Shown here in pieces: positions 1-64,000 of a stretch of 64,000 bases of DNA; the stretch's first letter is position 1, and the number at the start of each line of letters is the position of its first letter. Under the pieces are notes generated by a model. The model saw only the letters and a program-made list of their open reading frames with translations, was not told the origin of the DNA and did no database searches. The position numbers were made by a program, and so were the translations under genes. Origin of the DNA: Embleya hyalina (GTDB lineage Bacteria > Actinomycetota > Actinomycetes > Streptomycetales > Streptomycetaceae); assembly GCF_003967355.1 (NCBI RefSeq), contig NZ_BIFH01000044.1:1-64000 (forward strand), given 5' to 3'.

Positions 1-1
1 G

Positions 2-3000
2 TTCGTGTTTCCGGGGCAGGGGTCGCAGTGGGTGGGGATGGCGGCGGGGTTGTTGGAGTGTTCGCCGGTGTTCGCGGAGGCGGTGGCGGAGTGTGCGGCG
101 GTGATGGATCCGTTGGTGGGGGATTGGTCGCTGTTGGAGGTGTTGCGGGGCGGGTCCGCCGGTGGGTTGGAGCGGGTGGATGTGGTTCAGCCGGTGTTGT
201 TCGCGGTGATGGTGGGTTTGGCGCGGTGGTGGGAGTCGTGTGGGGTGCGGCCGGGTGCGGTGGTCGGGCATTCGCAGGGGGAGATCGCGGCTGCGCATGT
301 GGCGGGTCATCTGTCGTTGGCGGATGCGGTGCGGGTGGTCGTGCTGCGGAGTCGGGCTCTGCTCGGGGTGGCCTCCTCGGGTGGCGGGATGGTGTCGGTC
401 GGGGTGTCTGCCGATCGTGCCCGGGAGTTGGTCGCGGGGGATGATCGGTTGTCGTTGGCGGCGGTGAACGGGCCGACGAGTGTGGTGCTTTCGGGTGATG
501 TCGATGCGCTGGCCGCGGTGGTCGAGGTGTGTGGGCGCGATGGTGTGCGGGCGCGGTGGATTCCGGTGGACTACGCGTCGCATTCGGTGCGGATGGAGGC
601 GGTGCGGGGCGAGGTCGAGCGGCTGTTGGCGGATGTGACGCCGCAGCCGGGTCGCGTGCCGATGTACTCCACCGTGACCGGGGAAGTGGTCGTCGATCCG
701 GCCGAGTTGGGCGGGTCGTACTGGTTCGAGAATCTGCGTCGTACGGTGGAGTTGGAGCGGGCTGTCGGTGCGGCGACGGCGGATGGGCTCACCACGTTCG
801 TCGAGTGCAGTCCGCATCCCGGGTTGGTGGTGCCGCTGGGGGACACCCTGGAGGCGCTGCGGGTGGACGGCGCGGTGTTGGAGACGTTGCGGCGGGGTGA
901 GGGTGGTCCCGATCGGCTGGTCGCCGCGCTCTCGGCGGCGTTCGTGGCGGGCGTCGCGGTGGACTGGGCCGGGATGATCGTGGGCGCGCGGGTGGAGTTG
1001 CCGACCTACGCGTTCCAACGGCGGCGCTACTGGTTGGCGGAGGGGGCGCGGTCGGGGGATCCGGGCGGGCTGGGACTGGCCGCGGTCGGACATCCTCTGC
1101 TGGGTGCGGCGGTACGGCCGGCGCAGGGCACGGGGCTGTTGTTCACCGGGCGGTTGTCGACGGCGACCCACCCGTGGCTCGCGGATCATGTGGTGCTCGG
1201 CTCGACGATCGTGCCGGGCACGGTGTTCGTGGACCTGGCGCTGTGGGCCGGGGCCGAGGCGGCGTGCCCGGTGGTGGACGAACTGACCCTGCACACCCCG
1301 CTGGTGCTGCCGGAGCACGGCGGCGTGCACGTACAGGTGACCGTCGACGGGCCGGACGACGTCGGGGCCCGGGCGGTCGCGGTGTACTCCCGGCCGGAGG
1401 ACGCGCCCGACGACGAGCCGTGGACCCGGCACGCCGTCGGGGTCCTCGTTGCCGACGACGACGCGGGTCCCGACGCGGCTCCCGAGGTGTGGCCGCCGGT
1501 CGGCGCGAAGCCGGTCGAGGTGGCGGACTTCTATCGGCGGCTGGTGGATTCCGGGGTCGACTACGGGCCGGCGTTTCGCGGGATGCGGGCCGCCTGGCGG
1601 CGTGGGGACGAGCTGTTCGCCGATGTGGCGCTGCCGGCCGAGGAGGAGCCCGACGCGCATCGTTTCGGGGTGCATCCGGCGCTGCTCGACGCGGGCGTGC
1701 AGACCCTGCGGGTGGATCCGGGGCAGGTCGACGGGGACGACATCCGAGTGGCCTTCTCCTGGCACGGGGTGCGGCTCTTCGCGGGCGGTGCGACCCGGCT
1801 GCGGGTGTCGTGCGTGCCGTCGGGCGAGGGTGCGGTGTCGCTGCGGGTGGCGGACGAGACCGGACGGGCGGTCGCCGCGATCGAGGCGTTGACGGTGCGG
1901 GCGATCTCGGCCGAGCAGGTGCGGCGGGCCGGCGGTGGGCGGGACGCGCTGTTCCGGCTCGTGTGGCGGGCTTCGGCGGTATCCGTACCGGTGGCGGCGC
2001 CGCGTGTGGCGGTGGTCGGCGAGTGGGATCCGCCCGGTCCGGGCGGACCGGTGGACCGGTATCCGGGCGTCGCCGAACTTGCCGCCCACGAGGGGCCGTT
2101 GCCCGACCTGGTCCTGCTGCCCGTCGGCCGTCCGGATCCCGATGTGCCGTTCTCCGAGCGGCGTATGCGGGATACGACGGCGGAATTGGCGGCCCGGCTG
2201 GAGGCGTTCGTGGGTGACGAACGGCTCGCGGCGGCCCGGGTGGTCGTGGTGACTCGTTCGGCGGTGGTCGTGGATGGCGACACGGGCCTCGGTGATCCGG
2301 CGTCGGCGGCGGTCTGGGGAGTGGTTCGGGCGGCGCAGGCCGGGCATCCGGAGCGGATCGTGCTGGTCGACCTGGACGACGACCCGGCCTCCGCGGCGAT
2401 TGTGGCGGCGGTGGCGTCGGCCGGTGGTGAGCCGCAGTTCGCGGTGCGCGGCGGTCGGGTGTGGGTGCCGGGGTTGGAGCGGGTTCCGGCCTCCGGCGGA
2501 GCGCGATCGGCGCTGGGGACCGGCACGGTGTTGATCGCCGGTGCGGACCGGGCGGTCGGTGCGGGGGTGGCCGAGCATCTGGCCGGTGCGTACGGGGTGG
2601 GTCGGTTCCTGTTGTCGTCCGCGGATCCGTCGGGTGACGGATCCGGTGCGTTGGCCGCCCGGCTGCGTGAGGCGGGCGCCGAGGTCGTGTCGGCGGCCTG
2701 GGACGGGCACGACCCGGGCGTGCTCGCCGCGCTCGTGGCCGAACACCCGCTGGTGGGGGTGGTGGACGCGTCGGGCGGTGCGGACGGCGCGCGGGCCCTG
2801 CACGAGCTGACCGTCGACACGGATCTGGCATTCTTCGTGCTGTTCTCGTCGGCGGCGAACCTGCTCGGTTCGACGGCGCACGCGGCCACGGCCGGGGCGA
2901 GTGCCTTCCTCGACGCGCTGGCCGGACATCGGCGGGCGCACGGGTTGCCCGGGGTGTCGCTGGCCTGCGGGACGGATCCGCTGTCGGGGTTGCCCGACCT

Positions 3001-3658
3001 GTTCGACGAGGCGATGTGCCGGGAGGACGCCGTGTTGGTCTCGGCGTCGACGGACCTCACCGGGCCCGGGTCGACGTCACCGTTGTTGCCCTCTCGAAGC
3101 GCGCGTGGTGCGACCGTCCCCGCCGAGACCCCGGCCGCGACGGACGGCGAGGCGCTGGTCCGGCGTCTGGCGGCGCTGTCCGAGGAGGAGCGCGAGCGCG
3201 AACTGGTCGGCCTGGTGCGGGCCCAGGCCGCGGCGGTGCTCGGGCACGCCGGCACCGGCGAGATCGGACCCGAACGGGCCTTCAAGGAGGTCGGGTTCGA
3301 CTCGCTCACCGCGGTGGAACTGCGCAACCGGCTGATCCGGGGCACCGGGGTCGGCCTGCGCTCCACCCTCGTCTTCGACTTCCCCACGCCGCGCATCCTG
3401 GCCCGCCACCTGAGCGGCCGGCTGGTCGAGGCGGCCTCCCCGGCCGGTGCGCTGCTGGCCGATCTGGACCGATTCGAGGACGAGTTGCACGCGGTCCTCG
3501 GCGAGACGGAGGCCCGCGACCGGCTGGCCGAGCGGCTGCGTCGGCTGCTGGCCCGCTGTACCGCGCCGGACGAGAGCACCCCCGCCGCCGACGTCTCGGA
3601 CGTGCAGTCGGCCACCGACGACGAGTTGTTCTCGCTCGTCGACCAGGGCTTCGAGTGA
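2..3658 (+). CDS. Modular type I PKS, C-terminal end (AT-DH-dead KR-ACP-docking), 5' truncated
   Basis: This is the last module of a polyketide synthase whose start lies left of the window; the open frame runs in from base 2. The order is AT (to about 1036), DH (about 1085-1900), KR (about 2510-3100), ACP (phosphopantetheine serine at 3302 in a GFDSLT motif) and a C-terminal helical docking tail (about 3440-3655). The AT has GHSQG and YASH (572-583), so methylmalonyl-CoA is predicted. The DH keeps its histidine in an HxxxGxxxxP motif and its aspartate in HPALLDAG. The KR is broken: the glycine motif reads AGADRAVG, the segment holding the catalytic lysine is deleted, and the tyrosine is replaced (TAGASAFLDA where active domains have [10 protein letters not shown]). 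The module should therefore leave a beta-ketone, and the DH has no substrate. The tail probably docks onto the next protein, which starts 48 bases downstream. Confidence 0.96.
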   Translation, partial: FVFPGQGSQWVGMAAGLLECSPVFAEAVAECAAVMDPLVGDWSLLEVLRGGSAGGLERVDVVQPVLFAVMVGLARWWESCGVRPGAVVGHSQGEIAAAHVAGHLSLADAVRVVVLRSRALLGVASSGGGMVSVGVSADRARELVAGDDRLSLAAVNGPTSVVLSGDVDALAAVVEVCGRDGVRARWIPVDYASHSVRMEAVRGEVERLLADVTPQPGRVPMYSTVTGEVVVDPAELGGSYWFENLRRTVELERAVGAATADGLTTFVECSPHPGLVVPLGDTLEALRVDGAVLETLRRGEGGPDRLVAALSAAFVAGVAVDWAGMIVGARVELPTYAFQRRRYWLAEGARSGDPGGLGLAAVGHPLLGAAVRPAQGTGLLFTGRLSTATHPWLADHVVLGSTIVPGTVFVDLALWAGAEAACPVVDELTLHTPLVLPEHGGVHVQVTVDGPDDVGARAVAVYSRPEDAPDDEPWTRHAVGVLVADDDAGPDAAPEVWPPVGAKPVEVADFYRRLVDSGVDYGPAFRGMRAAWRRGDELFADVALPAEEEPDAHRFGVHPALLDAGVQTLRVDPGQVDGDDIRVAFSWHGVRLFAGGATRLRVSCVPSGEGAVSLRVADETGRAVAAIEALTVRAISAEQVRRAGGGRDALFRLVWRASAVSVPVAAPRVAVVGEWDPPGPGGPVDRYPGVAELAAHEGPLPDLVLLPVGRPDPDVPFSERRMRDTTAELAARLEAFVGDERLAAARVVVVTRSAVVVDGDTGLGDPASAAVWGVVRAAQAGHPERIVLVDLDDDPASAAIVAAVASAGGEPQFAVRGGRVWVPGLERVPASGGARSALGTGTVLIAGADRAVGAGVAEHLAGAYGVGRFLLSSADPSGDGSGALAARLREAGAEVVSAAWDGHDPGVLAALVAEHPLVGVVDASGGADGARALHELTVDTDLAFFVLFSSAANLLGSTAHAATAGASAFLDALAGHRRAHGLPGVSLACGTDPLSGLPDLFDEAMCREDAVLVSASTDLTGPGSTSPLLPSRSARGATVPAETPAATDGEALVRRLAALSEEERERELVGLVRAQAAAVLGHAGTGEIGPERAFKEVGFDSLTAVELRNRLIRGTGVGLRSTLVFDFPTPRILARHLSGRLVEAASPAGALLADLDRFEDELHAVLGETEARDRLAERLRRLLARCTAPDESTPAADVSDVQSATDDELFSLVDQGFE

Positions 3659-3706
3659 CCCGGCCCATCCACGCATACGACCGTGTCGGCAAGGAGTAGA
3701 GGCAAC

Positions 3707-25891
<22,185 letters not shown>

Positions 25892-25949
25892 CCACCGATC
25901 GCGGGGCTGGGACTCACCCGTCCTCCTGAACAGGCAAGGAGAAGCACCG

Positions 25950-28900
25950 ATGGCGAACGAAGACAAGCTCCGCGACTATCTGCGCCGGGCCACCACCGAA
26001 CTCCAGGAAACGCGACTGCGATTGCGCGAGACCGAGGACAAGTGGCACGAACCGCTCGCCATCGTCGGCATGCACTGCCGCTACCCGGGTGGGGTCGCCT
26101 CGCCGGACGACCTGTGGGACCTGGTCGACGCCGGCACCGACGCGATCACCGGACTGCCCCCGGGCCGGGGCTGGGAGGTGGACGAGGCCGCGAACGGGAC
26201 GTCGTACCGGGGTGGTTTCCTGACCGACGCGGCCGACTTCGACGCCGACTTCTTCGGCATCTCGCCGCGCGAGGCGCTGGCGATGGACCCGCAGCAGCGG
26301 GTGCTCCTGGAGGCGTCCTGGACGGTGTTCGAGCACGCCGGGATCGATCCGACCACGCTGCGCGGCAGCCGTACCGGGGTGTTCGTCGGGGTGATCGCCA
26401 GTGACTACCTGTCGCGGCTGGCCCGGGTGCCCAAGGAGGTCGAGGGCCATCTGCTGACCGGCAGCCTGGTCAGCGTGGCCTCCGGCCGCCTCGCCTACCA
26501 CTTCGGCCTGGAGGGCGCGGCGGTCACCGTGGACACCGCGTGCTCGTCCTCGTTGGTCGCGGTACACCTGGCCGGCCAAGCGCTGCGGGCGGGCGAGTGC
26601 GACCTCGCCCTGGTCGGCGGGGCCACCGTCCTGGCCACCCCCGGCGCGTTCGACGAGTTCTCCCGGCAGCAGGGCCTGGCCGGCGACGGCCGCTGCAAGT
26701 CGTTCGCGGCCGGCGCCGACGGCACCGGCTGGAGCGAGGGTGTGGGCCTGCTGCTGATGGAGCGGCTGTCCGACGCGCGCCGCAACGGACACCGGGTGCT
26801 CGCGGTGGTGCGCGGCTCGGCGGTCAACCAGGACGGCGCCTCGAACGGACTGACCGCGCCGAACGACCTGGCCCAGGAGCGGGTGATCCGCCAGGCGCTG
26901 GCCAACGCCCGACTGGCCGCGACCGATGTGGACGCGGTGGAGGCGCACGGCACCGGCACCCGACTCGGCGACCCGATCGAGGCCCAGGCGCTGCTGGCCA
27001 CCTACGGTCGGGATCGGCCGGCCGAGCGGCCGCTGCGGCTGGGCTCGATCAAGTCGAACATCGGCCACGCCCAGGCGGCGGCCGGTGTGGCGGGCGTGAT
27101 CAAGATGGTGCAGGCGCTGCGGCGCGAGGTGTTGCCGCGCACGCTGCACGTGGACGAGCCGACGCCGCACGTGGACTGGTCCGCCGGGCGGGTGGCGCTG
27201 CTCACCGAGCCGATGGCGTGGCCGGCGGGCGAACGGGTGCGCCGCGCGGGAGTGTCCTCGTTCGGGGTGAGCGGGACCAACGCGCACGTGATCGTGGAGG
27301 AGGCGCCGCCGGTGGCGGAACCGGCCGAGGCGGCCGATCCGATCCGGCCCCTCGGCGGGGTGACGCCGTGGGTGGTGTCGGCGCGTACCGAGGACGGCCT
27401 GCGGGCCCAGGCGGAGCGGTTACGGGAGTGGGCGATCGGCCGTCCGGAGGCGGATCCGGCCGACGTGGGCCGGTCGTTGGCCTCGGGGCGGGCACTGTCC
27501 GGCCACCGCGCCGTGGTGCTCGGCCGGGACACGGCGGAGTTGGTCGAGGCGTTGTCCGCCGTGGTGGACGGCGAACCCGAGGCGATCGTGGGCGAGGCCC
27601 GACGCGGATCGGGCCGTACCGCCGTGTTGTTCACCGGCCAGGGGGTGCGCTCGCACGGAATGGCGCGCGAACTGTACGCGGCGTTCCCGGTGTTCGCGGC
27701 GGCGCTGGACGAGGTGTGTGCCGCGTTCGACGCCGTGTCGCCGTTCTCGGTGCGGGACGTGCTGCTCGCGGAGGGGGAGGGCGAGGGTGAGGGCGGCGAG
27801 GACACCGGCGTCGCGCAACCGGCCCTGTTCGCCTACGAGGTGGCGCTGTACCGGTTGTGGACCTCGTGGGCGGCGGCGCCCGACGCGGTGGCCGGGCACT
27901 CGCTCGGCGAGGTGGTCGCGGCCCATGTGGCCGGAGTGTTCTCGCTCGCCGACGCCGTCACGTTCGTCGCGGCCCGCGCCGCGCTGATGAGCGCGCTGCC
28001 GGCCGGGGGAGCGATGGTCGCGGTCGGCACGTCGGAGAGCGCGACGGCCCGGCTGCTCGCCGACCACCCGGGGGTGGGCATCGCGGCGGTGAACGGCCCC
28101 ACCAGTGTGGTGCTCTCCGGCGAGGCGGCGGCCGTGGAGGAGGTGGCCCGGGTGTGTGTCGAGCGCGGGCTTCGCAGCTCCCGGCTGCGGGTGTCGCACG
28201 CGTTCCACTCGGCGCTGATGGAACCGATGCTGGACGAACTGGCCCGGGTGGTCGCGGGATTGACGCTGCGTCCGGCGCGGATGGCGATCGGATCGAACCT
28301 GACCGGCCGGATCGGGTCGGCGGAGCAACTGTGCGATCCGCGCTACTGGGTGGACCACGTGCGGCGCGCGGTGCGCTTCGGCGATGTGCTGGACGCGCTG
28401 CGCGCCGACGGGGTGCGTACGTTCGTCGAGATCGGACCGGACGCCGCGTTGACCCCGATGGTCGCCGACGTGACGGCCGACGCGGACGACGTGGTGGCGG
28501 TCGCCACCCGACGGCGCGAGCGTGACCCGGTGACGGGTGCGGTCGAGGCGCTGGCCCGGGTGTTCGTGCACGGCACGCCGGTGGACTGGGCGGCGCTGGT
28601 GCCCGGGCGGTGGGTCGACCTGCCCACGTACGCCTTCACCCGGCGGCGCTTCTGGCTGGACGCCGGCACCGGCGCGGGCGATCCGACGGGCCTGGGGCAG
28701 GGCACGGTGGATCACCCGCTGCTCGGCGCGGTGGTGGGCCTGGCCGACGGGCACGGCTCGCTGTTCACCGGGCGGTTGTCCCTGGACACGCATCCGTGGT
28801 TGGCCGATCACGTCGTCCTGGACACCGTACTGCTGCCGGGGACCGCGTTCCTGGAACTGGCCCTGCACACCGGGCGCCGGGTGGGCTGCGAGCGGGTCGA

Positions 28901-31900
28901 GGAACTGGCCCTGGAGACCCCGCTGGCGTTCGGCGAGCGCGGCGGCTGCCAGGTGCAGGTATGGATCGAGGCGGCCGGTCCCGACGAGCGGCGGCGGGCG
29001 ATCACCATCCACTCCAGGCCGGACGACGGCGACGGCGACGAGGGGTGGATCCGCAACGCGGTGGGCACGGTCGCGCCGGTCGAGGACCAGGCGCCCGCCG
29101 ACACCGCCGCCGACGCCGGCCCTTGGCCGCCGGCGGGCGCGACGCCCGTGCCGATCGACGACTTCTACCCGTGGCTGGCCGACAACGGCGTGGCCTACGG
29201 GCCGTGCTTCCGAGCGGTGCGGGCGGTCTGGCGTCGCGGGGAGGAGATCTTCGGCGAGATCGCGCTGCCCGAACAGGTCGGGTACGAGGCCGACCGGTTC
29301 GGTGTGCACCCCGCGCTGATGGACGCCACCCAGCACCTGCTCGGGGTGGCCGCGTTCGCGGACCCGGCGGAGACCGAGGACGGCGGGTTGGCGCTGCCGT
29401 TCTCCTGGCGTGAGGTACGGCTGCACACCCCCGGCGCGGCCTCGGTACGGGCGCGGGTGGTGCGGACCGGGCCGGAGTCGGTGACGCTGAGCCTGGCCGA
29501 CGAGGACGGCCGACCCGTCGCCGAGGTCGAATCGCTGGCCGTGCGGCCGATCTCGGCCGAACGACTGCGCACCTCGACGGCGGGTCGCCGCGACCCGCTG
29601 TACACGCTGCGCTGGACGCCGCTGCCCCGGACATCGGCCGCGCCGGGCACCGGAGCCCCCGCGATCATCGCCGAGTCGGGGTCGGGAGACCCGTTCGCGG
29701 GCCGGCTCGGCGGTACCGTGCATCCCGATCTGACCACGCTCGGCGACGCGCTGGACGCCGGGCTGCCGACACCCGAGGTGGTCGTCCTCGCGTGGCCCAC
29801 GACCCCGGCGGGTCCGCTCGGCGACGTGCCCGACCCGGACGACGTACACGTCGCCGTACACCGGGCGTTGGCGACCGTGCAGACCTGGCTCGGGGACGAG
29901 CGGTTCACCGGCGCCCGCCTCGTCGTGGTCACCCGGGGCGCGGTCGCCGTCGCGGACGAGGAGGTGCGCGACCCGGCCGCCGCCGCGGTCGGCGGCCTGG
30001 TCCGGTCGGCCCAGTCCGAGCACCCGGACCGGCTCGTCCTCGTCGACCTGGACGAGGACGCGGCCTCGCCCGAGGCACTGCTCGCCGCGATCGGCGCGGG
30101 CGAGCCGCAACTCGCGGTACGGGCCGGGGTGGCGTACCTGCCCAGGCTCACCCGGACACCCGCGATCGAACCGAGCGAGCCGCTGTTCGCACCCGACGGT
30201 ACGACCCTGGTGACCGGCGGCACCGGTGCGCTCGGCGCCCTGGTCGCACGGCACCTGGTGGTCGCGCACGGGGTGCGCCGGCTGCTCCTGGTCAGCCGGC
30301 GCGGGATCGCCGCGCCGGGTGCCGGGGCGCTCGCCGCCGAACTCACCGGACTCGGCGCGACGGTCGACGTGGTCGCCTGCGACGTGTCGGACCGGGCCGA
30401 CCTGGCCAAGAAGTTGGCCGCGATCCCGTCCGCACACCCGCTGTCCGCCGTGGTGCACGTCGCGGGTGTCGTCGACGACGGGGTGATCGGCGCACTGACG
30501 CCCGAACGGGTGGACCGGGTGTTGCGGCCCAAGGTCGACGCGGCGCTGCACCTGCACGAGGCGACCCGGCACGCGGACCTCACCGCGTTCGTGCTGTTCT
30601 CCTCGGTGGCCGGCGTGATCGGCAGCCTCGGACAGGCCAACTACGCGGCCGGCAACGCCTTCCTGGACGCCTTCGCGCAGCGCCGACGCGCCCTCGGGCT
30701 GCCCGCGGTGTCCATGGCCTGGGGATTGTGGGCCGAGGAAAGCGGGCTGATGCGCGAGGAGTTCGCCGAAACCGACCGGCAGCGGATCAACCGCAGTGGC
30801 GTTTTGCCGCTGTCCGACGAGCAGGGCCTGGCGCTGTTCGACGCGGCGCTCGCGCACGGCGAGCCGATCCTGGCCCCCGTCCGCCTGGACCCGACCGCGC
30901 TGCGCCGCTTGGAGGACGAACTCCCCGCCATCCTGCGCGGATTGGTGCCCGCATCACGCCGGGACGGCAGCCGATCCGGCGTGGCGGACACCCGCCGACT
31001 GGCCCAGCGCCTCGCCGGTCGCTCCGAGTCGGAACAACTGCGTCTGCTCACCGAGCTGACCCGCGCCCAGGCCGCCGTGGTGCTCGGCCACGCGGGCGCC
31101 GACGCCGTCGCCGCCGATCGGGCGTTCACCGAACTGGGCTTCGACTCGCTCACCGCGCTGGAGATGCGCAACCGGCTCAACACGGTCACCGGCCTGCGAC
31201 TGCCCGCCACGGTGCTGTTCGACTACCCCAACGCCGCCGCGCTGGCCCGCTTCCTGCGCACCGAGACGCTGCGCGTACCGCAGTACGCGCAGGCGGCGGC
31301 GAACGCCCCGGCGAGGGCCCGGGTCTCGGACGAGCCGATCGCGATCGTGGCGATGAGCTGCCGCTACCCGGGCGGCATCGACACACCCGAGGAGCTGTGG
31401 CGCTGCGTCGCCGGCGGCGTGGACCTGACCTCGCCGTTCCCGACCGATCGGGGCTGGGATCTGGGCGCGCTGTACGACCCCGACCCGGACCGCTCCGGGC
31501 GCTGCTACACCCGCGAGGGCTCGTTCATGCGCGAGATCGACCGGTTCGACGCCGAACTGTTCGGGATCTCCCCGCGCGAGGCGCTGGCCATGGACCCGCA
31601 GCAACGGCTGCTCCTGGAGACCTCCTGGGAGGCGTTCGAACGCGCGGGCATCGATCCGAGCTCGCTGCGCGGGAGCAACACGGCGGTGTTCGCGGGCCTG
31701 ATGTACGCGGACTACGCCGCGGGTCGGGTGGGCGACGTCGGCGACGAGTTGGAGGCGTACATCGGCAACGGCAACTCGTTCGGCGTCGCCTCCGGCCGGG
31801 TCGCCTACACGCTGGGCCTGGAGGGCTCGGCGGTGACGGTCGACTCGGCCTGCTCGTCCTCGCTGGTCGCGCTGCACTGGGCGGCGCACGCGCTGCGCAG

Positions 31901-34900
31901 CGGGGAATGTGATCTCGCGCTGGCGGGCGGGGCGACGGTGATGTCCACGCCCAGCGTGTTCGTGGAGTTCGCCCGGCAGCGCGGCCTGGCGCCCGACGGC
32001 CGGTGCAAGTCGTTCGCCGCGGCGGCCGACGGCACCGCGTGGGGCGAGGGCATCGGCATGTTGCTGGTGGAGCGGCTGGCCGACGCGCGCCGCAACGGGC
32101 ATCCGGTGCTCGCGGTGCTGCGGGGTTCGGCGATCAACCAGGACGGCGCCTCCAACGGCCTCACCGCGCCCAACGGCCCGTCGCAACAGCGGGTGATCCG
32201 GCAGGCGTTGGCCAACGCCGGGTTGGCCACGGCGGATGTGGACGCGGTCGAGGCGCACGGCACCGGGACGGTGCTCGGCGACCCGATCGAGGCCCAGGCG
32301 CTGCTGGCCACCTACGGCCGGGACCGGCCGGCGGAACGACCGCTGTGGCTGGGCTCGATCAAGTCGAACTTCGGCCACACCCAGGCGGCGGCCGGGGTGG
32401 CCGGGGTGATCAAGATGGTGATGGCGATGCGGCACGGGATGTTGCCGCCGACGCTGCACGTGGACGAACCCTCGCCGCACGTGGACTGGTCGAGCGGACG
32501 GGTCGAACTGCTCGCCGAGGGCCGGCCGTGGCCCGAGGTGGGCCGGGCCCGCCGGGTGGCGGTGTCCTCGTTCGGGATCAGCGGGACCAACGCGCACGTC
32601 ATCCTCGAACAGGCCGACGAGGAGCCGGAACCCGCTGCCCGGTCCGCGGCCGACGCCGGCGTCGGCGGGGTGCTGCCCTGGGTGCTCTCGGCCCGGACCG
32701 AGGCGGGCGTACGGGCCCAGGCGGCCCGGTTGCGGGACTGGGCCGGGGCCCGGCCCGACGTCGATCCGGCCGACGTGGGCTGGTCGTTGGCCTCGGGACG
32801 GGCCGTGTTCGAGCGGCGCGCCGTGGTGTGGGGCCGGGACGGCGCGGAGTTGACGGCGGGCCTGGACGCGCTGGCGGCGGGGCGGGACGCGGGGGTGCGT
32901 TCCGTGCTCGCCGGCGGCATCGGCGGGTCGGGCGAGCCGGCCGCCGGGCCGGTGTTCGTCTTCCCCGGCCAGGGCTCGCAGTGGGTCGGGATGGCGGCCG
33001 AACTACTGGCCTGCTGCCCGGTGTTCGCGGACTCGGTGGCGGAGTGCGCGGCGGCGATGGATCCGCTGCTGGCCGACTGGGCACTGCTCGACGTGCTCCG
33101 GGACGCGTCCGCCGCGCTGTTGGAGCGGGTGGATGTGATCCAGCCCGTGCTGTTCGCCGTGATGGTCGGCCTGGCCCGCTGGTGGGAGTCGTGCGGGGTG
33201 CGGCCGAGCGCGGTGATCGGACACTCCCAGGGGGAGATCGCCGCCGCGCACGTGGCGGGTTTCCTGTCCCTGGAGGACGCGGTCCGGATCGTGGTGCTGC
33301 GCAGCCGGGCACTGCGTGGGCTGGCGGCCGACGGTGACGGGATGTTGTCGGTGGGCGTGTCCGCCGAGCGTGGCGGGGAACTCGTGGCACGCGGCGAGGG
33401 ATTGTCCCTCGCGGCGGTCAACGGCCCGAGCAGCGTGGTGCTCTCCGGGCCGGTCGAGGGCCTGGCCCCGATCGTGGCCGAGTGCGAGCGGGACGGCGTT
33501 CGGGCGCGGTGGATCCCGGTGGACTACGCCTCGCACTCGGCGCGGATGGACGACGTACGCGAGGTGTTGGCCGAGTCGCTGGCCGGGGTGCGGCCGGGGA
33601 TCGGACGGGTGCCGATGTACTCGACCGTGAGCGGGCTGAAGGTCACCGATCCGGCGGATCTGGGCGGGGAGTACTGGTTCGAAAACCTGCGTCGCACGGT
33701 GCGGTTGGCCACGGCGGTCGGCGCGGCGGCGGCGGACGGGCTGACGGTCTTCGTCGAATGCAGCCCGCATCCCGGCCTGGTGGTGCCGCTCGGGGACACC
33801 CTCGACGCCCTGGGGAGCACGTCCGGCACGGTCGTGGAGACGCTGCGCCGGGGCGAGGGCGGCCCCGAACGCCTGGTCGCGGCACTCGCGGCGGCGTTCG
33901 TGAGCGGCCTGCCGGTCGACTGGGCCGGGCTGTTGCGCCACGACGGGGTCCGGCGCGTGCAACTGCCGACGTACGCCTTCCAGGGCCGCCGGTTCTGGCT
34001 CGAACCGGACATGGGTACGGCGCTGCCCGGCCGCGCGGCATCGGCGCCGGTCGTGGGCGACGCCGAGGACGGCAGGTTGTGGGAGGCGCTGGCGGCGGCG
34101 GGCGCCGAGGACCTCGCGGCCGAACTGGAGGTGGCGGCGGACGCGCCGCTGAGCGACGTGCTGCCGGCGCTGACGTCCTGGCGGGCGCGGCGGCGGGCGG
34201 ACGCGACGGTGCGGTCCTGGCGATACGGGGTGCGGTGGGAGCCGTGGGCGGCGCCGGCCCCCTCCGTCGACGGGGCGGGGCGTCTGCTGCTCGTCGCTCC
34301 GGACGGCGAGGTCGGGGACGTGCTTGCGGGCGCGCTGGCCGAGCGCGGCGCCGAGGTGGTGGTGCTGTCCGCGGCGGGGGAGCGGAGCGCGCTGGCGCGG
34401 CGGCTTGCGGCGATCGGCGAGCAGGGCGTGCTCGCCGGGGTGGTGTCGTTGTCGGCGGTGGGTCGCACCGGTGACGCGGACCCCGTGTCCGCGCTCGCGC
34501 CGGTGCTCACGCTGGTGCAGGCGCTGGGTGACGCCGGGATCGAGGCGCCGCTGTGGGTGCTGACGCGGGGCGCGGTGTCGGTGCTGGGCGAAGAGCCGAC
34601 CAGCCTGGCGGGTGCGGCCGTGCAGGGGCTCGGGCGGGTGGTCGGGCTGGAGCATCCCGGGCGCTGGGGTGGGCTGGTCGATCTGCCGGAGGTGGTGGAC
34701 GGCCGGGTGGCGCAGACGCTGGCGGGGATCCTGGCGGCCGGGACGGGCGGCACCGACCCGGGTGAGGACGAGATCGCGATTCGGCCCCTGGGGGTGTTCG
34801 TCCGGCGGCTGGCGCGGATGGCCGGGCCGGAAGGCGGCGGGACGAGCCGGTGGCGGCCCGGTGCTACGGCGTTGGTCACCGGCGGTACCGGTGCGCTGGG

Positions 34901-36188
34901 CGGGCGGGTCGCGCGGTGGCTGGTCCGGGAAGGCGTCGAGCGGGTGGTGTTGGCCGGGCGGCGTGGACCCGACGCGCCCGACGCGGACCGACTGCGCGAG
35001 GAACTGACGGCCGCCGGGGCCGAGGTGGCGGTGCTCGCCTGTGACCTGGGCGATCGGGACGCGGTGGCCGCGCTGTTGGCGGAGGTACGGGCCGGCGGCC
35101 GGCGGATCGACACCGTCGTACACGCGGCGGGCGCGGTGGTGGTCGGCCCGTTGGCGGGCGGCACCGTCGCGGACCTGGCCGAAGCCTCGGCGGCCAAGGT
35201 GGGCGGCGCGCTGCTCCTGGACGAGCTGCTGCGGGCCGACGAACCCGACACCATGGTGCTGTTCTCCTCCGCCGCCGGGGTGTGGGGCGGCGCGGGTCAG
35301 GGGCCGTACGCGGCGGCCAACGCCTGCCTCGACACGATCGCCGAGCGGCGCCGGGCGCGCGGGCTGCGTACCGTCTCGATCGCGTGGGGGCAGTGGGCCG
35401 GCGGCGGGATGGCCGACGGCGCGGCCGGCGCGCACCTGGACCGGATCGGGGTGCCGGCGATGGACCCGGACCGGGCCCTGGAGGCACTGCGACAGGCCCT
35501 GGACGAGGACCTGACCGCCGTCACGGTGGCCGACGTGGACTGGCCGAGGTTCGCCGCCGGGTACACGGCGGCCCGGCCGCGACCGCTGATCGTGGACCTG
35601 GTGGCGGCGGAGGTCCCGGCGGTGCCCGCCGCCGACGTGCGCGGGGCGGCCGAGTCGGACGGTCCGAGTGTGTGGCGGGCCCGCCTGGCCGAACTGGGCG
35701 CGGCGGAGCGGGAGGCCGAACTGCTCGCGCTGGTCCGCACCGAGGTCGCGGCGCAGTTGGGCCATGCCGATCCGGCCGCGATCGAACCCGAACGGCCCTT
35801 CCGCGACCTCGGGTTCGACTCGCTCGCGGCGGTCGGCCTGCGCAACCGACTCACCGCGACCGTCGGTCTCCGGTTGCCCAGCACGCTGGTCTTCGACCAC
35901 CCGACGGCGGTCGCGCTGGCCGCGCACATCGACGGCGAACTCTTCGGGGAGACCGTCGGGACGGTCCCGATCCTGGCCGAACTGGACCGTCTGGAGGCGG
36001 CCCTGGGCGAACTGGGCGACGACTTCGCCGAACGGGGGAGGGTCGGTGCCCGGCTGGCCGAACTCGTCGTGAAGTGGCGGGAGATCGAGGCCGCAGGCCG
36101 CAAGGCCGAGCCCGAGGGCGGGGATTTCGCGGCGGTGGAGGACGAGGAGATGTTCGACATGCTCGGAAAGGAGTTCGGCATCTCCTGA
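25950..36188 (+). CDS. Two-module type I polyketide synthase (3412 aa)
   Basis: This PKS has an N-terminal docking helix (residues 1-33, [13 protein letters not shown]), then KS-AT-DH-KR-ACP and KS-AT-KR-ACP modules, and a C-terminal docking tail (about 3334-3412). The ATG at 25950 is supported by AAGGAG at 25936-25941, eight bases upstream. Both modules have intact KS cysteines; the second reads DSACSSS rather than DTACSSS. Module details are given separately. It sits 58 bases after the four-module PKS and 85 bases before the terminal PKS, and that second gap holds a perfect hairpin. In leptomycin numbering this protein would set C18=C19, the C20 oxygen that closes the lactone, and the C21 methyl. 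Confidence 0.97.
26048..31260 (+). other. PKS module E: KS-AT(malonyl)-DH-KR-ACP
   Basis: The KS begins near residue 34 of this protein. The AT near 556 has FTGQGVR, GHSLGE and HAFH (about 751), predicting malonyl-CoA; it contains a short Glu-Gly run (27772-27800) where related ATs have a non-repetitive loop. The DH near 918 has [10 protein letters not shown] and [10 protein letters not shown]. The KR near 1416 has [11 protein letters not shown] and ANYAAGN, so it should be active and B-type. The ACP serine is near 1733. An E-alkene without a branch is expected (C18=C19). Confidence 0.9.
31333..35945 (+). other. PKS module F: KS-AT(methylmalonyl)-KR-ACP
   Basis: The KS begins near residue 1795 and the AT near 2334, with GHSQG and YASH (about 2526) for methylmalonyl-CoA. 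There is no DH: the AT runs into a dimerisation/linker segment and the structural half of the KR. The catalytic KR (about 2970) has TGGTGALG, lacks the LDD motif, and has [16 protein letters not shown], which is the A-type tryptophan pattern with glutamine rather than histidine three residues before the tyrosine (A1-like). The ACP serine is near 3290. A retained hydroxyl next to a methyl is expected; this hydroxyl (C20) can close a six-membered lactone. Confidence 0.9.
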
Positions 36189-36192
36189 GCGG

Positions 36193-36213
36193 GGCCGGCG
36201 ACGACCGCCGGCC
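36193..36213 (+). promoter_or_regulatory. Perfect hairpin between two PKS genes
   Basis: GGCCGGCG, a five-base loop and CGCCGGCC form an 8 bp all-matched stem five bases after the stop codon of the two-module PKS. There is no T-tract, and the same operon continues 60 bases later, so a full terminator is unlikely. A partial terminator, a processing or stability element, or chance in GC-rich DNA are all possible. Confidence 0.4.
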
Positions 36214-36273
36214 GCCGGTCCGACGACACACGGCTCGATCGGGTTCGACCAGGAAGAGGACGGACGTACGGAC

Positions 36274-39200
36274 ATGTCGAACGAAGAGCGGCTGCGGCAC
36301 TTCCTCCGGGAGACCGCCACGGATCTGCGCCGCACCAAGCAGCGGCTGCACGAGGTGGAGTCGGCCGCCCGCGAGCCGGTGGCGATCGTGGCGATCGGGT
36401 GCCGCCTGCCGGGCGGCGTACGCTCCGCCGAGGACCTGTGGGAGCTGGTGCGGACCGGGACGGACGCGATCGCCGGCTTCCCGCGCGATCGGGGCTGGGA
36501 TCCGGCGAACGTGTACGCGGGCCTGCCGGGCGGCGAGGGCGGCGTGGGCGGATCCGGCGGGTCGACCACCCGGCAGGGCGGATTCGTCTACGACGCGGCC
36601 GAGTTCGACGCCGAGTTCTTCGGTGTCTCGCCGCACGAGGCGTCGGCGATGGACCCGCAGCAGCGGCTGCTCCTGGAGACCGCGTGGGAGACCTTCGAGC
36701 GGGCAGGCATCGATCCGCTGTCGATGCGGCGCAGCCGAACCGGCGTGTTCGTCGGCGCCGGCGCGCTCGGCTACGGCGGCGGGATGCGCGCGGACAACGC
36801 CGAGATCCAGGCCCATCGGGTCACCGGCGGCTCGATGTCCGTCGTCTCGGGGCGGATCGCCTATACGCTCGGCCTGGAGGGGCCGGCGGTCACCCTCGAC
36901 ACGGCGTGTTCGTCGTCGCTGGTGGCGCTGCACCTGGCGGCGAACGCGCTGCGTGCGGGGGAGTGCGACCTGGCCCTGGCCGGCGGCGTCACGGTGATGG
37001 CCCGGCCGACCGCCTTCGTGGAGTTCTCCAGGCAGGGCGGATTGGCGTCGGACGGCCGCTGCCGCTCGTTCGCGGCGGCGGCGGACGGCACCGGGTGGGG
37101 TGAGGGCGTCGGGCTGCTGCTGGTGGAGCGCTTGTCGGACGCGCGGCGTCGAGGCCATCCCGTACTGGCGGTGCTGCGCGGCTCGGCGGTGAACCAGGAC
37201 GGCGCGTCGAACGGCTTGACCGCGCCGAACGGGCCGTCGCAACAGCGGGTGATTCGGCAGGCACTGGCGGCCGCCGGCCTGTCGGCCGCCGATGTGGACG
37301 CGGTGGAGGCGCACGGGACCGGGACGGTGCTCGGCGACCCGATCGAGGCGCACGCGCTGTTGGCCACCTACGGGCGGGACCGGCCGGCGGATCGGCCGCT
37401 GTGGTTGGGGTCGGTGAAGTCCAACATCGGGCACACCCAGTCCGCGGCCGGGGTCGCCGGGGTGATCAAGATGGTGATGGCCCTGCGGCACGGGCTGTTG
37501 CCGCGCACGTTGCACGTGGACCGGCCGTCGCCGCACGTGGACTGGACCGCGGGACGGGTCGAGCTGCTGATCGACGAGGTGCCGTGGCCCTCGGGCGTTC
37601 GGGTGCGTCGGGCGGGTGTGTCGTCGTTCGGGATCAGCGGGACGAACGCGCATGTGGTCCTGGAGGAGGCGCCGGCGATCGAGGGGGTTTCGGAGGATGT
37701 GGTCGAACCCGCCCCGGGTGTCGGTGGGTTGATTCCGTGGGTGGTGTCGGCGCGCTCTCCGGAGGCGTTGCGCGCGCAGGCGGCACGGTTGCGGGAGTCG
37801 GGGGTCGAGGACGCGGCGGACGTGGGCCGATCCTTGGTGACGGGACGGGCGTTGCTGGAGCATCGGGCGGTGGTGCTGGGCCGGGACGCCGCCGAGTCGG
37901 GGCGCGGGTTGGCCGCGTTGGCGGCGGGGGCCCCGGGTGCGGTCGAGCCGTCCGAGGCGGGAACTCCGGTCGTGGTGACCGGGCATGTGCCGCGAGCGGG
38001 CGGTGTGGGTGGTCGGGTCGCCGGGCGGGGTGCGGTGGTGTTCGCCGGGCAGGGTGGCCGGTTGCCCGGGATCGGGCGGGAACTGTACGCGGCTTTCCCG
38101 GTGTTCGCCCGGGCGCTGGACGAGGTGTGTGCGGCGTTCGACGCGGTGGTGCCGTTCTCGGTCCGGGACGTGTTGCTCGGCGCGGACGGGACGGGGCCGC
38201 TCGGTGTCGATGCCGAGGACACCGGGGTGGCCCAGCCGGTGCTGTTCGCGTTCGAGGTGGCGTTGTACCGGGTGTGGAGTTCGCTGGGGTCGGTCCCGGA
38301 CTTCGTGGTCGGGCACTCGCTGGGTGGCATCGTCGCGGCGCATGTGGCGGGGGTGTTCTCGCTCGCGGACGCGGTGGCGTTCGTCGCGGCCCGGGCCCGG
38401 TTGATGAGCGCGTTGCCGGGCGGGGGCGCGATGCTCGCGGTGGGGGCGAGCGAGGCGCAGGTCACCGCGCTGTCGGGTGGGCTTCCGGTGTCGATCGCGG
38501 CGGTCAACGGCCCGGCGAGTGTGGTGGTTTCGGGCGCGCTGACGGCCGTGGACGAGGTGGCGGCGCGGTGCGCGGCGCGCAGTTGGCGCAGCTCGCGATT
38601 GCGGGTCTCGCACGCTTTCCATTCGGTGCTGATGGAGCCGATGCTGGCCGAACTGCGGGACGCGTTGGGCCGGTTGTCGTTCGGGGCACCGGAGATCGGG
38701 TTGGTGTCGGACACCACCGGGCGGGTGGTGTCCGCCGAGGAGGTGGGTGATCCGGAGTACTGGGTGCGGCATGTGCGCCGAGCGGTGCGCTTCGCGGACG
38801 CGGTCGGCACGCTGCGTGAGCGGGGTGTGGCCACCTTCGTGGAACTGGGCCCGGACGCGGCGCTGACCGCGATGGTGGCCGAGTGCACGGCGGGCGAGGG
38901 CGAGGTGCTGGGAGTGCCGGCCCAGCGGCGCGGCCGACCGGCCGTGGCGACCCTGGCCGGCGCGCTGGCCACGGCGTTCGTGCGGGGGCTGCCGGTGGAC
39001 TGGGTCGGGGCGCTCGGCGGCCCGGGCGGACGGCGGGTGGAGCTGCCGACCTACGCGTTCCGGGGGCGGCGCTACTGGCTGGAGCCGGCGAAGGAATCGG
39101 TGACGCGGGCCGGTCCGGATCCGGTGGACGGTCCCCTGTGGGATGCGGTCGAGCGGGCCGGGGCGGACGAACTGGCCACGATCCTGGGCGTGTCCCAGGA

Positions 39201-42090
39201 CGCGCCGCTGCGCGAGGTGGTGCCGGCGCTGTCGTCCTGGCGGGCCCGGCGGCGGGTGGACGCGACGGCCGCGTCGTGGCGCTACGCGGTGCGGTGGGAG
39301 CCGTGGGCGGGCGGGTCGCCCGACACGGCCGCGTTGTCCGGGCGTTGGCTGCTCGTGCACCCGACCGCGAGCGATCCGGCGGACGCGCTGGCCCGGGAGA
39401 TGACCGAGCGCGGCGCGGAGGTGGTGCGGGTCGGGGAGGAGGGCATCGGGTCGCACCTCGGGTCCGAACCCGTCGCGGGGGTGGTGTCGTTGATCGGCCT
39501 CGGCTTCGGCTCGGGTCCCGGTTCCGGCTCGGGTTCCGGCCCGGGCTCCGGTCCCGGTTCCGGCTCGGGCTCGGGCTCGGGTTCCGGCCCCGGCTCGGGT
39601 CCCGGCTCGGGCTCGGGTTCCGGTTCGGGCTCCGGTTCCGGTTCCGGTTCCGGCTCGGGTTCCGGCCCCGGCTCGGGTTCCGGCTCGGGCTCGGGTTCCG
39701 GCTCGGGCTCGGGCTCGGGCTCCGGTTCGGGTGTGGGTGAGGAGTGCGCCGGCCTCGTGGGCGCCGTGGCGGCGATGGGTGAACTGCTCGCGGACTTGCG
39801 CCGGTTCGAGGTCGCCGCCCCGCTGTGGTGTGTGACCCGGGCGGCCGTGTCGGTCCTGGGCGAGGACCTGGACAGTCCGGTGGGCGCCGGCCTGTGGGGC
39901 AGGGGCCTGGTGGCGAGCCTGGAGCAACCCGGGTGCTGGGGCGGCCTGGTCGACCTGCCGGCCGCCGCGGACGCCCGCGCGTTGGGGGCGCTGGCCGCGA
40001 TCCTGGCCGGGACTTCGGCCGAGGACCAGTTCGCCATCCGCCCGCTGGGCGTGTTCACCCGGCGGCTGACCCCGCTGCCGGCCGAGGAGTCGAGCCGGGT
40101 GGTGCGTACCCGCGAGGCGGCGCTGATCACCGGCGGCACCGGCGTCCTGGGCGCGCACGCCGCCCGCTGGCTGGTCGCGCACGGCACCGAACGGGTGATC
40201 CTGCTCGGCCGACGCGGCGCGCGGGCACCCGGATTCGACGCGCTGCGGGCCGACCTCGAGGCGGCCGGCGCCGAGGTGGTGCCGATCGCCTGCGACCTGA
40301 CCGCGCCCGACGCGGCGGAGCGGCTGCGTGCCGCGTTGCCCGCGACGGGTGCGCGGATCCGTACCGTCGTGCACGCGGCGGGCGTGCCCGGTTCGCCCAC
40401 CGCGACCGACGCCGACGCGGTGGCGGACACCGTCACCGCCAAAGTCGCCGGCGCGCTGGCCCTGGACGCGCTCTTCGGGGCGGACCGGGCCCTGGACGCG
40501 TTCGTGCTCTACTCCTCCGGCGCGGGGGTGTGGGGCGGCGCCGGACAGGGCGCCTACGCGGCGGCCAACGCCTTCCTGGACGCGCTCGCCGTGCGCCGTC
40601 GGCAACGCGGCCTGCCCGCCACGGCGATCGCGTGGGGGCCGTGGGCGGCCGGCGGGATGGCGGACGGCGAGGGCGAACGGCTCCTGGCCCGGGTCGGCGT
40701 ACGGGCGATGGACCCGGCCGCGGCGCTGACCGCACTGGGCCGGGCCCTGGTCGAGGACCTCACCTGCGTGACGGTGGCCGACCTGGACCGGCCCCGGTTC
40801 GCGGCGGGCTACACCTCTGCCCGCCCCCGGCCGCTGATCGCCGACCTGATCGACGCGGAGCCGCCGACCGAGGCCGCCCCGCCGACCCGACCCGGCGGGG
40901 TGTGGGACCCGACGGTGACCCGCTCGCCCGCCCGGCTCGCCGCCGAACTGCTCGACCTGGTCCGCGCCGAGGTCGCCGCGCAACTCGGGCACGCCGGCGT
41001 CGAGGCGATCGAACCCGAGCGGCCGTTCCGCGACCTCGGCTTCGACTCCTTGGCCGCCGTCGGCCTGCGCAACCGCGTCGCCGAGGCCACCGGCGTACAC
41101 CTGGCAGGCACCCTGATCTACGACCACGAGACGCCCTCGGCCCTGGCCGCACACCTGGCCGACGCCCTGCGCGACGGTGTGCCCGAGACCCGCCCGGCGC
41201 GGGCGGAGGCGGGCCGCGCCGAGGACTCCGACGAAATGCTCGGCACGGTCTACCGCAAGCTGGCCCTGCTCGGCCGAATGGACGACGCGGAATCGCTCCT
41301 GGTCGGCGCGGCCGGCCTGCGGCAGACCTTCGAGGACCCGAACCGGCTCCCGCGGACACCCGGCTTCACCCGGCTCGCGCGCGGCCCGGCCCGGCCCCGG
41401 GTGATCTGCTTCCCGCCGTTCGCGCCGGTCGAGGGCGCCATCCAGTTCGGCCGGCTGGCGGGCGCGTTCGAGGGCCGGCACGACACGGCGGTGCTGACCG
41501 TACCGGGCTTCCGGCCCGGTGAGCCGCTGGCCGCCTCGCTGGACGTGCTGCTCGACCTGCTGGCCGAGGCCACACTGCGGTGCGCCGGGGACGACCCGTT
41601 CGCCGTGCTCGGCTACTCCTCCAGCGGCTGGCTCGCACAGGGCGTGGCCACCCGTCTGGAGGCGGCCGGCCGGCCGCCCGCCGGGGTCGTACTGCTCGAC
41701 ACCTACCTGCCCGCCACGATGTCGCGGCGGATGCGCAAGGCGATGAATTACGAGGTGATCGTGCGGCGGCAGGCGTTCACCGCGCTCGACTACATCGGGC
41801 TGACCGCGATCGGCACCTACCGCCGGATGTTCCGGGGCTGGGAGCCCAAGCCCGGCTCCGCGCCGACGCTCGTGGTGCGGCCCTCGCGGTGCGTCCCGGG
41901 CTCGCCGGAGGAGCCGATGACCGGCGAGGACTGGCGTTCCACCTGGCCGCACGAGCACACCGCCGCCGAGGTGGAGGGCGACCACTGCACGATGATCGGC
42001 GAACACGCGGAGCAGACCGGGGCGGTGGTGCGCGCGTGGCTGGCCGGTGACAGGGCGGTTTCGAACGACACGAGGGAAGGCACGGCATGA
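36274..42090 (+). CDS. Terminal PKS: KS-AT(malonyl)-KR-ACP-thioesterase (1938 aa)
   Basis: This is the chain-terminating PKS. Domains are an N-terminal docking helix (1-33), KS from 35, AT near 586 (FAGQGGR, GHSLGG, HAFH near 780, malonyl-CoA), a linker and structural KR half containing a Gly-Ser tract (1079-1153), catalytic KR near 1282, ACP serine near 1592 and TE from about 1708. The KR has TGGTGVLG and [16 protein letters not shown] without LDD, so it is A1-like. There is no DH, so the chain should leave as a 3-hydroxy acyl thioester closing on the 5-hydroxyl as a delta-lactone. A glycine-rich insert replaces the usual acidic loop near the KS start (36511-36570). The ATG has only a weak upstream purine run (36251-36260). 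Its stop overlaps the next start (ATGA), implying translational coupling. Confidence 0.97.
39508..39732 (+). repeat. 75-codon Gly-Ser/Gly-Pro tract inside the terminal PKS
   Basis: Residues 1079-1153 strictly alternate glycine with serine, or with proline at six places. Glycine codons are GGC or GGT and serine codons TCG or TCC, so the DNA is an imperfect six-base repeat. It lies in the structural (non-catalytic) half of the KR, between a VVSLIGLGF strand and [11 protein letters not shown]. The matching place in the preceding module has a loop of roughly 10-15 ordinary residues. The frame stays open on both sides and the flanking protein is normal, so this is an in-frame expansion, probably a flexible loop. 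Confidence 0.95.
41396..42030 (+). other. C-terminal thioesterase domain with GYSSSG nucleophile motif
   Basis: This alpha/beta-hydrolase domain (from about residue 1708) begins [10 protein letters not shown] and has the nucleophile elbow GYSSSGW (residues 1780-1786), an aspartate in VVLLDTYLP, and a histidine in EGDHCTMI. Related PKS thioesterases usually read GxSxG, so the last glycine of the elbow is replaced by serine here (S1784); the catalytic serine should be S1782. The triad looks complete. Given the 5-hydroxyl from the preceding module, release as a six-membered lactone is inferred. Confidence 0.85.
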
Positions 42091-42623
42091 CCGACCCGCG
42101 ATATTCGCGATACCTGCATCCCGGCTCCGTCGACCATCTCGACGCGCGGTTCCTGGTACACCGGGCCGCGATCCAGGATCTCGTCGCCGCGTACAGCCTG
42201 AGCTACGACGCGGGCGACTACGACGGACTCGGCGACCTGTTCACCGAGGACGCGACGTATGCGTTCACTCCCGCCCCCGAGGGTTTTCCGCCCTCGGTGT
42301 CCGGCCGGGACAAGATCGTCGCGGCCATGGCCGCGCTGCGCGAGCACAACCTGCGCACCCGGGGCGGCCACCAGCGGCACTTCGTGACCAACACGGTGAT
42401 CACCCGACTCGACGGCGACACCGCCGAGGTGCGATCGCTGATGGCGGTCGCCTTCGCCCATCCGCAGGACGGCCGGCAGGAGTTCACCCGCAGCGGGGTG
42501 TACGCCGACGTGCTGGCCCGGCAGGGCAGCCGGTGGCGGATCGCCGACCGGCACCTGTGGTTGGCCGAGTTGCCGGCGCCGCGTCCCGCCGACCCGCCCG
42601 TTCCGGAGGAGACCCGGCCATGA
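42087..42623 (+). CDS. SnoaL/BaiE-like NTF2-fold protein, candidate lactone dehydratase
   Basis: This 178-residue protein belongs to the SnoaL_4/NTF2-like fold, which includes scytalone dehydratase and the bile acid 7-alpha-dehydratase BaiE. Visible features are an N-terminal helix ([19 protein letters not shown]) with Tyr36 and Asp41 five residues apart, as in the catalytic Tyr/Asp pair of BaiE, then histidines 95 and 98 in HQRHFVTN, and the strand [15 protein letters not shown] near the end. It starts inside the stop codon of the terminal PKS (ATGA at 42087-42090) and its own stop overlaps the P450 start, so the three genes are translationally coupled. Because the last PKS module lacks a DH and the inferred product is an unsaturated lactone, dehydration of the 3-hydroxy lactone is a reasonable role. 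Cyclase, isomerase or hydroxylase roles known for other SnoaL-like proteins cannot be excluded. Confidence 0.85.
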
Positions 42624-43798
42624 TTCCCGTGCTCGAACTGGTCCAGATCTCCACACTCCCCGACGCCGAGCGGGAACTGGAGCACCTGGCCCGGCGATAC
42701 CCGATCATCCGCACCCGACAGGTCGGCGGCATCGAGGCGTGGACCGTGCTCGGCGCCGGGCTGACCCGGCAACTCCTCGGTGACCCGCGGCTGTCCAACG
42801 ACCTGCATACCCACGCGCCGCACGCGGCCCAGTCCGCCGACGGTCCGACCGTGCTGTTCGAGCAGGACAACCCGGACCACGCGCGCTACCGCCGCCTGGT
42901 CGGCGCCGCGTTCGCCTCGCGGGCCGTGCGCGACCTGGAACCGCGAATCGTCGACATCGCGCGCACACTGCTCGACCGACTGCCGGCCGAGGGCGGCACG
43001 GTGGACATCGTCGAGGCGTTCGCCAATCCCTTCCCCCTGGAGGTGATCTGCGAACTGCTCGGCGTGCCGATAGCGGACCGCGAGGTGTTCCGCACCCGCG
43101 TGGAGAACATGGACTCGCCCTCGACGGCGGTACGCCGGGCGGCGATGGACGCGTTCGTCGCCTACTGCGCCAACCTCGTCGACGCCAAGCGCGCCGAGCC
43201 GACCGAGGACCTGCTGAGCGAGCTGGTGCAGGCCGAACTCGACGACGGATCGCGGCTGTCGGCCAACGAACTGATCGGCTTCGGCTCCGTGCTGCTGTTC
43301 GCGGGCCACGTCACCACGGCCTACCTGATCGCCGCCGCGCTGTACGAACTCATCACCCACAAGGCCCAATTGTCCGCGCTCCGGGCCGACCCGACGCTCG
43401 TCGAGGGCACCGTCGAGGAGGCGCTGCGCTTTCGCGGCTCGTTGTTGTCCACCACGAACCGGGTGGCGCTGACCGACCTGGAGATCGGCGGCGTCGTCGT
43501 GCGCCGAGGCGACCTGGTCCGCTTCCTGCTCTCCGCCGCCAACCGCGACCCGGCGATCCGCGAGGATCCGCATACCTTCGACATCACCCGCTCCACCACG
43601 GCCCACCTGGGCTTCGGCCACGGCCCCCACTTCTGCCTCGGCCAACGCCTGGCCCGCCAGGAGATCAAGGTGGCCCTCACCGAAATCGTCACCCGCTTCA
43701 CGACCCTCGAACTGGCGGTCCCGGCGGAAAAGCTGCGCTGGCGCGCCTCGGACTTCCTGCGCGGCCTCGCCGAACTACCCCTGACGTACGCCCCGTGA
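42620..43798 (+). CDS. Cytochrome P450, PKS tailoring enzyme
   Basis: This soluble bacterial P450 has 392 residues. The I-helix motif is AGHVTT (228-233), the K-helix ExxR is EALR (267-270), and the heme-binding loop FGHGPHFCLG (332-341) has the ligand cysteine at 339. The ATG at 42620 overlaps the preceding stop (ATGA) and has GGAGGAG at 42605-42611; a longer in-frame reading from 42047 would overlap the whole upstream gene and is rejected. The acid that normally precedes the I-helix threonine pair (AGxE/DTT) is valine here. In the leptomycin family the starter methyl is oxidised to the C1 carboxylic acid, and a P450 beside the PKS genes is the expected catalyst. That assignment is by context. 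Electron-transfer partners are not encoded nearby. Confidence 0.93.
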   Translation: MIPVLELVQISTLPDAERELEHLARRYPIIRTRQVGGIEAWTVLGAGLTRQLLGDPRLSNDLHTHAPHAAQSADGPTVLFEQDNPDHARYRRLVGAAFASRAVRDLEPRIVDIARTLLDRLPAEGGTVDIVEAFANPFPLEVICELLGVPIADREVFRTRVENMDSPSTAVRRAAMDAFVAYCANLVDAKRAEPTEDLLSELVQAELDDGSRLSANELIGFGSVLLFAGHVTTAYLIAAALYELITHKAQLSALRADPTLVEGTVEEALRFRGSLLSTTNRVALTDLEIGGVVVRRGDLVRFLLSAANRDPAIREDPHTFDITRSTTAHLGFGHGPHFCLGQRLARQEIKVALTEIVTRFTTLELAVPAEKLRWRASDFLRGLAELPLTYAP

Positions 43799-43814
43799 CC
43801 ACCGACGAGGAAGG

Positions 43815-43841
43815 GCGGACCGGCCCCGGCCGCCGGTCCGC
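43815..43841 (+). terminator. Strong hairpin after the P450 gene, likely end of the PKS operon
   Basis: GCGGACCGGC, a seven-base loop and GCCGGTCCGC form a perfect 10 bp stem starting 17 bases after the P450 stop. There is no T-run, which is usual for actinobacterial terminators. Its position after the last tailoring gene and before a separately started TetR gene supports a terminator role. Confidence 0.6.
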
Positions 43842-43992
43842 GCCCGCTCGTGCCCGGTGAGCGTTACGCGCCGCCGAACAGTCGATGTCGGCTGCGCGTC
43901 GCCCGTCGCGGACCCCGGGGCCCTCGTGGTTGCGTACCATCTCCGGGGATCGGCGGGCGGCGCCGGGCCACGAGCGACAGGGGTGCGACGAC

Positions 43993-44619
43993 ATGGACGG
44001 ACCTACGGGGGAGTCGAAGGCACCCACGGGCCTGCGCGAGCGCAAGAAGGCGCGCACCCGGCAGGTGATCTCCACGGTCGCGTTCGACCTGTTCGAGGAC
44101 CAGGGCTTCGAACAGACCACCGTCGACATGATCTGCCGCCGCGCCGACGTGGCCCACCGCACCTTCTTCCGCTACTTCCCGACGAAGGAATCGCTGCTGT
44201 TCGGCTGGGACTTCGGCGACCTCATCCTGAACGCCTTCGCCGCCGCCCCCGCCGACCTCGACCTGATCCCCGCACTCGAACACGCGATGACGGTCAGCCA
44301 GGGCAACCTCGAGGACCACGCCGAACACACCGCCCGCCGCCACGCGCTGCGCCGCCGCTTCCTGGGCGTGCGCGCGGTACACGACCACGGCGTGGCCCTG
44401 ATCGACACGGTCGCGCACCGCGTCGTCACCACCGCCGCCACCCGCCTCGGGGTCGACCCGGCCGTGGACCTGCGCCCCCACGCGCTCGGCGCCCTGGTCG
44501 CGGCGATGACCCGCCGCCGGGTGATCGACGGCGTCGACCCGGGCCCGATGCACGAGTGGGCCGACGCCTTCCGCACCCTGCTCCCGACGCCGGCCGCACG
44601 CACCGACCGACACGAGTGA
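43993..44619 (+). CDS. TetR-family transcriptional regulator
   Basis: The protein has 208 residues with an N-terminal helix-turn-helix (about residues 18-64: RQVISTVAFDLFEDQGF, then TTVDMICRRADVAHRTFFRYFPTKESLL) and a C-terminal helical ligand/dimer domain typical of the TetR/AcrR class. The ATG at 43993 has AGGGG about nine bases upstream (43978-43983); an in-frame start at 43885 would add a low-complexity arginine-rich extension. It lies between the PKS operon terminator and an amidohydrolase gene on the same strand. It could control the polyketide genes, a transporter or its neighbour; no matching palindrome was identified near it, so the target is unknown. Confidence 0.9.
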   Translation: MDGPTGESKAPTGLRERKKARTRQVISTVAFDLFEDQGFEQTTVDMICRRADVAHRTFFRYFPTKESLLFGWDFGDLILNAFAAAPADLDLIPALEHAMTVSQGNLEDHAEHTARRHALRRRFLGVRAVHDHGVALIDTVAHRVVTTAATRLGVDPAVDLRPHALGALVAAMTRRRVIDGVDPGPMHEWADAFRTLLPTPAARTDRHE

Positions 44620-44827
44620 GCCGCCGCCGGTTTCGGATCGGCGCGGTCGTGGACCGGGCGCCCGGACCCTTCCCACCCCCCACTCCCTCGGTCTTCGTCC
44701 GCGCGGACACATCTTCGGCACGCCACTCGTGTGCGGATCCGAGGCTCCCGGTCGGAGCGCGGGCGGATACTCGGGAAGTCGGGGAGCCCCGGGGAGGCGG
44801 TGGGTTCCCATATCCGAGAGGTTCCAC

Positions 44828-46522
44828 ATGCAGCACGACCCGCAGCCCGACGCGCGACCCGACGCGGCCGTCGAAACGCCGGTGAACGAGCACGCCACCG
44901 GTGTGCCGGCCGACCGGCTCGTCGACCTCGTCGTCCGTGCCGGTTCCCTCGTCGACGGCAGCGGATCCCCCGCGTTCGACGGCGACCTCGCGATCGACGA
45001 CGGGCGGATCGTCGCGGTCGGCGACATCGGCACCATCACGGGGCGTGACGAGATCGACGCGCGGGGCTGCGTGGTGTGTCCGGGCTTCGTCAACGTGCTG
45101 AGCCACGCCTACTTCACCCTCCAGCAGGATCCCCGCGGCCTGTCCGACCTGTACCAGGGCGTGACCACCCAGATCTTCGGCGAGGGTGTCTCGCTCGGCC
45201 CGGTGACCGGGGCGATGACCGAGTCCATGATCGAACTCGTCGGCGCGCTCCCCGAGGGGGCCCGCGCCGCGTGGCCACGCCTGCGCGACTTCCTGGTGCA
45301 CCTGGAATCCACGGGCGTCGGCCAGAACGTCGCCAGTTTCGTCGGCGCCGACAACCTGCGGATGTCCGTCGCCGGCATCGAGGGCCGCCCGCTCGACGAC
45401 GACGAGCTCGCCCGCGCGTGTGCCCTGCTCGACCAGGAATTGGCGGACGGCGCGCTCGGCGTCGGCTCGGCCCTGATCTACCCGCCGGGAACCTACGCCG
45501 ACACCCGCGAACTCACGGCCTACGCACAGGTGTTGGCCCGGCACGACGCGCTGTACATCTCGCACCTGCGCAACGAGGGCGACCGCCTCCTGGAGGCCGT
45601 CGACGAACTCCTCGACATCGCCCGGGACTCCGGCGCGCGCGCCGAGATCTACCACCTCAAGACCGCCGGCCGGGACAACCGACCCAAGATGCGCCGGGTC
45701 CTGGAGCGGATCGAGTCCGCCCGCGCGGCCGGTATCGAGGTCACCGCCGACATCTACCCCTACGCGGCCGGCAGCACCCTGCTCGCCTCCGCCATCCCCC
45801 CGCCCTTCCACCTCGGCGGCGCCGACCGGCTGCGGGAGCGCCTGGCCGACCCCGACGACCGCGCGACCATCACCGCCGCCATCCGCGACGGCGGCGACTG
45901 GGAAAGCCTGTGGCGGATGAGTGGCGGCGCCCCCGGCGTCGTGGTCCTGTCCCACCACCCGGACATCGACGTCCCCGCCGGATCCACCATCGCCGACATC
46001 GCCGAGGCCCGAGGCGACGCCGACCCGATCACCACCCTCCTCGACATCGTCCTGGCCGCCCCGCACGCCGACGCGGCCTACTTCATCGGCGACGAGGACA
46101 ACACCCGCCTGGCGTTCGCCCACGACTGGGTCTCGGTCGGCTCGGACTCCGACGCCCCGGCCGCCGACGAACGTTTCGCCGACCACCCGGTCCACCCCCG
46201 AGCCTTCGGCACCTTCGCCCGCGTGCTCGGCCGCTACGCCCGCGACGAGGCCATCGTCACCCCGGAGGAGGCCATCCGCCGCATGACCTCCCTGCCCGCC
46301 ACGAACCTGCGCCTGCGCGACCGCGGCCTCCTCGCCCCCGGCGCGCACGCCGACGTGGCGATCCTCCGGCTCGCCGACTTCACCGACACGGCCACCTACG
46401 CCGACCCCAAGAGCTACGCCCGAGGCATGCGCCACGTCCTGATCAACGGCGTCCCGGCACTTCGCGACGGCACCCCCACCGGCGCCCTCCCCGGCCGAGC
46501 ACTCCGCCGCGACGAGCCCTGA
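44828..46522 (+). CDS. D-aminoacylase-like amidohydrolase
   Basis: This 564-residue protein matches the N-acyl-D-amino-acid deacylase branch of the amidohydrolase superfamily: a small beta domain (DLVVRAGSLVDGSGSPAFDGDLAIDDGRI compressed at residues 37-65), then a TIM-barrel core and a return beta strand near the C-terminus. Histidines are kept in ISHLRNEG (about 245) and YHLKTAG (about 275), and an aspartate in VGSDSDAP (about 438). The classical HxH metal motif after the first strand reads NVLSH, losing its first histidine, and the cysteine-containing GNCG loop reads FGEGVS, so metal binding must differ from the characterised D-aminoacylases. The ATG at 44828 has GAGAGG six bases upstream; an upstream ATG at 44729 would add low-complexity residues. 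It probably removes acyl groups from D-amino acids or related amides. No link to the polyketide is evident. Confidence 0.88.
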   Translation: MQHDPQPDARPDAAVETPVNEHATGVPADRLVDLVVRAGSLVDGSGSPAFDGDLAIDDGRIVAVGDIGTITGRDEIDARGCVVCPGFVNVLSHAYFTLQQDPRGLSDLYQGVTTQIFGEGVSLGPVTGAMTESMIELVGALPEGARAAWPRLRDFLVHLESTGVGQNVASFVGADNLRMSVAGIEGRPLDDDELARACALLDQELADGALGVGSALIYPPGTYADTRELTAYAQVLARHDALYISHLRNEGDRLLEAVDELLDIARDSGARAEIYHLKTAGRDNRPKMRRVLERIESARAAGIEVTADIYPYAAGSTLLASAIPPPFHLGGADRLRERLADPDDRATITAAIRDGGDWESLWRMSGGAPGVVVLSHHPDIDVPAGSTIADIAEARGDADPITTLLDIVLAAPHADAAYFIGDEDNTRLAFAHDWVSVGSDSDAPAADERFADHPVHPRAFGTFARVLGRYARDEAIVTPEEAIRRMTSLPATNLRLRDRGLLAPGAHADVAILRLADFTDTATYADPKSYARGMRHVLINGVPALRDGTPTGALPGRALRRDEP

Positions 46523-46574
46523 CCCGGCTCCCGCCGCGACAAGCCCCGACCCGGCTCCCGTCGGGACAGGGCTC

Positions 46575-46930
46575 GTCGAGCCGGAACCCGGCAACCTCCG
46601 CCATGCTCCGCATCTCGTCGGGGGCATACGACCGTCGAGCGGGCCCGCGTCGCGCACCGCCCGGACGATCCGGGCACAGGTCACCGGGTCCATGTCGACC
46701 GGCCGGTACCGCGGGCCGAGCGAGCCTCACGGCCCCCGCCCCGGGCTCCCCGGGCACCTCGTCCTCGGTCGGCCGCACCGGCGGGCGGGCCACCTCCACC
46801 AGGGCCGCGAGCAACGACGGACTCCCGCCGGTGGCCGCGTGGACGGCCGGGACGAGGGGTGGCCGGTCGGGATGCCCAGGGTCTCCGCGACCGGCCGGGT
46901 CGTGACCGGCGCCGACAGCCCCGCGCCGAG
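46575..46930 (-). pseudogene. Possible remnant of a LuxR-type AAA regulator
   Basis: The roughly 500 bases between the amidohydrolase and the TOPRIM gene hold no convincing intact gene. On the minus strand, one frame gives LSAPVTTRPVAETLG and, after a frame change, PLVPAVHAATGGSPSLLAALVEV (46791-46862). This resembles the segment of large LuxR/LAL regulators just after the ATPase core, where TGGNPFLLRELV is typical. A further fragment, SYAPDEMRSMAEVAGFR (about 46578-46631), resembles no part of such a regulator and could be a separate relic. No start, stop or continuous frame covers them, so this is read as decayed DNA. It could be chance similarity. Confidence 0.3.
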
Positions 46931-47003
46931 CCCCCGACCCGAGGCAACGCACTTTCCCCCGCCGCGCGCCGGATGAAATCCGCGTGCCCCACCCGTCCGC
47001 GCC

Positions 47004-47019
47004 GGGGCAGAATCCCCGC
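47004..47019 (+). promoter_or_regulatory. Inverted repeat enclosing a possible -10 box, leaderless start of the TOPRIM gene
   Basis: CGGGG and CCCCG flank CAGAAT (47008-47013). CAGAAT keeps the A and final T of the actinobacterial -10 motif and ends six bases before the ATG at 47020, and no ribosome site precedes that ATG. This arrangement is typical of leaderless transcripts. The palindrome around it could be a binding site. Confidence 0.35.
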
Positions 47020-47637
47020 ATGGCGGACATGGGTGCGTTTCGGGATGCGGTCACGGGCTGGGCGGCAGGTGGCTCCGCGGAGTCGGCGGCGGAGTCGGCC
47101 CGGGAACTGGAAGTGCGGACGGCGGTGCTGCTGGAGGGCCCGAGCGACGTCGCGGCCGTCGAAACGCTCGCCGCTCGCCGTGGCCGCGACCTGGCCTCCG
47201 AGGGGGTGTGCGTCCTGGCGATGGGCGGCGCGATGAGCATCGGCCGCTACGCCGACCTCCTGGGACCGCCGGGCTTGGGCCTACGCCTGGTCGGACTGTG
47301 CGACGAGGCCGAAAAGCCCTTCTACGACCGCGGCTTCGACCGGGCACACGCGTCTCGCGCAGGGCTGTTCGTGTGTACCGCCGACCTCGAGGACGAACTC
47401 GTCCGTGCCCTCGGCGTGCCGCGGATCGAGGAGATCGTCCGCACCGAGGGCGACCTCCGAGCCTGGCAGACCTTCGTACGCCAACCCGCCCAACAAGACC
47501 GACTCCCCGCGCAGCGCATGCGCCGCTTCCTCGGCACCAGGAAGGGCCGCAAAATCCGCTACGCCCACCTCCTGACCGACGCCCTGACCCCCACCCGGGT
47601 GCCCGCCCCCCTCACCGCCCTCCTGGCAAGCCTGTAA
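47020..47637 (+). CDS. TOPRIM-domain protein (OLD-nuclease-like)
   Basis: This 205-residue protein has a TOPRIM-type fold: a strand and loop TAVLLEGPSDVAAVETLAARRG with the conserved glutamate at 39, and an acidic motif GLCDEAEK (aspartate 95, glutamate 98) where OLD-family TOPRIM domains have their metal-binding acids. There is no ABC ATPase domain as in true OLD nucleases, so it is a stand-alone TOPRIM unit, as is common in Streptomyces. The C-terminus is basic (RMRRFLGTRKGRKIRYAHLL), which would suit nucleic acid binding. The ATG at 47020 is preferred on the leaderless signal just upstream; a second ATG lies three codons later. A nuclease or nucleotidyl hydrolase activity is plausible but unproven, and no partner gene adjoins it. 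Confidence 0.8.
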   Translation: MADMGAFRDAVTGWAAGGSAESAAESARELEVRTAVLLEGPSDVAAVETLAARRGRDLASEGVCVLAMGGAMSIGRYADLLGPPGLGLRLVGLCDEAEKPFYDRGFDRAHASRAGLFVCTADLEDELVRALGVPRIEEIVRTEGDLRAWQTFVRQPAQQDRLPAQRMRRFLGTRKGRKIRYAHLLTDALTPTRVPAPLTALLASL

Positions 47638-47751
47638 CCCCCGACGGCCGGTCGCCCGACGCCCGTGCGCGAAAGGACGACCGACGGCGGCGGGGTCGTC
47701 GAGCAATCGGGTGCGGCCCCGCCACGCGCGGACCGAAGCGGAGCGCCGCCC

Positions 47752-48675
47752 TCAGCCCGAGCCGTGCGTACCGATCATCAGCCCGGCAAGGTCCTCGGGA
47801 GCCAGGAACGACGGCGGGGGAGGAGGGCCCCAGGCGAACAGGCTCCTCGCCCCTTCCAAGACCTCCGGCGTCCACGACGCGTCGTCGACGATGCAATCCA
47901 TGTCGGAGTAGTACTCGGTGAAATTGCCCGCCGGATCCTTCAGATACCAAAAGAAGTTGGACCCGGCGAGATGCCGCCCCAACCCCCACACGTGCCGCTC
48001 GGGATGATCCTCCAGCATCGCCGCCGCCCCGCGCCCGATTTCGTCGATGTCGTCGACCAGCCAGGACGAGTGATGCAGGAAGGCCACGGGCGCGGCCAGG
48101 ACCAGGACGTTGTGGTGGTCCGTGGAACACCGCAGGAACGCCCCGCTCCCCTTGATGTAGTCGGACGCCGAAAAACCGAGCCCGTCGCGGAAGAAGGCGG
48201 TCGTCGCCTCGAAGTCCGGGCTGCCCACGACGGCATGCCCGAGCCTGCGCGGCCGCACCCGCCCGGTACGCACGATCCCCGGCGCCCGCGCACCGACCCG
48301 CTCGACCCGGCCGGGACCGTTGTAGGCGGTGCCCGATACCGAACCCTCCACCAGACGCGGCACTACCTCCAGGACGGCACGGACGCCGGTGGCCGCGTCG
48401 TACGCGGTCAGCGTGTCCCCGTCGAGCCGCCCGACGACCCCGAGCCGCCGCAACCGCGAGGCCGCCGCGGCCACATCGTCGGGGGAGTCGGCGCCGACCC
48501 GCACCTCCACGAGCCGGCGCGTCGCGGCGGGTACGACCCGCAACTGGCGCCCCACGTCCCGAGCGGCGAACCAGCCGTCGCCCTCGGGCACGAGTCCGAA
48601 CTCGCCGTAATAGGCGGCCGTCTCGGCCACGTTGGGGACCCCCATCGTGATGGACATCAGACGATGCAGCGCCAC
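47752..48675 (-). CDS. VOC-family extradiol-dioxygenase-like protein
   Basis: This 307-residue protein has two vicinal-oxygen-chelate repeats, like catechol 2,3-dioxygenases. The N-terminal half begins VALHRLMSITMGVPNVAETAAYY and lacks clear metal ligands. The C-terminal half has histidines in RLGHAVVGS and FLHHSSWLV and a glutamate in NFTEYYSDMD, which form the 2-His-1-carboxylate iron site. The GTG at 48675 is chosen because GAGGGG lies six bases upstream on the minus strand and relatives begin with ALHRL; an internal ATG at 48657 is the alternative. It may cleave an aromatic diol. No aromatic degradation genes surround it. It is divergent from another VOC gene, with 228 bases between them. 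Confidence 0.88.
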   Translation of the reverse strand: MALHRLMSITMGVPNVAETAAYYGEFGLVPEGDGWFAARDVGRQLRVVPAATRRLVEVRVGADSPDDVAAAASRLRRLGVVGRLDGDTLTAYDAATGVRAVLEVVPRLVEGSVSGTAYNGPGRVERVGARAPGIVRTGRVRPRRLGHAVVGSPDFEATTAFFRDGLGFSASDYIKGSGAFLRCSTDHHNVLVLAAPVAFLHHSSWLVDDIDEIGRGAAAMLEDHPERHVWGLGRHLAGSNFFWYLKDPAGNFTEYYSDMDCIVDDASWTPEVLEGARSLFAWGPPPPPSFLAPEDLAGLMIGTHGSG

Positions 48676-48903
48676 GGCAAACCCCTCACCACGCAGAAAC
48701 CCGTCGTCACCAAATCCCCTCGGCCCCTCCGAATCAACCGTCATCCGACGCCCGGCTTCCGGCACCGAAGTCGGAGGCCGCATGGTCGAACGACCCGCCG
48801 AACGCGACGACACCTCCCTGCCACGGCCCACGGGCACGGCGGTTTCGCCCCGCACGACCCGCGGCGGACCGCGATTGTCACCGACGCACAGTACGGTCGC
48901 GCC

Positions 48904-49344
48904 ATGGCAAGCAACATCAGTCTGACCCTGGATTGCACGGACGCGAAACTGCTCGGCGACTTCTGGAAAACGGCACTGGGTTACGTCGACGAGCCGCCGC
49001 CCGCTCCCTTCGAAACCCGCGAGGAGTGGCACGCGAGTTTCAACCTGCCGGCGGACGACTCGGTGGACGACGTGGCCTGGCTCTGCGATCCCGAAGGCGT
49101 CGGGCCCCGGCTCTCCATCCTCAAGGTTCCCGAGCCCAAGACGGTGAAGAACCGGCTCCACATCGACCTGCGCGTGCCGGGACACGGCGACGCCGACGAG
49201 CGGTGGGCGCGGATCGAGGCGGAGGCCGAACGGCTGGTGAAGGCGGGCGCGGCCATCCTGGAGGAGTACGGCGGGCACCACATGGTGATGGCCGACCCGG
49301 AGGGCAACGAGTTCTGCGTCGCCGCCACCCGGCCCGAGAGCTGA
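48904..49344 (+). CDS. Small VOC/glyoxalase-superfamily protein
   Basis: This 146-residue protein has the single-chain VOC fold seen in many actinobacterial glyoxalase-like proteins: MASNISLTLDCTDAKLLGDFWKTALGY at the start (split here as two motifs, ISLTLDCTDAK and LGDFWKTALGY), a central RLHIDLRVPG strand and a C-terminal MADPEGNEFCVAA strand. Substrate and metal are unknown; relatives include resistance proteins and isomerases. The ATG at 48904 has no ribosome site, while TACGGT ends six bases upstream, so a leaderless message is possible. It is transcribed away from the dioxygenase-like gene. Confidence 0.85.
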   Translation: MASNISLTLDCTDAKLLGDFWKTALGYVDEPPPAPFETREEWHASFNLPADDSVDDVAWLCDPEGVGPRLSILKVPEPKTVKNRLHIDLRVPGHGDADERWARIEAEAERLVKAGAAILEEYGGHHMVMADPEGNEFCVAATRPES

Positions 49345-49451
49345 CAAACCGCCCCCGGGTCCCCTCCGCTCGGCACCCATCTCGACGACACGCTGCCACC
49401 GGCCAAGCCTTCGCGGCAGCCGAGCGGAGAGGGACACGATCGACCACCCCG

Positions 49452-49790
49452 GAGGTGTCGAGCGGGCACCGGCGCGAACTCGGCGATGGGTTCCGGCTTC
49501 GGCATCCCGTGGTGGCCGCCGGCCACTTCGTGCACCGTGACCGCGCCGGCGACGCAGGGGTCCCACGCGCTCTTCGGCCCATGCGGCCCATGCCCGGAGC
49601 GCGTGGCCGCGAAGAGCACAAGATCCCCGCCGTACCGCTCGTTCGCGCCGATGGCGGCGATCGTATCCGCGTCGAGCGGGAGCCGCGTCCGGACGGCCGG
49701 CAACGCCACCTGTTCTCCCGCCTGTTCGGCCAGGACGGCAATGGTGTGCGCGACGATGCCGCCGAACCACCAGCCTCCCGTAACGCCGCC
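49452..49790 (-). pseudogene. Relic of an NRPS-type thioesterase domain
   Basis: The minus-strand frame reads GGWWFGGIVAHTIAVLAEQ and AGEQVAL, which matches the nucleophile elbow of NRPS thioesterases (GWSFGGxxAxxxAxxLxxxGxxV), with tryptophan in place of the catalytic serine. After about 25 residues it continues with RYGGDLVLFAATR, KSAWDPCVAGAVTVHEVAGG and HHGMPKPEPIAEF, which match the far C-terminal strand and catalytic-histidine region of the same domain. The roughly 100 residues normally lying between (aspartate and lid) are absent, and no NRPS precedes it. This is therefore a decayed fragment with an internal deletion. The gap from 49345 to 49903 holds nothing else recognisable. Confidence 0.65.
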
Positions 49791-49903
49791 GCCGACCGGG
49801 GGACTTCGAGGGGGCCTCGATCCGCAGGACGAACGTGATGTTGTAGGCGAGCCGAAATCCGGGCACGAAACGGCGCGTCCCACCCGTCGGCCGCAGCACG
49901 GGG

Positions 49904-50584
49904 TCAGCCGCGCGGAACCTCCGACGCGACGCGCGTCGCGTCGCGGTCCTCGATCGCGGGCCCGCTCACGTGGCGGGCGAACCACCCGAGGAAGGGCCCG
50001 AGTTCGGCCGCGGCGTCCAGTACGACATCGACCAGGGAGGCCGAGTGGAGATCCTGCTCGGTCCCGACCATCCGGGCCGCCCGGAGGGACCGGTGACGCA
50101 GCAGGCTCGCGCGCGGGTGCGTCGCGTCGTATCCCCGGGGCATGCGCGTCATGAGGTCGCCGTCGGTCGTGTACCCCTGCTCGCCCAGACGCGACAGCGC
50201 GTCGGCCAGTCGAGGGCCGCTCTCCTCGTCGGCGACCGCATGGCGAAAGAGCGGAACCCGCCCCGGATCCGGGTAGTACCAGCCACCCGCGACCCGGAAA
50301 CCGTCCAGGTCCAGACGCAGCGAGATCTCGACGTTGCGGGCGATCCGAATCACCGCCCCTTGGTGCTGCCACCACCACAATTCCTTGCGGAAGCCCCAGA
50401 CGGAGAAGTTCTCCAGCGCCGGGTTCGCGTCCGCGATGTCGCACAGCAACGCGATCATGGGTCGTCTGACCAGCCGCTCCCGGTCCCCGCGATGGCGCTC
50501 CCGCTCGGCGGTCGAAGGTTCCCCCTCGAGCCGCAGGAGTACGTCGAAGGCCTGCTCTGTCCACCCGCCGAACGGCTCCCTCAT
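49904..50584 (-). CDS. DUF2461-family protein
   Basis: This 226-residue protein begins MREPFGGWTEQAFDVLLRLEGEPS and contains WWWQHQGAVIRIARNVEISLRLDLDGFRVAGGWYYPDP as successive strands (positions about 70-115), then DDGDLMTRMPRGYD-like and HPRASLLRHRSLRA segments characteristic of the DUF2461/TIGR02453 family. The family's function is unknown. The start at 50584 gives the usual family N-terminus; the longer frame to 50911 adds sequence unlike the family. A 319-base gap separates it from the divergent secreted-protein gene. Confidence 0.8.
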   Translation of the reverse strand: MREPFGGWTEQAFDVLLRLEGEPSTAERERHRGDRERLVRRPMIALLCDIADANPALENFSVWGFRKELWWWQHQGAVIRIARNVEISLRLDLDGFRVAGGWYYPDPGRVPLFRHAVADEESGPRLADALSRLGEQGYTTDGDLMTRMPRGYDATHPRASLLRHRSLRAARMVGTEQDLHSASLVDVVLDAAAELGPFLGWFARHVSGPAIEDRDATRVASEVPRG

Positions 50585-50903
50585 CGAACAGACCCTACGA
50601 CAGAACACCGGTCCACCCGGCGTTCGCATGCGCGGCGGGATTGCGCGGCCCGTCGCCCCGGGTTCGATCGAGGACTCTCCCTCGGCCGAACCCGCGCGCC
50701 GGCGTGCCATTCCCGCAAAGCTCCCATGCATCTGGGATTTCGCCGCGCGGCGCGGATCCGGAGGATATGGACGTCGCTCCGAATCGAACGGGTCACACCG
50801 GAGCACATCACCGAACACGTCCACACCCTCCGAACAAGCCGGGCCGACGCGTGAAGCGACCACGTCCGAGACCCCGGCACGTACCCGAAGAACGGAGTGA
50901 CAC
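50585..50903. other. Intergenic region between divergent genes
   Basis: No gene is supported here. Frames open on both strands, but they are arginine/serine-rich and show no family motifs. Promoters for the DUF2461 gene and the secreted protein must lie here; I could not identify clear -10 and -35 boxes. GGAG at 50894-50897 is the ribosome site of the right-hand gene. Confidence 0.6.
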
Positions 50904-51200
50904 ATGCGCATTCGTCACATGGCGGTCGGCACCCTCGTCGGCACCGCAATCGCACTGGGCTCCGCCGCCGCCCCCGCCCAGGCGACTCCCGGCGACTCGG
51001 CCCCCGCCTGCGTCACGCGCGACGTGGACCTCAATCCACAGGGCTTCTCCGTACACCTCGAAAACACCTGCGGCAGTGCCGTGCAGGTGCGAATCGTCGT
51101 GGAGAACGCCCCCGGCAGCGCATGTATCACACTGGCGGCAGGCTCCACCTCGAGGTGGAACTCCGCAAGAGGCCGATACATCCGCACCGTCCTGTGCTGA
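50904..51200 (+). CDS. Small secreted four-cysteine protein, tendamistat-like
   Basis: This 98-residue precursor has a Sec signal peptide (basic MRIRH, a hydrophobic core, and AQA before the likely cut after residue 27). The mature part has exactly four cysteines at 36, 56, 74 and 98. This pattern, with APACVT at the start, a CGSAVQVRIVVEN strand, ACITLAAG and a terminal RYIRTVLC, parallels tendamistat-type alpha-amylase inhibitors (cysteine spacing 16/18/28 there, 20/18/24 here). The inhibitory Trp-Arg-Tyr triplet between the first two cysteines is absent, so amylase inhibition is doubtful and another binding role is possible. GGAG lies six bases before the ATG. The fold assignment is by motif only. 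Confidence 0.85.
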   Translation: MRIRHMAVGTLVGTAIALGSAAAPAQATPGDSAPACVTRDVDLNPQGFSVHLENTCGSAVQVRIVVENAPGSACITLAAGSTSRWNSARGRYIRTVLC

Positions 51201-51378
51201 CACACACCCATGTCACACCACTCCGAGACCCACCCGTGGCCGGTACGCCGCCCCCGGGACGGCCCGCGCCGAACCGGGCACGCGGCCCGTCCGGCAGCGC
51301 GGCCCGAATCCCGACGAGCATGCCCGCGCCGTCGAGCCCCGTCCGACCGCCGGCGTCGGGCCCCGGTATCGTCGCGGG

Positions 51379-53370
51379 GTGAAGGACGACGAGAGCGGCC
51401 GGGTGTCCCCGGCGGAGCTGCTGCTCGAGTACACCGACGCGGCGACGGCCGCGCGGGTCCGTGCCCGCCTCGGGCCGTCGGCCGTCGACGCCGACGTCGC
51501 AACCGCCGTCCACCACGCCCCGATCGGCGCCGCGGCATCCGGCACGCCGTCGCCCCCGGACGGCGCGGCGGGCCCGGACCCGAGCACTCCGTTGGCGACC
51601 TGGCTACGGGACCCCTCCACCCGCGTGGACGGCGCGGTCCTCGACGGACACTCCCGAGACGACTGGGACATGGTGGCCGCCGAGCACCTGCGCGCACCAT
51701 ACCGCGACGAGATCGCCCGCCTGCTGATCGTCCACCCCGACTGCCCGACCGACGCCGCCCTCGTCCTGGCCGCCGAGTCGCCGTTCGACGTCATCACGGC
51801 GCGCCAGGGCACCGCGTTCAGTACGGCGCTGGACCGAAGCGTCCTGACCGCCCGTCGACTCGCCCTGGAGGGCAGACCCGCGTGGCGCGCGCTCAGCACC
51901 CTGGCACGGCACGCGCGCGCCGTGTACGCCGAGCCCCGCATCGCACCACTCGACCGCCTCCTGGACGAAGCCGCCCGCATGCTCCCGGGCCCCGACCCGG
52001 CCGCGTGGGCGTGGTTGGCGCGCCACGCGCCGGACTACCCGGGGACGTTCACCGAGTTGTGCGCGGACGCCGCACGCGCCGCCGGCCCCGACCGGGCCAC
52101 CCCCGGAGTGCCCCCCGCATGGCCCGACCCGCCGGATGCCGACACCGCCGCCGCCATGTCGCGGCGCTGGGGCCACACGTCCCCGCTCGGACTGCTGGGC
52201 CGGCTCCCGCCGAAGGACGCCGCCGCCGTGCTCGCGATGCTGCCGGCCGACGTCTGCGGCGTGTTCAGGCGGGTCAACGAGCCGCTTGCCGGCCACGTCG
52301 TCCTCGCGCTGATGCGGGACCCGGAACTCGACGCGCACGCCCTCGTCCGCCACCTGATCCCCGATCCGGACACGGTGGACGCGCTGCTCGCCAGACACGA
52401 CCGGCACATCAACGCAGCGCTACTGGCCGAGTCGTCGGACGCGGCGACCCTGTACGCGGCCTACGCCGCGACCCGCCGCGACGCGTCACCCCGCGTGCGG
52501 CTGACGATACACGCGCGCAGTGGGCTGAACGGGCCGTACCAGGACGGCTGCCTGGAGGCGGTGCACGGGCATCACACCGCGTTGCTGCGCACGGTGCTGC
52601 GCCGCCGCGCGGACGACCTCGGCCCGGCGGGCATGCTGCGGGGGCTGCTCAGCCTGTGGGAGGCACAGGGCCGCGGGGCACTGCTCGACCCCCGGCTGCG
52701 GTCGACGCTGCGCCGCACGCCCGCCACCCGGCAGGCCCGGCGGTGGGCCCTCGACGCCCCCGACGGCCTGGCCCGATTGCGCGCCGAAACGTTGCGCCAC
52801 GAGCAGCCGGACGAACTCGTCGCCGCCATCCGCGAACGGCCCGCCCGCGCGGCGCGACACGTGCCGGACTCGTTCTGGCCCGCGGCCGTGGCCGCCGACG
52901 AGCACGACCCGCTGCCCCGCGCGGCGCTGGTGCTCCTCGCCCGGCATCGGTCGTGTCCCGCCGAACTGCTCCGTCGGGCCGCGGACGTGGACGCCCGCCT
53001 GGCCGTCGAACTGGCCGCCGGCTCGCGCGAGCAGGCGCTCGCGGCACTCGCCGGGCCACTCCCGCCCACATCGCGGCAGGCCCGCCTCGGACTCGGCTGG
53101 TTCGCCAACGCCCTCGCCGACGACGTGCTCTCGATCGCGGAGTTCGTCGAACTCGGCCACCCGGCGGAGCGGTTGCTGGAAGCACTGGCGGACCTGTCCG
53201 GCGTCCTCCCCGACGGCCACGCCGAAGCCTCGGCCATGATCGCCGAGCACGCGCGGGCGACGGTCGCCGACAACCCGGAGGCGTGGGCGGTGGCCGTGAT
53301 GCTGCTCCCGGACTTCAGCGGAACGGTGCCGGAACTGCTCACGACGGCAGCGGCCGCCGCATCCGGGTGA
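51379..53370 (+). CDS. Large protein of unknown function, helical-repeat-like
   Basis: I do not recognise the family. The 663-residue protein is alanine-, leucine- and arginine-rich and reads as many short helices in pairs (for example DEIARLLIVHPDCPTDAALV, ALSTLARHARAVY, VLLARHRSCPAELLRRAADVD), which resembles HEAT-like or leucine-rich-variant repeats. Phrases of the type LLARHxxCPAELLRRAA suggest repeat units in which a helix carries a length of time-worn similarity. There is no signal peptide, membrane segment or catalytic motif. The GTG at 51379 is preferred because the frame upstream overlaps the secreted-protein gene; no good ribosome site is visible, so the start is uncertain. It ends convergent with the NACHT gene. 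Confidence 0.75.
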   Translation: MKDDESGRVSPAELLLEYTDAATAARVRARLGPSAVDADVATAVHHAPIGAAASGTPSPPDGAAGPDPSTPLATWLRDPSTRVDGAVLDGHSRDDWDMVAAEHLRAPYRDEIARLLIVHPDCPTDAALVLAAESPFDVITARQGTAFSTALDRSVLTARRLALEGRPAWRALSTLARHARAVYAEPRIAPLDRLLDEAARMLPGPDPAAWAWLARHAPDYPGTFTELCADAARAAGPDRATPGVPPAWPDPPDADTAAAMSRRWGHTSPLGLLGRLPPKDAAAVLAMLPADVCGVFRRVNEPLAGHVVLALMRDPELDAHALVRHLIPDPDTVDALLARHDRHINAALLAESSDAATLYAAYAATRRDASPRVRLTIHARSGLNGPYQDGCLEAVHGHHTALLRTVLRRRADDLGPAGMLRGLLSLWEAQGRGALLDPRLRSTLRRTPATRQARRWALDAPDGLARLRAETLRHEQPDELVAAIRERPARAARHVPDSFWPAAVAADEHDPLPRAALVLLARHRSCPAELLRRAADVDARLAVELAAGSREQALAALAGPLPPTSRQARLGLGWFANALADDVLSIAEFVELGHPAERLLEALADLSGVLPDGHAEASAMIAEHARATVADNPEAWAVAVMLLPDFSGTVPELLTTAAAAASG

Positions 53371-53720
53371 CCGGCACTCCCGGCCCTCCGGCATCGCGGT
53401 GTCACGGCGCCGTGGTCCGCGCCTGTCTCCTCGACCGACGCCGACGCCGACGCCGACGCGGCCGGACCGTCCCCGATGGTCCCGTCCCGGCCCGACGGTG
53501 ACCTGTTCCGGACCGACGACCGGGGCGACACCCACTGGTCGACCGCCGCGAACGGCACCGAACGGAGCAGACCCCGGATCCCGCCGAGCCGCCGACACGA
53601 GGCGCTGCGCGACGGGTCGTTCCGACCGGCGCCCGCCGGCGAACCGCCCGGCCGGGCGCACGACGCTCCCGGCGGGCCCGTCCCCTCGTCGCGTCGGCCC
53701 GGTGAGCGCCGGGGGACCGG
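53371..53720. other. Intergenic region between convergent genes
   Basis: No gene is supported. The segment contains a perfect 12-base palindrome, CACGGCGCCGTG (53403-53414), and a short CGACGC-type tandem run (53432-53460). The palindrome lies 33 bases after the left-hand gene and could serve as a transcription end, but this is weak. The open frames here are proline/arginine-rich noise. Confidence 0.5.
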
Positions 53721-56168
53721 TTACGTCTCGAGTTCGAGTCTGGCCGGGGTGTACCTGGTCTGTTGTTGGCGATGGGTGCGGGCGAGGTGGTGCTGGAGGC
53801 GGATGTGGCGGAACTGGTGGACGGCGCCGGCTTGGCGCAGGACCCCGCGTCGGTAGGCGTCGTCGAGGAAGGCGGCGGTGTCCCAGGGCAGTTTGCCGGT
53901 CAGGGGCAGCCAGAACCGGGAGAAGATCACCCACTGCCCCCAGGCGGTGAACAGCAACGCGTACGAGATCGAGCCGGCGAGCCCACTGACGGCTCCGACG
54001 GCGAGACCGTCCGGCAGTCCCCACTCCAGCGGTCCGAGGGACGGCCGGAGCAGGTCGGTGATCCCGCGCCCGCCGAGGGCGATCGCGAGGGTGATCGTGG
54101 GTGCGAGGACGAGGATCTGCCGGGTTACGGTGGCGCGGTTCGTGGCCAGCAGGCTGACCGGGGCCGACGCGGAGGTGATGTCCAGGGGCGCCTCGAGGAT
54201 GGCCAGGAGCCCGAAGACCAATCCGCCGCCGAATCCGAAGATCAGGCCGAGGACGAGCATGTGGGTGAGGGTGCTGTCGATCACCGCGCCGTCGGTGAGT
54301 CGCCGGCCGTGGTAGAGCCTGTTCTCCAGGGCGGGGACCCAGGCGGACCCGGCGCCCAGCACGAATCCGCCCAGCAGGACGAGCCCGAAGCTTGCGATGA
54401 ACGTGCGGAGCGGTCTTCCGCCGAGTCTGCCGCCCGTGCCCGGCAGGCGTGGCCGTACCCGGGCCGGTTCGAAGACTCCGCCGCCGAACCCGATCAAGAT
54501 CGTGTACACCGTTCCGCCGGCGATGCCGGCGATCGGCCCGGCCAGGGTCGCCTTGACGACGATCCGGTCGAACGCCTTGTCGTAGACGAGGAGATCGACG
54601 ACGCATTCCGCCACGCCGGCGCACAGCGTGCCCAGCACCACGACGATCATGACGCGGGTCGAGCGCCGCACCGATTCCCCGATCTGCCACCAGGCGAGGT
54701 CCTGCCGGTCACGGTCGAGTCGGACCGTGTGGTGGGCGAGGTAGCCGAGCCAGCGTTCGGCGTGCTCCGGATCCCAGTTGCGTTCCCGCCGTCGCCGGCC
54801 CGCCGCGGCCCGTTCGGGGACGCGGCGCCGGTAGACGGTCGGCACGAAGCCCGCCAACAGGTGTTCCTCGATGGCGTGTTCGGTGGGGAACCGGGTGTCG
54901 TCGAGGAGTTCGGCGGGATCGCGGTCGGGGGACTCGCTGTACATCGTGCGGGCGAGGGCCACCATCAACGGGGTGCTCAGGACCGCGGCGAGGTTCACGC
55001 TTGCCGCGGTCTTCCCGTGATCCCGCAGGTGCGCGAGGACGAGTTCCCACACCGCGCTCGTGCGGCCGTCGCGGGCGATCGGCCGTGCGGTTCTGGGCAG
55101 ATAGGCGTCGAGGTCGTCGCGCGTGAGGTCGGTGAGTTCGATGCCGGCGGACCACAGCAGCGGGGCGCGGATCGCCTCGACGGCCTCGGCGTACTCGTCG
55201 GCGCGACTGGTCAGGACGAGGGGGCGTGAGGTGTCGTTGAGTGCTTCGAGCGCGGCCTGGCGCAGTCCTTCGGCGATCTCGTCGAAGCCGTCCAGAACGG
55301 GGAGTACGAGGTCGGCGTCGACGAGGGCGGTGGCGAGCGTCGCTCCGCCCGGGGCCCTGCGGTTCAGGTGCGGATGGTCGCGCACGAGTCGATCGATCAG
55401 CCAGTCCCGCAGGGCGACGGCCGTCGGGTCCCAGGATCCGAGACCGAGGATCACCGGCACCCGGTCGTGCGGGGTCGGGCTCTTCAAGCAGTCCAGGACG
55501 AACCTGATCGCCAGGATCGACTTGCCCGAACCGGCCCGACCCAGCACCACCAGGCGCTCGGAGGGGATGCGCCGGTAGATCTCGGCGACGCTTCGCAGAT
55601 CACCGCTCAGATCCATCGCGGGCGACGTCGCTCCGGGTGAGAGGCGCTGGACGTTCTCCGCGTGGTCGGTCAGGTGCGCGGGCGCCCGGTGCCACCGCAC
55701 CGGCAGCGGAAACGGATCGTGGACCCGGCGGTGCTCCTCCTCGCGCCGGAGGCGGCGCCCGACCTCCCGGGCCAACTCGGCGACGGCCGCCGCGAGTACG
55801 CCGTCGACCGGCGGCCCGCCGCGGCCGGGCGCGGAAGGCGCCGCGACGGGCGACGCGGGGGCGGCGTCGATCGGTTCCGGCGCACGGGCGATCCGCTCGG
55901 GTGTGCCCGGGGCCGGTTCGGGTGGGGGAGGATCCGACGCGGTGCGCGTCCTCGCGAGTGTGGTCTCGAGCAGTCGACGATCCTCGGGGCCGACGTTCAG
56001 GGCGTCCGCCAACAGGTGCAGGGTCTTCAGCCGATGGTCGCTGGATGTGCCGGTCTCGAGCCTGCGAATGGTGCGGACACTCACCCCGGATCGCTCCGCC
56101 GTCTGCTCCTGCGTCAGTCCCGACTGGGTTCGTAATCGGCGCAGCAGCGCGCTGAGTTCGTCCGTCAA
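53721..56168 (-). CDS. XRE-NACHT NTPase with C-terminal membrane domain
   Basis: This 815-residue protein is a STAND-type NTPase. Residues 1-70 are an XRE helix-turn-helix (LTQEQTAERSGVSVRTIRRLE). A proline-rich linker follows, then a NACHT domain with Walker A GRAGSGKS (210-217) and Walker B LVLPVLDGFDEI (287-298). From about 505 to 750 there are around six hydrophobic segments, and the end reads LPLTGKLPWDTAAFLDD and RRGVLRQAGAVHQFRHIRLQ, a tail I recognise from Streptomyces NACHT membrane proteins. The start is TTG at 56168, with GGAGGGG seven bases upstream; no ATG or GTG fits. The HTH could bind DNA or act as a protein adaptor. Some bacterial NACHT proteins are anti-phage defence sensors, so that role is possible here; regulation of its own locus is the alternative. 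Confidence 0.92.
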   Translation of the reverse strand: MTDELSALLRRLRTQSGLTQEQTAERSGVSVRTIRRLETGTSSDHRLKTLHLLADALNVGPEDRRLLETTLARTRTASDPPPPEPAPGTPERIARAPEPIDAAPASPVAAPSAPGRGGPPVDGVLAAAVAELAREVGRRLRREEEHRRVHDPFPLPVRWHRAPAHLTDHAENVQRLSPGATSPAMDLSGDLRSVAEIYRRIPSERLVVLGRAGSGKSILAIRFVLDCLKSPTPHDRVPVILGLGSWDPTAVALRDWLIDRLVRDHPHLNRRAPGGATLATALVDADLVLPVLDGFDEIAEGLRQAALEALNDTSRPLVLTSRADEYAEAVEAIRAPLLWSAGIELTDLTRDDLDAYLPRTARPIARDGRTSAVWELVLAHLRDHGKTAASVNLAAVLSTPLMVALARTMYSESPDRDPAELLDDTRFPTEHAIEEHLLAGFVPTVYRRRVPERAAAGRRRRERNWDPEHAERWLGYLAHHTVRLDRDRQDLAWWQIGESVRRSTRVMIVVVLGTLCAGVAECVVDLLVYDKAFDRIVVKATLAGPIAGIAGGTVYTILIGFGGGVFEPARVRPRLPGTGGRLGGRPLRTFIASFGLVLLGGFVLGAGSAWVPALENRLYHGRRLTDGAVIDSTLTHMLVLGLIFGFGGGLVFGLLAILEAPLDITSASAPVSLLATNRATVTRQILVLAPTITLAIALGGRGITDLLRPSLGPLEWGLPDGLAVGAVSGLAGSISYALLFTAWGQWVIFSRFWLPLTGKLPWDTAAFLDDAYRRGVLRQAGAVHQFRHIRLQHHLARTHRQQQTRYTPARLELET

Positions 56169-56423
56169 TGCGACACCCCTCCACCACCGAGCGCGGTCGT
56201 TCGCGAGCCTACCGTGACGACCGGCCATATGTGACCGGTTCCGTGGCCTGTCCCCTGAGCAGCGCGAACGCCAGGATCGGCAGTGCCCGACGGGCCGCGC
56301 CGACACCGCCGGCCGCCCACCGAGGATTCCCGAAAACCGCAACTCCCGTACGGGAGCGCGCCGAACCCGAACCCGAGCACATCCGGCCGGCTCACCGATG
56401 CCGACGACGGACGAGGAGGCGAC

Positions 56424-56648
56424 ATGGCGTACCGCTACTGGTGCGGCGAGTGCGGTTTCAAGACGCCCTGGCTCACCGAGTCCGAGGGTCGGGAGCGACA
56501 GATCGAGCACTACACCCGCCGCCACCCCGGAATCCCCCCGGGTGGCCAGGTGGAGAGCAGCGCCAAGAGCCCCGACGGCATGAGCTGCGCCCAAGTGGTG
56601 GGGATCTTCCTGCTGTTGCTGTTTCTCCTGGCCGTGTTCAGCCGATAG
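56424..56648 (+). CDS. Small zinc-finger-like membrane protein (74 aa)
   Basis: The protein begins MAYRYWCGECGFKTPW, with a CxxC pair, followed by HYTRRH, giving a Cys2His2-type metal site with a 20-odd-residue spacer. The C-terminus is a single transmembrane segment (VVGIFLLLLFLLAVF) ending in a short basic tail, so the finger would face the cytoplasm or outside depending on orientation. AGGAGG lies four bases upstream of the ATG, a short spacing. It is divergent from the NACHT gene (255 bases apart) and 223 bases upstream of the kinase gene on the same strand. The function is unknown. A membrane-anchored adaptor for one of these neighbours is possible but unsupported beyond position. Confidence 0.7.
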   Translation: MAYRYWCGECGFKTPWLTESEGRERQIEHYTRRHPGIPPGGQVESSAKSPDGMSCAQVVGIFLLLLFLLAVFSR

Positions 56649-56871
56649 GGGGGTCCTCGGTGGTTCGCGTCGGTACCTGTGTCCGGGCCCGCGGCCGTGC
56701 CCGCGCCCGCCCATCGATCGGCAGGCGGTCGATCTGCGACGGCTGCCACCACCACGGCTGCCGGCCCTCCGTACGCGCCGACCGCGTCACCGGCCTCGAA
56801 ACCTCGTTCGCCGGCACGAGCCGACCCCCGATCGTGGGCCGGCCCGCCACCCGCCCACCGGCGAGGGCCGC

Positions 56872-58464
56872 ATGAACGCAGGGCGCGTCCATCGACATTC
56901 CGCGATTCCTCGCGTCGGGACCGACGGCGGTTTCGACGGCGGTGCCGATCCCGAGGAGGCGGCCGCGCGGGTGCTGGCCGGACGCTACGAACTGGTGCGG
57001 TTCGTGGGCCGAGGCGGGATGGGGGAGGTGTGGGAGGGCCGAGACCGGGCGATCGGGCGACGGGTCGCGGTCAAGCTCCTCGCGTACGAACAGGACGACA
57101 CCGCGGACGCGGCGCTGTTCCTCCGGGAGGCACGCACCGCCGGCGCCCTGCACCACGGCGGCGTGGTCGCCGTGTTCGACCTGGGGCAGGACGATGCCGA
57201 CGGGTCGCCGTTCCTGGTCCTGGAGTTCGTCGACGGCCGGGATCTGGCATCGGTGCTGCGCGACGGCGGCGTGCCGCCGCTGCGCGTGGTGGTGGACTGG
57301 GCGGCCCAGGCGGCCGTGGCGTTGGCCCACGCGCACGACGCGGGGGTGGTGCACCGGGATCTGAAGCCGGCGAACCTGATGGTGACCGACGGCGGCGTGG
57401 TCAAGATCCTGGACTTCGGGATCGCGCGGTTCATGGGATCCGCGGAGCGCTCCGGCAACGTCATGGGCACCCTCGCGTACATGTCGCCCGAACGCTTCGA
57501 CGAACAGCCCGGCGACGCCCGATCCGACCTGTACTCGTTCGGCTGCGTCCTGTACGAACTCCTCACCGGTCGTGTCCCGTTCGACCGGGGCAACCCGATC
57601 GAGATGATGAACGCGCACCTGCGCCGCACGCCCACCCGTCTCGTCGACCTGCAACTCGGCGTGCCCGCGGCCCTCGAAGAGCTCGTCCTCGAACTCCTCG
57701 CCAAGGACCCCGGTGACCGGCCCGCCGGTGCCGACGACGTGCACCGGCGCCTGCGGGCCCTCACCGTTTCCCGCGAGGACGCACCGCCGCCCCCGAAGTT
57801 CGGGCGCCGCCGGTCCCCGAGGCCCGCCACCGGTACGGCGACGGCCCGCACCGCGGGCGGCATCACCGCTGTGCTCAACCCCGCCGACCAACCCGCCACA
57901 CCGCGCCCGCGCCCGGCCGCCGGCGATCAGGCCACCCCGTTTCCGTCGGTGACCGCGCCCACCATCACGAAGAAGCCGTGGGCCTTCCACGTCGGGACAC
58001 CCGTCTCCTCGCCGCCGGTGGTGGCGGGCGGGGTGGTGTACGTCGGCAGTGACGACGGTTATGTGTACGCGATCGACGCCACCACGGGCACGAAGAAATG
58101 GGTCTTCCCCACGGGGAACCACATCGGGTCGTCGCCGGTGGTGGTGGGCGGCGTGGTGTATCTCGGCAGTGACGACGGCTACGTGTACGCGATCGATGCC
58201 ACCACGGGCACGAAGAAGTGGGTCTTCCCCACGGGGAACCGGGTCACGTCGTCGCCGGTGGTGGTGGGCGGGGTGGTGTACGTCGGCAGCACGGACAAGA
58301 ACGTGTACGCGATCGACGCCACCGCGGGCACGAAGAAGTGGGTCTTCGCCACCGGGAACCACATCGGGTCGTCGCCGGTGGTGGTGGGCGGCGTGGTGTA
58401 CCTGGGCAGTGACGACGGCTACGTGTACGCGATCGACGCCGCCACGGGCACCGGCCCGGTCTAG
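56872..58464 (+). CDS. Ser/Thr protein kinase with PQQ-like beta-propeller repeats
   Basis: The 530-residue protein is a Hanks-type kinase followed by a propeller segment. The kinase domain (about 38-300) has the glycine loop VGRGGMGEVWEG, lysine 68 in VAVKLL, HRDLKPAN (161-168) and DFG (181-183), so it should be active. A proline-rich linker (about 305-362) contains no transmembrane segment, unlike most actinobacterial sensor kinases, so the protein is probably cytoplasmic. From about 365 it has four blade-like repeats (SSPVVVGGVVYLGSDDGYVYAID), the last cut short by the stop after AATGTGPV. A complete propeller needs six to eight blades, so this one is incomplete unless it assembles between subunits. 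GAGGG lies four bases before the ATG. Confidence 0.9.
   Translation: MNAGRVHRHSAIPRVGTDGGFDGGADPEEAAARVLAGRYELVRFVGRGGMGEVWEGRDRAIGRRVAVKLLAYEQDDTADAALFLREARTAGALHHGGVVAVFDLGQDDADGSPFLVLEFVDGRDLASVLRDGGVPPLRVVVDWAAQAAVALAHAHDAGVVHRDLKPANLMVTDGGVVKILDFGIARFMGSAERSGNVMGTLAYMSPERFDEQPGDARSDLYSFGCVLYELLTGRVPFDRGNPIEMMNAHLRRTPTRLVDLQLGVPAALEELVLELLAKDPGDRPAGADDVHRRLRALTVSREDAPPPPKFGRRRSPRPATGTATARTAGGITAVLNPADQPATPRPRPAAGDQATPFPSVTAPTITKKPWAFHVGTPVSSPPVVAGGVVYVGSDDGYVYAIDATTGTKKWVFPTGNHIGSSPVVVGGVVYLGSDDGYVYAIDATTGTKKWVFPTGNRVTSSPVVVGGVVYVGSTDKNVYAIDATAGTKKWVFATGNHIGSSPVVVGGVVYLGSDDGYVYAIDAATGTGPV
58021..58464 (+). repeat. Tandem 120-base repeats encoding propeller blades
   Basis: Units begin at 58021, 58141, 58261 and 58381, exactly 120 bases apart, each starting GTGGTGGGCGG (or GTGGCGGGCGG). 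Three are full length and the fourth is 84 bases, ending at the stop codon. Most positions are identical, including synonymous ones; the third unit differs most (GSTDKNVYAID in place of GSDDGYVYAID). Low divergence at silent sites indicates recent duplication or ongoing homogenisation, with copy number likely to vary between strains. Confidence 0.95.
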
Positions 58465-58575
58465 CCGTATGGCCCACGGAGGTTGACGACGGATCGCACG
58501 GCGGGAGTCGTCCGGTTCGGGTCTTCGTGTGCCCGATGACGTCGGACGGTTCGCGACCGGACCCGTGCGTGGGTC

Positions 58576-59178
58576 TCAGGTGTCTCGTGCGCCCAGGAAG
58601 CGGGCGAGCAGGAGCCGCAACATCGGGGCCTGGTCCAGCGGCGCGAAGTCCGGGTCGGTGGCGACCCGGGCGAAGAGGCCGTCGATCTGGGCGGCCACCC
58701 ACGTCGCGGCCCCGTCCGGGTCGAGGGCGTCGTCGATCCGGCCGGCCGCGGCGGCCCGGCGCAGCAGGTCGGCGATGCCGGCGCGCAGTCGGCGGTCGTT
58801 GTCGGCGACCAGGGTGCCGATGCCCTCGTCGCGCCGGGCCTCGGCGGCGGTGTCGAGGGTCAGGCCGGCGTACGCGGGGTCGGCCGCCAGGCGCACCACC
58901 GCGTCGATCAGGTCGAACAGCGCGGCCAACGGGTCCTCGGCGTCCGCCAGGTCGGCGAGGTAGGCCGCGGTGTCGGCCCCCTCCTGCTCGATCAACGCGA
59001 CGATGATCGCGTGTTTGCTCGGGAAGTAGTGGAAGACGTTGCCGGGACTCATGCCGGCGCGGGCGCAGATGTCCGCCGTCCGGGTCCCGTGGAAGCCCTT
59101 GTCGGCGAAGCAGAGCGCGGCGGCCTGCATGATCTGGCGGCGTTTGGCGGCGTGCTTGGCGGGATCGACTGTGCGCAT
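58576..59178 (-). CDS. TetR-family repressor, probable controller of amine oxidase and ABC transporter
   Basis: The 200-residue protein has a clear TetR DNA-binding domain (RRQIMQAAALCFADKGF, then TRTADICARAGMSPGNVFHYFPSKHAII) and a helical C-terminal domain of the TetR_C type found in regulators of efflux. It is divergent from the flavin amine oxidase gene across 118 bases that hold a promoter and an operator-like palindrome; a second copy of that site precedes the ABC transporter. This pattern suggests it represses both transcripts until a ligand binds. The ATG at 59178 has only a weak ribosome site. Confidence 0.92.
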   Translation of the reverse strand: MRTVDPAKHAAKRRQIMQAAALCFADKGFHGTRTADICARAGMSPGNVFHYFPSKHAIIVALIEQEGADTAAYLADLADAEDPLAALFDLIDAVVRLAADPAYAGLTLDTAAEARRDEGIGTLVADNDRRLRAGIADLLRRAAAAGRIDDALDPDGAATWVAAQIDGLFARVATDPDFAPLDQAPMLRLLLARFLGARDT

Positions 59179-59211
59179 GGCCTGCTCACCTTACCGGGCG
59201 GCCCGGACGGT

Positions 59212-59241
59212 TTGATGTGACGGGCGGGTCTGGATTAATAA
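59212..59241 (+). promoter_or_regulatory. Probable promoter of the amine oxidase gene
   Basis: TTGATG (59212-59217) and TAATAA (59236-59241) are 18 bases apart and form a sigma70-like pair in an unusually AT-rich patch. The operator-like sequence begins at the next base, so a bound repressor would cover the transcription start. Confidence 0.55.
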
Positions 59242-59261
59242 TAGACCGACGCGTCGATCAA
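59242..59261. promoter_or_regulatory. Operator-like palindrome 1
   Basis: TAGACCGACGCGTCGATCAA is an imperfect inverted repeat (8 of 10 positions pair, centred on CGCG). It abuts the -10 box of the amine oxidase promoter and lies between that gene and the divergent TetR gene. It matches the site at 61009 at 16 of 20 bases. Confidence 0.65.
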
Positions 59262-59296
59262 TCAATTGGCGCTCCCGTCCCAGAGGAGGCACGTAC

Positions 59297-60904
59297 ATGA
59301 CCGACTCACCACGACCCGGCCTGCCGTCGACCAGCCGCCGAGGATTCCTCCAAGCAGTGGGCGCCGTGGGCGGCGCCGGCGCGGCGCTCACCGCGATGGG
59401 CGCGCTCGGGCTGGCGCCGACGTCGGCGAGCGCCGCGACGCCGCCCTTTCGCGCCCCGCGCGCGTCCGACTTCAGCCTTACCGGCCGCAGGCCCGTGCGG
59501 GTGGCGGTGGTCGGCGCCGGCGTGGCCGGCCTGACCGCGGCGTACGAGTTGCGCAAGGCCGGCCACGACGTGACCGTGCTGGACGCCCGTCCGCGGATCG
59601 GCGGACGCAGTCTCACCCTGCGCGGCGGCGACACCCTGACCGACACGAACGGCGTGACCCAGCGGGCGGGTTTCGCGCCGGGCCAGTACCTCAACGCCGG
59701 GCCGGCGATGCTGCCGCAGTGGTCGGTCAGCACGCACTACTGCCGCGAGTTGAACGTGCCGCTGGAGGTGTTCTCGATCTCGAACGCGAACACGTTCGTG
59801 TTCGACCCGAGCCGGCCCGGCCGGACGCGGCTGCTGACCGCACGGGCGGACGCGTACGGTGTGGTCGCCGAGTTGCTGGCCAAGGTGACGAACCAGGGTG
59901 CGCTCGACGGCCGGTTGTCGGCGGCCGACAAGGAACGTCTGCTGGGGTTCCTCACGACGATGGGCGATCTCGGCGCCGACGGGGTCCACCGGGGCGACCC
60001 GCGCCGGCGGGGGTTCGCGGTGCAACCCGGCGCCGCGGGCTCGCCGGGCGAACCGCTGCCCCCGAAGGGCTCGCTGGACCGGGTCTTCTCCGAGCAACTC
60101 TCGCGACACTGGTACCTGGACGCCGGCTTCGACATGGCCTCGACCCTGCTGCAGCCGGTCGGCGGCATGGACCGCATCGTCGAGGCGCTGGCGGACGCGA
60201 TCGGTCGGGCCCGCATACGGTGCGGCATCGAGGTCACCTCCCTCGCCGACGGCCCGCAGGGAACACGGGTGTCGTATCGCGGCTCCGCGACCGGCGTGCT
60301 CGACACCGACTACTGCATCGTGACCACGCCCCCGCTCGTGGCCGCGCGCATCGCCGGACTGTCGACCGAGGTGACCGGCCTGTTGGGCGGCTTCATGGCG
60401 GAGTTCCCCGGCAAGATCGGGCTGGAGTACCGCAGTCGATGGTGGGAGGACGACCACGCCGTCTACGGCGGCCTCACGTCGTACGGCGCGGACGGGTCGT
60501 TGTGGTACCCGTCCCACGATCCCCACGGCGAACGCGGCGTGATGGTCGCCTACTTCGAACGGGCCGAGACGACGATCCAGTCGTGGTCGCCCGCCAGGCG
60601 GGCGGCCGAGGCGGTCAACCGCAACGAGCGGGTGCACGGCGCGAAAGCCCGTACCGAGCTCGCGAGTTCGATCTCGGTGATGTGGGGGCTCGAACGGTTC
60701 GTCGAGGGCGGCTGGCAGGCGGCCGACCAGGAGAACAACGGCACCGTCAACACCCCGCGGTTCCGACCGCTCACCGATCCGACCGGACGGGTCTTCTTCG
60801 CCGGCGACTGGCTGAGCAACATGCTCGGCTGGCAGCACGGCTCGATGGTGTCGGCACGCCGGGCGGCCGAGAAGGTCCACGCGCGAGCCCTGGCCACGCC
60901 CTGA
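59297..60904 (+). CDS. Tat-exported flavin monoamine/L-amino acid oxidase
   Basis: This 535-residue flavoenzyme has a twin-arginine signal (SRRGFLQ at about 13-19, then a mild hydrophobic stretch and ASA near residue 46), so it is folded with FAD before export. The dinucleotide motif VAVVGAGVAGLTAAYELRKAG is followed by RIGGRS, the second FAD contact of amine oxidases. The C-terminus has RVFFAGDWLS and GWQHGSMVSARRAA, the FAD-binding end of the same family. The products would be an aldehyde or keto acid, ammonia and hydrogen peroxide; the exact amine substrate cannot be read from the sequence. GAGGAGG lies eight bases before the ATG. The promoter and operator just upstream point to control by the adjacent TetR. 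Confidence 0.93.
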   Translation: MTDSPRPGLPSTSRRGFLQAVGAVGGAGAALTAMGALGLAPTSASAATPPFRAPRASDFSLTGRRPVRVAVVGAGVAGLTAAYELRKAGHDVTVLDARPRIGGRSLTLRGGDTLTDTNGVTQRAGFAPGQYLNAGPAMLPQWSVSTHYCRELNVPLEVFSISNANTFVFDPSRPGRTRLLTARADAYGVVAELLAKVTNQGALDGRLSAADKERLLGFLTTMGDLGADGVHRGDPRRRGFAVQPGAAGSPGEPLPPKGSLDRVFSEQLSRHWYLDAGFDMASTLLQPVGGMDRIVEALADAIGRARIRCGIEVTSLADGPQGTRVSYRGSATGVLDTDYCIVTTPPLVAARIAGLSTEVTGLLGGFMAEFPGKIGLEYRSRWWEDDHAVYGGLTSYGADGSLWYPSHDPHGERGVMVAYFERAETTIQSWSPARRAAEAVNRNERVHGAKARTELASSISVMWGLERFVEGGWQAADQENNGTVNTPRFRPLTDPTGRVFFAGDWLSNMLGWQHGSMVSARRAAEKVHARALATP

Positions 60905-60917
60905 TTCCCGCGGCACA

Positions 60918-60933
60918 GGGCGCGACGGCGCCC
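60918..60933 (+). terminator. Short GC hairpin after the amine oxidase gene
   Basis: GGGCGC, loop GACG and GCGCCC form a 6 bp stem 14 bases past the stop codon. It is short and has no T-run, so termination is only possible. Confidence 0.35.
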
Positions 60934-61008
60934 CGTCCACGTCCACCTCGAGGCTGATCCGCTTCCACTCCGTCCGACGGACGGCGCCGGCGAAGCGTGA
61001 CGTTATGT

Positions 61009-61028
61009 TAGACCGATCAGTCGATCTA
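61009..61028. promoter_or_regulatory. Operator-like palindrome 2, before the ABC transporter
   Basis: TAGACCGATCAGTCGATCTA is an imperfect inverted repeat (7 of 10 positions pair) sharing 16 of 20 bases with the site at 59242. It overlaps TATGTT (61004-61009), a possible -10 box, and sits 73 bases before the ATPase start. Confidence 0.6.
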
Positions 61029-61033
61029 CTATT

Positions 61034-61084
61034 GGTCCGCCCTTCGGGCGGGCCGAGTCCGCGCCTCGATCGAGGCGCGGACTC
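61034..61084 (+). promoter_or_regulatory. Two back-to-back hairpins in the ABC transporter leader
   Basis: The first hairpin (61034-61054) pairs GGTCCGCCC with GGGCGGGCC around a TTC loop, with one G-T pair. The second (61055-61084) is a perfect 30-base palindrome whose left half is GAGTCCGCGCCTCGA. It ends six bases before the GGAG ribosome site (61091-61094) of the ATPase gene. If transcribed, both would fold in the leader and could attenuate transcription or stabilise the message. As DNA, the palindrome could also bind a dimeric protein. Confidence 0.55.
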
Positions 61085-61101
61085 CGACCCTGGAGAACCC
61101 A

Positions 61102-61929
61102 ATGAGCACATCCCGTCACTCCCGCGGCGCCGCCGGCTCGCGTCCACCGTCGGGCGAGGACGCGCCGTACGCCGCCGTCGCAGCGAACCTCATGAAGGTC
61201 TACGGCGAAGGGGAGACCGAGGTTCGTGCCCTCGACGACGTGTCCGTCGGCTTCCGCGCCGGTGAGTTCACCGCGATCATGGGCCCCTCGGGGTCGGGCA
61301 AGTCGACCCTGATGCACTGCATGGCGGGTCTGGACAAGATCTCCTCGGGCTCGGTGCGCCTGGGCGACGTCGAACTCGCGTCCCTCGACGACAACGGGCT
61401 CACCCACCTGCGGCGCGACCGACTCGGCTTCATCTTCCAGGCGTTCAACCTCCTCCCGACGCTGACCGCGCTGGAGAACGTCACCCTGCCGCTGGACATC
61501 GCCGGACGCCGCGTCGACCCCACGTGGTTGGACACGGTCATCAAGACCGTGGGCCTGGGCAACCGCCTCGACCACCGCCCCGCGCAACTGTCCGGCGGAC
61601 AGCAGCAACGGGTCGCCTGCGCCCGCGCCCTCGCCGGACGACCCGAGATCGTCTTCGCGGACGAACCCACCGGCAACCTCGACTCGCACTCGGGCACCGA
61701 AGTCCTCCGCTTCCTGCGCGCGTCGGTGACCGAGTTCGGCCAGACCATCGTGATGGTCACCCACGACGCGGTCGCCGCCTCGTACGCCGACCGCGTCCTG
61801 TTCCTCGCCGACGGTCGCATCGTCGACGACATGGCCGAGCCCACCGCCGACCGGGTGCTGGAGCGCATGCGCCGCTTCAACCGGAAACCGGGCGAATCCG
61901 CCACCGCCCTCTCCGCCCTCCCCCTCTGA
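61102..61929 (+). CDS. ABC transporter ATP-binding protein (MacB/LolD type)
   Basis: The 275-residue ATPase has Walker A GPSGSGKST (61-69), Q-loop FIFQAFNLLP, signature LSGGQQQRVACARAL, Walker B and following residues EIVFADEPTGNLDS, and the switch histidine in VMVTHD. The NLDSHSG and RRDRLGFIFQ pattern is that of ATPases pairing with FtsX-type permeases (MacB/LolD group). GGAG lies seven bases before the ATG. A permease gene starts 11 bases after its stop. Export of a small molecule, peptide or lipid is likely. The shared operator suggests co-regulation with the amine oxidase. Confidence 0.95.
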   Translation: MSTSRHSRGAAGSRPPSGEDAPYAAVAANLMKVYGEGETEVRALDDVSVGFRAGEFTAIMGPSGSGKSTLMHCMAGLDKISSGSVRLGDVELASLDDNGLTHLRRDRLGFIFQAFNLLPTLTALENVTLPLDIAGRRVDPTWLDTVIKTVGLGNRLDHRPAQLSGGQQQRVACARALAGRPEIVFADEPTGNLDSHSGTEVLRFLRASVTEFGQTIVMVTHDAVAASYADRVLFLADGRIVDDMAEPTADRVLERMRRFNRKPGESATALSALPL

Positions 61930-61940
61930 AGGACGCGACC

Positions 61941-64000
61941 TTGCTTCGCACATCCCTGCGCAACCTCGTCGCCTACAAGGTGCGCCTGGCCCTCACCGCG
62001 CTCGCCGTCGTCTTCGGCGTCGCGTTCGTGGCCGCCGTCCTGGTCTTCGGCGACACCCTCAAGGCGGCCATGACCGACGCCGCACTGCGCGAGCACCGCG
62101 GCATCTCGGTCGACGTCCGCGCGACCAAGCACTCCGTCGACCACCTCCAGACCCCACCCCTGAGCGAAGCCCTCGTCGGCAAACTCCGCGCGCTCCCCGG
62201 CGCCGCCTCGGTCACCGGCCACGTCACCGGCTTCACCGCCGTGGTCGACCGCGACGGCAGACTCGTCGGCAAAAAATCGAAGGCGACCGGCGCCAACGCA
62301 CTGCCCGGCCCCGACGGCAAGGACCCCAGGTACACCCTGACCGCCGGACGCCTGCCCGCCAAGGCGGGCGAGGTCGCGCTCGACACCAGGACCGCCAAGG
62401 CCGCGAAGTACAAGGTCGGCGACCGGATCCGGATCGTCGCGCGCGGCCCCGTCCTCGACCGCAGCGTCGTCGGCGTCTTCACCACCGACAGCGCCGCCGT
62501 CGAGGCCGGCGGATCGCTCACCCTCCTCGACACCGCCACCGCCCAGGAGCTCTACCTGGAACCCGGCGTCTACAGCGAACTGCGTCTGCACGCACGACCC
62601 GGCACCTCGCAGGAGCAACTCCGCGCCGCCGCGGCCCCGCTGATCCCCAAGGGCGCGGAAGCCCTCACCGGCGACGCGCTGCGCCGGGACGACCGCAACA
62701 AGGTGGACAAGGAGATCGCGTCACTGCGCACCCTGCTCCTGGTCTTCGCCGGCATCGCCCTGTTCGTCGGCAGCTTCATCATCGCCAACACCTTCTCCAT
62801 GCTCGTCGCCCAACGCACCCGCGAACTCGCCCTGCTGCGCGCCATCGGCGCCACCCGCACACAGGTCACCCGCTCCGTGATGTGCGAGGCGCTCGCGGTC
62901 GGCGTCGTCGCCGGCCTCGGCGGCTTCGCCATCGGCATCGCACTCGCCGTCGGCCTGCGCGCGATCCTCGACACCGTCGGCGCCGACCTCACCCCGGGAC
63001 CGACCGTCGTCGCGCCCACGACCGCCCTGCTCAGCCTGGCCGTCGGCATCGGCGTCACCCTCCTCGCCGCGTGGCTGCCGGTGCGCCGGGCCGCCGAGAT
63101 CCCGCCCGTCGCGGCACTGCGCACGAACCTGCCACCCACCACGTCGAGCCTGCGCCGGCGCGGCATCGCCGGCGCGATCACGATGCTGCTCGGCGGCGCC
63201 GTGCTCCTCACGGGCATCAAGGGCTCGGCCACCGGCGACACCAAGGTGTTCACCGTGATGGGCGGCGCGGGCATCCTCCTGGTCGGCGTCATCGTGCTCA
63301 CCCCGCTCGTCTCCGGCCCCGTGATCCGCGTGTTCGGCGCGCTGCTCGGGCGCGTGTACCCCGTCGAGGGTCGGCTCGCGTACCGGAACGCCGCCCGCAA
63401 CCCGCGCCGTACCGCCGCCACCGCGGCCGCCCTGATGATCGGGATGGTGCTGGTCACCTCGCTGACCGTCTTCAGCACCTCGCTCAAGCACCTCGTCGAC
63501 CGCACCCTCTCCAAGGGCATCACCGCCGAATTCGTGCTCAGCTCGTCGGCGGAAGGGCAGGCACTGGCACCGGAGATCGCCGCCACCGTCGCCAAGGTGC
63601 CCGGTGTCACCGCGGTCAGTCCCGTTCGCACGGCACGGGCGACCGTCGACGGCAAGGAATTCGACCTCACCGCGGTCGACCCCGCGAGCGCGTTCTCCGT
63701 GCTCGCGACCACGTTCACCCAGGGCGGCCCCCAGTCGCTGCCGACCGGGCTGCTGGTGTCCAAGCAGACCGCCGACGACCGCGCGTGGCGGGTCGGGACG
63801 TCCGTCGCGGTCACCTTCCCCGACGGACAACGGACCCACCTGCCCATCGGCGGAATCTACGACCGGGCCCCGCTGCTCGGCGCCCTCACCGTCTCGCTCG
63901 GGACGCTGGCACCGCACATCGACGTCGTCGGCGACGACTTCCTCCTCGCCAAGGTCGCGCCCCGGCACGGGGACGGCATGCGCGACGCGCTCCGCAAGGC
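61941..64000 (+). CDS. FtsX-type ABC transporter permease, 3' truncated by window end
   Basis: The frame is open from a TTG at 61941 to the end of the window (686 codons seen). The TTG is supported by GAAGGA at 61928-61933, seven bases upstream, and by the family-typical beginning LLRTSLRNLVAYKVRLALTA. The layout is a first transmembrane helix, a large extracytoplasmic MacB-like domain (about 40-250), three helices beginning LLLVFAGIALFVGSF with the ELALLRAIGATRTQV coupling motif, then a second half repeating the plan from GRLAYRNAARNPRRTAATAAALMIGM. About 150 residues, including the last helices, should lie beyond the window. It forms one transporter with the ATPase before it. Confidence 0.93.
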   Translation, partial: MLRTSLRNLVAYKVRLALTALAVVFGVAFVAAVLVFGDTLKAAMTDAALREHRGISVDVRATKHSVDHLQTPPLSEALVGKLRALPGAASVTGHVTGFTAVVDRDGRLVGKKSKATGANALPGPDGKDPRYTLTAGRLPAKAGEVALDTRTAKAAKYKVGDRIRIVARGPVLDRSVVGVFTTDSAAVEAGGSLTLLDTATAQELYLEPGVYSELRLHARPGTSQEQLRAAAAPLIPKGAEALTGDALRRDDRNKVDKEIASLRTLLLVFAGIALFVGSFIIANTFSMLVAQRTRELALLRAIGATRTQVTRSVMCEALAVGVVAGLGGFAIGIALAVGLRAILDTVGADLTPGPTVVAPTTALLSLAVGIGVTLLAAWLPVRRAAEIPPVAALRTNLPPTTSSLRRRGIAGAITMLLGGAVLLTGIKGSATGDTKVFTVMGGAGILLVGVIVLTPLVSGPVIRVFGALLGRVYPVEGRLAYRNAARNPRRTAATAAALMIGMVLVTSLTVFSTSLKHLVDRTLSKGITAEFVLSSSAEGQALAPEIAATVAKVPGVTAVSPVRTARATVDGKEFDLTAVDPASAFSVLATTFTQGGPQSLPTGLLVSKQTADDRAWRVGTSVAVTFPDGQRTHLPIGGIYDRAPLLGALTVSLGTLAPHIDVVGDDFLLAKVAPRHGDGMRDALRK

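What the first reader, a model, noticed from the sequence alone, without database searches (positions are those of the whole stretch)
2..43798. PKS domain order reproduces the leptomycin-type chain from C8 to the terminal lactone
Seen: module order keto/Me, DH-KR/Me, DH-KR/H, DH-ER-KR/Me, DH-deadKR/atypical AT, DH-KR/H, KR/Me, KR/H, TE. Known: leptomycin-type nuclear export inhibitors carry an 8-ketone, C9 Me, C10=C11(Me), C12=C13, C14 methylene, C15 Me, C16=C17(ethyl or Me), C18=C19, then a 5-methyl-5,6-dihydropyran-2-one. Seven of eight modules agree in both oxidation level and branch. Inference: this is a leptomycin/kazusamycin/anguinomycin-family cluster whose first modules lie to the left.
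Basis: partly seen in the sequence, partly recalled or inferred. Interest (0 to 1): 0.8.

Follow-up and report, generated by a model that had tools for sequence, protein, structure and literature searches.

The report
Leptomycin-type polyketide assembly line
This stretch holds the last two thirds of a bacterial enzyme assembly line that very probably makes leptomycin-type molecules, known blockers of protein export from the nucleus, and a conserved broken part in it suggests that one bond of the molecule is made in an unexpected way.

Summary
The window starts at a contig end and carries modules 4 (cut) to 11 plus the thioesterase of a modular PKS. The missing front lies on two other contigs of the same genome: KSQ-AT(malonyl)-ACP, M1 DH-KR, M2 DH-ER-KR, M3 DH-KR and the KS of M4, as leptomycin C1-C7 needs. 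Two further genomes hold the whole line colinearly; 12 of 12 KS and 12 of 12 ACP domains match best at the same position. A same-genus genome keeps both flanks joined at a deletion scar. Embleya australiensis, probably a congener, is a published leptomycin/kazusamycin producer. So: a new member of a known kind. Two details go further. (1) KR8 has lost catalytic Lys, Tyr and Asn in 4 of 4 clusters, so C16=C17, the only Z chain alkene of leptomycin (recalled), should not come from module 8 alone; I propose that modules 8-9 work like a type B dehydrating bimodule. (2) The only own non-PKS genes found beside the PKS in all five clusters checked are an NTF2/SnoaL-like gene and a P450; the former is a candidate for the C22-C23 dehydration, as M11 has no DH.

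The parts
2..3658 (+). LepA-like PKS, 3' end only: module 4 AT (2-958, YASH), DH (1091-1921), KR remnant (about 2156-2971, no catalytic Tyr), ACP (3215-3412); reading frame runs off the contig end
3683..25891 (+). LepB-like PKS, 7402 aa, modules 5-8
3809..8965 (+). module 5: KS-AT(YASH)-DH-KR(DD motif)-ACP
9077..14212 (+). module 6: KS-AT(HAFH)-DH-KR-ACP
14303..20425 (+). module 7: KS-AT(YASH)-DH-ER-KR-ACP
20522..25618 (+). module 8: KS-AT(YSSH, 22106-23050)-DH (23216-24049)-degenerate KR (24650-25144)-ACP; positions of catalytic K/S/Y/N read R/A/H/D
25950..36188 (+). LepC-like PKS, 3412 aa, modules 9 (KS-AT HAFH-DH-KR-ACP, 26049-31250) and 10 (KS-AT YASH-KR without DD motif-ACP, 31332-35930)
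36274..42090 (+). LepD-like PKS, 1938 aa, module 11 (KS-AT HAFH-KR without DD motif-ACP, 36373-41157) and thioesterase (41398-42018)
42087..42623 (+). SnoaL_4/NTF2-like protein, 178 aa, start overlaps the PKS stop (ATGA); candidate dehydratase
42620..43798 (+). cytochrome P450, 392 aa (LepE-like position, recalled), start overlaps the SnoaL stop (ATGA); candidate C1 oxidase

Best explanation
Shown: the window carries the 3' two thirds of a cis-AT PKS of a loading and 11 extension modules whose 5' third lies in pieces on contigs C26 and C72; domain order, extender motifs and position-by-position orthology identify one family of assembly lines, whole in G004 and G077 and in part in G005 and G006. 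Inferred from established PKS logic: malonyl is loaded and decarboxylated by KSQ to acetate; M1-M4 (LepA-like) build C3-C10 with C2=C3, C4 methylene, C6 hydroxyl and the C8 ketone (dead KR4); M5-M8 (LepB-like) build C11-C18; M9-M10 (LepC-like) C19-C22; M11 (LepD-like) C23-C24; the TE closes the delta-lactone; the P450 oxidises the C1 methyl to the acid. This is a leptomycin-type pathway (about 0.93). Inferred with less certainty: KR8 does not work, so the chain leaves module 8 as the C16 ketone, and KR9/DH9 reduce and dehydrate twice, so that the C16=C17 (Z), C18=C19 (E) diene arises across modules 8-9 (about 0.35 to 0.4); and the SnoaL-like protein helps the elimination that makes C22=C23 of the lactone (about 0.35).
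For: Domain order and motifs. C72 is one open frame over its 11,374 bases, AT2 to KS4, and its two AT stretches are 95% and 89% identical to window 1-900, which explains the assembly break. KS and ACP best matches at the same module position, 12 of 12 each in G004 and in G077. In same-genus G002 the window flank and the C26 flank lie side by side with remnants of TE and SnoaL between them. SnoaL and P450 behind the TE gene in own, G004, G077, G005 and G006/G065. Of 32 own flank ORFs that passed a codon filter, 18 match G002, none G004, G005 or G006 and one G077 (33% identity); for G005 and G006 only one short locus each was searched. The flanks of G004 and G077 share nothing with each other beyond one 30% match. 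KR8 lacks K, Y and N in 4 of 4 clusters; 30 of 30 KR domains of modules 1-3, 5-7 and 9-11 keep K, S, Y and N. KR4 and KR8 are the least conserved KRs: own to relatives 51-62% and 54-58%, other KRs 63-80%. Published leptomycin producer in Embleya (PMC13152386, passages).
Against: No authentic LepA-D sequence was compared and no product seen. The order C26-C72-C44 is inferred: contig ends do not overlap and the scar in G002 says nothing about C72. DH3 keeps its catalytic residues in 3 of 3 genomes although leptomycin keeps the C6 hydroxyl. DH8 of the own line keeps H, D and H and only 3 of 4 DH8 are eroded. AT best matches are in the same position for only 7 of 12 (G004) and 9 of 12 (G077), which I read as gene conversion between ATs; DH1 against G077 is also off. 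The module 9 idea rests on the absence of KR8, a recalled product structure and two residue signatures that may be mere ancestry. One KR-DH pair would have to make one Z and one E bond, which the hangtaimycin authors counted against an iterative module in their case (PMC8456789). I know of no SnoaL-like enzyme shown to do the lactone dehydration; its best profile match is a protein of unknown function (Rv3472) and others are dioxygenase beta subunits; ActVI-ORFA, the highest TM-score among the 50 fold matches shown, was reported to direct flux (PMC11315284, passages); the model is middling (mean pLDDT 61.7).
Confidence: 0.9

Rival explanations
1. The line makes a 16-oxo (16-keto) relative of leptomycin: KR8 is dead and nothing replaces it, so the C16 ketone stays in the product of this and the related clusters.
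For: KR8 lacks catalytic residues in 4 of 4 clusters and DH8 is eroded in 3 of 4; plain colinearity predicts a ketone.
Against: The leptomycin-type products that I know (recalled) carry the 16Z-alkene; an Embleya strain whose cluster has the organisation of the leptomycin cluster makes ordinary leptomycins and kazusamycins (PMC13152386). The KR8 of that strain was not seen.
Confidence: 0.1
2. Ketoreduction at C16 is done by another enzyme acting in trans on the module 8 carrier protein (a KR of another module or an enzyme of the host genome), not by module 9.
For: KR8 lacks catalytic residues; cross-module action of an enoylreductase is documented in the azalomycin F PKS (PMC9899208, abstract).
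Against: No stand-alone reductase was found to travel with the cluster: own flank ORFs do not recur beside the line in other genomes, and the flanks of G004 and G077 share none either. A host enzyme cannot be excluded.
Confidence: 0.25
3. A phoslactomycin/fostriecin-type pathway, which also ends in an unsaturated delta-lactone.
For: The TE has 54-58% relatives in G233, G375, G108 and G301; three of these were read and look phoslactomycin-like to me (recalled).
Against: The three read (G233, G108, G301; not G375) have other module orders, AT-ACP loading where the start was seen (G233, G301) and several one-module proteins, and no SnoaL match; the window line fits leptomycin module by module.
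Confidence: 0.01
4. The three contig pieces belong to different gene clusters of this PKS-rich genome and only look like one line.
For: 88 matches to the KS family in the genome, fatty-acid type included; the contigs end in similar AT sequences without exact overlap, so joins are ambiguous.
Against: The loading KS and KS1-KS4 on C26 and C72 have position-matched best hits in two intact relatives; C26 and C44 flanks adjoin in G002; C72 starts inside an AT2 of 95% identity to AT4 and ends before an AT.
Confidence: 0.03

Closest known systems
Leptomycin gene cluster (US7288396B2; Hu, Reid and Gramajo 2005; neither read, known here through citations in PMC13152386 and PMC4979870)
   Same: Predicted chain, starter, branching and oxidation levels; four PKS genes with a P450 behind them (gene split and P450 position recalled).
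   Different: Sequence not available here, so identity, the state of its KR8 and DH3 and the presence of a SnoaL gene are unknown to me.
Leptomycin/kazusamycin cluster of Embleya australiensis MST-111070 (PMC13152386, passages)
   Same: Probably the same genus; producer of leptomycins A/B and kazusamycins A/B; antiSMASH region at 6.91-7.08 Mb of a 7.1 Mb chromosome.
   Different: Another genome (four replicons); its sequence was not held, so no direct comparison.
Colinear PKSs in Streptomyces griseocarneus 132 (G004), G077, S. rubellomurinus ATCC 31215 (G006, probably also G065) and Streptomyces sp. UNOC14_S4 (G005)
   Same: Whole line in G004 and G077, parts in G006 and G005; TE 75-77% identical; SnoaL and P450 behind the TE.
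   Different: Protein identity to the own domains 51-90%; other flanking genes.
Type B dehydrating bimodules of trans-AT PKSs (PMC8456789, passages)
   Same: Two neighbouring modules, split between proteins, where the second module's DH makes two eliminations and a 2E,4Z-diene results.
   Different: Described as a feature of trans-AT PKSs, with a KR in the first module; here cis-AT and KR8 degenerate.

Membership tests
leptomycin-type PKS | Acetate-yielding KSQ-AT(malonyl)-ACP loading module | tested here: met
   C26 (L002): active-site Cys to Gln in 3 of 3 genomes, AT motif HAFH, domains
leptomycin-type PKS | Eleven extension modules with Me,Me,Me,Me,Me,H,Me,Et/Me,H,Me,H branches | tested here: met
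   AT motifs; AT8 is YSSH, ethyl or methyl not decided
leptomycin-type PKS | Oxidation levels of M1, M2, M4-M7, M9, M10 | tested here: met
leptomycin-type PKS | M3 leaves a hydroxyl at C6 | tested here: inconclusive
   KR3 intact, but DH3 also keeps its H and D in 3 of 3
leptomycin-type PKS | C16=C17 (Z) in the product | not testable with these tools
   No product data; KR8 lacks catalytic residues in 4 of 4 clusters. A working KR8 is what plain colinearity expects, not a feature known to me to define the family
leptomycin-type PKS | Unsaturated delta-lactone released by a TE | tested here: inconclusive
   TE present, no DH in M11, so the double bond must be made off-line
leptomycin-type PKS | P450 gene behind the last PKS gene | tested here: met
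   42620-43798, one small gene between; LepE position recalled
leptomycin-type PKS | High sequence identity to authentic LepA-D | not testable with these tools
   Patent sequence and E. australiensis genome not held
type B dehydrating bimodule | Second module's DH performs two eliminations giving a 2E,4Z-diene | not testable with these tools
   Only the domain pattern and the recalled product structure point to it
type B dehydrating bimodule | trans-AT setting with a KR in the first module | tested here: not met
   cis-AT modules, KR8 degenerate; hence 'works like', not 'is'
phoslactomycin/fostriecin-type PKS | Short line (about seven extension modules, recalled) with AT-ACP loading | tested here: not met
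   KSQ loading, 11 extension modules

The most novel reading that the evidence does not exclude
In leptomycin assembly lines modules 8 and 9 form a cis-AT counterpart of the type B dehydrating bimodule: module 8 elongates but cannot reduce, and the single KR9-DH9 pair on the next protein reduces and dehydrates at both C16 and C18, setting the (16Z,18E)-diene in one place; and an NTF2/SnoaL-like enzyme that travels with the thioesterase makes the C22=C23 bond that gives the lactone its reactivity.
Probability: 0.3. Interest if true: 0.65.

Novelty: new member of a known kind. Interest (0 to 1): 0.45.

Why it matters
Leptomycin B is a standard reagent for blocking CRM1-dependent nuclear export. 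A further cluster in a rare genus is of modest value by itself, but the comparison of five clusters reduces the shared gene set to the PKS plus two genes and shows that the one Z-alkene of the chain sits exactly where the module has a degenerate ketoreductase. That makes two steps, the Z-alkene and the lactone double bond, directly testable with a few inactivating point mutants and one gene deletion.

Tried and rejected
A frameshift in the P450 was suspected first, because the frame 42047-43798 matches P450 only in its second half; rejected, because the first part of that stretch is a separate SnoaL gene in another frame and the P450 can begin at ATG 42620. A phoslactomycin-type pathway was considered and rejected. 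A TE search in plasmid records found 27 records, all below 60% identity; the eight rows shown were at most 40.3%. Searches of the paper library (listings, and passages of six papers that mention leptomycin) showed no description of the leptomycin modules; Hu et al. 2005 and Palaniappan et al. 2008 are not held, so I cannot say whether the KR8 oddity is already in print. The S. hainanensis contigs (G007) were read for domains but are too broken to say which line they form. The window genome could not be named: Embleya is inferred from G002, whose 8 contigs with one of 7,005,287 bases fit the description of E. scabrispora NF3 in PMC13152386. Family-wide searches scored only the 6 or 8 best first-look candidates per genome, so absences there are not proof.
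Full report
What is there. The window is bases 1-64000 of contig C44 of a 12.05 Mb genome in 78 contigs. Base 1 is the contig end and lies at the start of an AT domain. Four PKS genes follow: the 3' end of one (2-3658), then 7402, 3412 and 1938 aa. Behind the thioesterase, with ATGA overlaps, come a SnoaL_4 gene and a P450 gene.

The missing front. KS and DH searches of the own genome pointed to C26 and C72, which end just before an AT. C26 carries KSQ-AT-ACP, module 1 (KS-AT-DH-KR-ACP) and a KS; C72 is 11,374 bases of one open frame: AT-DH-ER-KR-ACP, KS-AT-DH-KR-ACP, KS. Its two AT stretches are 95% and 89% identical to window 1-900, so the assembly probably breaks on that repeat; contig ends do not overlap exactly. 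Put in order, the loading and 11 extension modules predict: acetate starter; C2=C3; C4 methylene; C6 oxygen; C8 ketone; C10=C11; C12=C13; C14 methylene; C16 (see below); C18=C19; C20 and C22 oxygens; methyl, or methyl/ethyl, at C3, C5, C7, C9, C11, C15, C17, C21. That is leptomycin (structure recalled).

Independent support. A TE search of named genomes found five loci, three of them 75-76% identical. In 394 family genomes 10 passed E 1e-55, three of them, own included, at 76% identity or more (6 candidates scored per genome). G004 (S. griseocarneus 132) and G077 hold the entire line in four genes with the same split. Own KS and ACP domains have their best match at the same position in 12 of 12 cases each in both genomes; DH 9 of 9 (G004) and 8 of 9 (G077); KR 9 of 11 in both, the exceptions being KR4 and KR8; AT 7 of 12 and 9 of 12. 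The same-genus genome G002 lacks the cluster: its DNA runs from the window's right flank through scraps of SnoaL and TE into the C26 flank, joining it about 260 bases before the probable start of the lepA-like gene. This points to loss in that lineage and shows that the two flanks are neighbours there; it does not speak to C72. PMC13152386 (passages) reports leptomycins and kazusamycins, and a cluster 92% identical to the patented one, in Embleya australiensis. PMC7142508 (passages) reports anguinomycin A and leptomycin A from Streptomyces palmae; its genome was not identified here.

The shared gene set. Of 32 own flank ORFs that passed a codon filter (some may not be genes), 18 match G002 at 81-100%; none matches around the line in G004, one matches in G077 (33%, an ABC transporter), and none the single short locus searched for each of G005 and G006. 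The flanks of G004 and G077 share only one 30% match. SnoaL and P450 follow the TE in all five. In 394 family genomes the SnoaL protein was found in four: own, G077, G065 and the scrap in G002 (8 candidates scored per genome). S. hainanensis has a 49% relative behind its 55% TE; G233, G108 and G301, whose TEs are 54-58% identical, have none.

Module 8. At the catalytic positions Lys, Ser, Tyr, Asn KR8 reads R-A-H-D (own), T-S-Q-D (G004), A-S-H-A (G077), V-S-Q-A (G006); 30 of 30 KRs of modules 1-3, 5-7 and 9-11 read K-S-Y-N (own KR4 was too short for that table and was dropped from it, but has no Tyr). DH8 is eroded in three of four; the own DH8 keeps H, D and H but has Leu for Phe in the YGPxF motif. 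KR8 and KR4 are the least conserved KRs. So all four lines are predicted to lack ketoreduction in module 8. Leptomycin has its only Z chain alkene at just this place (recalled). After module 9 the thioester would be a 2E,4Z-dienoyl, the outcome described for type B dehydrating bimodules, where one DH makes two eliminations (PMC8456789, passages); cross-module action of a reductive domain is documented in azalomycin F (PMC9899208, abstract). Against it, the hangtaimycin authors thought it unlikely that one KR-DH set makes both an E and a Z bond in their iterative alternative. Module 9 has two signatures not seen elsewhere in my set: a Gln before the DH His (4 of 55 distinct DHs, all module 9) and a one-residue insertion in the KR after the catalytic part (3 of 61 KRs that could be classed, all module 9; 17 of 78 could not be classed; the fourth, G006, was seen). 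The set is not an independent sample, and the signatures may reflect function or just descent. The mechanism is my proposal, not shown.

The lactone double bond. Module 11 has no DH. A review (PMC4979870, passages) says that chemistry similar to the malonylation-elimination of phoslactomycin occurs for leptomycin. The SnoaL-like protein has an NTF2-like fold in a middling model (mean pLDDT 61.7). By E-value its first Foldseek match is a designed protein and the second Rv3472, of unknown function; among the 50 rows shown ActVI-ORFA has the best TM-scores (0.58/0.75), and LinA dehydrochlorinase, a putative scytalone dehydratase and dioxygenase beta subunits are also there. By sequence profile the best match is Rv3472 (3.3e-11); the putative scytalone dehydratase follows at 2.4e-5. 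Invariant D41, D44, H95, R97 and H98 (6 sequences) are candidate catalytic residues. I think it promotes this elimination; it could act elsewhere or direct flux, as reported for ActVI-ORFA (PMC11315284, passages).

Verdict. The finding is a new member of a known kind, in a genus already known for it (genus inferred); the KR8 puzzle and the SnoaL gene are what a specialist may not expect.

Noticed in passing
L058 11031-15209 and 15193-17500 (G002:C1 about 216-222 kb), against window 41858-49075 and L002 10300 onward: Deletion scar in a same-genus genome: the leptomycin-type PKS is gone, scraps of the TE and SnoaL remain between conserved flanks, so the cluster was probably lost in that lineage.
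   Followed up: yes
window 2-958, L001 4396-5298 and 10606-11374: AT2 and AT3 DNA is 95% and 89% identical to AT4, and AT domains do not match relatives by position as KS and ACP do: a sign of gene conversion between ATs inside the genome.
   Followed up: partly
window 53721-56714 (-), 56872-58464 (+): Large HTH plus NACHT protein near a protein kinase with a PQQ-type beta-propeller match; not part of the cluster.
   Followed up: no
window 43885-46522: TetR regulator (below-cut-off MftR-like match) and amidohydrolase directly behind the P450; shared with G002 at 91-92% but not found near the line in the other genomes searched, so probably flank, though a regulator role is possible.
   Followed up: partly
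genome contigs C45, C18, C28, C32: Further large type I PKS frames (up to 11,701 aa on C45); 88 matches to the KS family in the genome, fatty-acid type included.
   Followed up: no
L006 (S. hainanensis) 3204-4573: A more distant TE (55%) is also followed by a SnoaL relative (47-49%), so the TE-SnoaL pair may be older than the leptomycin-type line; the PKS there is in fragments.
   Followed up: partly
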